This document shows positions 1 to 64,000 of a DNA stretch of 64,000 nucleotides, piece by piece. The notes under the pieces were generated by a model that had not been told where the DNA came from, ran no database searches, and saw nothing but the letters and a program-made list of their open reading frames with translations. The position numbers and the translations under genes are program-made. Location of the stretch: contig RWJK01000685.1 of the NCBI GenBank assembly GCA_004335835.1, positions 25,266 to 89,265 of the forward strand, read 5' to 3'. Source of the DNA: Scenedesmus sp. ARA3. Taxonomy: Eukaryota; Chlorophyta; Chlorophyceae; Sphaeropleales; Scenedesmaceae. The stretch's first letter is position 1, and each line of letters opens with the position of its first letter.

Positions 1-2115
1 CTGGCTGCACTTGCAGAGCTGCCACAGCCATAGGATCTGATCTGCAGCAAAAACACATAAACTAATAACAGCACAACCCGGCAGCCTGTTAGCACAGCAG
101 AAGTGCATTGCAGTTGTGGCTCTCACTCTGGGCCCCCCTCTGCTGGCTCTGGAGGGAGTGCTGCTGCCGCCGCTGCTGCTGCTGCTGCTGACGACGCGCC
201 TGTCATACACTCGCAGTGCATCATCAGACGCCCCCACACCCAGCAGCCAGGGCTTGTGCCTGCAGCAGCAGGCAGACATACACAGAATGTTACAGAACTT
301 GAGCGCACAACTACAGGCCAGCAAAAGCTGTTGCATGAGCTTGCAGTGCGCAATGTTTGCATTGCGCTTGTAGAGGCTAAAAGGACGCCTGCAGCACCAC
401 TGGTGCCAGGGGATGCGGCAGCGTCCTGCTGGGGCCAACAACAGCGTCCATGCTCTTTTTGTGCTGCCTGCTGTCCTTCTATGCGCAGCCACAACGTTCT
501 GCTGTCCACATCCCACTGCAACTTATCTGCAGTTCCACTGCAAGCTAATGCTACCCTTGCCCCTGCCCCGCTGCTGCCGCCTCACTAGGCGCTGCTGATG
601 GAGTTGGGCTCCAGCTTCACGTTCTGCTGTAACTTTTCTGTGTTTCTACGGCAGGTGTTTCTACAGCAAGCCCAATGCAACCAGTGCCCCTCTGCTGCTG
701 CTGCCGCCTCACCACGGGCTGCTGATGGGGTTGATCTCCAGCTTCAAGTTCTGCTGCAACTTTCCTGCATTTGTACTGCAAGCCAAGGCCACCCGCACCC
801 CTCTGCTGCTCCTGCTGCTGCTGCCGCCTCACCAGGGGCTGCTGATGGAGTTGATCTCCAGCTTCACGCCGTTGCGCGCCAGCTGCAGCAGCTGCCGCGG
901 CGCACCGCCCGCCTCCCGCACGTCCAGCTGGCGCACTGCAGCACAACAAAGGCAGGCAGCCGATACATACCACAGCAGTGAGGCGCAGCTGGGGTTGCTG
1001 TGCTGTGCAGCTAATTATGCATAGGGCAGACCAGCAGGTGGCCTGATGATTTGATTCAAGCCTCTCCTGCTGCTGCCCAAAGCGTTTGCCTGTACAAAAC
1101 AAAACAAACACAATCGCAGCAGCTTTGCAGGTACATATCCACATCACACGCAACAGCAGCAGCAGCCGCGTCACCTGTGCCGTCCTCGCTGCAACTGAGC
1201 AGCAGGTGGGGGTTGCCCGGCTCTGTGACGAGCTTCTTGACCCTGCTGCCGTGGTGGCTGAACACGCTGCGTGCCCCGCTGGCCAGGTCGTGCAGCCGCA
1301 CCTCTGCGTCACCCGCACAGCTGGCCAGCAGCGGCTGGCTGGAGTCGCCTGCAGGCCCAGTGTTTGGCCAGCATGCAGTGAGTGCATCAAGCTGTAGATA
1401 TATGTGGAGGTGACCTTGGCTGTGGCCTATGGGCAGTCTGCATTGAGTTTGTGTTGCGCTTGAAGTGCATGCATGCAGCGGCTGGCTGGAGTCGTCTGCC
1501 ACCCAGTGATTGGCCAGCAAAGCAAGCAAGTTACTGAATGGCACACGCATGTGGGCGTGGATATCTACTGCCTGTCAATGCAGTCTCCGGGGCTGTCGGA
1601 TGTAACTGGACGTGCTTTGTCGCGCCTAGACGGTGTATGCAACAGCTTGTGCTTTGCAGCTCGTGGCAGCCAAAGTGGCCATTCCTGTTGGTTTGTTCTG
1701 CATGTTCTGCATGTTCTGCATGTCAAGCCGTCAGCTCCAGCCCCCCAACTGAAATTCGCACTGAATTTCCCACCTGTGCCTGGCATGAACTTCACGCAGA
1801 AGATGTTGGCCTTGTGGCCCGTGGCATGTGTGGCCAGAGGGCTGCTGCTGGCCAGGTCCCACAGGCAGATGCGCGTGTCATCAGAGCCACTGGCCAGCAG
1901 AGAGCCTGCTGCACAGCGGACGTATCAAAAGTAGCAGAGTGTCACTCAGTGTCATGCAATACACATGCAATGCACAGTTGCGTGTTTCTGAGGGACACAT
2001 GTGGAGCGCGGCATACATCGTCAGGTTGCGCTGATAGCAGACAGGCAGCTTCCAGACGCCAAGTTTGCCATGTGCTCAAGAATGGCTGTTGCTGAAGCTT
2101 TGCCATCCCACACAA

Positions 2116-2146
<31 letters not shown>

Positions 2147-2333
2147 CTTACGCTACCGCTGTTCACAAATAATCTGAAAATGCAACCAGAAGCTGTCAGC
2201 AGCAAATGCTGTGCATTTTTGAGAGTCATGGGGTGCATCACAAGTAAGGCGCACCTGACTCGTTAAACTGCACGTGGTTGACACAACCTGCGCAACAAAA
2301 AGCCACCACATATCCATGAGTTCGGCTGTGTTG

Positions 2334-2380
<47 letters not shown>

Positions 2381-2635
2381 GCCTGCAAGCCACAGTGGCA
2401 AGCCATACCAGACACCGGCACAAGCGCACATCAGCACAAAGCATCCAGCTCTTTGTATCTGTTCGGTCATACCTTTGTGCCCGATCAGCAGGCCCTTCAT
2501 AGGATCCATAGCCATGCGCTGCCAAATCCCCTTGCTGTTGGCAGTAGCAGTTGTGAACCTGCTATCCAGGCCCTGCTGCTCTCGAGCAACTAAGGCAGAT
2601 GCCAGAGAGCGATACTTGTGGCCGTGGCTTTCCAT
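1..2635 (-). CDS. WDTC1: WDTC1/ADP-like WD40-repeat protein, 3' end beyond the window
   Basis: Five exons join in frame: 2473-2635, 2255-2287, 1774-1905, 1175-1348 and 833-935. All have GT-AG borders. An in-frame TAA directly precedes the chosen ATG at 2635. The order of motifs follows animal WDTC1 from its N-terminus: LLIGHKG-CVNHVQFNESG, then LLASGSDDTRICLWDL, then GHKANIFCVKFMPGTG, then ASCAGDAEVRLHDL, then SRVKKLV with SCSEDGTVRQLDVRE. These are WD40 blades 1-3. WDTC1 proteins are WD40-TPR substrate receptors of CUL4-DDB1 ubiquitin ligases (family knowledge), so a DCAF role is inferred; the TPR part would lie left of the window. Exon 5 ends in phase 2. A likely next exon at 1-41 (DPMAVAALQVQP) follows a ctgcag acceptor, but a direct join from 833 would create TGA. 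The exon 5-6 junction is therefore unresolved. Identity is fairly sure; the 3' structure is not. Confidence 0.8.
578..880 (-). repeat. Three tandem copies of the exon 5 donor edge of the WDTC1-like gene
   Basis: The stretch reading (minus strand) KLEINSISS followed by a GTGAGG donor occurs at about 825-872 and again, slightly diverged, at about 708-760 and 578-635. Each copy keeps the Lys-Leu-Glu stretch, the Ser-Ser and a GTGAGG-like donor. The two downstream copies lie in what should be the intron. Which donor is used cannot be decided from sequence alone. Confidence 0.75.
1477..1520 (-). repeat. Echo of the exon 4 acceptor edge (WDTC1-like gene)
   Basis: Minus-strand sequence encoding DDSSQPLH with its upstream CACTGGGT-type intron tail repeats the true acceptor edge of exon 4 (1330-1375, GDSSQPLL). 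It lies about 140 bp upstream within intron 3. The copy covers both exon and intron sequence. Confidence 0.75.
2117..2381. repeat. CTG/CAG triplet arrays in WDTC1-like introns
   Basis: Pure GCT runs occur at about 2117-2145 and 2337-2381 on the plus strand, so the gene's sense strand reads CAG. The longer run sits in intron 1 and the shorter in intron 2. These are exceptions to the CTG-sense rule seen in most other introns here. Confidence 0.9.
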
Positions 2636-3764
2636 TTACGGCAGGCACCGGCCAAGAGGCCAGCAGCAACCGCAGCTTAAGGCATGGTTGTGAAGCAGGT
2701 AGAGTGCCGGAACAGCAACGGTCCTCGGTGTGTATAAGCCGAGCCTCACTGATTCATGTAGAGGTTTACGTGTCCAGGTCACAATGACTTACGTGCGGTC
2801 AGCTTCGCCCCTGCTCTAGGCTTTGAATGTGACAAACTTCTTGCAGTGAACTCTTCCTAGAAGTAAGGCCTGTCACGCGACCAATCAGAGCCTGTTTGTG
2901 GTCTTACCAGGATTGTAGGGGTGTTAAAAATCATCATAGTGTGGGCTGAACCATCTACAGCTGTATCATGCTGCAGGCACAGCAGGGAGCTGGTCAAGCA
3001 CAAGAACGTTGGTCTGGTTACCAAAGTATAAAATTGGTACAACGTGCAAGCAGGTCAATCATTACCATGGCTGCAGCAAGCCCTTTACAAGACAACCTAC
3101 CTGTCATGCCAGCACTCACTGCCCAGTGCACGGCACAGAGCGCAAAGAAATGGCCGCTATGCCTGGTGAGACTGCAGCAGTACCACCATGGCGGTACCAC
3201 CAGCTGCTGACCGTCAGTACGACAGTATATAAGCAGTGCAGAGATTCATCCTGACCCAGCACGCGCAACAGCTCTGTAGTCAGAGCACAGTCAAACAGTG
3301 CAATGGCATGATGCTGCCAGGGGCGGCTGAACAAGCCACAGTCACAAGGTTGCCATCTGATACAGCTGGATGCAGTCGCACCACACGCAGCGGCTGCAAG
3401 CTTTACGAGCCACTGTTTAGTTGCATCAAAGCCCAAGGTATGTGCCAAGCAACCAGCGGAAGTAGTATCTGCCACATTCATGGCCGCTGTCCTACTGCAA
3501 CCCAAACCCAAGCTACCTGCCCCAGCAATTATAACCACCCACCTCCCGCCCAACCAGCCTTGCCCGTGCCCGAGCACAACGCACGCTGCTCACAGTTCAA
3601 CCTGCCGGCCCAGAACCATGCCCCAGCAAAACCCCAACCGCCGCCACCTGTGACACACCGCAAACAATATACACACAGGTGTCTTTTCAGACACAAGACA
3701 CTCACACACACAGCACACAGGACCACACCTGCTGCTGACCACGACCTAGCAAGCCTCAGCAGCA
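2636..3764. other. Intergenic: 5' flank of the WDTC1-like gene, 3' flank of EPSPS
   Basis: About 1.1 kb between two minus-strand genes. It must hold the promoter of the WDTC1-like gene and the EPSPS 3' UTR. I see no convincing coding exon, RNA gene or strong terminal motif. Confidence 0.5.
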
Positions 3765-6700
3765 TCACTTGTGCTCTACCACTCCCTCAAACACCTGGAA
3801 GTAAGTGGGGAAGGTCTTGCGCGTGCAGCCGGGGTCGTTGATTGTCACTGCCACATCGCCGCATGCAGCCAGGCTGAAGGCCATGGCCATGCGGTGGTCA
3901 TCATACGTGTCGATTGCCACGCCTGACTTGAGCTGCGCTGGAGGAGTGATGACGCAGTAGTCACGGCCCTCCTCCACCTGCACACCACAAGCAGCACCGC
4001 ATGTTTTAGTGCAAAGTGCATCGTACATTTTGTTGTTATGCAGGCTGTGCTGCGCTGGAGGAGTGATGCCGCAGTAGTCACGGCCCTCCTCCACCTACAC
4101 ACACTGGCAAGCACAAGCAGCCACAAGCATCGCAGCACACATATGTTGTAGTGCGTCCAGGCAGCGCGGCACTGAAAGTCATATGAGTGTCCGACGCGTG
4201 CGCCAAGCAGGCAGCGTCGCAACGAAGGGCATACAGGGAAACGCCTGATGGCTGACCCTGTATTCCAAGCACTAGACACTGTCGCGGCATGCAAAATACA
4301 CCAGACCACGCCGCATTGCCAACCGCGCAGCTGTGTGCCCAGCTTGCCCAGCTCCGTCACGATGGCCACCACCCAACCTCGGCATGCGTTACGCCAGATC
4401 ACCCACACGCAACCTCGGCATGCGTCACGCCAGATCACCCCACATGCAACCTCGGCATGCGTCACGCCAGATCACCCTACACGCAACTCGCCGCACCATT
4501 CCCCAGCAGCGTCACCTGGCATACACTATGACACCTGATGCCTAGCGCTGTGTGCCAAGCACTGTACACCGCGCAGCATGCAGCATCAACATACACCACG
4601 CGTCAGCTCCCGCACCTGTGCTCCCAGCTTGCCCAGCTCTGTCACGATGGCCACCATGCGCTCCGTCTCCTTCACGCGCCAGTTGTACACGTTGCGGATG
4701 GCCGTCTGGCCCTGCAGCAGGCGGCAGCGGCAGCAGCAGTAGTGCAACAATGCGGCGACAGTAAGAAGAATGTAGGACCATACACATAGTCATCAACTGC
4801 CGTGCACGATACACCAGTCACATCACGATTTACCCCTGCGTCCCTCATTGCCGTACTATGCAGCAGCTGAGCCACAACACACAGAGTCTACTGCAAGTAT
4901 ACGCGGAGATGTCGAGTGCTGCGTTTTAGGGGTGGCGCAGGGTTGCCCCTGCGCCGTCAACAGCCACGGCAGGGCGAAGCAAGTGGAACTCGACAGGAGG
5001 TAGCAATTAGCTCAGCTCCATGCATCCAGAGTGTCTCTCTTGCCACGCGGGACACATATGCGCCCCTAGCAAATTGCGAGACGCCAAGACATGCGTGCTT
5101 GGGCACCTCTGAGTATCATAGGTGCCCTGATACATGCCTGGCCCCACTTACCCGCTGGCCAAACCCCCAACGCTGCTCTATGCACGCATTCTACACAAAG
5201 CGGCATACGGCACACGCAGCGCTCAGCACTCGGCCAGTGTTTAAAACCGGCTTGTACTGAGGTGCGTCCAGTTGGAGCAGAACCCAGCCCGGCAGAGCTT
5301 TTGCAAACCCTGCCGCGCTGAGCCCCTAAACACAAGCCACGGGTATCGCAGGAGAGCAGGAGAGGCATGCCAGGTGTCGTGCACCCACAGCCTCAAACCA
5401 GCAGCAGCCCTGGCATGCAGCAAGCCATTTTGCTGCTGAGCCTGTTGTGCTGAGCTGGCCCTGCTTCCCCACTGGCTGTGCCACGCAGGACGTCACCTAA
5501 CTGTCTGGAGACACATGTCCCAATCTCAAACTCAGCTCTGTGCACAACACACATACAAACAAGGCTGAGTGCACACTCCTGGAAACTTCTCTGGCTTCCC
5601 ATCCACAGCACGCTCTTGCGTGCTCACATGCCAGTTCCCGCACCTCTGCAAAGAGCGCTGCGACTGCCAGCGTCATGGCTGCATCAGGGATATCGTTGCA
5701 GTCATGGTCGATGCCCTTCAGCGGCTGGCCGAAGGCCTTGGGCCCTGTGATGGTGATGCTGTAGGGTGACCACTCCACCTTGGCCCCCATGAGGCCCATC
5801 ACCTCAGCAAAGCGCTTGTCGCCCTGCAAGCAGAGCACACAGCACACACGAAAGCATGTTGGGCATCTGAAGTATCATACAGCTGCCAGTACAGGCAGTA
5901 CGTGCGGCCTTACACTGTTCATAGCACCAGCTGCGGCTGTGGGGCAGCACACGATGCACGCTGTGCGACAGCTGCAGGCCCATGCCGCTTTGAATGAAAC
6001 CTAAGCCACTGGCCCTGCTGCCACGTTCCCCTGCAAGCGGTCGCTGCTGCGCCCTACGCTGCTGGCCCTGCTCCTTCGACTGCAGGCTGCCACTGCCACT
6101 GGCCCTCACGTGGTGACGGCCAGGCAGCAGCTGCGCCAAATCCCCTGACAACACAGGGCGCTGGCCCTAGCCTCACCCGCATGCTGTCGCTGCTGCACTG
6201 TGGACCCTGCTGCTACACCCACCTGCATGCTGTTGCTGCCTGAGCCCTGCTGTCACATGCAGCCTGTCGCTGACCCCATCCCTGCTGTCTCAGCAAAAAA
6301 CCTCAACCACTGTGCTCACCCGCATGCTGCTGCTGCCTGAGCCCTGCTGTTATAGCCTGTCGCTGCTCCTAGACTTCTGTCACAGCAACAATCCAGGCCA
6401 CGCCCTGCTGCCACGCGCACCTGCAGGCTGTCGCTGCCGCAGCCCTCCACTGTGACGGTGCCGCCTGTGATGGTGGCGCCTGCCAGGAAGTAGCTGGCTG
6501 ACGACGCGTCACCCTCCACGTACGCATCACCAGGAGACTTGTAGCTGCAGCGGAGCAGCAGCAGCAGCAGAAAGAATTAGCGAACATCAGCAGCAGCAAC
6601 ACTGACAGCCTGACAAGTGCCTCCAGTGCCACACCAACTACTCAGCAGTTGCACATGCGTCGCATCCATCTAGAGCTGGTCGCAATGCCCTAGCTCCGCA

Positions 6701-7779
6701 AGAAGACATATTACGCCATGTCCACCAGCAGGAAGCAGCAACAGATCACCATGCAACATGCCAGCAGCAAGCAAGCCAAAGCCCAACAGACCAGGCAGCA
6801 CTCACGTCTGCCCGGGCGGGATCTTCATGTGTGTGAGCCCATCCAGCTGCTGCACCACCACGCCAAAGCGCTCCATGAGCTTCACCGTCATGTCCACATA
6901 CGGCTGGCTGACCAGCTCGTCAGTGATCATGATCTCAATGCCTTCACTGCCAGTGGCCAGCGGCGCAGCCATCAGCAGTGCAGTGAGGTACTGGCTGGAC
7001 ACGGATCCGCTCAGCTGCACCTGTTGGGCAAAGATAGATTAGACGAAGTGCAGCAGGGAGAAGGAGTGTGGAGTAAGACGGTGCAAACATGCTGCGGCAG
7101 TGCTGAAAGGCATGCGTATGTGGTGCGGAGGGCATGCAGCAGGAGCGCAGTGCCGGTGGCAAGGGGTGCAGCCATCAGCAGCGCAGTGAGGTACTGGCTG
7201 GATACTGAGCCACTCAGCTGCACCTGTTGGGCAGAATGGTATGAACCAGCAGCAGGAAGGAGCGTGGAGTGAGGGGGAGGGACCCCATGATAGATCTCCG
7301 TGACTGCGCGCCAGCCAGGATGGACTCTTAGGCATGCAGCAGGGCCGCACCAGCCCACACCTTACTAGTATGGAGCCACAACCACACACAATTGCTTGCC
7401 ATCCTTACTCCACATCCGCCTCGTTACAACTAGAAGCAACTCCAGACACTTGCCAGTGCTGCAGCCTCACTTCCAGCAATTCCAGACACTTGCTGGCGCT
7501 GCGCCCTCACCTTGCCGGAGGGCAGGCCCTGTGCATTGATCTCCACAGGCGGGCAGCCCGTGCCCATGCTGCACTTGGCATCAACACCCAGCTGCACCAG
7601 CCCGTCAACTAGGTCCTGGATGGGCCGCTCCCGCATGCGTGCCACGCCATCAAGCACAAACTTGCCGCGGCCTGCTGCTGCCACTGCTGCCGTCAGCGGG
7701 CGCATCGCTGTGCCTGCGTTGCCCAGGAACAGCTCGCCACCCTGCACGCAGCAGCAGCAGAAATAGAACCAGCAGAAAT

Positions 7780-7812
<33 letters not shown>

Positions 7813-9615
7813 GGGAGCAGGATAAGGCCCTCAGCATTGCCTGCCCACGAGACTACTGCGCGACCCCTGAGACAGGTCAAGGGTGCATCAGTGCAAAGCC
7901 AGCCAGCATGCTGCGGCTGACATGCTAGGCAATAGGGATGCACAGCAAGTGTGCTGCCACAGCAAGCAATGACGACATGCGATGCTGTGGCAGATGCTGT
8001 CCAATGTGCTGCATGATGTGCCTGCTGCAGGCACACCAAGCACAAGCAGCAGCTGGTGCTGCCGCAAACCGAACAGCAGCAACAGCAGCAGAATTATGCT
8101 CACATCTGCAGGGAATCGGCCGCCGCAGCCGTGCACCACCATCACTCCCTCCTCCCAGTTCTCCTCCAGCTTGATGCCCAGCGCCTTGAGCGCGCCAGCC
8201 ATGTACCTGATGTCATCGCTATCCTGCAAGCGGCAGCAGCAGCAGCGATGTGCCCAACACCTGCCTGCTTATTACTTTACACGCATCAAGTGCTTGATTG
8301 TCGTCTTGGCTAGGTGTCGAAGAGACATCACGCGCAGTTCAGATGCGCCACTGACACTGATGCTATCTCAGGCTGTCCGTAGCTGGCAACTGCTGGTGAG
8401 GTTGCCAGCAAGCAAGCACAGCTGCAAACGTGAGTTGAGCTGAAGCAGCTTGCACCTGTGGTGCTGCAGCCACAGCTGCTGGCTGCTGGACCTGTGTGGC
8501 TGGCTCCTGGCAGCTGCATGCATCTGTTACTGACGCCATTGCCACGCCCAAGCTGCTGCTCCACCAGGTGTGCACGGCAGATCAGCTGCCAGCTGCTGTG
8601 AGATGACAACCCTCCAAAGCTTTGCGCTGGCAAATGAGTTTGGAATGCTGCCCCCAAAGGATTGATGCCTCGCTCTTACAGCTGCTGGAAGGCAGCCCTT
8701 TCGCTGCCCTTTGCTGGCACCAATGTCCACTCAGCTACCAGTAACAGAATAGGATTGTACGGTCCAAGCACCAGCAGGTTGCGCACGACTGTGGTGCCCT
8801 CAACCCCTCGCTGCTTTGTGCTGGCCAACTACACCTAGCTAGCCTGCCAGAATACTTGCACGCACCAGCAGGTTGCGCACGACTGTCGTGCCCTCAGCCA
8901 GCGCTGCCAGCAGCAGGATGCGGTTGCTGAGCGACTTGCTGCCCGGCAGCTTCACTGTGCCTGAGATGGTCTTGATGGGCTGCACAGTCAGCTGCTCCAC
9001 TGCAGGAGGGAGGCGTGAGGGATATACAAAGGCAACAAGAGTGAAATAAGTCAGCAATAAGGGGAGCAGTGGAGAGTCCGGCCTGCCTGCTGCATGGGAA
9101 GGCGTCACTGCAATTAGACCCGGCTGGGGGGCCCCTGTCCAGACTGCTAGCCTGCTGCTGCCAGTGTGGTGACACAAGCAATTCCATCAGCTATGAAGGA
9201 GATGGCGGGGTGCCACAGCCCAGGTTGGGTGGGGTAAGACTTGTGAAGCACAGCATTGCAGGAATTAAGCTGGTGCTACCAGGCAGCAAGTACACGCTTT
9301 TGACAACACACAGCAAGCACACTGCTGCTGCTGCCACACCAGTTTCACTGCATGCTTAACAGCGAGAAGGGGTCCAATTCGATGGTGAAACCTACATTTC
9401 TCTGCTGCTGCAGCTGCTGCCACGACCATTGAGGCTGCCCTCTGGGTCCGGCCTGCTGCCCTTGCTAGCTGAGGTGCCAGGGCGGCAACTGCTGCCTGGC
9501 GCTGCTGCACTGCATCATTGGTGCGTGAAGCAATCCTGGATGATACAAGCTGCCTCTGAGACTGCCTGGCTTGTGCAGTCCCAAGCTTTCGGGAGGAACT
9601 GTGCAGGGACTGCAT
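3765..9615 (-). CDS. EPSPS: 5-enolpyruvylshikimate-3-phosphate (EPSP) synthase, plastid precursor
   Basis: Joins shikimate-3-phosphate and phosphoenolpyruvate to give EPSP, the sixth step of the shikimate pathway in plastids. Nine exons keep frame and give 510 aa, normal for a plant precursor: 9396-9615, 8866-8999, 8104-8223, 7511-7741, 6806-7020, 6421-6544, 5644-5823, 4616-4711, 3765-3977. Residues 1 to about 74 are rich in Ser, Arg, Gln and Ala and end in an Ala run, as expected of a chloroplast transit peptide. The core shows [31 protein letters not shown] (the PEP/glyphosate loop, wild-type plant form), [41 protein letters not shown] and [16 protein letters not shown]. Frame agrees with plant homologues at each junction. 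Introns hold many copies of exon edges (listed separately). It is head-to-head with the DiT gene. Confidence 0.97.
4049..4100 (-). repeat. Echo of the EPSPS exon 9 acceptor edge
   Basis: Encodes [15 protein letters not shown], almost identical to the true exon 9 start (3934-3977, [15 protein letters not shown]). It lies about 110 bp upstream in intron 8 and is preceded by an AG. The reading then runs off into unrelated sequence, so this is a duplicated acceptor edge rather than an alternative full exon. Confidence 0.9.
4331..4370 (-). repeat. Echo of the EPSPS exon 8 donor edge
   Basis: Minus-strand reading [14 protein letters not shown] copies the exon 8 end (4616-4655, [13 protein letters not shown]). 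It lies some 285 bp downstream of that donor, in intron 8. Confidence 0.85.
4374..4484. repeat. About 36-bp minisatellite, three units, EPSPS intron 8
   Basis: Three consecutive units share CTCGGCATGCGT, then ACGCCAGATCACCC, with small differences. The array directly abuts the exon 8 echo. Confidence 0.9.
6010..6380 (-). repeat. Degenerate echo array of the exon 6 donor edge filling EPSPS intron 6
   Basis: The exon 6 end reads on the plus strand as a CACCTGCAGGCTGTCGCTG core next to a CCCTGCTGCCAC intron segment (6400-6450). Decayed versions such as CACCTGCATGCTGTTGCTG and GCCTGTCGCTG with CCCTGCTGTCAC recur every 50-60 bp through this intron. Four or more units are visible, though the boundaries are soft. 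Confidence 0.65.
7157..7236 (-). repeat. Echo of the EPSPS exon 5 acceptor edge
   Basis: About 80 bp at roughly 85-90% identity to 6953-7030. It includes the ATCAGCAG..GCAGTGAGGTACTGGC exon part and the CACCTGTTGGGCA intron part. It lies about 205 bp upstream of the used acceptor and also carries an intact AG acceptor. Confidence 0.9.
7775..7812 (-). repeat. CTG array (sense strand) near the EPSPS exon 4 acceptor
   Basis: Pure CAG repeat on the plus strand, so CTG on the gene's sense strand. It sits 35-70 bp upstream of the exon 4 acceptor, where a polypyrimidine tract would be expected. Confidence 0.85.
8768..8802 (-). repeat. Echo of the EPSPS exon 2 donor edge
   Basis: The plus-strand stretch AAGCACCAGCAGGTTGCGCA and the following bases repeat the exon 2 end and its donor (8862-8895, coding TTVVRNLL). 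It lies about 95 bp downstream in intron 2. Confidence 0.85.
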
Positions 9616-10188
9616 CGTGGCAGCTGAAACAGGTGATGCCGGTGAAAATCCGGCAATTGATTAGCTTACAAAGTGAATGTGTAAACACACTTTACTGCCA
9701 CGGAGGGCTCGCTGTGCTGCGAGGTTTTGCACGCTGCGTGCTGCTCGCGCTTCAGCACAGGTAATTGCTGGCTCAAACGAACAAATATCAATGACTGCTG
9801 TTGAATGCGACTGATATTAGCTTGAGTGCTGCAAGACGGGTGCTACAGCCAGTGATCCAGCTGCTACTACGCCGTCAGCGATCGCCCAAACGCTGGAAGT
9901 TTCTTACGAATTCCTTCTGCTAAGTTCAAGTGCGACGTATCAGCAGGTAGTTGGATCTTACAGGCGAGCACAGCACACAGTTGTGCACTCACCCGCCCTC
10001 CGCTAGCTGCATCTCAGCATAGTTGCAACAGCTGTGAGCCCATATGCATTCACTGCATCGCATATGGTAGATGTAATGCGCCTCACGTTAGCTTGGCGGT
10101 CTCATGCCTGGCCCAGCAATCCACCTGAACAACCCTGATGTGGCTGCTTGCACTGTTTTGTGTGCTTTGCAGCAGCAGCCCGGCACTC
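9616..10188. promoter_or_regulatory. Divergent promoter region between EPSPS and DiT
   Basis: 573 bp separate the two start codons, so both promoters and both 5' UTRs must fit here. A spaced inverted repeat, CCATATGC at 10040-10047 and GCATATGG at 10060-10067, is the most distinct element. I see no clear TATA box. Shared control is an inference from the arrangement only. Confidence 0.55.
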
Positions 10189-11574
10189 ATGGCTAGCCTT
10201 CTCAGTCGAAGGACAGCAGTGCCCTGCCGCCAGCCTGGCTCGTTTGCAAAGGCAGCTGGACTTGCACCAAGGCCTGCAGTTGCTGTGCGGTACGCCTCAA
10301 CCTCCATCCGCTGTGCTTGCCCAGCACTGCTGTGCATTGGCAGCACCCACGTCACCACATGACTTGCTACAACATACAGTATGTAGATGCATCTCGCCTG
10401 CTGTTATCATGCTGTTGTTCTCAACTTGTTGTGGGTAACACTGCACGCACGGTTGACTGCATCACACCAGCACGCGTATGCTTGCACACCTCACACAAAA
10501 AACTACGCAGCCCAGCCAGTCCCACTCACCCACTTCCCACTCTGCATGCTCCTGCTTTTCCTGCCAACCCACTCACTCGCTGTGCAGTGCGGCAGCCCAG
10601 CAGCACCTACAGCATGCAGCCAGCAGCCTCAGCAGCAGCAGCAGCAGCAGCAAGCCCCTGCGGCCCAGCCTCAGCAGCAGCAGCAGCAGGCGGCCGCTGC
10701 ACGTCGCAGCCAACGCATCAGCAGGCGCCCTGCCAGCGCAGCCAGAGCAGCCCGCCGCACCAGCAGCACCCGCCCTGCAAGGCATGAAGCTAGTACCAGC
10801 CGCAATCGCTGTTGCATTTGGCTGCCTGGTGAAGTTTTTGATCCCTTCGCCAGCTGGCATCACTCCTGAGGCCTGGACACTGTTCAGCACCTTCCTGAGT
10901 ACTATTCTGGGCCTGGTGGTGCAGCCGCTGCCTGTGGGCGCGTGGGCGTTCTGTGCGCTGTGCTGCGTGGTGGCCAGCGGCGCGCTGCCGTTTGCAAAAG
11001 CGCTGGGTGCCATGACCAGCGAGGTCATCTGGCTCATCGTCATCTCCTTCTTCTTTGCAAAGGCGAGTGCAGTAATGCATCAGTATACTTGTGTACCAGC
11101 TGTTAGTTTTTTGTATGTACAGCGTGCGTATGGCTGATCCTGCTGCAACCTTCAGTAGAAGCCTCTTGTTTTGTATAATTAAATTAGGCATGGAGAGCAG
11201 TATGGCTGTGGTGATTGCATGCCTTGTTCCGGCTGCCTTGTAGTACAGCTGGCACTGGCACACGATGGCGCTGCAGGCCAGCCTCCTGGAGCTCACCACG
11301 TGCAGCTGCTGCCCCTGCCAGGCGGCGGATGCGCTGGCCGGCAGGCAGGGGCAGCAGCAAAGGCACAAGCAGTGAAACGCGTCAGTGTCACGACTGGGCC
11401 ACAGCCACACCTCAGTGGTGCCTGACTTATCACTCTCCATGTTGCAATCCCAAGCATCTCCTCATGCTGCTGCTGTGCCTCCAGCAGGGCGTTGAGAAGG
11501 CCGGGCTGGCTTCTCAACATCTGTGACAACCTGTCCACAGACAGGACATATATCTTGACTCATTTGTGTCCTCA

Positions 11575-11635
<61 letters not shown>

Positions 11636-14600
11636 GGATTTGAGAAGACTGGGCTGGGTGAGCGCATCGCCAACATCTTCGTGGCAGCCATGGGCAAGTC
11701 CACGCTGGGCCTGGCCTACGGCCTGAGCATTGCAGAGCTGTTCCTGTCGCCAGCGCTGCCCAGCACCACAGCCAGGTGCGGCCAGCTGATTGGTTGGCAG
11801 AGTGATGTGCGTGTTTCATGGTTTGCTATACACGCAACAAAACGACATAATCATGCATGCTTCACGATACGTTCCGCCCTTGTGAACAGCTGGTGCAACT
11901 CCTGTCAGGTCTGTGCAGCGCGTGCATGATCCTTCCCTACCTCTGCAGCCAGCTCGGTAACTGGGACCTGGCCAACTGCGCTCCGCCTGAGATGGAGCTT
12001 ACATCTGTAGCTGTTATCTGTATCTCTTGGCACTCGCAGGGCTGGTGGCATCTTCGTGCCCATCATCAAGTTCCTGTCCAAGAGCGTCAACGGCGACCCC
12101 GAGACCGGCGGCCGCAAGAAGATGGGCGCCTTCCTCATGCAGTCGCAGCTGCAGCAGAGCAGCTACAGCAGTGCACTGTTCCTCACCAGCGGCGCGCAGA
12201 ACCTGCTGTGCCTCAACCTGGCGGCGGAGCTAGGTGAGGCTGCATGCTGTGTTATTTCAAGTTGTTGCCTGCTTGCTTGCTTGCGTTATCTGGGGCTGAT
12301 TTGCTGCCAACTACTATCACGTTGATGACGACAAGCCTGGCTGGTGCTGGTGGTGGGGCGGTGCCCCACATCTGAAGCCAGCAGCCTGCTGTGCCTGAAC
12401 CTGGCGGCAGAGCTAGCTGAGGCTCCATGTTCTGCCGTGTGATGTTTTGATATATTGTTGCTTGCCTCCTTGTCCGGGGCTAAACCTGCTGTGCCTGAAC
12501 CTGGCGGCAGAGCCGGGTGAGGCTTCATGTTATGCTCTTGCTGGCTTGCTGGCTTGTCAGGGGCTGAACCCCTCATGCATTTTGGTGTTGAACATAAGCA
12601 TGGCTTGTGTTTGTAGCGTGATGGTGCCTCGTCTGAAGCCAGCAGCAGCAACACAACGTTATGAGAGTTGACTGAGCTGCTTACACCTTACCAAGCGGTC
12701 CTGCTGCAGCAGGTTCATGCATCACGATGCCAACACACAGCAGCACCTCCCAACAGCTGGCTGCAGGCACAACTATGGAACTCAACTTGCCCGTGCTGAA
12801 TGTGCTGTGCAGGTGTTGTGGTGCCTGATGCGTGGACCACCTGGTTTGTGGGCTGCCTGCCTCCTGCCATCCTGGGAATGGTCATCACACCCATCCTGCT
12901 GTTCAAGATGTTCCCGCCCGAGGTGAGTAGACTTGTCTAATTACACCATGTTATCTAGGCCGGCAGCTGCGCTTGTCAGCTGCTTGCAGGAATCGCTCTG
13001 TATGTATGCAGTGCATGCTTTGCAGCTGGCGGCTGCAGCGGCAAGCAGCTTCCACCTCAACATACAGCTGGCACTGCAGCTGCTGTAGTCGTCGGGGTTG
13101 GCACCCGTGCGGTGCCTTTGCTGCAACAGCATGTCGAACCCCAAATCGACCAAAGCCCCGCATCACAACCCCTGGTTCTCCACACACTTACTATGTCGTC
13201 ACAAGAATCACACCCTGATCTGAAACGCACACAGATCAAGGAGACCCCTGCGGCGCCCGCGCTTGCCACGCAGAACCTGGCCAAGATGGGCCCCATGTCA
13301 GCCATGCATTGAAAAGCATAAGTGCACAGTGCCAACCCGCTGTTCAACCTGCAATGCAGCTGGTGCCACAGTTACCAAGCACTGAAGCACCTTGCAGACA
13401 CTGCTGTGCTCCACACCCGGCACTAACAATACATTAACTCCACCCTGCACGCAGATTAAGGAGACGCCTGAGGCGCCCACGCTGGCCAAGCAGAACCTGG
13501 CCAAGATGGGACCCATGTCAGCAGGCGAGAAGATCACACTGGCCACCATCAGCGGCGCTGTCGTGCTGTGGATGTTTGGCGACGCCATCGGCTGCCCCGC
13601 GGTGCTGGCAGCCATGCTGGCGCTGGGCACGCTGCTGGTGACAGGTGCGTAGCTTGAGATCACACGGCAATGTTGAATTTACTCTGCTGCCTTGCTCGCG
13701 GCGGCACCAGCCATGCTGGCGCTGGGCACGCTGCTAACAGGTGCGCAGCAGGCTTGCACAAAATGCACTCGGATCACACAGCAATCCTGCAAGCAGCTGC
13801 AGCCATTTTACTGGCAGCTGGGCACGCTGCCGGTGACAGGTGTGCAGCATGCACTCAATGCTGCACTCAGGCAGCTCTCCTGTAAGCAGCTGCAGCAACG
13901 GTACTGCACTGCACACCAGTCATAATGCAGCAGCATACCAGTCATAATGCAGCAGCCAGATGCTTTGCAGGCTGCAGAGGGGTAAGCTGTTGCAACTTGT
14001 GGCGTGTGCACAGCTTCCAGGGACACCAGCTCTTGCAGCTGCACCTTTCCCCCTTCCATCGGCAATGCATGATATGTCAGCGCATTACGGTGAACCTTTG
14101 AGCGGCACATACAGGATCTGACCTCCCTTTCGCTGCTTGGTGCCATCCTGTGGCTTGCCGCTGTGGGCCCCTCGCTGCATCCCGCCAGGCGTGCTGACGT
14201 GGCGCGACTGCCAAGACAAGCATTCGCTTCCAGCACAATCCTTGATGCAGTGACTGCTGGTGCCCACAAGCCAGCTGATCTGACTGGTGCTGCCTCGCTG
14301 TCCTGCTGCTGTGTCCTCCCTCTGCTGCCAGGCGTGCTGACGTGGCGCGACTGCCTGGAGTACACGCCCGCCTGGGATACCCTCATCTGGTTCGCCATCC
14401 TCATCAGCATGAGCAACGGGCTCAACGAGTCGGGCCTCATCAGCAGCTTCGCCGGCGTGGTGGGCAACCAGCTCAACGCACTCAACCTGGGCTGGCAGGT
14501 GCGCGGCGGCATTGTGTGTTGTGTGTCATCAGTTCTGCTCACGTTTCAGAGCCGTTGAATATCAACAGTCGCACATGGCAAGCTGCCATGCAGATGTGAC

Positions 14601-15579
14601 AGCCGGCTGTGGCTGTTCCGAGTGTTGCATGCTTAAGGTAACAAGCAGCGGGGCAGATGAGCAGCAAAGGAGCCAGCAGCACGGCTTGCAACAGCATGGA
14701 CACACCAACGGTTGTGCATTGAGTCGGCTGGCGAGGCTCGATCATCAGCAAGCCATGCCAACGGCGCACATGCAGCTCTTGCTAGCTGGGAACAACGGGC
14801 TGTTTGACACTGTGCACAACCGTGCGTGCTACGCTGACATATGCCTTCGTTGTTCCTGCCTGCTGCCACCCTACTTTTGCGTTGCTGCCTGCAGCCGGTG
14901 TTCTTCATCCTGCACTTTGCCTTCTTCGCGCTGCACTACCTGTTCGCCAGCCAGACGGCGCACATTGGCGCGCTGTACGCGGCATTCCTGGCCATGATGC
15001 TTGCATCAGGTGCGGCGGTTACGTATGCTGTTGTTGTTGTTGTGCATCGGCGGTCGCACTAGCTCGCATCTGTGGCTGCACCCAAGCATTGCCCTTCCAA
15101 TCGCTCACGTGGTCATTTGTGCATGCGATTCGAAAACTTGCACCGCCACGCGCCTGCGTTCATGCTCTGTGCTCTGGGTGCCTTTGGCATGCAGCAGTTT
15201 CACCTTCGTCAGTCGGTTCTGCCTGCTCTTCTGGCTGCCTGGAGATGCTTTCCGCGGGCATCAACAGCTGCCTGTGCTGCCGTGCAAGTGCACTTGCCTT
15301 TCTTTCCGTTCAACCAACACGCTGCTCCCTCTCTCTGTTTCGTCTCGCCGCTGCCGCGCAGGCTGCCCTGGCATGCTGTCCGCGCTGTCGCTGGCCTACA
15401 ATGGCAACCTGTTTGGCGGCATCACGCACTTTGCCAGCGGCCAAGCGGCCATCTTCTACGGCTCAGGCTTCAACAGCCTCTCAGAGTTCTTCCTGTACGG
15501 AGCAATCTTCGGCTTCCTCAGCCTGGCACTCACACTCGGCGTGGGCTGGCCCTGGTGGAAATTCCTGGGCTGGTTCTAG
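10189..15579 (+). CDS. DiT: Plastid 2-oxoglutarate/malate translocator (DiT type, DASS/SLC13 family)
   Basis: Inner-envelope dicarboxylate exchanger that links plastid ammonia assimilation to cytosolic carbon skeletons. Nine exons give 569 aa, like plant DiT1: 10189-10289, 10588-11062, 11636-11775, 12040-12233, 12813-12922, 13455-13644, 14332-14498, 14895-15009, 15362-15579. Residues 1 to about 80 form a Ser/Gln/Arg-rich transit-like region (MASLLSRRTAVPC, later a Ser run). The rest follows plant DiT in order: EVIWLIVISFFFAK, GFEKTGLGERIA, MGKSTLGLAYGL, PSTTARAGGIF, SALFLTSGAQNLLCL, WDTLIWFAIL, HYLFASQTAHIGAL, FGGITHFASGQAA, WWKFLGWF. Many hydrophobic helices are evident. Intron 2 must be GC-AG to keep frame. 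Exon edges are echoed in introns 2, 4, 5 and 6 and after the stop. Whether it is orthologous to DiT1 or DiT2 cannot be decided here. Confidence 0.95.
11481..11510 (+). repeat. Echo of the DiT exon 3 acceptor edge
   Basis: Reads CCAGCAGGGCGTTGAGAAGG, coding GVEKAGLA, against the true GFEKTGLG at 11636. It lies 150 bp upstream, beyond the CTG array. Confidence 0.8.
11576..11629 (+). repeat. Long CTG array next to the DiT exon 3 acceptor
   Basis: An uninterrupted run of about 17 GCT/CTG triplets on the sense strand ends only a few bases before the CCACAG acceptor. It replaces a pyrimidine tract. Confidence 0.9.
12381..12545 (+). repeat. Two echoes of the DiT exon 4 donor edge
   Basis: Copies of the exon 4 end (12200-12245, coding NLLCLNLAAELG plus donor and intron start) occur at about 12381-12430 and 12483-12545. 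Both keep CTGCTGTGCCTGAACCTGG. The first has lost the GT donor (AGCTAGCTGAGG); the second keeps GGGTGAGG. Similarity continues into the intron (ATGTT..TGCTTGC). Confidence 0.9.
13220..13305 (+). repeat. Echo of the DiT exon 6 acceptor edge
   Basis: About 80 bp coding IKETPAAPALATQNLAKMG, closely matching the true exon 6 start at 13455 (IKETPEAPTLAKQNLAKMG). It is preceded by a CACAG that could act as an acceptor. It lies 230 bp upstream. Confidence 0.9.
13697..13845 (+). repeat. Two echoes of the DiT exon 6 donor edge
   Basis: Copies of the LAAMLALGTLL-TG end plus GT donor occur at about 13697-13746 (ATGCTGGCGCTGGGCACGCT, then CTAACAGGTGCG) and 13806-13845 (CTGGGCACGCTGCCGGTGAC, then AGGTGT). 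Both lie downstream of the used donor at 13645. Confidence 0.88.
14183..14215 (+). repeat. Echo of the DiT exon 7 acceptor edge
   Basis: GCCAGGCGTGCTGACGTGGC and the following CGACTGCC repeat the start of exon 7 (14327-14355) exactly, 143 bp upstream. The acceptor AG is intact. Confidence 0.9.
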
Positions 15580-15654
15580 ATGGCAGTTCCTCCGATGTGA
15601 CGGGAGTCTCTGCACTTTGTTGGGGCAGGCAAGAGCTCCTAGAGTGATTCTGGG

Positions 15655-15951
15655 CTGGAGCTCATGGGCTGGCCCTGGTGGAAGTTCCTGGGCTGGTTCT
15701 AAGCCGGACAGTTCCTGGGGTGACAAACAACTAACCTGGGCGGCGGCTGGCAACTCCACGGTTGTGATGTCACTGTGCTACATCTTGTGCATGGTGGTGC
15801 TGTTGCTTAGGGTGATTAGGTGTGCTGCGTGGCAGTGTGCAGTGGATGGAGGCAAAACGTGGTGCAGCAGCTGCAGCTGTTCGGCTTCCTCAGCCTGGCG
15901 CTGACGCTCGGTGTGGGCAGGCCCTGGTGGAAGTTCCTGGGCTGGTTCTAG
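15655..15951 (+). repeat. Echoes of the DiT terminal exon end after the stop codon
   Basis: The last codons (GWPWWKFLGWF-stop, 15541-15579) recur at about 15663-15702, ending in TAA, and at about 15885-15951. The second is preceded by a copy of FGFLSLALTLGVG and ends in TAG. Echoes are thus not limited to introns. Confidence 0.92.
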
Positions 15952-18337
15952 GTGGAAATTCCAGTTCCAGGTGGATGCTCTCGGCCCGGTTCCAAGCAGC
16001 AGCTGCTGGGCTGGTGTTGTGCAGAGCTGTTGACTGACATGGCGGCATATCTGGCATGGGCTGGTGGCGCCGAGCAGGCTTGTGCTCGGACGCAGCGCTT
16101 GCATTGACGAGGAGCGGTAGCGTGACAGCTTGTTGTGGGACCGCAGCAGTGCGTTGATATTTCACACTCAGCAGAGTAGTGCTCACGGCACAGTAGTACA
16201 ATGCGTCGGATTTTGCTGACCAGGGCAGGCGATTGATGATATTTTGTGTGGCTGGCTTGCAGATACCGCTTTTTGCATCCTTGGCTGCAATGGTGCTGCT
16301 GTCTACCAACTGTGTTGTGAGACAGGGGTCAGGATAGTACGGTCTGCGTCCTTTGGATCCTGGCTTTGTCTAGAATGCGTCATTTTACCATCAATTCGAC
16401 TTGTGCGGTCGTCGGCGCAAGTGTGTGATGTCAGCTGCCACAGACATACACACACTCTCGCGCCAACTGTGTGACCCCTGTGCAGTGCCTGCTGCGCGTT
16501 GTGCTGCTAGCTGAGGTGGTGCTGCGTTGCCGCCACATGTTGGTGTATGCAGTTGTATGATGCTGTGGCGGAGTTTGTGTGCAAGAGGGCAAATGCGTGC
16601 TGGTGCTTAACTGGTGCGCAGGGTGGCTGGTGGCGCCTGCAACGCTTGCAGGTGGGTGGGGCATGCCAGGTCAGCATCATGCCAGGTCAGCATGTGAGCG
16701 CCCTCGGTGTTTGGGATGTGCCACATGCCGTGGTCTGCTGTTGTGGCTGCAGCGTGGTTTGCACAAGTGGTGTGTTCATCAGGATCTAATGACAGGTTGT
16801 ATTGTTTCACTGTAGGGTATCACCTTCAGACAAGACGGCTGCTTGCTGTGGTCTGGGGTGCATACGCCTGATGCTGCATGAAACTAAGCAGCAAGTGCAG
16901 TGGCTGCACGGTGCTGTACAGCGCTGGCTGTTGGCCACGCCATGGCGCTGTTGGTCTGCAAAAGACACGATCAGGTTGGGCACATGATAGTTGGGTATCC
17001 CTGTGTCGTATGCATTCACACCGTGGCAGCATGAGCTGTTCTGCTACATGATGTGCCTGGCATGGATACTACCTGCCAGGAGCAGCAGTGCTGGGGCAGG
17101 ATTTGATTATTGGTGCACAGGTGTATGGCAGCTGGCTGCTCTTGCTCAACACAGATTATGTGGTTGCTGGGTTGGGCTGGTGTGGCTAAGCTTCCTAGGA
17201 ACCAGGGCTGGGTTCGTGACAATGGGGAGCGCTGAGCGCCCGTTGTCTGATTAAGGACGACAAAATTTACATATGGCCATACATGGTCAATGGGACAGTC
17301 AACTTTGCATGACAGTAGTACGCAGCAGTAAAGCAGGCATACACACACCCCAATACATGAAATTTACACTACTGCCCCTCCTGCTTCTTGCGAGGCAAAC
17401 TTAAACCACACACACCTGTGTTGAGATTGACAACCATGGAGTCACTGACAAGGTGTCACTACCAGGACTACGGCTGACTACAAGAGCGCTGAAGACCGTC
17501 AGTGCCGTTGCCCCCAAAAGGCATCATGGCCTTTTGGGACGGCACTGACCAGGTGTTGTTATGAATGCAGGTAATGCAAAAGACACATAGGAGCAGAAGA
17601 TGGCGTTGATGCTATGGCTTGATGAGTAACATGATGATGATGATTATGATAGGAGCAGAAGCAGGAGCTGCACATGCTTGCAATACGAGGTTCAGCAGCC
17701 ATGGTGGCTTTTTGGGGGACCACTTCTAGCCATGTGAGTACTCATTATGCTGCACTATACTTGAAATGATTGACCTGCTTGCACGTTGTACCAATTATAC
17801 TGGGTTCCTGCAGTCACAGGAGGTGGGCTGATGCACAGCAGCCACTACTCTCTGTCCACCAGCTTGGCCAGTTCATTGATGTGTGTAGGAGCTGCACAGG
17901 CGCCTGACGGCGTCCTATGCTGACTATGCATTGCAACTGATCGTTCACAACCGGCTTAATCTCCTTGCCTCTGTGTTTGACGGGGTACCTCAGCTTGTTG
18001 ATCGGATCACATGTGTAGGGCAGTGGACTTCGTCTGTTTTGCAGCCATTCACCCCTAATCATCAAACATTCTACAAGAACGTGTACTTGTCGCGACTGTC
18101 TTCAAGCCAATGCGCAGCTCCTTCTCGAGGCTACCATAACTGCCCATGTGGTTACACATGTTGACACATGTCTGTAGTAGACACGCTGTCACTGCACTTC
18201 CTAGACGACCTTAATTAGCTTGCTCAACACTGTCCTCACGCAAGATCGACGATCTCACCCCTACGCACCCAGAGTCATCGCTTCGACCGCTTAGCAGACT
18301 TGGCCAGGCAATTGCTTGCATCTGTACACCTTTCACG
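15952..18337. other. Intergenic between DiT and the two-repeat protein
   Basis: About 2.4 kb with no exon I can support on either strand. It holds the hairpin at 17498 and half of a dispersed repeat at 17599. The promoter of the next plus-strand gene should lie at its right end. Confidence 0.5.
17498..17549. repeat. Near-perfect hairpin (about 22-bp arms)
   Basis: The left arm GTCAGTGCCGT..CCCAAAAGGC pairs with the right arm GCCTTTTGGG-ACGGCACTGAC around a short ATCATG-like loop. The only break is four extra bases (TGCC) in the left arm. It could be a small MITE, a small-RNA precursor or a transcript-end hairpin. Confidence 0.75.
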
Positions 18338-19210
18338 ATGCTGTCCGCAGACGTTTGCCGCATTGCTCGCAGTGCACCTGTCCAGCGCCGGTAAGCAGCA
18401 TGCGCATGTGTACTGCGATGCTCCCTGGTGACAGCAACTGCAGTGTTGCCAGCTGGCTGATCCTGGGCTGACAGTGACACATTGCCAGGTGTCCCTCTGT
18501 GCCCATCTTGCATTCTAGCAGACTCAAGCTAGAGCTGCGTGCGTCTAATTGTGATACATTTCATAACAGTTGATCACCATTGACTGGCTGCTGGGCTGCT
18601 TGCAGGCGTGGCGGCGTGCGATGCTTCGCCGCAGCCCAGGTGTCAGCCCCTGCTGCTTACAAACTCAACTTCAACCAGGTGGGCACTAGGAGTTAAACAA
18701 GGCAGAAACTGCAACACATCATGAGACTCAGCTCAAGTACTGCTGTGCATGTCAAATTGACTGCATGCTGTGTGGCTGGCAACTGCTGGAGCCCGCTGTT
18801 GGCAGGAGTGCGAGTAGTGCGACGTGCACTCTGGCATGACAGGCTGGACAGCACAGAGCCGGTTAATGACAGAGGGTCTGCTGCACTGCCTGCTACTGCG
18901 GTCGCTGCTGCTGCTGCTGCTGCTGGTGCTACAGGCAGTAGACAAGGCACATGAAGGCAAGCCCATCAAGTGAGTACGTGCCAGCTGTGCTGGGCATCCC
19001 AACAACATGCCGAGATGATCCAGCTACATGCTTATGCTGCAACAGAATTGACAGATCACTTGGTCTGTCCAACCTGAACATTCTTATGCTGCCAGCAAGC
19101 ATTGCTGCTTGAACGCAGAGCTGTATTGCAGCAGCAGCGGCAGCAGCGGCAGCAGACCTGACAATTGGCATGTACGCTCTACAGGTCGCCCAATACTACA
19201 CCTGCTGTTG

Positions 19211-19246
<36 letters not shown>

Positions 19247-19997
19247 GTGTGTCTGTTCTCATTGTGCTGTCAGGGACATCATCCAGCTGCCTCCATCAGC
19301 ACTGCAGGGCCTCAGCAAGCGTGCAGACACTGCACTGGCAGGTGCTAACCTAGTGGGCGCTGCATGCACAGTCTTCGCAGCAGTGTTGGCTGCACTGCAT
19401 CCCAGAATGCTGTCTTGTGGGAGTTTCAAAGTTCTGTCTGTGCTGGGCAGTGAAGCTTACAAGGAGGTTGCTCTTTTGTCATCGCTGCAAGCGGGCATGC
19501 GGCTTTGATTGACGCATGCAAGCTGATGCTGCTGCAAAACAGAAAAAACAGTTGCTGAACCTGCAAGCAGACAGCAGAATCAAATGCATCAGACGGTCCT
19601 GTGCCGGGATGCAGCCGCCTGTAACACACACTCACTGAATAACCTCTCACTTTGGCGCTGCTACAGCCTTGAATGTGAAGACTGTGCAGCAGCTGGGCAG
19701 CTGGAAGCCGTACAAGGCAGCCAAGGCCATGGCAGCACTGGCAGCAACAGAGGTGGGACCTGTTCCTCGCCACCACTGCCACTGCCAGCAATTCTGACGC
19801 TTCGCAACTCTTGATACGACGCAACAGTACTTGCCAGCCCCTCACCTGCCGGTCACACCTTGCAGCTCTCTGCCTACAAATGCTGGCTGCCCATCCCTTC
19901 CGGCTGTTGAACACCACTGAAACTATCACGTCCATGCTGTTGGGGCGCGGGGCCGATGGCGTTGATGCTATGGCTTGATGGGTAGCATGATGATGAC
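17599..19997 (+). repeat. Dispersed direct repeat pair (17599-17640 and 19955-19997)
   Basis: A segment of about 42 bp beginning GATGGCGTTGATGCTATGGC is present twice, first in the intergenic region and then in the last-but-one intron of the two-repeat gene just before its acceptor. The feature span covers both ends; only the two ends are repeats. Confidence 0.8.
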
Positions 19998-20470
19998 GTC
20001 CATGCTGTGTCGTTTGCAGGAGGCTGGCGGCCGCCCCGAGGGAGCTGCCTGCAACATCAACGGCCTGCTGGACAAGCAGTGGGAGGTGGCGGCACTGGGC
20101 GAGGTGCTGGCAGCGCCACCCTCAGCGCTGCAGGGCCTGCGACCCAAGTGAGTGCAGCGCTGGCTTGCTGTGTTGCTCTTGCCTATCGCAATAGCTGCCT
20201 GCCAATCTTACTGCAGTTCTGGGCAGCTGCGGCTGCAGGTCCTGCAAGAGCCCCTCACCTGGTTCTTCTCCTCCACTTCCTGTCTCTCCTTCTACTGTTG
20301 CCGCCCTCAACGCCGCCGCCGCTGCTGCTGCTGCTGCCAGGAGTGACGAGGTGCTGGGTGAGCTGGGCATCAGGAGCGTGCAGGACCTGGCTGACTGGAA
20401 GTACGCGGCGTGGGCTGACGCGCTGGTGACACTGGCCGAATATGAGCGGGCAGACTTCAGCTCCTCCTGA
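18338..20470 (+). CDS. Predicted plastid protein with two tandem ~70-aa repeats, function unknown
   Basis: Seven exons keep frame: 18338-18390, 18606-18678, 18935-18969, 19274-19341, 19667-19752, 20020-20147, 20341-20470; 190 aa. The first ~30 residues (MLSADVCRIARSAPVQRRR, then CFAAAQVSA) resemble a chloroplast transit peptide with a VRCFAAA-type cleavage region. The mature part holds two repeats. Repeat 1 has FNQAVDKAHEGKPIKDII, then PPSALQGLSKRAD, then LNVKTVQQLGSWKPYKAAKA. Repeat 2 has INGLLDKQWEVAALGEVL, then PPSALQGLRPKSD, then LGIRSVQDLADWKYAAWADA. The L-x-LGI-x-SVQDLA pattern is reminiscent of helix-hairpin-helix folds, but I cannot name the family. Sense-strand CTG arrays precede the acceptors of exons 3, 4 and 7. 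Confidence 0.85.
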
Positions 20471-23400
20471 GCAGTGTGAAAAACGTCAGGTTTGCAGCCA
20501 AGCATTGCTCTCAAGTGAGCATTGCTGGCAGCGGAGGACACCTGCAGGGATCAGCCATGGTAGAGCAGCCAGGCTTGAGCTCCTCCCAAGCATTGGACAT
20601 CTACAGGACAGCAGGTGCCAGCGTGTGCAGACAACAGCAGGCCGTTGCTGGTTAGGTTCAAGCCAGGTCGACTGGTCGCCATCAGTGAGCAGTGCACAGC
20701 AGGTGCAGGACTGGTGGAAGCAACAGAGCAATGTAGGACAGGTTTACGACAGCAGCACTGCGAGAGGCTCTCAACTTGAGTCCTTTAGGGACAGATGCAG
20801 GTAGAGCAGTTGCAGGACAGGTCCAACTACAAGCAATGCAGCAAGAAGGGATGATACTTGAGCAGCACAGAACAGGCTTCCTGAGCAGTGCAAGAATGTG
20901 CTAGTCAGGTGCAGAGATCAACAATGCAGGACAGCTTTAGGACGAGCGGTGCAGAACAGGTGCCAGGTCGAAGCAGTGAACGGTGTAGCTGGCAGCCAGG
21001 AAACACTGTATGGCAGTCGAGTATCAGAAATGCAGCTGGCCACTGAGGCTTCATCATCACAGCATCGCCAGGGTGCCCAATTCTGCCCCCATGAACCTGA
21101 GGGATTCATCATGCCATGATGCCGTGACGGCAGTGCGAACGTACCGCGTTACGATTTGCTGCACAGTACTACTGCTGCATAGTACGTTGTGGTGTGTGCT
21201 GCATCGTGCCGTATTGCACGCTGTATGCAAACCCTTGTGTAGTTTCTGTGCAGGTGCTGTGGGTGGGCTGTGTCAGGCAGGGCAACAGTTGCAGCCATGG
21301 GTGACGTTTGAGCTCTGCTCTAAGGACAGCTTGTCTACAGGTTTCACTAGACGCCACGTCATGACCTGTTACACCTATTAAAGGTAACTACGGTTGTATC
21401 ATATGTTACATGAAACAGCGGAGAAATGGGCACGAACGCATTCAGTCCTCCACATTGGCAAGGCCGCATGTATGCCCCATATATGACAAGCAAAGTGGCC
21501 ATTGCGGCAGCAAACCAGTGCTAGGTGGCAACCGCTGCAATGCACGAACATCAGGTGTCACCTGAATACATTAGACTCCATGGTGGTGTGACGCCTGACA
21601 CCGCGCAACATAAGTTTTGCACCTGGCAGCCTCATCATCCGGCAATCAACTGCCCTCAATGGCGCCAGTAGTGATCAAATGCAACACAACTCCAAGCTGA
21701 ACATAGCAGCACGGCGGTACTGACTGACAGGGCAACATTCTGTGACCAGCTGCTGCCACTGGCAGTGGCATGTGGACGATGGAGATGAGTATAACATGCA
21801 GCGTTGCGCACAGCAGCATGGGCGCATGAACTGACTATGATGCTGAACTCGCCAAGTCGCACAGCAGTGTTCAACACTGCAACGCAGCAGCTGCTGTCGC
21901 TGCGCACTCCTCTGATGGCATTCGGAGCGTGGTTGTACATGGTGTTCGTGCCTGCCAACATGTCTGTAGCTACAGCGCATAGGCTGTGTTGCACAACAGA
22001 TGTCATGTCCTCTGCAGGCACATACAAGCTGCCAAGGATGAGCTGTGCCAGCAGTGCAAGGGACTGTGCAGCCACGTGTGTGGTGCTGCAGCTGCGCACC
22101 ATGTGAGACTCCTGTACATACAACGTGCTACCAGCACCATGCACCAACACCAACCGACTGTACAAAACATACGCACATGCCTGGCACTGCCTGTGCTGCA
22201 GTCATGCCAGACGATAAAGTGAAAACTTTCCTTTTACAAATGCCAGCGGGGCAGCAGGGCCCTGGGCATGCCCGCTGGCACGTGACTGGGGTCCAAGCAA
22301 TTTCACGCAAGTTTGAGTTTGAACGCTCACGCACAGCAAACACAGAAAACACACTCCCATGTCACTGGGAACACGGTGATGATGAAGGACACACTCCACG
22401 CAACAAACAACAAGACACAACACCAGCACACATAGTACACACGCACAACACACACGTACACGCCGGAACACCATACACTGCCCTTGGCTCGATTTTCACG
22501 CCCGCGCGTCTGCGCACAATGCAGGGTTTGCTTGAAGCCATCTGTCACAGCACAAATGCATCAAGCACTTTGCTCAAAACTGTACCCAATGCATGCATTG
22601 TTCACATAACAACAGCCTGTAGTAAGTCAGCATGCACTGCGCTGCCCATACCATGTGCTGCTACTAGCCATTCAGTACTTGTCTGCTGGTAGCGCATTGG
22701 CTGCAGCAGCTGCTGTTGATCAGCCACTGTGCAACATCAGCATCTGTACACTAACTGTTCAAGTTGCAAACAGCTGCGGGCGCAGCAGCTGCACGTATGG
22801 TTGCTGCTCATGTCACATGTAATATTTTGTTTCTGGCACATACTCCATGATGCGGCACATACTCGCATGATTTCTGTAATATGTTGTTTTTGGCACATTC
22901 TCCATGATGCATGATGCAAGAGGAAGTCCCGTGCCAGCAGTGCATGCAGTAATCACAGAAGGACCTGGCTGCTCACTTCCACGTTGAGCTGTGCAAGCAC
23001 TACTGCGGCCCAGCACCACTGCCAGCACATGCAGCCCGCACTTGCGGGATGCACAGCCAAGACACCCTCTGGCAGTGCACCAGGAGTGTTGAGCACGCAG
23101 CTATTTTGGCAGCCAGTGAGCAGAGCAGGGGCCTGTCAACTTCAAGCAGTCTGCCATGTCACCTCACTGCTGCTGCTGGACGCTCTCCCACTGTTGATGC
23201 AAGCTCTGGCCGCTGGTACACACACGCCATCAGCAGCTTGCTTGCACGGTGTCAGCTCTCTCCAGACCATAGTAATAGCAGTAGTGTTTAGCTGTAGTAT
23301 GTATGCAAGGTGGATGCAACACAGGCTGTGTCCATGCAAACCCACCAGTGTGTGGCTGTTCAGCTGCCTGCATGGCTGCGCCCTTGACATGCACAGGCCT

Positions 23401-24636
23401 TGTTGCATGCCTGATTGTAAGACAGCAACACATTCTGACGTGAGTTGTGACTCTATATGAATATATGCAAAACCCAACAACTTTCCATGACTTCACAACT
23501 GCAAATATGCACACATTCCAAATGCATACAGTACCGCGCCACTGAAAGCATAAAGCTGATGATGCTACTGCCTCGGTGCTTGCTAGATAGCAGCACTGCA
23601 GCTGCATGGGTGCACAGAGCACAGCACACCAGCAGCTGCAAGCGTACATACCCAAAGCCCAAGGTGAAATCCCCCTTAGAGCATGGGTTGGCAAGCTGGC
23701 AGTGGCACAAAATCCAGCTTCCAACCCAGCACAAGCTGCAGACTTAGCCATGCAGCTGCAAGAAGCTCAGCCACCAACAAAAGCCAACAACACCTTAGAG
23801 TGCATACAGTGATGACAGCGCAACAGGCGGCGGCGCTGCTTTCAACTATCTGTGCACACTCATGCCGCATTGCCGGCTCCACCAGCAGCCTGGCATTAAA
23901 TAGGCCAACCACATCGGGTCAGCATGCGGTCACCCATCAACAACAGCACTAGCTGCATTCACCTCCCAGGATCTGCCCACACATACACACCCACACACAA
24001 GACCCTGCAGCTGCCTCAGGCTCCATTTTCGGAAGGCCTGCTACAGCAACAGCGTCTGATGTTGCTGCACACTGCAGCACAAACATGCATCTTACGCTGC
24101 AGCGGAGCCAATAGGAGGCTAGGCGCAGCACAAGACACGCATGCAATGCAGCAGCAGCACGCGGACACAAGCTCTGAAACTCGACATCCTCTCAGCTTCC
24201 AGCTCTTAAATACTCCTGGTACTAGCAGCTGCAGGCCATGCCTAAAGAGGGCAGCAAAGCCAGCAGCAAGTGTCACACACCAAAGTGTCAGGATGCTCGA
24301 CTAGTACTTCAAACAAGCGGCTCATATTCCGGAACCAAAACTTCTGTGCATGTGTTCCACTGCACAGCTCACGCACCAAATCAAACGCAACAGCGACTCT
24401 CTGTGCCAGGCAACAAAATTGGCACGGCAGACACTGCAGGCGAAACGCGGCAGGTACTACGCTCTTGGCTGCGCGAGCCTTAACAATCTCCCCCAAAGCA
24501 ACCGTCAAACAACTCGCTATAGAAGCCATTCGTGTTGTCTGGTAGTACAAAAATGCTAGGGCTGTGCACTGTCTGTATCTGTGTGGCGCACGGTGGACCT
24601 TGAACAGACCTCTCACGCAAGGCCAGTGGTGCATGG
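20471..24636. other. Intergenic, about 4.2 kb
   Basis: Lies between the convergent two-repeat gene (+) and paralogue 1 (-). At 20590-20960 short GCAGGACAGGT-like words recur irregularly. At 22840-22910 a CACAT-CTCCATGATG word is repeated. No frame shows splice-consistent or family-like coding; the long frames here look like chance. Confidence 0.45.
22241..22280. repeat. Nested palindrome
   Basis: Outer arms TGCCAGCGGG and CCCGCTGGCA enclose a central CAGGGCCCTG palindrome within 40 bp. Role unknown. Confidence 0.7.
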
Positions 24637-26181
24637 CTAGGCGCGCTCTGCCTGGGCCGTGGCAACGGCTGCGGTTGCCTGAGCCAGCGCTATGTGCTTG
24701 TTGGCTGCGCCGCTCAGCATTTTGCTGGTCACCTGCAAGCACCAGCAGCAGCAGGGTGACCTGCTTTAGCTATGGCTCTATATACTGCAGCCTGGCATTG
24801 TTGTTGAGTACTGCGGTCACAAAGCCGCACACATAACCTCTTTGAAAACACAAGCCAAGCCTGCCGTGATGATGACACTGCAAAACGGCTCAAACACGAG
24901 CTGCAGCTGCACAAACCACTCGTGCTGTCACAGCAATGGCTGCCTGTAGCAACTCCCATGCCAACAGCAGCTGTCTTAGCATGCCTGCACGGAATGCTCT
25001 GCGCCTAGTTGTAAAGAGACGCTGCAGTGCTCACCGGCTGCGAGGATGTCCTGAAAGCAGCAGAGCGGCTGCCACCTCGGAAGGAGCCGGTCCTTGTGGT
25101 CAGTAGATTGCCGCTCACTGTCACCCTGCTGCTGCGGCCTCTGTTGATTGGCAGGCTGTCAGAGGCAGCCAGTGCCAGCGCATCCTCGTATGTTGCAGAC
25201 TTGGCCAGGCCGCCTGACAGCAGGGCAGCCTTGGAGGCGTGGCCGCTGCTGTGCTTGGAGCCGGCACTGGCAGCATCCTGCGCATGGCATCAAACATGAA
25301 AGGGTGTGATGCAGGTGTGCAGAATGCAAGTCGGTTTGGTGGTGCTATTAGGCCAAAGTTGGTCGATGCAGTTTGTCATGTCGGCCAACAGCAGGCCTTG
25401 CTGCACGTCGTGACAGGCGCAGGGACCTTTTGACCCCTTTTGCCACACCGGTTCAGCCCACCGCCTCACCTGTGCACTGCTGGCATGTGGTGTCACAGCC
25501 GCACGGTTGCTGTTGTCAGTAGCACCAGCAGGGTCCACAGCCACAGCGGAGGGCTTGGCCGCGGTCGGAGTGACCATGCGCGCACCAAGACTGTTGCTGT
25601 CTTGCTGCAGCAGCCTTGCAAGGCAGATGCTGGGCAGGGAGCCTGGCGGCACACAACAGCAGCAGCAGCAGCAGTAATGTTCCAGCTGGATTGCTTTATG
25701 CCGGATCATGGGCAGTGCGCGGCCCGACAAGCTGCTGCATGGGTGGCCTAGCTGAAGGGCTGCTGGCGCTGCATTTGTTCTGAACCTCATGATGCTGGGA
25801 AGGCTCACAGCGCAACAGGCGACACTGACTTGATGTTGCTGAGCTGCCACTTATACCAATTCTGTTTCAGTTAGGCTCCTGGGGTCTCTAGAAGTCCTGC
25901 AGCCTGGTATGCCAGGCTATCATGCTCAGGCTGTGCACTGTCCAGCTGGGCTCTGCAGCCTCTTACTGTGTAGGGAGTGAAATACGCGAGAGCGGTAGCG
26001 CAGCAAGCTGCTGTAGCAGCATGCACGCTCATGCCTGTACTATTGCACCCCCATGCCCACGCACGGCGTGTTCAACAGCTGCTGCCATGCACACTGCTAC
26101 TGCTGGATGGACTGTTGTCGTGCCAGGCTGGCACTCACCTGCCAGGCACAGAAGCACCAGGAGCACTAACGCCTGCTTCAT
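24637..26181 (-). CDS. Secreted basic protein, tandem family copy 1 (short, divergent)
   Basis: Unrecognised family. Exons 26139-26181, 25470-25642, 25035-25277, 24637-24732 give 184 aa. The N-terminus MKQALVLLVLLCLAG is a clear signal peptide, so the product should enter the secretory pathway. Family landmarks are GSLPS at the exon 2 start, SGNLLTTRTGS in exon 3, and SGAANKHIALAQA with a C-terminal AQAERA in exon 4. The mature protein is rich in Ser, Ala and Arg, with one Cys (SICLA). Compared with copies 2-4, exon 2 lacks 33 codons in frame: the TPE-AEATANAAFGGVHRMM-TPSSKR region is missing. Intron positions and phases (1, 0, 0) match the other copies, so homology is secure. Function cannot be assigned; a cell-wall or extracellular-matrix role is only a guess. 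Confidence 0.78.
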
Positions 26182-26242
26182 GCTGCTAACCCAACTTGAA
26201 CTGAAGCTCAATGCAAGGCCGTGCCACGGGCGTTTAGTCGGC

Positions 26243-26262
26243 ACCGCTGGCGGAGGTTCCGG
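26243..26262 (-). promoter_or_regulatory. 5'-leader element, family copy 1 (diverged)
   Basis: The plus strand reads CGCTGGCGGAGGTTCCGGCT, matching the GCTGGCGGAGGTTTCGGC core found upstream of copies 2-4. It lies 60-80 bp upstream of the start codon. Confidence 0.6.
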
Positions 26263-27021
26263 CTCGGATCTGGCTTGAAGAACGCACTCCCTCAAGCACC
26301 CTGCCAGCAAACAGCGCAGAAACCTATTCACGCAACGTTCTGTTGATATGACTTGTTGCAGCAGCAGATAACGTACTGCACTGGTTGGGCTCGCCCTTTC
26401 CTGACCCGCTCGTTGTTGACAATGCGTGAATATGTTGCTGGTTCTTTGTCTAATGCATGCATCGTTATAGTCTGCTGTCGAATTCACGGGTGCAGCTGTG
26501 GCAGGGCGGCATATACTCGCGGTGCTACCATGCACTTACTCTCACTACCACGACTGATCAAATCCCCACGAGCTCCATCCCTGTTTGGGGTGCAAACAGT
26601 GTTGATGATGACTTTCATCGAATGTATATATGTGCTTTGTGCCCGGCTTGAGGTCACTGGGCATTGGCAGTACGGTACTGCAGCAGGCAAGATACTTTAT
26701 TGCTGATTCAAGGAGCATTTGTCTACTAGCCAACAGGACCAAACCGTAAATATACGCGATATGATGCCGTATTCATGCAGCATGTGGCGTTGTCACCGCA
26801 CCAGAAACTTGAAACGAAATCCGCAGCAGCAGCACTGCTGGAAGCAGCAGCAGTCCTCAGGCTCAGGAGCAGTCAGTCGCGCTCGCCTTTAGAATTCAAT
26901 TAGTACAACGTCGCCTTTTCTGGTTCAAACATTAAATTTGTTACAACATCAAACTCTGATGTGCTATGCACAGTTACTGTCCAACAACGATTAACCAGGT
27001 CCAGTGCACGAAACACAACCC

Positions 27022-27057
27022 AACACAACGGTTGTGTTGTGACCAACGGTTGGTCAC
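27022..27057. promoter_or_regulatory. Two adjacent dyads each centred on AACGGTT
   Basis: AACACAAC-G-GTTGTGTT (27022-27038) is followed at once by GTGACCAAC-G-GTTGGTCAC (27039-27057). Both are perfect odd palindromes with the same AACGGTT centre, a MYB-type core. They lie about 850 bp upstream of the copy 1 start. A regulatory role is inferred. Confidence 0.5.
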
Positions 27058-27904
27058 GCATGTCACGCATATGCAGGCTGCCAGGGGAGCACACTGTGAC
27101 AACTGCCACCCCTTTGAAGAGCCATGCTCATCACTAGACAGCTTCCGGGTGCCAGTATGCATCATAGATGGCAGACGTGCCTCTTAGCCTGTGCAGCAGC
27201 TGTGGCTCAAGCCGCTGGAGCCAATTGAACCTGGCAGCCTGCGGCAGCCTGGCTGCATGGGGCTGCCCGGCTGCAAGCTGCAGCCCCATGCAGGCACATG
27301 CAGGGCTCGAGCAGCAGGGCTCGAGCAGCAATGCACGGCTGGGTTCATGCATGCACATCAGAGATGATGTGTGCAAACCGCGTTGCTTAAGCACATCACT
27401 CACACAAATGCACGGCAATCACGATGGAATGGTTGCTGATGGCGTGCATCCCACAAAGCAGAGCATGCGAATCATTTCAGCATGCTCACAGCAAGCAGCA
27501 GTGCAATGCGCAGCTGGTGCATGAAATGCACCAAGTGACAGCAGCACAACAAACACACGCAACAGCAGTGCGTACAATGCACACTGCTGAGATGCATTTT
27601 GCAAAAACCAAACAAAAAATAACGCAGCATGCTTCTGCTGGAAAAGCAGGCATGTGGTATCATGGAACTAAGATTCTGGATGGACCCAGCAGGTCGATTT
27701 CAATTTGTCTACTTCAAAAAGAAACTTCATCAGAGTGTCACGACAACACAGCGTCAAAGGATTGCCAGAACACATAGAACACACTGTCATGGAAAGATCG
27801 CTGTACATACCAACAAACACTGCATGCCATGATTGTTGTAGAGACGTGCTGCGCTGCAGGTCTCCAGGCCAGGCGACTGGAGAAAACCCTGGCACTGCTT
27901 TGGA

Positions 27905-28045
27905 TCCTGCATGCAGCCCCACAGCCGAGCCATGAAATGTGCTTTGTGCATCCTGCAGCCCTTTCCCCCACTGCTCGCCATGAAATATGCTTTGTGCATG
28001 CAGCCCCACAGCCGAGCCATGAAATGTGCTTCGTGCATCCTGCAT
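27905..28045. repeat. Three spaced copies of CATGAAATGTGCTTTGTGCA-like motif
   Basis: Copies start at 27931, 27979 and 28018 with one or two changes each. The first and third are also flanked by GCAGCCCCACAGCCGAGC. Confidence 0.85.
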
Positions 28046-29130
28046 AATGCATACTGTTAGGAGCAAGCTGACAGCCTGCCTGTACGGCAGTGCCACCCAC
28101 CGCACAGGCCTGCTTCAGCCTGCAATATGAGACCCACAAACGCACGCACCCTCAGGGAGGGAGTCCCGCAAACCCCGCAATTGATGTATGCCCTGCTATG
28201 TACAAAATGAAGAAGCTCACTCCCACCTCACACCCTTTTCAGCCCGCGCTACTTGCTGTATTGGTGGCCTCAGTGGTCAAATCTGAAAACCACATTGGCA
28301 GCAGCAAGCAAACAATAGTATATTGACCCACTGTGAGGGGGCAGGGTGGTTTAGAGCAAAACCGCTGCCACCTAGCACAGGTGCTACTGCAGCAGCATAC
28401 AGCTGCATGCTGCCACACACAAAACAAAATAGAACAGCTGGCAACCAGGTCAGTACAGCACCACTTTCAGACTGTGGGCAGCCTTTGCCCAAGGTGACCC
28501 CTGCCTCACTCTCTCTCAATTAGTACATGTGCAAGCATCCCAGACATTATGGGACGCATTCTAAGTGATTGAAGAGGCACACGATTAGGAGCACAACATT
28601 TGCATTTGACAACAGTATGCCTTTCTTTCTGATTATAGATCACATTGTGGTATGCTGGCACCTGTACAGAAGCAACCGTCATGTGCAGGCGGCGCAGGTA
28701 CCCACTGCCCAAGCCAGTAGGTGGCATGTCGCAGTGCAGCAGCACCGTCTTTCAAACCAGGCACGCTGCGAGCCATTAGTAACAGGCTTTTGTTGTGCAG
28801 CTGGCAGACGCTGAGACAGCTTTAGGCATGCAGCAAGAGCCTGGCATCATCTCAGCGCCACGCAGCAAGACATGGACTGTCAAACACCATGCAAGAACAG
28901 GCTGACGTCAAAGCGAGCCATTCTCCACTCACAAGCACACACAAGAGCAAGGCCTCAAAAGCAAATCAACGCTCCAGCCTTTGCATGAAGAAAGTGTTGC
29001 TTTTTGAAGGCCAGCCACTCGGTGTTGGTTACGCAGAATTCAGCACTCAACATCTGTATCCTGGCTGCAGACGGCTGTCACTTTTGCGCCAGCTGATGGA
29101 CAGCCACAGCAACCGGCCATGGTCTGCTGT

Positions 29131-30683
29131 TTAGTTGCGCTCTGTTTGGGCGTATGCCACGGCGGAGTCAGCCTGTGCCAGCACGATGTGGTTGTTGGCT
29201 GCACCGCTCAGTGCCTTGCTGCCAACCTGCAGGCAGCAGCATGCGAGCGGTGTCGTAAGTCAACAGTTTCAGATAGCTAGCAGCAGCACCGCTGCTGGTC
29301 ACAAACCAATATTACGTGCCAGCAGGCAGTAGGCAGTGAGCATCCGGTAGCACGCATACCAACAATCGCCTGCATGTGTGGTGCATATGAGCTGACTCAA
29401 AACTGATTGCATTATGCATTGTTGCATCGACCCAGGGCTCCTCAGAGCTAAAACATTGCCTGCAATGCATGCATGCACATACACCAAACAAGTATGCTGC
29501 AGCACTCACCGGCTGCATGGTCACTCCCCAGGATGCAGTGCGGCTGGCACCACGCATGCTACCCGTGCGGGTGGTCAGCAGGTTGCCGCTGATTGCCACC
29601 CTGGAACGGCCGCCGCCCCTGTTCAGGGCAAGGCTGTCAGAGGCAGCGGTAGATGAGGCGCCCTCATATGTTGAAGCGTGGGACACCTGGCCCATGGTCA
29701 GGGCGGGCATGGAGGAGTGGCCGTTACCACGGTTGGGGCCACCACGGGGCAGGTCCTGCGCAGGCGACATCATCAAAGGACAGCAGCAATGGCAATTGTC
29801 ACCACCAGGCTTGGTTTATGACGCTGTGCTCGACACAGATTGACACCCAGTGTGAGTTGCTGGCAACAGAGCCACTGGCAGTGGCAGTTGTAGCTAACAC
29901 CTTGGTTGACAGAGACAGCAACGCCTGGCTAAACATGGCTTTGACAGTGACTGTGAGGCGAGCTCTTATGAAGGGCCTAGAACAATTGAGATGGTATGCT
30001 GAGAGCACATGTACGCTGCGACACATGTACTTTACACATGCGTCGCAACACAACTATGTAAGACGCAGCACAGGCTCACCTGTGCGCTCCTGGCACGAGG
30101 GGTCAGCGCCCTGTTGTTGTTGTTGACGTTGGTCTCAGTGGCGTCGACAGTGGCGTAGGTGCGCTTGGAGGATGGAGTCATCATGCGGTGCACGCCACCA
30201 AAAGCAGCGTTGGCTGTTGCCTCGGCAGCCTCTGGGGTCAGGGAAGACCTGTAGCAGCAGCGGCGGCAGCAGCAGCAGCAGCAACACATACCAAGCTTCA
30301 GAAATAGCGGCACTGTGCTGGGATGCCAGAAGCCACCCACCTGCTGGGCAGGTTTTGATACAGGTAACATGAACTGCCCCTTTGAACATGTGTACACATG
30401 ACCTAAAGCACTAGCTGGCAGCCTTGTGAATGTGCACCAGGTCAAGCTGCATGCTGTTCCCTGCACTGCCAGCAGCATGCAGTAGTGCATCCGAATGTCA
30501 GAGCTGTTCTGAATACGCTATTATGGTCAGCCTTCGGCACTCCCACTAGCAACAGATGAGACACCGGCCTACCTTGTGGCTGTGCTTGATGACCTGGCAG
30601 GCTTGATCATCCTGGCGCCCACATAGCCGGAGTCCTGCAGCAGCAGCCTTGCAGCAAAGCTGCTGGGCAGGGAGCCTGCAGGG

Positions 30684-30720
<37 letters not shown>

Positions 30721-31063
30721 CACCCATGTGATTGTGTGTATGCTTACTAACGTGATATCTGGTGCAGCTGAAGGCGCAATCAAGTGCCTGCAAGAGCATG
30801 GATGCAGGTGTCACTAGCAGCAGATAGCTGGGCCTGAGGCCAGCCTGGACCACCAACACTGTTTTCAGGAAGCCACAGAACAGAGCACGCTGATCAAGGC
30901 ATTAGAAACGTAGCTAAACGGCATCCATATGCGTGCTTCATGCTGTAACCCAGCTGCTGCTGGCACGTACATTGCTCTGCATGCAGTGCAGATGCTGAGT
31001 GGCAGTGCGCCCACCTGCCAGGCCGAACAGCGCCAGGAGCACGATAAGGGTTGACCTCTGCAT
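29131..31063 (-). CDS. Secreted basic protein, tandem family copy 2 (with an extra intron)
   Basis: Exons 31015-31063, 30573-30675, 30080-30248, 29510-29755, 29131-29226; 220 aa. The signal peptide is MQRSTLIVLLALFGLAG. The mature part starts GSLPSSFAARLLLQDSGYVG and contains TAEATANAAFGGVHRMM-type sequence with Ala for Thr, SSKRTYATVDATETNV, ALTMGQVSHASTYEG, SGNLLTTRTGSMRG and SGAANNHIVLAQADSAVA. It has no Cys after the signal peptide and many Arg/Lys. Relative to copies 3 and 4, exon 2 is split by a 324-bp intron at codon AG|G; the two halves (103+169 nt) sum exactly to the 272 nt of the unsplit exon. A 5'-UTR intron (31175-31287) is likely. Function unknown; homology with the other copies is secure. 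Confidence 0.83.
30249..30572 (-). other. Copy-specific 324-bp intron in family copy 2
   Basis: Sense borders are ACAAG|GTAGGCC and GCTACAG|GTCTTCC. Both ends show AG|GT and removal restores frame exactly. Copies 3 and 4 are uninterrupted at this position, and copy 1 lacks the flanking codons. Confidence 0.88.
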
Positions 31064-31400
31064 TTCTAGCGCTTTCGATGAAGTTGAACTGCACAGTGAG
31101 CTGTGTTGCAGGTACTAGCACACGCTGGCGTGGCTGGCGGAGGTTTCGGCTTGGAGGAAGCGAAATGTGCGTGCCTGCACCAGCATCCACACAAAACGTA
31201 TGAAGTTAAAGGCGTTGAACACATTACATACAGTACTACAGCTTCTGAGCCAAGCGATGCTGCATGAGCCGTTCCTTGCGCACCCACCTGGAGAGCGTGG
31301 TGATTCCGTGATGCAATCGAAGCGGAGTGATATGGTGGCTGACTGTCGGTGAAGAATCAAGCTAGTTGTGATGGAATTGCTTCTTCTTATAAGCACGCCA
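31015..31400 (-). promoter_or_regulatory. 5' region of copy 2: TATA-like box, UTR intron, leader element
   Basis: On the minus strand a TATAAG box lies near 31385-31391. A non-coding exon ends at 31288 (CTCTCCAG|GTGGGT) and the UTR exon resumes at 31174. The leader element (31124-31150) reads CCGAAACCTCCGCCAGCCAC in sense. The frame around the element is not kept between copies, so it looks like UTR rather than protein. Confidence 0.6.
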
Positions 31401-34400
31401 ATCCAATGCACGCACCATGGTCTACAATGCACCGACTCTCTTACTCCCACGGCCGGTTGAATCACCCACAACGAATGAGGCATTTCCAACCAAAATCTAT
31501 TTGTTTTTAAATATCAATCCATGTAGCAGCTGTTGTGTTGTACGCAGAGGACTGGTGGCACGCCCACGCATGTGCCGAGTCGGATGGAACACCCAGCAGA
31601 CACTTCGTGGCCGCTGAAGGATCAGATCATGTAAGCACACATAAATCTATGTATTCATCGTGCACCGCGAACTGACCGGGTAGGTGTGTCTCATTGCGAG
31701 TTGCCTGTCGACTCCTGTCACCCTGCCGTGCTCAATGCAAGTGTGACAGCAAGGCATGGCACGTTCCGATCCCTTTGACCCGCTCTACTGACGTGTCACC
31801 ACTCTGGACGGCAATTCACGACAAGCAATGATGCACTTTCAACTACAACAGAAAATTTGCACTTTTCGCACAGTGAACTGACACTTGACCAACTCGCAGC
31901 TATCTCGAGATACAGTTGATGACGAGCAACAGCGACTGCTGCAGTTCTGAGTAACGAGCTGCAGGAAACACACTTTAATAGACATATTCCGCACTTACAT
32001 ACAGCAGCTCCTGCACCTCTGCATGTCTGAAGTTCACCGTGAGTTCACTGTGTGACAGTGGCTGCCTTCAGAGTGCAAGTGCAGCGATGGGCGGTTTCAC
32101 AATGCTTGGCTTAGTGTGACATGGCTGTTTGCATGAGGCAGCAGGTGTATTGAACTCAGTCACACAAGGCACACCGCTCAAACCAGTTTGTGTTCCAGCA
32201 GATATCATATTACAGAGAGCAATCATAGCCATTTCAGCAACCAGCTGTGTTGCTCAGTGCAGGGGCACACAAGACAAAGCCGACATGCTGTACTACTGCT
32301 GTATGCAGACTGTGATGCCAGCCGCCAACTCAGCAGCATCGTCAACACATCCAAAAAGCTAGCTACAAAAGAACAGCATAGCAGAGAGCAGCGAAGCAAT
32401 GCGTCATTGCCGGCGTATAACTCACATCCCATTGATGGATGACTGCAAGCGATCTGCTCCAACAATGCAAAGCAAGCTGTAGCAAGCTGGATGCCCACCA
32501 GCTCATGTGCTGCTGGACGCTACCGCCTACCAAGCAGCAGGATGCACATGCACACCCACATAACCTCGGAGACAGCGCTCACACTCAAAAGGAGTCCTCG
32601 AACAGCAAGCAAACAGCAAAGCCAGTCATAACACAGCCAGCAGCCCGTTTTGCACTGCACGACATCTAGCTGACGACTGCGCCATCATGCAGCCATAACC
32701 AGTCAATGCACACGCTCGCCCTTCTAGTGCACGCTGCTGCAACAGCACCAAAGCACTGGTTCTGCTCACACACGTTCAAGTTCTGCGGGAGTACACGGCA
32801 CACACAACACACTTCATGCACACACGGCATCGCAACAGCGCACGCGCACCATCCCAAAACAGCAGAGTTTTATGGTTCACAGTTAGGCAGCCTGTCAGCA
32901 GATAACAAGAGACATGGCAGCAGCTGCAACCATGGCTAAGCAATCTGCAATGGCCCTTCAACTGCAGTTCCTCAAGATATTTGTGCAGCACAGTTGCATT
33001 GCTTGCACTGCACACACAGCTGATACATGCAAGCTGCAGCAGCACCAGATGGCAACCAACAGCAAAGGTTGCTGTTGTGCGATACACACACTGAAACGCA
33101 CACATCGCACAGCGACCAGTGTGCGCCTGGTTAGAACACACATTGGCACTTGCACAGTCAGGACACGGGACAAGGATCACGCCGGAATCATGTTTGGATT
33201 GATCGGATATAAGTTGGGACTGGTTCACCTCTCTGGTGCTTCCAGGGGTTGGGTCTGTCAGTCAACATAATTGCAGCAGGCAGCCAGCAAGTCCACACTG
33301 TGGACATAGCAGGCGCTTGGCAGTAGCACTCACAACAAAGACTGCCAACTGCGCTGCTCCATGCACCAAAAAGAGCGCCGATCCATACCAACAGACAGAC
33401 CACATGTTGTGCAGTAATTAGTGACTGCACGTGCCCCTGCATGCACTCTGTCACATGATTTGCTACAAAGCAGCTGCGCCAACTTTCAAAAATTTGGCGG
33501 ACAGCTCTTGCACCCGGTATTGTGGTATCCGTTGAAAACACATCCTGCATGCAACATGCACCCACTACCAGCCAGGCACGCCACTGGGAGTGGATGCAGT
33601 TCCCGAGCAGGCCTAACCTACCGCTAGCAGCTGCAGCCAGCATTTTGAAGTATTTGAAACCTGCCATTCAGAACTCACAACAGGCACGCATGCACGCATG
33701 TGACACCGTGCATGTACAGACTGGACAGCTGACAAACGGCCGCTGCTTCACAAACGCCCCCATGCTACAGCTGATGGCCTGCTGTGTGTTCAAGCAGCAA
33801 ACAGCAAAGACCAAAACAGCGAAAAACAGTAGAGCGGCGTGAGGTGTCTGCATGCCAGCCGATGTTGAGACAACATCAGCTGCTACATGACTTTTGCTAC
33901 TGCAGGAGCATGGGGCTGAGTGCCGCCATGCTGACCGTACAGCTGAAGAACGAAATAGTAACAACATAGCAACATGTCTGCAGATGTTATGTGCAAACCT
34001 GCTTTACTTTTCCAAATCACTCATTAGTACGTGTGCCCCACATTTTAGTAATGTTAGTAGCGTTGCTGACACAACCACCACACTCCGTCGCTTGCTTATA
34101 GGAACCAGCTCATGATGAAATGCCAGATCAAATTGTTGAAAACTTTCAGTAAGCCGCCACTGTACACTCGGTTAAATGCACATGCTCTCGTTCAAACCAC
34201 TGTCCAACAGTCTGTATGCAACAGCATGAAAGATGCACATGTACACCTGGCCATTACCGGACACAGCAACCTTTGTGATGCACTTTCAAAGCAAAGTTGC
34301 AGCTCGTGGGCCACTGGTGTTCTACGGCCGACAGCCGGTAATAAGGAACAAAACTGGCTCTGCTGCAACAGCAGAACCTGGCCCCCCACGTGCAAGTGAG

Positions 34401-34663
34401 CACCCTCGCCTCTCTGATATGACGAGCACAGAGTAATACTCTCACGACACGCTCCACAAAACAAGGCACCCTACCAGTGTACTGGCACAGCCACTGCTCA
34501 ACAGAAGCAGCACATGCTTCAGTACCCCACTCAGCACTCTGTTGGGTAGTTGTCATTGCACAAGCAGCAGCAGCCTGCCAGCCCTTCTTGAAGCGCCCTT
34601 TTTGTGCAGGCACAGACTGTCACTTGGTGGGCCATGCTGGTGTCACATTTGTCACCCTTGGCT
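31401..34663. other. Intergenic between family copies 2 and 3
   Basis: About 3.3 kb. I see nothing beyond short CA-rich tracts and no supported exon or RNA gene. Confidence 0.45.
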
Positions 34664-36156
34664 TTAGTTGCGTTCTGCCTGGGCGTATGCCACGGCGGAG
34701 TCAGCCTGTGCCAGCACGATGTGGTTGTTGGCTGCGCCGCTCAGAGCCTTGCTGCCAACCTGCAGGCAGCAGAAGAGGCAGCAGAAGAGGCAGCAAAGAC
34801 AGGTAAGCCAACTGCAGAAAGCTGCAACCATTGATGGACAGCAAGCAACCTTAGCTGGCAGGGTGGCCTGCAGCTTCCAGAACCAGCACTGCAACGCTGC
34901 TCACAGCCAAAGCACACTTGCATGCAAGGACAGGCATCACAGCAGATCACGTGCCGGGCTGGTGTACATTTTGGCCGGGTGGCAATTCATATCAGTCGGT
35001 GCACCAGGGGAAGCGCAGCTGTATCAGTGTCACTCACCGGCTGCATGGTCACTCCCCAGGATGCAGTGCGGCTGGCGCCACGCATGGCTCCGGTGCGGGT
35101 GGTCAGCAGGTTGCCGCTGATTGCCACCCTGGAGCGGCCACCACCCCTGTTCAGTGCCAGGCTGTCGGAGGCAGCGGTAGATGAGGCACCCTCGTATGTG
35201 GAAGCGTGGGACACCTGGCCCATGGTCAGGGCAGGCATGGAGGAGTGGCCGTTACCACGGTTGGGGCCGCCGCGGGGAACGTCCTGTGAAGGTGAGCAAT
35301 CAGCAGCAGCAGCAGCGGTCAGGGCTGCATTGACACATCGCCAGCAGGCTGCTGCACATGTTGCTGCCACCAGCAGCGATGCTGGCCTTCAATTGTTGAG
35401 CAAAGCATGCAGCCCACCCAACAGGTTCAACCAGCACACCGGGACACCGAGCATTGATGAAGTTTTGCTGACCTGATGCAGCAATCAACACAGCGCAGGC
35501 TCACCTGTGCGCTCCTGGCACGGGGAGTAGTCACCCTGTTGTTGCTGTTCACGTTGGTCTCCTGGGCGTCGACAGTGGCGTAGGTGCGCTTTGAAGATGG
35601 AGTCATCATGCGGTGCACGCCACCAAAAGCAGCGTTGGCTGTTGCCTCGGCAGTCTCTGGGGTCAAGGAAGACCTTGTGGCGGTGCTTGATGACCTGGCA
35701 GGCTTGATCATCTTGGCGCCCACATAGCCGGAGTCCTGCAGCAGCAGCCTGGCAGCCAAGCTGCTGGGCAGGGAGCCTGCAGGGAACAGCAGCAGCAGCA
35801 GCAGCAAGAGGGTTGGAGTGCTGTTGAGCATTCATTGAATATGAGGTTGTAGATTCGCAGCACATGAAGTTAGCAGCAATGGCATGTCGAAGCAGATGTG
35901 GTGCACAGATACAGTGTAGGCCAGGCTGTCAGGCCAGTTTGGAACCTGTCAGGCCTGCAGCATGAAGGGCATGCAGTGACAGCGAACCTGGGATATTTCA
36001 ATGGCGTCAAATGATGCATGCATGCATGCATGGTGCTGCGCTGCAGCTGCTGCATGAGATGCTGCTGCCTGCAGTGCAGATGGGTGGCAGGCTGAGGAGC
36101 ATACCTGCCAGGCTGAGCAGCACCAGGAACACGGACAGCTTCATGTTCATCTGCAT
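34664..36156 (-). CDS. Secreted basic protein, tandem family copy 3
   Basis: Exons 36105-36156, 35505-35776, 35038-35283, 34664-34759; 221 aa. The start ATG at 36156 gives MQMNMKLSVFLVLLSLAG, a signal peptide very like copy 4. The mature sequence has SLAARLLLQDSGYVGAKM, SSLTPETAEATANAAFGG, HRMMTPSSKRTYATVD, RGGPNRGNGHSSMPAL and SGNLLTTRTGAMRG, ending AYAQAERN. It has no Cys, a strongly basic Ser/Ala/Arg composition and no recognisable domain. Intron phases 1, 0, 0 match the family. Exon 3 differs from copy 2 at roughly 20 of 246 bases, mostly third positions, while the introns do not align by eye. Function unknown. Confidence 0.85.
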
Positions 36157-36470
36157 CGTGTGTTTTCTGATGTCTTTCTGGATCGAAAGGGCTGCGTAGC
36201 AGGTACTGATGCGAGCTGGCGTGGCTGGGCGGTGGTTTCGGTCGATAGGCGTGAGCTGGGAGCACCTGCAAGAGCAGAAGCACATACATGGTTTCATCGT
36301 AAGCATCAAGCGTGATGGATATGGTACTTCAAGAATGAAGCTGAATCAGAAGCATGCATCACGGGGGCGCCCTGCGTACCTGATGGCAAGTTGTGGATAG
36401 TGTTGATTGCACGGAGCGGAGACGATTAGTGAACAGCTGTTAGACTTGAGAGAGCCAAAGTATAAGCCAT
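36105..36470 (-). promoter_or_regulatory. 5' region of copy 3: TATA-like box, UTR intron, leader element
   Basis: A TTATACTTT-type box lies on the minus strand near 36457-36466. A UTR donor lies at 36380 (GCCATCAG|GTACGC) and an acceptor before 36265 (CTCTTGCAG). The leader element is at 36214-36241 (CCGAAACCACCGCCCAGCC in sense). Spacing from box to UTR donor (about 85-100 bp) agrees with copy 2. Confidence 0.55.
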
Positions 36471-39400
36471 CGTGTGTCCTGCTGAACTTATTTACCCGTC
36501 TTGAATGCTCCTATTGTTGTCTACAACCCACACACTCCCACTCCCACATTGGAATTCACCCACCGTCAAACTGGCACAAAACCCCATAGAACACGTTTCA
36601 ATTATCAAATATCAATGTTTTGAGGGGCTTAAGACGGTCCTACTTGCCGGTCCAACGCTTCCTCCGTCAAGGGTGACTTCGGATCCACGGCGCGGAACTT
36701 ACCTGGATAAGGTTCAATGGTTGATTGATCATGAATCTCTTCGGTTAAACAATATACAGCTACATGTAGCTGCTGTGCTCTATCGTCCAGGTGGCAGGTT
36801 TGCGTGATCAGTACGGGTGGTGACGTGGACTGCAGCAGCTGTCTGGTAGGACTCTGATACTGAACGTGAGCAACGGTTTATTGCCATGAACAAGGTAATC
36901 ACGGTAAACAAATTCATCCTCTGCAGTGCCTGGATGCTGTTAACGTGCGCAGCCTCGATTATTTGACTCAGGCTGCTGATGCGGTCACTGCAGCGGCTGG
37001 TATCTTCCAGACTTCGATTTTTTGATGGCTTGATAAGAGGTTCAAACGTGCAGTGTTTGCAGTGGCAGTAGACTGCAGCACAATCACGGCGTTTCAAATG
37101 GCGGCGGCAGCAGGGTGGGTGCTGAACTAACTAGCGGTAGAAAGCCTTACGTGAACACGCAAGTGACAACAGTGTTGCTTGTGACGGCCGTTGCAGACGG
37201 CCTTTTTGCAAGTTAGAAGACGCCAGCGTCCTTGCAACAACTGGACTATTCTGTCGGGTTGGCGTTGCGTAGTTACGCGCGTAACTTTCTTGAACAAACC
37301 TGAACAGTGAATTTCAGCTGTGAGCAGCACACTTGTGTCAAGGACGATTGGATCCGCAGCTGTCCAGTCTTGATAGGGACACCAGAAAGACACACATTCC
37401 AAAAGGGTGGGGTTCAAGGAAGAATGTTACACATATGAACTTGCTTGTACGGCCTGTGTCACAACATCACAGCCAATATACAGTGTGTTGCTTCACTTCT
37501 CTTCCATATGGCTGTGCCCTTCACCTGTGACACCACACATCAAAGCCTACACTGCCGATTCGTCACGTAACATGCAGCACGAGCTAATGCTAAGGAACCA
37601 AGTCACTGAAGGCAGCAGGACTAGCAACAACTGCACGCAGCCGGCATGCATTCAGGGCAAGCTGTGCAGCCTTGCCTATGCAGCACATGCTTAGACCCAG
37701 CACACACACATGTGGCTTCTGGCTGTGACACACCATGCATTCAGCAGTACGATGGTGAGCAGCCACCCATCGGCTCAGCTCTCCTCTGCCACAAGCTGAA
37801 AGCAATCCTGGTCACGTCTGCAGTGAGCACTGCGTGACGTGAAACCAGGAGAAAGCAGCCTGCAGCACACACACACAGGCAATGGTGAGTGCATGCACAC
37901 ACACAAGCAATGCTGACAACGCAGTACAATCTGGCATTTTGCAATGCCTGGACACATCACACACACGCTCTTACACATATACACTGCTGGACAGAAGTGC
38001 ACTCACAAATGTGTTCACTTGTGTAGCACTGCAGCCAACAAGCAACAGCCACATCACCAGGCAGTGTCTGTTTTGCACACGCTCGCATACGCTGACAGTG
38101 GGTGCGTGCTTGGCAGTTGCCTGGCTGCTGGAAGCACCAGAAGGCGGTTTGGACTCCTGCTGACCAGCAGCAGGAGCATAGTATAAAATTTCTGTTGACA
38201 ATAGACTGCCAGTAGTTCTAACCTTTCAACACCAAGGGGGGTGTAACAGGCACACACCGGCAGCCGCTTCAACACACCACACAAACGCCAAGGAATCCGA
38301 ATGAATGCACATGCTGCATGCACCCATGTGTGTCCACCAACAGCTGAGCAAGCTGTCAAGTTGGTTGATGGTAGCCACGCGGCCCACCACCTGACAAGCT
38401 AGATTAAGTTGCTTTTCAACACCACACATGCGTGCTCTATTAGGTTGATTTAGTCACACAGATCACAACTCGGCACCATCCGTGACAGGGCAGTGTGCAG
38501 AGTTGCAGGTCCCACCACAACAGACATACATAGTCACACAACCATCCCACGTTGTCGCCGCCGCCCTCACGCAACAAAACTCAAGTCATGATGAAAAACA
38601 GGCCACACTGGACTGTCCAGATTTACGGACCGAGCTGTGCTTGGAAGCCCCCACTCTACTGCTGATGAGCTGCTCATGTTCTGTGCACTGAACAACTGAC
38701 ACCAGCTGCAAACAAGCAGACTGCATGCATCCCTGTGAGTTTTGAACCTCACAGGGTGTGCACAGTACTCGCTAATGCCAAGCCTTTGTGGGGAAAACAG
38801 CTGGCTCCCAAAGATTGTGTGTGTTTTCAGAGTTATTATGTGTGTTGTATTAGTACTCGCCATGAAATAGCAGACATGAAGAGCCCTCAGATGTGCGACT
38901 GCCACAAAACAGCATGCACAGGTGTGCTCTCTTTCTCGCTGCTGTTAGAAGCTGCCCACAACAAAATGCACATGCTGTGCTGCACACACTGGAGCGCCCT
39001 GCCTTAAAAGAACAGGGTTGAAACAGTGTCGCATGTGTGTTTGTATTAGTACTCCACATGAAATAGCTGACATGAAAAGCCCTCAGATGTCCCGACTGCC
39101 ACAAAAAGCATGCACAGGCATGCTCTTTTGCTCCCTGCTGTTCAAAGCTGCCCGCCAAAAAGGCTGCATACCGTGCTGCAGACACTGCAGGGCCCTGCTG
39201 CAAAGAACAGGGATGTACCAGTGCCACATCCGTGTATGTTGGTTCATAACCGCTGTCTCTCCCACCACTCAACAAAACGTGGTCATCAGCCCTTTGCAAG
39301 CTGCAGTGCAGCTGCGCTCTGCGCCCTGTGCACTCCGCTACCCTGAAGAAAAGCAACATGCCTTTTAAATGCCTCTGAAGGCTGTTGCTGCACTCATCTA

Positions 39401-39482
39401 GGGGTTCAACAATGGTGCTGAGGATTACTTGCAGGTGCCGGAGGAGGACCCAGGGCTCTTGTTTAGGTGAGGAGTCATCTCT
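36471..39482. other. Intergenic between family copies 3 and 4
   Basis: About 3.0 kb. It contains a tandem duplication at 38839-39215. No gene is supported. Confidence 0.45.
38839..39215. repeat. Tandem duplication, ~196-bp period, two units
   Basis: The first unit starts near 38839 and the second near 39034. Both contain TATTAGTACTC, CATGAAATAG, GACATGAA-AGCCCTCAGATG, CTGCCACAAAA and GCATGCACAGG. Identity is high at the left and fades rightward. Confidence 0.85.
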
Positions 39483-40710
39483 TTAGTTGCGCTCCGCCTG
39501 GGCGTAGGCGACGGCGGAGTCGGCCTGTGCCAGCACGATGTGGCTGTTGGCTGCGCCGCTCAGTGCCTTGCTGCCAACCTGCAGGCAGCAGCAGCAGCAG
39601 AGAGGGTCAGCAGAAGTCGATGGCAGGATCGCCACACGACACTCTCGGCATGCACATGCTGAACATAAATTCATGCATATTAAGCAGGCAAGCATTGCCG
39701 GCTGGCGCTTGAATGAGAGAGGTGATGAAAGTGCCAGCTACCTTAGCAGTCAGCATGCTGAGCACTTTCAGAAGTAAAGCCGCGGCAGGACAGCAGCATG
39801 GAAGCCGAATCAAGCCCCACAACAATATCGCACATCTTTTGTGCACACATGCTTCCCAAGCAGGCACAGCAGCCACTCACCGGCTGCATGGTCACTCCCC
39901 AGGATGCAGTGCGGCTGGCACCACGCATGCTGCCGGTGCGGGTGGTCAGCAGGTTGCCGCTGATCGCCACCCTAGAGCGGCCTCCACCCCTGTTCAGTGC
40001 CAGGCTGTCAGAGGCAGCAGTAGATGAGGCACCCTCGTATGTGGAAGCATGGGACACCTGGCCCATGGTCAGGGCGGGCATAGAGGAGGGGCCGTTACCG
40101 CGGTTGGGGCCGCCACGAGTGAGATCCTGCAGCGGTGAGGCAACAGGCAGCAGCAGCAGTCAGACATGTGATGTGAGCGGCCAGCAGGCTGATGTGTGCT
40201 GCCACATACAATGCTGACTGGTCACACTTCATGATCAGGCGTGAATATTGACTGGTCTCACTTCATGATCAGGCGTGTACAGTGAAGGCATCGCGTTGTC
40301 CTGAGCTGAATGCCGTTAACACAGTTAGCATCAGTCGATGACTGGACTGCACACGCTCAGTCGAAGCCAGCAACGGGGTGCATGGACAAGTGACGTGTGG
40401 CAGCACGACCGAAGGGCAGGGCTTGCTCACCTGTGCGCTCCTGGCGCGGGGACCGGTCACCCTGTTGTTGCTGTTGACGTTGGTCTCGGTGGCATCCACA
40501 GTGGCGTAGGAGCGCTTGGAGGAAGGAGTCATCATGCGGTGCACGCCACCAAAGGCAGCGTTGGCTGTGGCCTCAGCAGTCTCTGGGGTCAGAGCAGACC
40601 TGGTGGCACTGCTGGATGACCTGGAAGGCTTGATCGTCTTGGCGCCCACATATCCGTCCTGCTGCAGCAGCAGCCTTGCAGCAAAGCTGCTGGGCAGGGA
40701 GCCTGCAGGG

Positions 40711-40752
<42 letters not shown>

Positions 40753-41158
40753 GAAGTCAAAAGAAGGCCCTGACAGTGCCTGCGGTGGTTGAAGGGACGG
40801 CACATGCAGCTTTGCCTCGAACCTTCATGATGGCAATACAGGTCAGCTGCAAGAATGGATGTAGGAAAGTGATCAGTAATGCATGCTAGCAACAAGCAGC
40901 TGCAGAGATAGTGTCAGGCCAGCATGCAGCTGCTTGCCAGCCTGGCATCTGCAGTGCTGCTGCTACTGCTGCCTGAGCCAGCACGAGTACAGTGCAATTG
41001 AACCACAGCAGTATAGGCACGCCATCGCATTGCCAAAGAGAACACAGCGCAACCACGCATGCATGCATGCATGATGCTGGGACGGTAAGCAGCTCGCACA
41101 TGCGCCCACCTGCCAGGCTGAAGAGCACCAGGAACACGGCGAGCTTCATGTTCTGCAT
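39483..41158 (-). CDS. Secreted basic protein, tandem family copy 4
   Basis: Exons 41110-41158, 40431-40702, 39881-40126, 39483-39578; 220 aa. The signal peptide is MQNMKLAVFLVLFSLAG. The mature part starts GSLPSSFAARLLLQQDGYVG and contains SRSSSSATRSALTPE, AEATANAAFGGVHRMM, TNVNSNNRVTGPRARSAQ, LTRGGPNRGNGPSSMP, SDSLALNRGGGRSRVAIS, SGNLLTTRTGSMRGASR and SHIVLAQADSAVAYAQAERN at the C-terminus. There is no Cys. Arg/Lys greatly outnumber Asp/Glu. A sense-strand CTG array (40713-40751) precedes the exon 2 acceptor, as in copies 2 and 3. It is the most upstream copy in the direction of transcription. No family name can be given. Confidence 0.85.
40713..40751 (-). repeat. CTG array (sense) before the copy 4 exon 2 acceptor
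   Basis: About 13 CAG triplets on the plus strand, with CTG in sense, followed by TTCCCTGCAG at the acceptor. Equivalent shorter arrays occur at 30685-30718 (copy 2) and 35785-35805 (copy 3). Confidence 0.9.
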
Positions 41159-41480
41159 TGTTGGATTGGTTTTGAAGCTGACTTGCGGTAGACGCGGTTG
41201 AACAAGCTGGCGTCGCTTGCGGAGGTTTCGACTGGAGGAAAGTAATCCGTGAGCACCTGCAGCATCACAAATAGGGATTAACTTGCTGATTGTTGTCTTC
41301 AGATGAGATAAAAAGACGGCACGTGCGGCTGGACATGTGGAGCATCCTGCAAGTACTCGAAGACGTAGCTCACCTGCTGGTGTGATGACTCCGTGCAAGA
41401 TCAGCGAAAGGTATTGATGTGTTTAGATAACTTAAGAGTGTGTTGATGCTATCATGTGATGGACGCAAGCTTACATAAGA
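41110..41480 (-). promoter_or_regulatory. 5' region of copy 4: leader element and UTR intron
   Basis: A UTR donor lies at 41374 (ACCAGCAG|GTGAGC) and an acceptor before 41256 (GATGCTGCAG). The leader element is at 41204-41231 (CGAAACCTCCGCAAGCGACG in sense). A weak TATA-like TTATGTAA lies near 41470. The arrangement parallels copies 2 and 3. Confidence 0.55.
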
Positions 41481-42190
41481 TGCAGACGTCGGGCAAGCTC
41501 AATGCTCCCACAGTGTCTACAACTCACAAACACTTACTCCAACCCACCAATGTCCTGGCAGCATGCAAGACACGTCAATGCGCCGTACAAACGCTTTTGA
41601 TGTCATCGAAAAGACATTTGCGGTGAACGAATGCTGTACTGTCGGCTCTAGGGCAGTCTACAATTGTTCCAGCTCAGCGACCAACTAATAGCCAGCGGCG
41701 CGCAATGCAAAAATAAGTCATAGACTCATCACAAAATGTGCATTTATGCGTTCTCTGTATGCAACAACGACAACAGGCCGTTGTGAGCGCAACATTCGAA
41801 ACTGACGTGGCACCTCCGGTCCGGTGACACCCCCCAGTACTTGGGACAGGTCACTGCAGCCGAGTGATACTTGCTGTGGTCATGCTGCCGAGTCAAGGCA
41901 AAGAGGTGCAAAGCCACCAGATTTTGGCAGGCATGCACACATGCTCAGCACATTGCAGGGCATGGGTGCCTCCACAAGCAGGCCCTGAGGGTGTTAAAAG
42001 CACTGCTGAGCTGAGCAGCAGGAGCAGGTACCATGTGCAGGCACAAGGTGAACACGTACAATGATAACACTCAGCTTGCACCACTCCAGCAAGCGTATAC
42101 GTACATTGCTGCTGGCACACAGTTGCCTGTGCTCTACAACGATGCTGCTGCTCGCAGGCTGCTGTCAGCTGCACTGCGGCCGCCCCAACT
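41481..42190. other. Intergenic between copy 4 and the RZ-finger gene
   Basis: About 700 bp between two minus-strand genes. It should hold the end of the copy 4 promoter and the 3' UTR of the RZ-finger gene. Nothing else is recognised. Confidence 0.45.
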
Positions 42191-43278
42191 TTATATCCTG
42201 CCACGCAACAGCTTCACCACAGCAGCAGTATGCCCCAGCAGCAGCCCCTCTGGAAACACTTCATCCAGCAGCTGCTCTGCTGCAGCCCTGCTGCTGCCCA
42301 TCTGGCGCCACGGCCAGCGGCAGCATGCTGCATTGCAGCAGTACACACTCAGCGGCACATCTGCAGCTAGCCGCTGCTCCTGCTGGCCAGCCCCTGCTGC
42401 ATCAGCATGCCTTAGAAAGCGCAGCATCAGCCGCCGCAGCACAGCAGCAAACGCCGCAGCTGGCAGCACCCGCTCAGCTGACCTGCCGCCTGCACTACTG
42501 CTACTACTGGTAGTATCAGCTGCCCTGATGCCAGTGCAGCCTCGACCTGCTGGTGACACCAGCCCAACAGCTTGCAGCCCCTGCTGCTCAAGCTGTTTCG
42601 TCAAGTTCTGGCTGTAGCAGGGACTGATGCTGTCTTCAATATGCATTGCTGCAGCCACTGCATTCTCCACTGCTTCATACGCTGCCACCAGCTGCTGCAG
42701 CTGCAGCTGCCCCAGCATCTGGCAACCCAGCAGCAGCTGCTTGCAAGCGCCGTCAGGCACCCAGGCCGCAACATATGCCGCAGCACTGCTGCTAGGACTG
42801 CCGCCTGTCTTGCGTACAAAGGACAGCAGCACTTCCAAGTGTACTAGCAGGCAAGCATGTGAGCTGCTAGGTGGCAGCTGTTGCAGCAGCGCTGCTGCTG
42901 CATCTGCTGCCTGCTCTGCTGCCATCTCCTGCTGAGGCACCCACTGCTCCACCTCATGCAGCAGCGTGAACTCAGCAAGAAATGCTTCGCCTTGAAACAC
43001 AAAGCCCTGCAAGCTGGATGAGCTGGCATCCAGCAGGCACTTGCCTGACACCAAACTGCCATGCAGCAGCTGCTCCACTGCCGCCAGGTCAAAACTGATG
43101 GTTTGACCAGCAGCATAGTCAAGGCCAGGCCAGGCCAAGCTGCTGCCTGGTGATGCTAGCTGCTGCTGCAGCTGCTGGAGAGCTGCTGAGAAGTCCACAA
43201 CATCTGATTGCTGTGCCAGCTGCACTGGCTTTGTGGCCAAGGGTTCCTGACTGAGCCGTGTATGTGCACCCCCTTGAA

Positions 43279-43323
<45 letters not shown>

Positions 43324-45620
43324 TTGCCACCTCTTGTAGCGGTTGTTGCTGCTGCGCAGCTGCAAGCAGGAATGCATTCTGCCTCTGTGCTAGCTCCGCC
43401 AGCACTGCTGCCAGCAGACGGCCCTCGTCACGAGTTGACAGGCAGGCAACTGCAGCTGGCGCCGTGAGAGCCTCCATCGAAGGCACAACAACATCTCTGC
43501 ACTCGTGCCTGGTGACTGCGGGGTCCAAGCCGGCACAAACTGCTCGCCGTGCTGCACTGACAGCACCATGCTGCTGCTGCCCTTGCCAGCAGCCTCTGTC
43601 GCTGCTGCTGCCGCTGATGCTACAGCATGTGCTGCTAGCTGCTTCAGCAGATCCACAAGCGGCACAGACCTGGCAGTGGCACGGCTGAGAGAGCCGCTGC
43701 AGCGCTGCCTGAATGCACGTTCAAAGCTCACCAGAGTGTGCAGGTGCGGCAGCAGCTGCATGCGCTGCTGCTGCAGCTCCTGAAGCACTGCCAGCGTCAC
43801 TGGGTAGCGCTGCGCATTGCTGGCATTTGACCAAAAGTGTGCTGTTAGCGCATCGAGCGAAGGAGCTGCAATAGACCTGAACAGTGTTGGCAGGTGCTGG
43901 ACCCGATACGTTGCATCTGCTGACACATCCAGCACCTCCTGCACTGCACACTCGATGTAGAGTTGCGCTCCTGCAGCTGCTGTTGCTGCTGCTCCTGCAG
44001 CTGCACCTGCTGCCGACTGGCGTGCTCCCAGCAGCTGCTGCAGAGCGCGTGCAGGGTTCTGGATGAAGGGCCCAGCAATCTGCTGGAACCGCTCTTCCCA
44101 TGCCAGCCTGCCTGCCTCTGTGCGCAGGTCGAACACTGTGCTGCTGCTGCTGCTGCCAGACGCCGGCGTGAACATGGCATGCAGTACACCGTGCACAACT
44201 GCCAGCAGCTGCTCCTCTGTTGCCTGGCAGGATCGCAGCAGCAGCTGCCACTGCTGCAGCAGGATCTGTTCTACAATCTGCCATGCCGCTGCGTTGCTGG
44301 AAGCACGCAGCAGGTCCCTGAGGGCCCCAGCCGGCTGCAGCTGTGCTGCTGAGCCCACCAGCAGCGCTGCATGCACCAGCAGCCGCAGCAGCTGACAGCT
44401 GCTGGGTGTCAGGGAGCGCACTCCTGCAGATACTGCTGCAGAAAGCGCTGCAGACTCACCAGCAGACCTCGGCGTACTGCTGCTGCTGCTGCTGCTGCCG
44501 CCTGGTAGGAGTGTGCTGATGAAGCCAAGCTGCTGTTGCAGCGGCACTTGTCCTGCAGCACCAACTTGCATGTGCCCTGGTGCTGGTGTGTGGCTTTTGC
44601 CGCCCAAGGTGAATAAGCAGTTGGCAGAGGGGCAACGCTGCTCCTGGGCAGGCCTGCCACACTCTCCAATCAGGTATGGCATGCCGCAGCGGCAGCGAAA
44701 CGCTGTGGTTGCACCTGCTGCCCCTGCAATGTTGAGCAGCTGGGTGGTCTCGTCACCTGGCAGACCCAGCATGAACTGCTGCTGTGCAGCTGCAGGGTTG
44801 GTGAGGTACAGCAGCAGCGGAGCGACAAAGCTGCTGCTGCTGCTGTTGCCGCTGCCTGCTGCTGCTGTTGCTGATGCTTCCTGTGTGCCGGCTGTGGCTG
44901 ACAGCAACCCCTGCGCAAGGTGCATTGCAATTGAGCACACGTACAGCTGCTGCTGTGCAGCACCAGGGCGCAGGTGCAGCAGCGCGCCGCCTTCTGCTGC
45001 TGTTGGCGCGGCCCTGCTACTGCCAGCACTGTCAGGCAGGTGCCACCTGTTGGTTAGCAGGCTCAGCAGCAACTGCTTTGCAGGTGTTGTGCCTTGCTGC
45101 TTCTGCAGCAGCTGCACCAGCACATGGCTGATCTGCTCCATCCCTCCACCTGCATGCCTGCTGCTCTGAACACCATACGCCAGATACACCTGGCGAGTGA
45201 CTGCAGCAGGCACTGCGCTGGCAGTGGTGCTGCAGCTGGCCATCTGTTGCACCTTGCCCCTGAGCACTGCTGCTGCAGACACAGGAAAGGCTGCTGCCTG
45301 CGCCATCAGCTGCATCACCTGCTGCTGGTACTGTGGCAGCTGTGTGTATGGGTCTGGGGGCAAGGCCTGCTGCTGCTGGTCCCTGCCATCTTCTGCTGCT
45401 GCTGCTGCTGCTGCTGGCACAGCAATCAGGCCTGCAATGCAGGGCTGCAGAGGATGGCTTGGCTGCTGAGCAATTTGCTGGCAGATCAGCTGCAGCTGTG
45501 AGAAAGCCCTGTCCCCTTTCACGCGCTTCAGCAGGTACAACAGCAGGCTGTGCAACCGGTGAGGAGTGCCTCCCTGAACCGATGACAGCAGCCTGCCCAG
45601 TGCTTGCAGCATCAAGAAGC

Positions 45621-45652
<32 letters not shown>

Positions 45653-47624
45653 GTGCTGCTGCTGGTGCAGCTGCTGCTAGCACCTGCAGTGCTTGCTGCA
45701 GGCCTGCCATCGCTGCTGCTGCTACTGCTGTTGCTGCTAGCGCCTGCTGCTTCTGCTGCTGGAGCAGCAGCATCAACCACAGCACGCAAGAAAGCCACAA
45801 GGACTGCCAGCTGCACAGAAGGCAGTTGAGGCCTGCAGAGCAAGTGGCCAGCTCGCAGAATCCACTGCAGCACTGCATCAAGCACGCCACTGCAAGCACC
45901 CTGTTGTGCAGAGGTGTCGGCATTCTCTTGGCCCTGCTGCTGCTGCTGCTGGCTGGCGTGCTTTGTATCTTCCTGCGGCTTTTGAAAAGGCGTTGCTGCA
46001 AACCAGCACTGCTGCACTGCCAGTGCCAGCAGTGCCACTGCAGGGTCATCAGGCCCAACCTCCAAGGCCTGCATGCTGTTGTGCAAGCTGCTCCAGACAG
46101 GGCAGCAGCTCAGCTGCAGCTGCTGATCACGGCCTAGCAGCTGAACATTGTCTAAAAGCTGCTGCCACCCGTGTGGCTCCTGTGAGTAGCTAGACAGCTG
46201 CAGCAGCTGCGCAAGGTGTGGTAGGACAGCTGCACTGCAGCAGCTGCCAAGCAGGCTGTCTGTTATAACTTGCAGAAGCTCCGGCTGCGCTGCTGCTGCT
46301 GCTGTTGCTGCTGATGCGTCTGCTGTGCCTGTGGCACTGCAAGCAGCAGCGGGTGATGCTACTGCTGGTGCAGCCTGCTTAGCCGCCATGGCTTGGATGG
46401 TCAACCCAAGCAGCCAGGCAACAAACCTGACATGGCAGCTGCTGCCGCTGCTGCTGCTGCTGCTGCTGCCACCAGGGCTGCACTGGCCAGCTGGCACCAG
46501 CAGCAGCTGCTGCGCTGCATCAGGCACAGCTTGCAGGACTGCAGCGTCAGACAAGATGCCCATGTGGCTGCACAAATGACCAGCCAGCCGCCCCAGCTGC
46601 TGCTCAGTGACTGCCTCACAATCGGGCCGTGCGTCTGCGCCTGCAGCTGCTGCTGCTGCTGCTGCTGCCACCAGTGAGCAATGCTCAGCAGATGCCTCTG
46701 CTAGACGCAGCAGCACTGCCAAGTTCTGTAGCAATGCCCGGCTGCTAGGCGGCAGCCACACCTGCAGTGCTGCAGCCTGTTGCAACACCTCACTGCAGCT
46801 GCTGCACCAGGCTGCCAAGCCGCCAAGTGCTGACATCGCTGGTCGCGTTGGCAGCAGCGCTTGGTACACGGACTCGACCAGTGCGTCCAAGCTGCATGCT
46901 GCACTGCCAGCTGCAGGCTGTGAGGATGTTGCACTGCTGCTTGCATTCTGCTGTGCATGATCAGCCCCCACTGCTGCTGCTGCTGCTGCTGCCATCTTGC
47001 ACAGGCTTGCTAGGGCCTCAAGCTGCGGTCTATGCTGCTCAACCAGCAGGTGCCACAGCACTGGATGCATCACACCTTGCAGCTCAGCTGCTTGCTGGCT
47101 GAGCAGCAGCTGCTGCAGCTGGTGCAGCGGTGCCTGCACTGCGCTTACACAGCCCCCACCTGCACTGCATATGCCTGCTGCTCCCTTTTGTTCATTAGCG
47201 GTTTCGGCTAATGATAGCAGCAGCAGGTCATGACTGTAGCTGTCAATGTGCTGACTCAGCAAGTCTGCCAGCCTGGCATCACCCAATGCTTCAGCCATCA
47301 AGCTGTCCAAGCGGTACTGCAGCTGGACCAACGCGCTGCTGCTGCTGCTGCTGTCAGTGTAGCGCGCTTCGACCAAGCTGTGTGGCCCAGTGCCTTCAAG
47401 CATGCTGCCCACCGGCTGCCCAGTAGAAAGGCTGTCGTTTGCGTCTGGCATGCATACATCCGCATTGTCACTGGCAGCAGCAGCAGCAGATGCGCAGCCT
47501 GCCAGCAGCTGTTCCAGCTGCAGCAGCTCTGCAAATCTGTTGCAGCTGGCCTGCATGCGCTGGTAGCATAGGCCGCTGATTGGCAGCTTCAGCACCAGCG
47601 GCTGCAGAAGCTGCACGGTGCCAA

Positions 47625-47661
<37 letters not shown>

Positions 47662-48684
47662 AATAGGACAATAAAAAGAGCCAGCCAGCAGTAGGTGGTG
47701 TACTGCCTGCACTCAAGCAGTGTAAGCAGCAGGCACACATCGCGGCTCAGCCTTGACAAGAAGTAGCTGTCTTTCATGCAGCAGCTTGCGGGGCCACCTG
47801 CATGCATGCTGTGGCCATGACACGTCTTCTGCATATGTGCTCCCATTGTGCAGCACGAAACAACACATGCAGCTGGGTTCTTCAATCAGCTGTGCAGTAC
47901 ATGCAAGTGCAACAAACATACAGCTGTGATGACAATAAAAGACAGGTTTTGCACGCGCCGCGCCAACCTCCCCGAATTGATTAATGCACCTCCCACCGCA
48001 CCTGCTGTAGCTCAGGTGCTGCTGCCCAGTACGCCTCCAGCACAGATCTTGCAGCAGCGTGGCCACTGTTGACAGCTGCTGCTGCTCCTGCAGTTGATGC
48101 AGCAGCACATCAACCATCACTGCTGCAAGCTCTGCCGAGGCATCTGCTGCTGCTGCTGCTGCTGCCGCTGCTGCTGACGACGGCGATGCAGAAGACTGGC
48201 GGCTGTCACGTGCCAAAGGATGCAGCACAAAATGATGGCTGCATCCTGGCAATAGCACCTGCTGCAACTGCACTGCTTCGCTGCTCTTGCCCCCTGCCAG
48301 AAGCCTTGTCAAGCCGCGGACAGGCAGGCGCAAGGAAACTGACTCAGTGCGGGACACGCCCTTGCTACAGCTGCTGCCGCTGCTGCTTGTGTACTCGCTT
48401 GGCCAGCGGTCTGTCTGTATAGGACCTGACCAGCAGTAGCTGAAATGCTGCCCTGCTGGCTGCACGAATTGCATCTGTGCTCCATCAAGCAACAGCAAGC
48501 GCTCCTCTGCAGGCAGCGCCTGCTGGGGGCCCTTGCCTGTCCTGCTGCTGCCTTTGCTGCTTGTTACGGACTGTGTGATGCTGACAGCAGGCACGCAGCC
48601 GTCCGCAAGCTTGCTGGGCAGCAAGGCATGGACCCACATGAAACTGCTCGACGACTGCTGCTGCTGCTGCTGCTGATCTGCCAT
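42191..48684 (-). CDS. RNF213/mysterin C-terminal-like protein with RZ-type zinc finger (two apparent frame breaks)
   Basis: A long coding block runs from ATG 48684 to the stop at 42191, roughly 2,000 aa, with an intron at about 47707-48001 (donor CAG|GTGCGG, acceptor GAGTGCAG). The key match is FRCRCGMPYLIGECGRPA, then QRCPSANC, then GGKSHTPAPGH: the RZ-type zinc finger of RNF213, where the usual Gly-His is Gly-Met. Sequence after it follows the RNF213 C-terminus: RLLVHAALLVG, WQIVEQILLQQWQLL, LPTLFRSIAAPSLDAL, LQELQQQRMQLLPHLH. No AAA+ or RING segment is visible, so it is a partial architecture. RNF213's RZ finger acts in ubiquitin transfer to non-protein targets (family knowledge); activity here is inferred. 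Frame moves near 43500-43560 and again near 48076-48100 in a CAG tract. Poly-Gln, -Ser and -Ala runs are abundant. Confidence 0.75.
43279..43317 (-). repeat. In-frame CAG (poly-Gln) array in the RZ-finger gene
   Basis: Sense-strand CAG run coding Gln just after the ANQEQ residues. It lies close to the apparent frame break. Confidence 0.9.
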
Positions 48685-50481
48685 GCCTGCTGCCTCTGCA
48701 AGTTGCCTAAGCTAGACTTCCTTACTATTTCTGGTGTTAACGCCTACACTAGAGCTACTGAGCATGCTCGAGTCAGCCATGATCCTTAGCACGGATACCT
48801 GCGGTAGTGCCATGGCCATGTCACTGGAAACCAAGGGGTTCAAACGTCACAGTACCTCGAAAGATCATCAGGCAAGAGCTTAAGCTATCGCCTTTTGTAG
48901 CCGAGGCAATGAGGGTCAGGCGGGTCGCTGGCCAACCCAGCACGCACCTCGGCAGAAACAATAAAAGCACAGCACCGCACGGCGTGGTTGTGTACGGCTT
49001 GAGACTGTCAGATACCACTCTTCACGGTAACTGGGAACAGAAGCGAAAGCTTCGATGACCTCGAGGCCAGTGGGCCTTAGCCGTGCTGGAACCTTGGAAT
49101 TCCAAGGTACAGGCACCGCACTCGGCACTGGCGGTTGAAATGAAGTTGCGACACCTGCCAGGAATCTCATCACCTGCACGATCATTAACCGTGCCACGGA
49201 TGCCCATACTTTGGCACATCTGCAGCATGACTAACCAAGGCCATCCTCCATGCACACATCATCTGCACTGGCAGCTGGTCCATGCGTACTGTACAGCAAA
49301 AAGTGCACCAGCGCCATCTGCTGTGCCACACTTGTGTAAACCAAACACAGCATACACAGATATACAGTTCCACCCAATGCTCATGCTCCCCTGATGCTCC
49401 CCCTGCCAGTAATACCCATGCAGGGTTTGCAAAGAACTTCAAGTGGTGAGCTCAAGGCCAAAGATGCATCCCTTTGTGCCTTGCAGCAAACATCGCTGCA
49501 TGCCATTACACCTGCGGACCAGGCACCACAGATCTTTTGCTGGCCCTGCCAGGTGTGCCCTCTTCCTGCACGTGCAGCCAAACGTGAACCCTCAACCGGA
49601 GTTCAATCCGAACACACTCGCACCACAAGGCTGCTGACAAAGTGACACTGGCTTTGGCTGCTGCCACTACACATAGCACATGGCTGGTTCAACTGCTGCT
49701 TCTGCAGCAGCAGTTGCCTGCCCCCCATGCTATCGTCCCACAAGCAGCCACTTTGAGCGGGTGGCTGCACCATGCGCTGCTCTGCCGCAGACAACCTGCA
49801 ACACAAACATGCGGTGGTGCAAATGTGGTTGCTGCTGGATACTGCCTAGACTGCCGCATCCTGCAACCACATCCGAATCTGCTGTCACCTTCAAGTACCA
49901 GCATAAGTCTGCAGCAAACGCAGCAGGCCGTACGCTGCCTGGGACACGTAGCTAATCTTCCAGGCAGCACCATGCAAGCGTCACACACACACAGCACTGC
50001 TGCGACTGTTTTCCATGTTCAATCAACGGCAACCCGCTCGGGAACGGTCCCCAAGATAAGTCAACAACGCAAAGCAGCATCAACACCAACACAGCAGCTG
50101 GCCGCGCAACCCCAGGGGCCATACACAATGCGCAGCAACCACCGCAGCACTTGCTTTTGTTGCTGCTGCTGCTGCAAGCCCTTTGTCAGCAGCTACTGAT
50201 GAGGACCAGCCAATGTGCCTGCGCAGACCCCTGAGAGTTGTGCCGCCCACCTGCCCTCATGCTTCCATGCTGAGCCCCTGTGTTGACATCTGCACATCCC
50301 TGTTGCCAAAGGCATGCCCTACACACACCCTGCTCAACAGCCCCCGCACTGGCGCCGCAGATACAGCGCAGCACACTTCAGCACCACACCCCACCCCTCT
50401 ACATCTACTGCTGCCATCACACCAACACTGCTGCGCCCATAACCACACGCTAACTGCTGCTGCCGCACTGACTGCTGCTGC
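48685..50481. other. Intergenic between the RZ-finger gene and GH1
   Basis: About 1.8 kb between two minus-strand genes, so it holds the RZ-gene promoter and the GH1 3' UTR. An exact 18-bp palindrome, ACCTTGGAATTCCAAGGT, lies at 49091-49108. No coding is supported. Confidence 0.5.
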
Positions 50482-53265
50482 TCATGTTGCTGCCACCATG
50501 GCGTGCCCGTGCCTGCGCCTGCCCTTGTGCCCGCGTGCGGTCAGGTCGTGCAGCACCTCCTCAGCCTCCGCATGCATCTGCTCGTGGTCAGGCAGCTCAC
50601 CCTCCTTGACCAGCCGCGCAGCTGCAGCACGCAGCGCTGATAGGTTGCTGGGCAGCGCCTTGAAGAAGCGCACCTGCAACGGTTGCAACAAGTGTGCAGC
50701 AAGGACCATAGATCAAGGGCTGCATGCAAAGCCACAGGTGATGGGATGCAAAGGCGGCTTTTGCCAAGTGGACATGTGCAGTAAGATATGATGAAAGGCT
50801 GCTGGGCAGTGCCTTGAACCAGTGCACCTGTGGTCCAAAACATCCACAAGACTGACACGCAGGACATGCCGGGTTACCAGTGAGTGGATAAGAAGGGTGA
50901 TCTGGCAAGATGCACGAGGAAAAAGAGCTGCACGCAACAATGACATGAAATCGACTGCTAGCGCAATAAAAATGCAGGTTCGAGCGGTGCAGTTTCGGAC
51001 AAGGCCGCAAGGGGCATGGTCGGCACTCACCAGCGCCTTGGCGCCCCTCCTTGAGCATAAGGCCCACACTGCGCTGATTCATAACTAATGCAGTGACTGG
51101 CGGAACATACATCCTCATGCTGTGCTGCCCTGCCAGTGCAGCTGTCACTCACCAGCGCCTTGGCGCCCTCCTTGAGCTTGCGGTCCACGCTGCCGTCAGG
51201 CTGCCACGCGTACAGCCCAAACTCCATCAGGTACCCCGCATTCCACTCAAAGTTGTCCACCTGTGGCAGCAGCAGCAGCAGCAGCCGCAGCCGCAGCCGC
51301 AGCAGCAGCAGCATGAGTTGACAATGCAGCTGGCAGTGGACGTTGCTGTTGCCTAGCATGAGCCAGGTATCCAGGTCATTGCATGTTCGCTGTAGGTCTG
51401 CACTGAGGACAGAGCGGCAGGGAGTGCTGTGGAGCTGGGGAGCCGCTTTGCTACTCCTGGCAATTAGCTCATGGCAGCTGCATTGACTTCATGTGCTTGT
51501 GGTGTTGCATGCTGTGGCATTTGTAGTGGATCAGCAGCTAGCTCGTGCCCAACACCAACCCACCAGAGTCCAGTAGTAGAAGCCGCGCACGTCAGCGCCA
51601 TCAGCAATGGCACGCAGCATCTGCAAGCAGACAAGCGGAAGGCCTCAGCAGATGAGAACAGCTCATTCCAGGCTGGCACTGCTACGCTGGGGCTCTGGCC
51701 AACTACACTGACTAGGGGTGATGTTTTGGCGTGACTGCTGCCTGAGCCAGATTGCCAAGGACACGACGCATACGCAGAGAACTGCCTAGCATGTATAAAG
51801 CGCGTGGCGCTGCCACTGGTGTCAAGCAAACTAAGAAACCAGTTGCTAGCACCTGTCGCATTTGTGCTGCTTGGTGCTGGAGCCTGGTTGGCCATGGCCA
51901 GCAGTTGGCCATGGCCAGCATCGAGTTGGCCAGCAGTTGGCCATGGCCAGCATTGACTGCTGTGCTGGTAATCAACGAACTGGCCCTGCCTGCTCACCGC
52001 GCGCATGTACTTGTCGATCATGGTGGCCCGGTTCTTGTCGCTTTTGTCGGCAATGCCGGTCTCGGTGATATAGATGGGGATGCCGTACTGGTTGGACTGC
52101 AGCAGCAGCAGCAGCAGCGGCGGCAGCAGTGTTGTTGTGAGCAGGGTAGCACACATCAGCGGTACGCTGCTTTGCCGCAGTACGGAAACACTAGCCTGCA
52201 GCTATCCCATGGCCACCCCGATGCTGCATGCGCGCCTCGCACAGGCCGTCTACCAAACTGAAGCTCAAACAGCCTGTCCATAGCCAACTCCGAAAAAGGC
52301 AGTATCCATGACCTTCACAGCTAGCCATGCGCAGTCTCACCTGCATTAGCGCCTCGTACAGGCCGTCCGCGTAGATGGGGTAGTACATGTCCGTCATCAC
52401 CTCGCCAGGCAGGCACCACGGCTTCATGTACCACGTCACCACAGACCTGTGACGCATAGGCGGGCAGCATGCGGCAGCAGGCGTGGTCAGACGCACGCGT
52501 TTGCCTAGAGGAGGATGACATACCGCATCTGCAGGCACACAGGAGCTGCCAGGGCTGTTCAGCAGCAGCGCATACGAATTCTTGGTGAGCACAGCGTGTT
52601 GTCTGCGCCCCCATTTCATGTACAACGTCACCGCAGACCTGTGACACACAGGCAGCACCAACAGCACCCCCCACCTGCTGTAGTAGTTGACCCCGAACCA
52701 GTCGCAGGGCGGCTTGCCTCCCGGGTGCTGCCACTCCAGCCACTGCCCCAGCAGCGGCACCTTCCAGGTGAATTTGCCGGTGAGCATCCACTGGTGGATC
52801 AGCTCGTAGCCCCACCAGTAGTTCATCCAGTCTGCTGCATAGCTGTTGATGTAGAGCAGGCGTGGTGGTTCAGAACGGCAGTTTTGTGTGGGATGTGGTG
52901 CAACAGATGGGGCATGAGAAACAGCAGCATGTGAGTGAGGTTGTAAAGCGTCACATGAACTGAAGTGACCAAGCAAGTTTGCACAACTGACATTCGTTTA
53001 CAGGCTGAATGACATAGGGCTTGGTTGCTGCTAGCGCTCCCTCTCTGCCAAGGATACGCGCCCCAGCAGTAAAGCTGACGATGCACGTGCGTGCCAACAG
53101 CAAGCAAGCAAGCAGGCGAGCAAGCAAGCAGGCAAGTGAGAGAGCAAGGTGCTAGTTCAACCAACAGCAGCAGCAGCAGCAGCAGCACTCACGCTGCCAG
53201 CCCCCGCAGCAGGCGGGGCCCTGTGGCCAGGAAGGTGATGTGGTGGTGCACCAGCCCCACCTGGC

Positions 53266-53299
<34 letters not shown>

Positions 53300-56159
53300 C
53301 GAACAGCAGCAGCACCAAACAAAGATTGGACTTGTGTGCGGATGCACTGTTCAGGTAACAGTTTGAGGCGTTTGCGGCAACACTGCAATGCGCTAACAAC
53401 CAAAGTTATGGATGCCTGCTCAAGTTCGAACCCTCCTGTTCAACTGCAAGCTGTTTGCTTCGCCCTGACACAATCAAACCCGATCACTGGATCAACTGAT
53501 ATGTCTGGCTCTCATTGTATACGTGTAACCAGTGCACGGCTTGCCCATCTGGCGGATCTGGCGGAGCTGCCGCACATCACCCTGACAAACAAGTAGTTCA
53601 TCCATGCTGTTTAGGATGAAGCACTTAGCAGCTCACTTGCAGTAAATTGCTGATTGCACACATAACAATGTGGCCGCGCAGCATCCCTACACACTCAGAC
53701 ACGTAGTGCTTGATCTACTGATTCTGTGTTCAACTGTCCCTACATACTGTTAAGCATTGCACCGCTTGCTCACCTGCAGGCTCTTGCCAATAGCTGTGCG
53801 CTTGATGGCCTCATATGCCTCGCAGTGCGCCTGCAGCTTGTGCATGACCACCTTGCCCGCAGTGATGCAGGCCAGAATCTTGCCCGGCGGGTGCATACCA
53901 GTGATCCAGCCCAGGAACATCGCGCACTGCCAGAACAAAAGACGGGCGCAGCAGAATGCAGCAGAGGAGTGTGACAAGCGCAGCAATTGGGCACAGTAGT
54001 CAATGTGAAACAATAGTGAAGCAGCCTGGGAACATGGCGCACTTCAGCGGCAGACGATATGCGGCAGCGGCGCATTAGAATGCGGCTGTGGTTACTTTGG
54101 GAGAGCACAGTGATCGTCATGCTACTGGATTAGTACATGACAATCAAGACATTGCTGTTGCTGGGGGTGAAGCACCACCCACCTTTTGCTGAATCAATAA
54201 CTTTTTCTGCATGCGGTGGCGCTGAGATGAATTTACACGCATGGACTGCGATGAAACCTGCTGCTGCTCCTGCTGCTGATGCTGCTGTGGCTGCTGCTAG
54301 ACCTTCTGCTTGTGAGCCCGTTGCTGCTGAGCTCGCTGCTGCTGGACCTGCTGCTGCTGAGCCTGCTGCTGCTGCTCTGCCGCTGCCACGCACCGTTGGC
54401 TCGTTGAAGGTGGCCCAGAAGGTGATGCGGCTGCCAAACAGCTCAATCGCCTTGAGTGACCAGGCCACAAAGTGCTGGATGTTCTCTGCCTTCTCAAAGC
54501 CCCCTAGGTCCTCAAACCACTGCAAGCATTGCCACACACAGCACGCACGGTTAAGCAACATCAAAACGGCAGCTGAAGGCAGGCAGTTTGAAACAGGTAC
54601 GAGGCTGCAGCCTTGGTTTGTTTGGCTGCAGCAGGGCCTGGTGTCAATATACTTTTAGCTGTTGCTCACAAGCTGGCATGCAGTAGCACTGGTTGCCTGC
54701 CCTGCAGCTGTGGCTCTGCATCAATGCACAGCTACTCGATGTGCGGACTGCGCATTCGCCTGGCATGTGCTGTGCGCTGATTATGTGCAGACCAGCTGCA
54801 GCCGGATGGTGCCACTTGGCTGGCTGCTGCCGGCAAGGTTTATCACATGTGCAGCTGCCGGTGCCAAACAGTGATGCAGTAGGCTATACTGCTGCTGCTG
54901 CTGCTGCGGCGGCTGCTAGTCCTGCGCACCTGCCGGTGCATGAAATACAGTAGGCTACGCTGCTGCTGCTGCGCACCTGCGGGTGTGTGAAGTGGTGCAG
55001 CGTGGCGTTGGGCTCGATGCCTGCTGCCTCCATGGAGTCCAGGATGGCATGGTACCTGCAGGACACATGGCAGTGCCAACACCCCGCAGGCAGCATCACC
55101 ACCAAGGGCACCACATACCCAACTGCAGCACTGAAACGCAACATTGCTGCACTGCTTGAAGCATATATGCTGCTGCTGGTGCTTGCAGGACAGGCAGCCG
55201 GGTACTGCAGCAGCCGCTGCGCAGCCGCACCTTGCCACTGCGTCCATGTCTATCTCTCCCTTGCGGGGCTCGATGCGTGCCCACTCGATGGACAGCCGGA
55301 AGGCGTTGCAGCCAGCCTTGGCTGCAAGCTCCACATCCTCCTCGTACCTGGTGACAGGTGACAGGTTGAAGTTCAAGAAATGTTGAGTATGACCACATCA
55401 GGAGCGAAGGTACAGGAAGGTACAGGTCCACAGACAGGCATGCAAGCAACACATGCCTTCAGGCGAGCACAGCCAGCACTGAATGAAGGTGCCTTGCAGT
55501 GCGAAAGGAGACAAGGCAAGGAGCCGCAGCAGTAGTGGCATTGCCTTGTTGCGTTGCGCTAGGTGGACAGCATCTCCTGGCCGCATGTCCTGCCTGCGCT
55601 CCTTGCAGCCAATCTACACAACTGCTGCATGGCAAGCAGCTGCCGCGCTAATAACAAGCGCTGCTGCGCTGCGCACCTGTTCCAGGTGTCTGGGCAGGTC
55701 TGCAGTACGCTGTGCTTGCCACTGAAGCGCTTGAAGCCAAACGGCAGCGCCTTGAAGGGGAAGTTTGACTTTATGAAGTTGGTCCAGTTTGAATCGTCGT
55801 CTCCCGAGTTTTGCCACATGGATATGGCCACTCCCTTGTGGAACACCTCCCCCTTGCCTGCAGGAACAAGAAAGCAGGTGCGCAGGTTGGGTGGAGAAAG
55901 GTGGGTCGAAAGGAAGGCCAGCACGCCTTGGCACAGCTGCTGCTTCTGAGGGTAGCAGAGCATATGCCCTCGCATGGTTGAAGAGGACAGCTGCTTGCAA
56001 CAGTGCAACAAGGATTGTAAAAAACATGCGGATGTCTGCTGCTGCATGCCAGCACAGCAGGGCTGTACTGCAAAGGAATTGCTTGCCTGTGCCATCGTTA
56101 GACGCCAGGCTTCCGTCCCCGCTGCTGCCCATACTAGTTCTAGATCGAGTGGTAACCAT
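50482..56159 (-). CDS. Glycoside hydrolase family 1 protein (beta-glucosidase-like)
   Basis: Thirteen exons keep frame: 56069-56159, 55677-55857, 55231-55347, 54977-55055, 54394-54519, 53774-53926, 53193-53260, 52675-52842, 52341-52446, 51998-52096, 51564-51620, 51153-51260, 50482-50673; 514 aa. Exon 1 could instead end at 56087 with a GC donor, in the same phase (508 aa). GH1 motifs occur in order: GVAISMWQNSGDD, CNAFRLSIEWARIEP, LHHFTHPQWFEDLGG, WATFNEPT (acid/base Glu), GLVHHHITF, DWFGVNYYSR, PIYITETGIAD (nucleophile Glu; usual TENG is TETG), YYWTLVDNFEW. It should cleave or transfer beta-glycosides by the retaining mechanism; the substrate is unknown. A signal peptide is not evident (start MVTTRSRTS), so the location is uncertain. 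The basic C-terminal tail ends RGHKGRRRHGHAMVAAT. Several exon edges are echoed in introns. Confidence 0.92.
50793..50835 (-). repeat. Echo of the GH1 exon 13 acceptor edge
   Basis: Minus-strand VHWFKALPSSLSS copies VRFFKALPSNLSA at 50673. It lies about 150 bp upstream in intron 12. Confidence 0.88.
51026..51065 (-). repeat. Echo of the GH1 exon 12 donor edge
   Basis: The plus-strand CACTCACCAGCGCCTTGGCG plus following CCCTCCTTGAGC matches 51146-51178 almost exactly, including the donor. It lies about 120 bp downstream in sense. Confidence 0.9.
51886..51953. repeat. 17-bp minisatellite in GH1 intron 10
   Basis: The unit GTTGGCCATGGCCAGCA is present three times intact plus one short unit lacking the CATGGC part. 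The unit contains the palindrome TGGCCATGGCCA. Confidence 0.92.
52215..52262 (-). repeat. Echo of the GH1 exon 9 donor edge
   Basis: Minus-strand LVDGLCEARMQ copies YADGLYEALMQ at the end of exon 9 (52341-52380). It lies about 115 bp downstream in intron 9. Confidence 0.85.
52600..52660 (-). repeat. Echo of the GH1 exon 9 acceptor edge
   Basis: Minus-strand CACAG followed by SAVTLYMKWG copies the exon 9 start (CACAG, SVVTWYMKPW, 52446). It lies about 195 bp upstream in intron 8 with the acceptor intact. Confidence 0.87.
53267..53299 (-). repeat. CTG array (sense) at the GH1 exon 7 acceptor
   Basis: CAG run on the plus strand directly upstream (in sense) of the CTGCCGCCAG acceptor. Similar arrays stand before exons 10 and 12. 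Confidence 0.88.
54021..54050 (-). repeat. Echo of the GH1 exon 6 acceptor edge
   Basis: Minus-strand CAMFPGC copies CAMFLGW at the exon 6 start (53926). It is a short, decayed copy about 110 bp upstream. Confidence 0.65.
54870..54960 (-). repeat. Echoes around the GH1 exon 4 donor
   Basis: CTGCGCACCTGCCGGTGCAT repeats the donor edge CTGCGCACCTGCGGGTGTGT (54969-54988). A linked ATACAGTAGGCTACGCTGCT segment is itself repeated at 54886 in variant form. Confidence 0.6.
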
Positions 56160-56626
56160 GGTGTTCTGCTTATGGATGTGAACTATGTGCATCAACACAT
56201 TTGCATTGTCTGTATGGGAAGGCGCTGCTTGCGATCCCGGCTAGGCCCTTTTCTATTTCGATTATGTACCCAGTGATGAAAGTCTTTGGATCTGAGTCGG
56301 TGTCAGATCGTGGCACGACCGGGCCAAAAAGCCCTCCTCGCTGACCCTCCACAAGTGCCTGTCATACACCAGTTTGTAAGAACCGGGTGAGAACAGTGCA
56401 AGAAATCATAAGGTGTGTGTGGATTTGTGAGTCTTTTTCTTTGACCAGTTGTTCAGTTGTTCAGTTGTTCAGTTCTGTGCATCACCGAAACGCCCACAGG
56501 GAACAAGCTCCGAATCGTACTTATTGTGCAATAAATTCCGCTTCTGTTTTGTTTCCTGGGGATAGAATGGGTTCTAATGAGCTGCAGCCGTTCAACTGAC
56601 TTCAAGCAGTCCTGAAAGAGGCCAGC
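56160..56626. promoter_or_regulatory. Divergent promoter region between GH1 and the TUTase gene
   Basis: 467 bp separate the two start codons. A GTTGTTCAGTTGTTCAGTT triplication lies at about 56450-56472. No TATA box is clear. Confidence 0.5.
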
Positions 56627-59600
56627 ATGTCTGCACAGGACCCGTCAGCTGTCTTGGATGTTGCCCTTGAGGCAATCGTGCAGGTAGGCATGCTGCTTGC
56701 AAGGTGGTAGGCCGCTCTGCGTAACCTTGCTGCCAGCACTGCTGCTGCTGCTGCACAATAGCAATGCTGCTGCTGCTAAGCATTCCTACCCTGTTTGCTG
56801 TATCCATTGACAAGCGTATAATACAATTGCATGGCGGCCATTACTGGCTCTGTTGTGCTGTATAGGTGCTCACTCCCTCTCCAGAGGACTGGGAGCGCCG
56901 CAAGCGGTGTGTTGCGTGGCATGTGCAGCAGCTGACAACTCAGCTAAAAGTCCCACACGAGATCACCATCTCGCCATTCGGATCGTCTCTGAGTGGTCTC
57001 TGTGAGTCTCAAGCTGCCTGCAGACAGCTGTGGCACTAGTATGCTGGCGGGGTGCGCAGTGTGCGCCTGCAGTTGCGCTAGCGCAGCACAGCATGGCAGT
57101 AAGGCACATCCAGCTGCGGCAGTGGTTCTCGCACGTCAAATTCACCATGCATTTGCACGGCCATGCATGCACATTCCAGGCATCTACAAAGCAGGGGTAG
57201 CTGTGGAGGCCAGCCGGCAGCAGGCTTGGCTGACAGCCACATGGACCTTGCCCAGCAGCACAGAGCCTCTACTACCGGAGCATGCATACCACATGCCAGG
57301 CATCACTAAAGCAGGGGTAGCTGTGGATGCCTCGGAGGCTCACAAGCTTAGCTGTGCATGCTTGCCTGTTTAAGTAGGCCAGGCAGGGCATGCTGCCGTG
57401 CCTGCAATGCTGTGGCAGGCAGGGGCTGCGGAAGCAGGGCTACCACCACCGCATGCCTTGAACACAGCAGCTGAGCAGCTGACCTGCAGCGCAGCAGCAA
57501 TGCGAATGTGGATGCACATTATGCATATGCATGCCAGGCACCTGCAGGGCTGCCACCGCATGCTGATTGCGCAACAGCTGAGCAGCTGCCTTGCAGTGCA
57601 GCAGCTCCGAAACGTGCATGCATGCATTTGCAGCTCGACAAATGCATGCCAGGCATCTACAAGCAGCAAATTCAATTGTTGTATGCGGCTGCAGGTCTGG
57701 CTGACAGTGACATCGACCTCGGCGTCTTTGGGCGCTTCAAGGGTACCCCTCTGGAGGCGCTGCAGCGGTCGCAGCGCAAGTCATTGCTGAGCATGTTGCT
57801 GAAAATGGTCCACAGGGCTCACCTGGCACGTCACCAGGTGTGTAGATGTGGTTCAGGTTATAATGAATAACATCATGACACCAATCAGTCCATAGCAACC
57901 ACGGCGCATTGATTAATGAAGGGGGTGACGCAAAGGATGGAGTTGATTCAATATATTCTTCTCAGATGCCCGGAGCCGGCAGCAATTTAGATCAATGCAG
58001 CACATAAAGCTCGCCAGCCAGATTTGAAGCGGTCTTTGGGTTGCTGGAGGTGCTGCTGGAGGCATGCTGCCAGCTGCACGTGTTTTGTACTGGCAGCACA
58101 AGCCATTTGCAGCTGCTGCAGCAGGCGCCACAGCCGAGACGCGCAGTTGTGCATGTGACAATGCAAGCAGGCAGCGCTTGCCGGATATATGAGCAGTTTA
58201 GGAGCATGCTGCTGTTGCTGCTACGGTTCGCTGCATATTTGCAGGTGCAAGCCATCTGGGGTGCGCGGGTGCCTGTGCTGAAGTTCACCTGCTCCATGTC
58301 AGGCCTGGAGTGTGACATCAGCCTGCAGGTGGGCAGCAGGCACCACACTGCTTGCTTACGGATGACATGTTAATGGGGCCCTTACGCGTTGCGAATCGTA
58401 CAGCCTTTGCAGCTGCCCATGCAGCAGCCACATCTGCAGCAGTTGGGCAGCAGGCACCACCTCTGCAATGTCACGCCACTTGCCAGCCATTCGCTGGTCA
58501 GTCTGTCTGCCTGTAACTGTTGTAGCCTAGTTTGAAACCTGCGACAGCTGCACCTGCCGCATCACTTACACCGCGGCGCTGCGCTGCTTTCCAGCTTCCT
58601 TGAATGTTTGCCTGTGTTGTTTCACACAGCCTCGCCACGCGCTTACCAGCCACTGTCCCGCTGTCAAGGTGCATGCGTTGCATCCGCAGCGCTATGCGTA
58701 GTACGCTCTGTGCGAAGGTGCAAGTGGCAGTGCTGAGCATGCTGCTGCTGTTGCAGGACACTGGCGCTTTAGTCAAAGCCCACATGATGGGCATCCTGAA
58801 CTACCACAGCAGCAGCCTGTCACCGCTGTACTTTCTGGTCAAGCTGTGGGCTCAAGCGCATGACTTGAATGATGCTAGCAGGTCCACTTTCAACAGCACC
58901 AGCCTGCTGTGAGTATCTTGATGGTTGACTGCTGCATGTGTTGTTGACTTTGACCACAGGATGCTCAGCGCATTCTGTATTGGTGTCATGCTGCACGCCA
59001 TGCACATAAGCAGCAGCTGTAGCACCCTATGTTCCAGGGATGATGTGAGCCATGCGCATGTGTGGCAGTTGTATGATCCTGGTGCTGCTGCTCTCCTTTC
59101 ATATACATATGCCGCGTGTGTGCTTGTGTTTCTCGCCGCTCTGCAGCTACATGACCATCTTCTACCTGCAGCAGCTGCAGATGCTGCCAGCGCTGTCTGA
59201 GCTGGTGCCGGGGGAGCTGCTGAGGCAGCCAGAGGAGCGCTTGCTGCAGGTGCGGCTGCTGTGCAGTGTCAAGAGCAGGTCAAAAGCGCTGAGTTCAGGA
59301 GCTGCAAGAGACCTGTTGAGTGCCTGGGCAACATGCATGCATTTTTGCACACTTTCAGCGGGAATCATAGCTTGTGGTGTCCGCTCGTAACTGCTCCTGA
59401 TGTCATCTGCTCCATATTTTCATAGTGCTTCTGGTTGTGTACAGAAGTTGTTTTCATGCTGTGCTTTGCAGGGTGAAAATAAGAAGCAGTGGGACGACCC
59501 CAAGCAGCTGCAGCTGCTGCTGCAAGCAGTGCGGCAGCGTACGGCAGACTGGCAGCAGCAGTACCAGCAGCGGCAGCAGCAGCAGCCTGCACCACGATTA

Positions 59601-61979
59601 GGCAGCCTGCTGCAAGGCTTTTTCCAGATGTGGTCTGGCCCGCTGTCAAACTGGGCGCTGGGTAAGAGCAGGTGAGGCGATGACTGGGATGTGTGCTAAG
59701 CTGGGCTTGAGATTGATGTCATGATGCATCATCTACACTGCTCACTCATGACAGCAGGCAGCTGGTGTCGTGTGCAGGCACCCACACGCTCCGTCAACCA
59801 CAGCAGCTGCCAACAGCTTTGCAAGCAGCCCCTTACCATCAAATCGGTGCCTCTCGTGCGCCATGCACTATCACGCTAGACTTCTACGCAGAAGCGCATT
59901 GACCCTGTAATGCAAGGACACCTCATAACACTAGCTGCCTGCATGCCTGTGGCACGTTACCCTGCTCTTCACGATGTGCTGCTGAATGCAGGGACATGCA
60001 CGCTGACCTGTGGCGTGGTGCATGGGCCCCTGGAAGCTTGTTCAATCGTCACATTTTCAGCTTGCATGAACACTGTGACGCCTGAGGCACTCCTCTCTGC
60101 GCGCCTGTGGTACTCCGCCCTGCATGCCTGTGTCACCCTCCCTGCATGCAAGTGTCACTCTCCCATGCCCTTGCTGCTGAATGCAGAGACATGCATGCTG
60201 ACCTGTGGCGTGGCACATGGGCGCCTGGGAGCTTCGCCAAGCGTCACATATTCAGCTTGCAGGACCCATTTGATGCCAGCGACTGCCCAGCACGTGCAAT
60301 CGGCAGCAACGCCAACAACAACGGCGGCACGGCAGCCTTCATTGCATACATGTTCAGCGGCAGCAGCCGAGTGATGCAGCGCTACTGCGACGAGTGCAAA
60401 GCAGCTGCAGATGCAGCAGCAGCAGGAGGTGCAGAGGCTGGAGCGATTCACCAGGCATGGCACCTGCTGGTTCCACACCTACAGCAACACCTGCTTCGGC
60501 ACAGCAACAACAGCAGCAGCAGTGGTGCACCAGCACAACAGCCCCCTCAGCAGCAGCAGCAGCAGCAGCAGCTCTGCAAGGTGCTGGGCTGGCTGTTTGG
60601 CGCACAGGCAGTGCTGCTGCTTGGCTCCTGGCAGCAGCAGCAGCAGCAGCAGCACGACCACATCAAGGTGGCACCCCCGGGCCTCTCATGGGCCCAGCAC
60701 CCTTTCCAGCCGGAGCTGCTGGCAGCGCTGCAGCAGCAGATGTGCCAGCCTAGCAGTCAGCAGCGGCCAGAGCATGTGCTTATGTGGTTAGTGGAGCAGC
60801 TGGGAGCAGCGCTAGATTCCGCAAGGAATGTGCTGTGCCTGGCGCAGCTGAGCTTGCTGTCCAAGCAGAGCATTGCAGCGGCAACCACAGCAAGGACTGA
60901 GAGCCGTGGGGCCCGCCGCAGCAAGGCTGCAGCGGCGGCAGCAGCTGTTGGGGCAGCCGCTGCAGACGGTGGGCAGGAGCAGGAACTGCAGGCGCCTTTG
61001 AACCGCGCAGCGCGGCGCAGTAAGGCTGCAGTGGCTGCAGCTACTGCTGGGGCAGCTGTCGGAAACGGTGCGCAGGAGCAGGAACTGCAGGCGCCTTTGA
61101 CAGCAGGCACGGCAGACGCGCACCAACAGCAGCAGCTGCAGAATGGTGAGCATGACTCTGCGCAGCAGCAGCAGCAGCAGCAGCATGGTTTGGAGGTGCT
61201 GCTAGACGGGCCGCCGCTGCCACAGCTGGATGTGCAGCTGTCTTCTGTGCAGAAGGGGCTGTCTGGCGAGCTTCACCAGTTGCGCTTCAAGCTGCGCAAG
61301 CTGCCAGCTGAGTTGACCTCGCCCAAGCACCTTCCCAAAGCTGCTAAGAAGGCAGTGCAGGAAAGCATGCAGCTAGTAGTGGGGCGTCTGCAGCAACTGC
61401 AGGATCAGCACCAGCAGCAGCAGCTGCAAGCGGAGCAGGCAAGCAGCATTGTTGTGCAGTATGGCTTGATGGCTGTGCTGCAGCAGCATGGCTTTGTGCC
61501 GCTGCTAGAGGAGTGGGGCTTCATCAAGGATGGTGTGCTGTGGCAGCAGCTGCTGCTGCAGCTGCCCTCACAGCCTTCTAGCAGCCAAGCAGCACTTGCA
61601 GCAGCAGCAGCAGCAAGCAGTAACGGTACGCAGCCAGTGCCAACAACAGATGCGGTGCTATGTCCTGCGGCCCACATGCCTACTAATTCTGGGGTGGAGC
61701 ACAGGGTAGCTGCTGCTGGCACTTCTGCTGGCGATGCAGCAGCTGCTGCTGACAGCAGCCGCCCCAGCAACATGCTGCTAAGGCTGCTGGGCAAGCACTG
61801 TCCAGCAGCAGGGCTGAAGCTGATGTATAGGACGCTCTCGAGTGCTAACAAATGCACGCTGCAGGCAGCAGGTGGGCGCAAGGTGCACCCGGCAGCAGCA
61901 GATGCTGTGAAAGCAGAGGCCCTGCAGCTGGACGACTGGCAGTGGTTCAGCATAGACCCACATGAATTTGTGCAGGAGC

Positions 61980-62013
<34 letters not shown>

Positions 62014-62251
62014 CCTGTGCTGCTGCTGTTGCGTGGAGCTGCCGCCGCTGTGTGTGCTGCAGCAGGATTGCAGCATGCAGCAGCTGGTGCCGCCCTGCAA
62101 GCGCAGTATGGTGGTCCACACTCCACTGCAGCTTATGCAGAGGACGCCTGAGGCAGCGGCACGTCTTGCAGCTCATGGTGCGCTTGCTTGGCTGGTGCAG
62201 CAGCCTCGTGTAGTTGATGCAGTAGCAGCAGCCATTGCCATCTCACGCCCT

Positions 62252-62289
<38 letters not shown>

Positions 62290-63569
62290 AGCATTGCAGC
62301 CCCCAAAGCAGCAGCAGCACCTGCCGCAGCAGCAATGGGCGGCAGCAGGCAGCCTTGCAGGCAAGTTGTCTGGCTTGTCGCTGCTGCCAGCTAGCACGAC
62401 CCTGGCTCCGGCATGTGAACCTGTATCTGCAGCAGAGCCACAGCAGAACGGGGCAGCAACAGATGCTGCCGCTACGGCAGCAGCAGCGCTGGAGGCGGCA
62501 GCAGCAAAGCAGTGCAGAGCAAAGCTGCGGACGTTGCAGGACCAGATCAGCTCTGTGCAGCGCAAGCTGCAGCAGCGCACAGAGAGCTTGCAGGAGAATG
62601 AGGAGCGGGTGGCAGAGCTGTTAGCGGCGGAGGCAGCTGCTGCCATGCAAGCTGCTGGTGTGAGCCCAGCAGCAGATGCTGATGATGACAATGGCATGCT
62701 GCTGCTTGATATGGCGCTGCAGCAGTCAGCACAAAGGGTGCTGAAAGATCTGCGCTGCGAGCTGAACAATTGCAAAGGCAGGGTGCTGCAGAGCAAAGAG
62801 TCAATGCGGCAGCTGCAGATCAACCTTCAGAAGCTGCAGGATGAGCTTGCAGCATTCCGATCTGTGGGGCTGGCTGAGTTTACTGCTGCATATGTGCAGC
62901 AGGCGCAGCAGCTGCCTGCAGGCATTTCAGTAAAAGCATCATCATCATCAACAGCATCATCAGCAGCAGCAGCAGCACTCGCCCCACCCTCAGGCCCAGT
63001 GGTGAGTTGCAGCTCTGCAGGGATCACATGCCTTCTTGCTGCAAGGTCGTTGCCAGCTTGCATCAGGCTCGGCACCTGATATCACAGCTGGGTTCACTCT
63101 CTCTACTCTTGGGTCTCAAACCATTGCGCTCATCCTTTTGTGGCTCACTCCTGCGGAGCTTATGTGCCACAACGTTTTGGCACGTTTTGGCACGTTCGTG
63201 CCGGGGCGTGGTTATGTCACATATGGGGGGGTGCGCGGACGTAAACGGCACAGGGCAGCTCGGTGAAGTGCAGACGCGTGTAAGATGGTGCCAGGACCCA
63301 CATGTAACTACCCTCTTTCTGGCAAAGTGCTCTAGCAGCGCCCTTACGCCTGTGCTTGCTTTGTTGTTCTGTTGCTGCAGTCACAAGGGTTGCCTGCCCC
63401 GGCAGCTGCTCCTGGTGCACAGCTCAGCACAGCACAGCATACAGCAGCAGGCGTGCCTCTGGCTGCTGATCGACGTGTGGCTAGTGAGCTCACGAGCTCT
63501 GCAGATGCCTCTGTCAAGCCCTACAAGGGGACTGGTGTCTTCCTTTCCCATGCACAGCAGCTGTCGTGA
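56627..63569 (+). CDS. Terminal nucleotidyltransferase (TUTase / non-canonical poly(A) polymerase) with long Gln/Ala-rich extension
   Basis: Nine exons keep frame: 56627-56683, 56866-57001, 57695-57837, 58245-58328, 58757-58908, 59147-59249, 59472-59671, 60187-63001, 63381-63569; 1,292 aa. The catalytic part is within residues 1 to about 350. ISPFGSSLSGLC gives the GS motif, LADSDIDLGVFG the two metal-binding Asp, and GLECDISL the third Asp. LNYHSSSLSPLYFLVKLWAQAHDLND, written in pieces LNYHSSSLSPLYF and LVKLWAQAHDLND, is the PAP core. TWAPGSFAKRHIF and LQDPFDASD form the PAP-associated end. Such enzymes add U or A tails to RNA 3' ends (the Chlamydomonas MUT68 type). The remaining ~900 residues are Gln/Ala/Ser-rich, with a duplicated RAARRSKAAVAAA-like block and a coiled-coil-like stretch (CRAKLRTLQDQISSVQRKLQ). 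RNA preference is unknown. Confidence 0.9.
57165..57670 (+). repeat. Repeated segments in TUTase intron 2
   Basis: AAAGCAGGGGTAGCTGTGGA occurs at 57188 and 57308, each preceded by a CCAGGCATC block. GCATGCCAGGCA(T/C)CT recurs near 57530 and 57645, the latter just before the exon 3 acceptor. Confidence 0.8.
59985..60085 (+). repeat. Echo of the TUTase exon 8 acceptor edge
   Basis: About 90-100 bp closely matching 60172-60270: TGCTGCTGAATGCAG, then GACATGCACGCTGACCTGTG, then AGCTTGTTCAATCGTCACAT. The echo codes DMHADLWRG-like sequence in the corresponding frame and keeps the CAG acceptor. It lies 185 bp upstream. Confidence 0.92.
62252..62287 (+). repeat. In-frame CAG (poly-Gln) array in the TUTase extension
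   Basis: Run of 12 CAG codons coding Gln in exon 8. Shorter poly-Gln and poly-Ser runs occur at 60550, 60635, 61160 and 61982. Confidence 0.92.
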
Positions 63570-63816
63570 AACATAGCAGCAGCAGCAGCAGCAGCAGCAG
63601 CTGGTAGCAGGGGCACCACACACCATGGTGCGCACAAGCTGTAGCCTGGTAGGAACCGTGTGCTGCAGGGTAGTTTACAACTGACAGCAGGAGTACAACC
63701 GTTGTACGTGACGTGCATATGCTGCATCTGTTGCTGCCCATATCGGCAGGGCGTTTTGGCAACTTGTGATCAAGGTGCAGCAAGTATCGTCCAAAAGTAA
63801 CGGGCTTCGTTCAACA

Positions 63817-64000
63817 ATGTCTCTTATGATTGGGCTGAGAGCCGCTGCAGTGACAATGTTCAGGTTCAGCCAGGCGCTTGTCAGGGTGATGCAGCGCCTG
63901 GGATGGCAGGTGGTGTATGCGCTTCTGGATGACTTTGATATCTTCGACAGCGACCGTCTGCGCTGCTTGCTGGGCTTCCATGTCTTGTGTGCAGCGCTGC
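63817..64000 (+). CDS. Start of an open reading frame running off the window, unknown
   Basis: From ATG at 63817 the frame stays open to the right edge (61 codons): MSLMIGLRAAAVTMFRF, then VRVMQRLGWQVVYALLDD, then DIFDSDRLRCLLGFHVL. It may be a further gene, a spliced first exon or chance. It lacks the CAG richness of its neighbour. The 247 bp between the TUTase stop and this ATG include a CAG run at 63579-63600. No family is recognised. Confidence 0.35.
   Translation, partial: MSLMIGLRAAAVTMFRFSQALVRVMQRLGWQVVYALLDDFDIFDSDRLRCLLGFHVLCAAL

Follow-up and report, generated by a model that had tools for sequence, protein, structure and literature searches.

Does the 64,000-nucleotide stretch of Scenedesmus sp. 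ARA3 DNA analysed here (referred to as the window) carry, inside its introns, copies of the exon edges that adjoin them, and by which process would such copies be made and maintained? An earlier note on this stretch had described decaying tandem copies of splice junctions in five unrelated genes. Exon edges were taken from gene models that all came from our own spliced protein-to-genome aligner, which gave three models in the window:

3771-8994, minus strand: EPSPS, 8 exons, spliced alignment
10787-15576, plus strand: DiT, 8 exons, spliced alignment
50485-56132, minus strand: GH1, 13 exons, spliced alignment

The protein templates behind the EPSPS and DiT models are sequences that we take to be those of the two proteins. 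DiT intron 1 has an apparent GC donor at 11062-11064. The GH1 protein from the window is identical to the T. obliquus record at 499/499 residues, CCT-zeta, on another contig, agrees with T. obliquus at 531/532 residues and CCT-beta agrees across 456 aligned residues; judged by these proteins, the window is from T. obliquus or a very close strain. The assembly containing the window comprises 87.3 Mb in 1567 contigs, and the published draft of UTEX 393 comprises 108 Mb in 1368 scaffolds (PMC5255914).

Eleven loci were analysed in total: EPSPS, DiT, GH1, six HSP70 loci, CCT-beta and CCT-zeta. The HSP70 genes were modelled at six contigs with E. coli DnaK as template, leaving out at least four further matching contigs, and the two chaperonin genes were located via a Pfam family. 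Loci outside the window were picked on match strength, independently of visible copies; the two chaperonins used were search rows without sign of copies, while two other rows had such signs. Terminal and zero-length pieces of the spliced alignments were taken out ahead of counting. The ends of contigs C74 and C1411 (L032 and L033) share 954 identical overlapping bases inside one HSP70 gene and represent an unmerged join, by which one intron (2 edges, no copy) stands twice among the 200 edges. A self-trained gene finder was dropped, as it recovered 41/52 known edges and 16/29 exact exons and called CTG-rich stretches coding.

With a copy accepted at a score of at least 44, an intronic direct copy was found at 42 of the 200 exon edges in the 11 loci (scores 44-184), while none of 178 tests on the wrong side of an edge gave one. 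Lowering the threshold to 36 adds two copies in the first nine loci (36/160), and the counted copies of CCT-beta are 8 of 11, two others having scored 42 and one (score 82) lying at the edge of a removed terminal piece. In EPSPS, DiT and GH1 together, 13/52 edges have a copy in the adjoining intron, with scores of 44-122; the same 13 edges scored 24 at most against non-adjacent introns of their own gene, and among 160 edges of nine loci none exceeded 38 against introns of other genes. The copies in the window, together with one set in a 3' flank and two regions with candidate edges, are as follows:

4046-4102, minus strand: copy of the EPSPS exon 8 acceptor edge (source 3929-3985; 94.7% identity, spacing 117)
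4326-4371, minus strand: copy of the EPSPS exon 7 donor edge (source about 4611-4656; GT reads CT; place from offsets)
6205-6267, minus strand: copy of the EPSPS exon 5 donor edge (source about 6403-6468; further copy at 6005-6061; place from offsets)
7148-7233, minus strand: copy of the EPSPS exon 4 start (source 6945-7030; 9/10 exon differences at third codon positions)
8765-8805, minus strand: copy of the EPSPS exon 1 donor edge (source 8859-8899)
11465-11509, plus strand: copy of the DiT exon 2 start (source about 11617-11657; lowest accepted score, 44; place from offsets)
12385-12429, plus strand: copy of the DiT exon 3 donor edge (source 12202-12246; another copy at 12485-12535)
13227-13302, plus strand: copy of the DiT exon 5 start (source 13447-13522)
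13708-13749, plus strand: copy of the DiT exon 5 donor edge (source about 13609-13653; another copy at 13799-13851)
14184-14212, plus strand: copy of the DiT exon 6 start (source 14327-14355; 29 bp identical)
15880-15962, plus strand: 3'-flank copy of the DiT coding end with its stop codon (source 15508-15590; shorter copy at 15665-15701)
50792-50830, minus strand: copy of the GH1 exon 13 start (source about 50638-50676; place from offsets)
51024-51072, minus strand: copy of the GH1 exon 12 donor edge (source 51146-51193)
52615-52653, minus strand: copy of the GH1 exon 9 start (source 52423-52461)
516-868, minus strand: array in the WDTC1-like region, two or three units of about 120-127 bp each, whose ends resemble donor sites (candidate edges)
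59935-60082 and 60138-60277, plus strand: near-tandem pair in the TUTase-like gene (candidate edge)

Thus, of the five genes named earlier, EPSPS, DiT and GH1 do carry exon-edge copies, and the WDTC1-like and TUTase regions contain near-repeat pairs at candidate edges. The earlier figure of more than 20 instances in the window was not reproduced with verified edges: blastn gave 27 direct pairs less than 2 kb apart in the window, against 24 at all greater distances, and not all of the 27 lie at edges, as illustrated by a tandem pair at 38838-39239 (about 196 bp, 82% alike) without evident link to an exon edge. Two further observations concern repeats in the window. A long reading frame of the TUTase region contains about two 99-bp units (33 codons each) at 60917-61100, an in-frame tandem duplication, and two stretches about 300 bp apart at 20016-20463 match stretches of contig C683 that lie 440 bp apart, at 73-75%, possibly reflecting a paralogue.

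Regarding chance, 47 near repeat pairs were found in nine gene models, of which 29 join an edge-spanning to an intronic member, 12 an exonic to an intronic member, 5 are intronic only and 1 is of another kind. Under random placement (400 trials, nine loci), the edge-spanning class averaged 13.1 pairs and never exceeded 23, and the intronic-only class averaged 18.0 and never fell below 9; the ratio of edge-spanning pairs to edge-spanning plus intronic-only pairs is 0.85, with a null mean of 0.42 and a null maximum of 0.68. In 26 pieces of 10 kb analysed without gene models, 184/203 direct repeat pairs are less than 1 kb apart. Among 94 repeat blocks (260 kb, of which 60 kb are the window), 35/40 strong donor sites common to both copies lie about 20 bp or less from the 3' end of the block; common acceptor sites are less concentrated, with 44/116 similarly close to the 5' end, CAG being frequent here. 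The exon-edge copies are therefore real in this assembly and commoner than chance. Their enrichment at exon borders over random placement holds in nine loci, they extend beyond the window to HSP70 and CCT genes on other contigs, and acceptor-edge copies lie upstream and donor-edge copies downstream, all as the earlier note had proposed. Its description of each copy as an exon edge plus adjoining intron is accurate for the edge and less so for the intron, the matched share of which is small, with a median of 6.5 bp over the 42 copies and 4 copies reaching the 20-bp limit that the search design sets on intron reach. The copies consist mainly of exon.

Local tandem duplication is probably the origin of these copies, as had been suggested from the start. 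They are in direct orientation, lie near their source and have a unit size like that of tandem pairs in which the whole unit can still be recognised: the spacing from source to copy is 94-285 bp (140 bp or less in 24/42), and 34 full-unit pairs, defined as those in which the repeat fills 85% or more of the distance between its copies, are spaced at 73-258 bp, 24/34 of them at 91-128 bp, a comparison that is not fully independent as the full-unit list holds overlapping pairs of one array and some edge arrays. Inverted copying was set aside: in the three window genes there are 0, 15 and 21 pairs of inverted arms, all CAG/CTG-rich but for one weak pair (51299-51335 and 51472-51508, 70% complementarity). 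On the interior side, the flanks of 34 modelled pairs have no similarity (mean z -0.22, 0/34 above 2), an abrupt end that resembles a tandem junction. The intron flanks of the same 34 pairs retain some similarity (mean z 1.06, 10/34 above 2), as would follow from an earlier duplication of the intron part and its later divergence; duplication of the whole unit including its intron part is visible in an array of CCT-beta, leaves a weak signal in these 10/34 pairs and is unrecognisable in the rest. The earlier suggestion that the process enlarges introns agrees with the longer introns found where copies are present (median 479 against 289 without them), a comparison that is partly circular.

What becomes of the copies after duplication is less simple. 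The exon parts are 95-100% identical in 14 pairs, and there the match extends 2-20 bp into the intron under the 20-bp limit (8 bp or less in 10/14), several bases of which the splice consensus alone could supply; beyond this, the flanks are mostly hard to align, with weak similarity in most pairs and clear similarity (z above 2) in the minority noted above; a comparison with a same-intron null, which includes windows overlapping the flank itself and is used as support only, agrees. The two DiT copies of the stop-codon end also end near the coding boundary, so what seems to matter is where coding sequence stops, not the splice junction as such. In the modelled genes, mismatches number 36, 32 and 94 at first, second and third codon positions, a third-position excess of 2.76 (bootstrap 2.00-3.92, with 1.7 or less in 0.16% of resamples). 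A looser set gave 115, 73 and 178 mismatches and an excess of 1.89 (1.49-2.45) for 57 of 72 pairs, the others having failed limits of length, frame or similarity, and may hold pairs of two copies without their source. CpG context was rejected as the cause of the excess, with changes at 6/97, 6/69 and 46/118 first, second and third positions in that context, a labelling of context that depends partly on the mismatch itself. Frameshifts occur in 6/42 copies, and 4/42 have lost the splice dinucleotide.

One account, that of the earlier note in essence, is that tandem duplications over splice junctions undergo plain neutral decay and that the enrichment at edges reflects detectability through the constrained partner. 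The spacing, the side rule and the fresh full-unit copy in CCT-beta agree with it, as do the rarity of intron-only pairs (5/47), which faster fading predicts, and the looser codon test. Nevertheless, first and second positions have changed by about 5% (68/1319), which would lead us to expect flanks about 90% alike, yet these mostly resist alignment, and the third-position excess in the modelled genes also speaks against it; we consider this account rather improbable. The earlier image of decaying echoes therefore stands as regards duplication, but not as regards simple decay of both parts: the plain decay picture is incomplete, and the exon part may owe its likeness to renewal, to copying with sharp boundaries or to selection. 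The last would apply if the copies were functional coding or splicing elements, such as alternative exon edges, in favour of which stands the third-position excess in the modelled genes. Splice dinucleotides, however, have changed at 4/84 sites, a rate like that of first and second positions, and this, together with the frameshifted copies, makes selection look unlikely; in addition, spacing is a multiple of three in 17/42 copies where 14 are expected, and by eye the interior ends have no evident donor or acceptor. We regard a function of this kind as very unlikely.

The reading we prefer, at a probability of roughly one half, is tandem duplication followed by exchange or conversion that has the constrained exon as its anchor and so keeps the exon part alike. 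A local duplication process would yield tandem copies, mostly of about 95-140 bp; where the unit contains a coding edge (the start or end of an exon and, for one gene, the end with the stop codon), the functional site would keep its use, and the spare copy in the intron or 3' flank would leave the protein unchanged and be tolerated. The intronic part of the unit could then diverge freely, while the functional exon, being constrained, would provide lasting homology at which slippage, unequal exchange or conversion might be anchored. Exchange through the exon would renew the copy and leave out flanks that no longer match, and an exchange mosaic followed by loss of one copy would place an old flank beside a fresh exon part, the usual arrangement among these pairs. 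Exchange or conversion, and not selection on the copies, would thus maintain the likeness of the exon parts.

The clearest trace of such exchange is in CCT-beta, where an exon (position 3999 of the reverse-complemented L045) is present three times, each time 117 bp from the next. The middle copy equals the functional copy in its intron flank and exon, and its interior flank equals that of the first copy bar one base, a mosaic of the sort that exchange through the exon block makes. This array appears to fit duplication plus exchange, and it is the one clear array from which we infer the mechanistic step; arrays of at least three copies occur at other sites as well. Some results count against renewal. 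In 71 pairs without gene models the interior flanks are not clean (mean z 0.74, 12/71 above 2). A neutral copy should, after renewal, have a third-position excess of about 1.7 at most, by our own estimate from codon degeneracy, and the observed 2.76 is thus at odds with neutral renewed copies. Exchange partners may include other alleles, and exchange with diverged alleles would explain the excess; against this, a DNA search, in which only the best candidates were scored, gave no second EPSPS copy, by which a second EPSPS gene was also rejected as source of the exon copies. A further possibility, rather less likely than not, is that coding edges act as standing recombination anchors, so that a duplication containing an edge would persist, with renewal and repeated amplification by way of the exon block (between alleles too), and constrained exons would pump copies into their own introns and drive intron growth in part of the genome.

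Diverged alleles might also enter through the assembly, if two haplotypes had been joined in series around introns. The allele-like differences in the modelled genes (third positions) would suit such an artefact, a relative is called likely diploid (PMC7955037), and the assembly of strain DOE0152z is almost double in size (PMC5552973). The overlap of 954 bases between two contig ends, the concentration of copies in some loci and gaps of 50, 141 and 192 N in the sampled loci, two of them flanked by copies of array units, point in the same direction. The N runs in question are at L025 9659-9800 and L026 7729-7779, each with copies of one array unit on both sides. On the other hand, arrays contain at least three different versions, some copies are frameshifted or have lost the splice dinucleotide, the scored EPSPS candidates included no second copy, the window is free of N and, judged by eye, the junctions seem to have no common stretch at which an assembler could have joined them. 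An assembly artefact is accordingly an unlikely cause of the copies.

Renewal through the exon does not account for the uneven spread over genes, which counts against it. Six loci (EPSPS, DiT, GH1, HSP70 of C272 and C1075, and CCT-beta) have copies at 41/122 edges, against 1/78 in the other five (HSP70 on C74, C1411, C1383 and C590, and CCT-zeta), a grouping made post hoc with the counts already known. Expression, genome compartment or assembly quality may perhaps underlie this unevenness.

That introns can change through tandem duplication of splice sites is known, mostly from single cases; here, about one fifth of the examined edges have a copy. Since differently aged copies lie side by side, their gain, decay and effect on splicing become measurable in one alga. 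The limit at the coding boundary suggests that exon constraint shapes which duplications persist, which bears on intron length, and the resemblance of the copies to exons is a warning for gene prediction. No earlier description of such exon-edge copies was found in the titles and beginnings of abstracts that searches of open-licence literature listed.

Tandem genomic duplication is reported as a source of intron gain or change for the potato RdRp (PMC4974935) and in Drosophila (PMC2891723). These cases have in common with the present one a local duplication that includes coding sequence and splice signals, whereas the algal copies lie inside existing introns beside the copied edge and no new intron was seen in the examined cases. 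Where introns arise from a duplicated AGGT exonic segment, the donor edge of the new intron falls in one copy and its acceptor edge in the other; in the algal pairs shown here, the copy lies within the intron, next to its source edge. Introners (PMC9860276) are likewise reported to involve the introns of several genes, but differ in that dispersed similar introns were not found for the EPSPS region, the part to which this comparison applies. A DNA search with that region returned, besides itself, 14 short matches and no dispersed intron family; a single trinucleotide-repeat stretch accounts for 10 of these matches. In NAGNAG-type tandem alternative splice sites, duplicated splice signals lie close together. 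The algal copies likewise place duplicated splice signals next to each other, but with a spacing near 120 bp and with exon sequence copied as well. Minisatellite turnover and concerted evolution are marked by units near 100 bp, changes in copy number and homogenised blocks, all of which have their likeness here, and possible signs of copies renewed from the functional exon, as in concerted evolution, are one mosaic array and the short intron reach, within one assembly. In contrast to minisatellites, it is chiefly the coding part that stays alike in this alga, and the anchor is a constrained exon.
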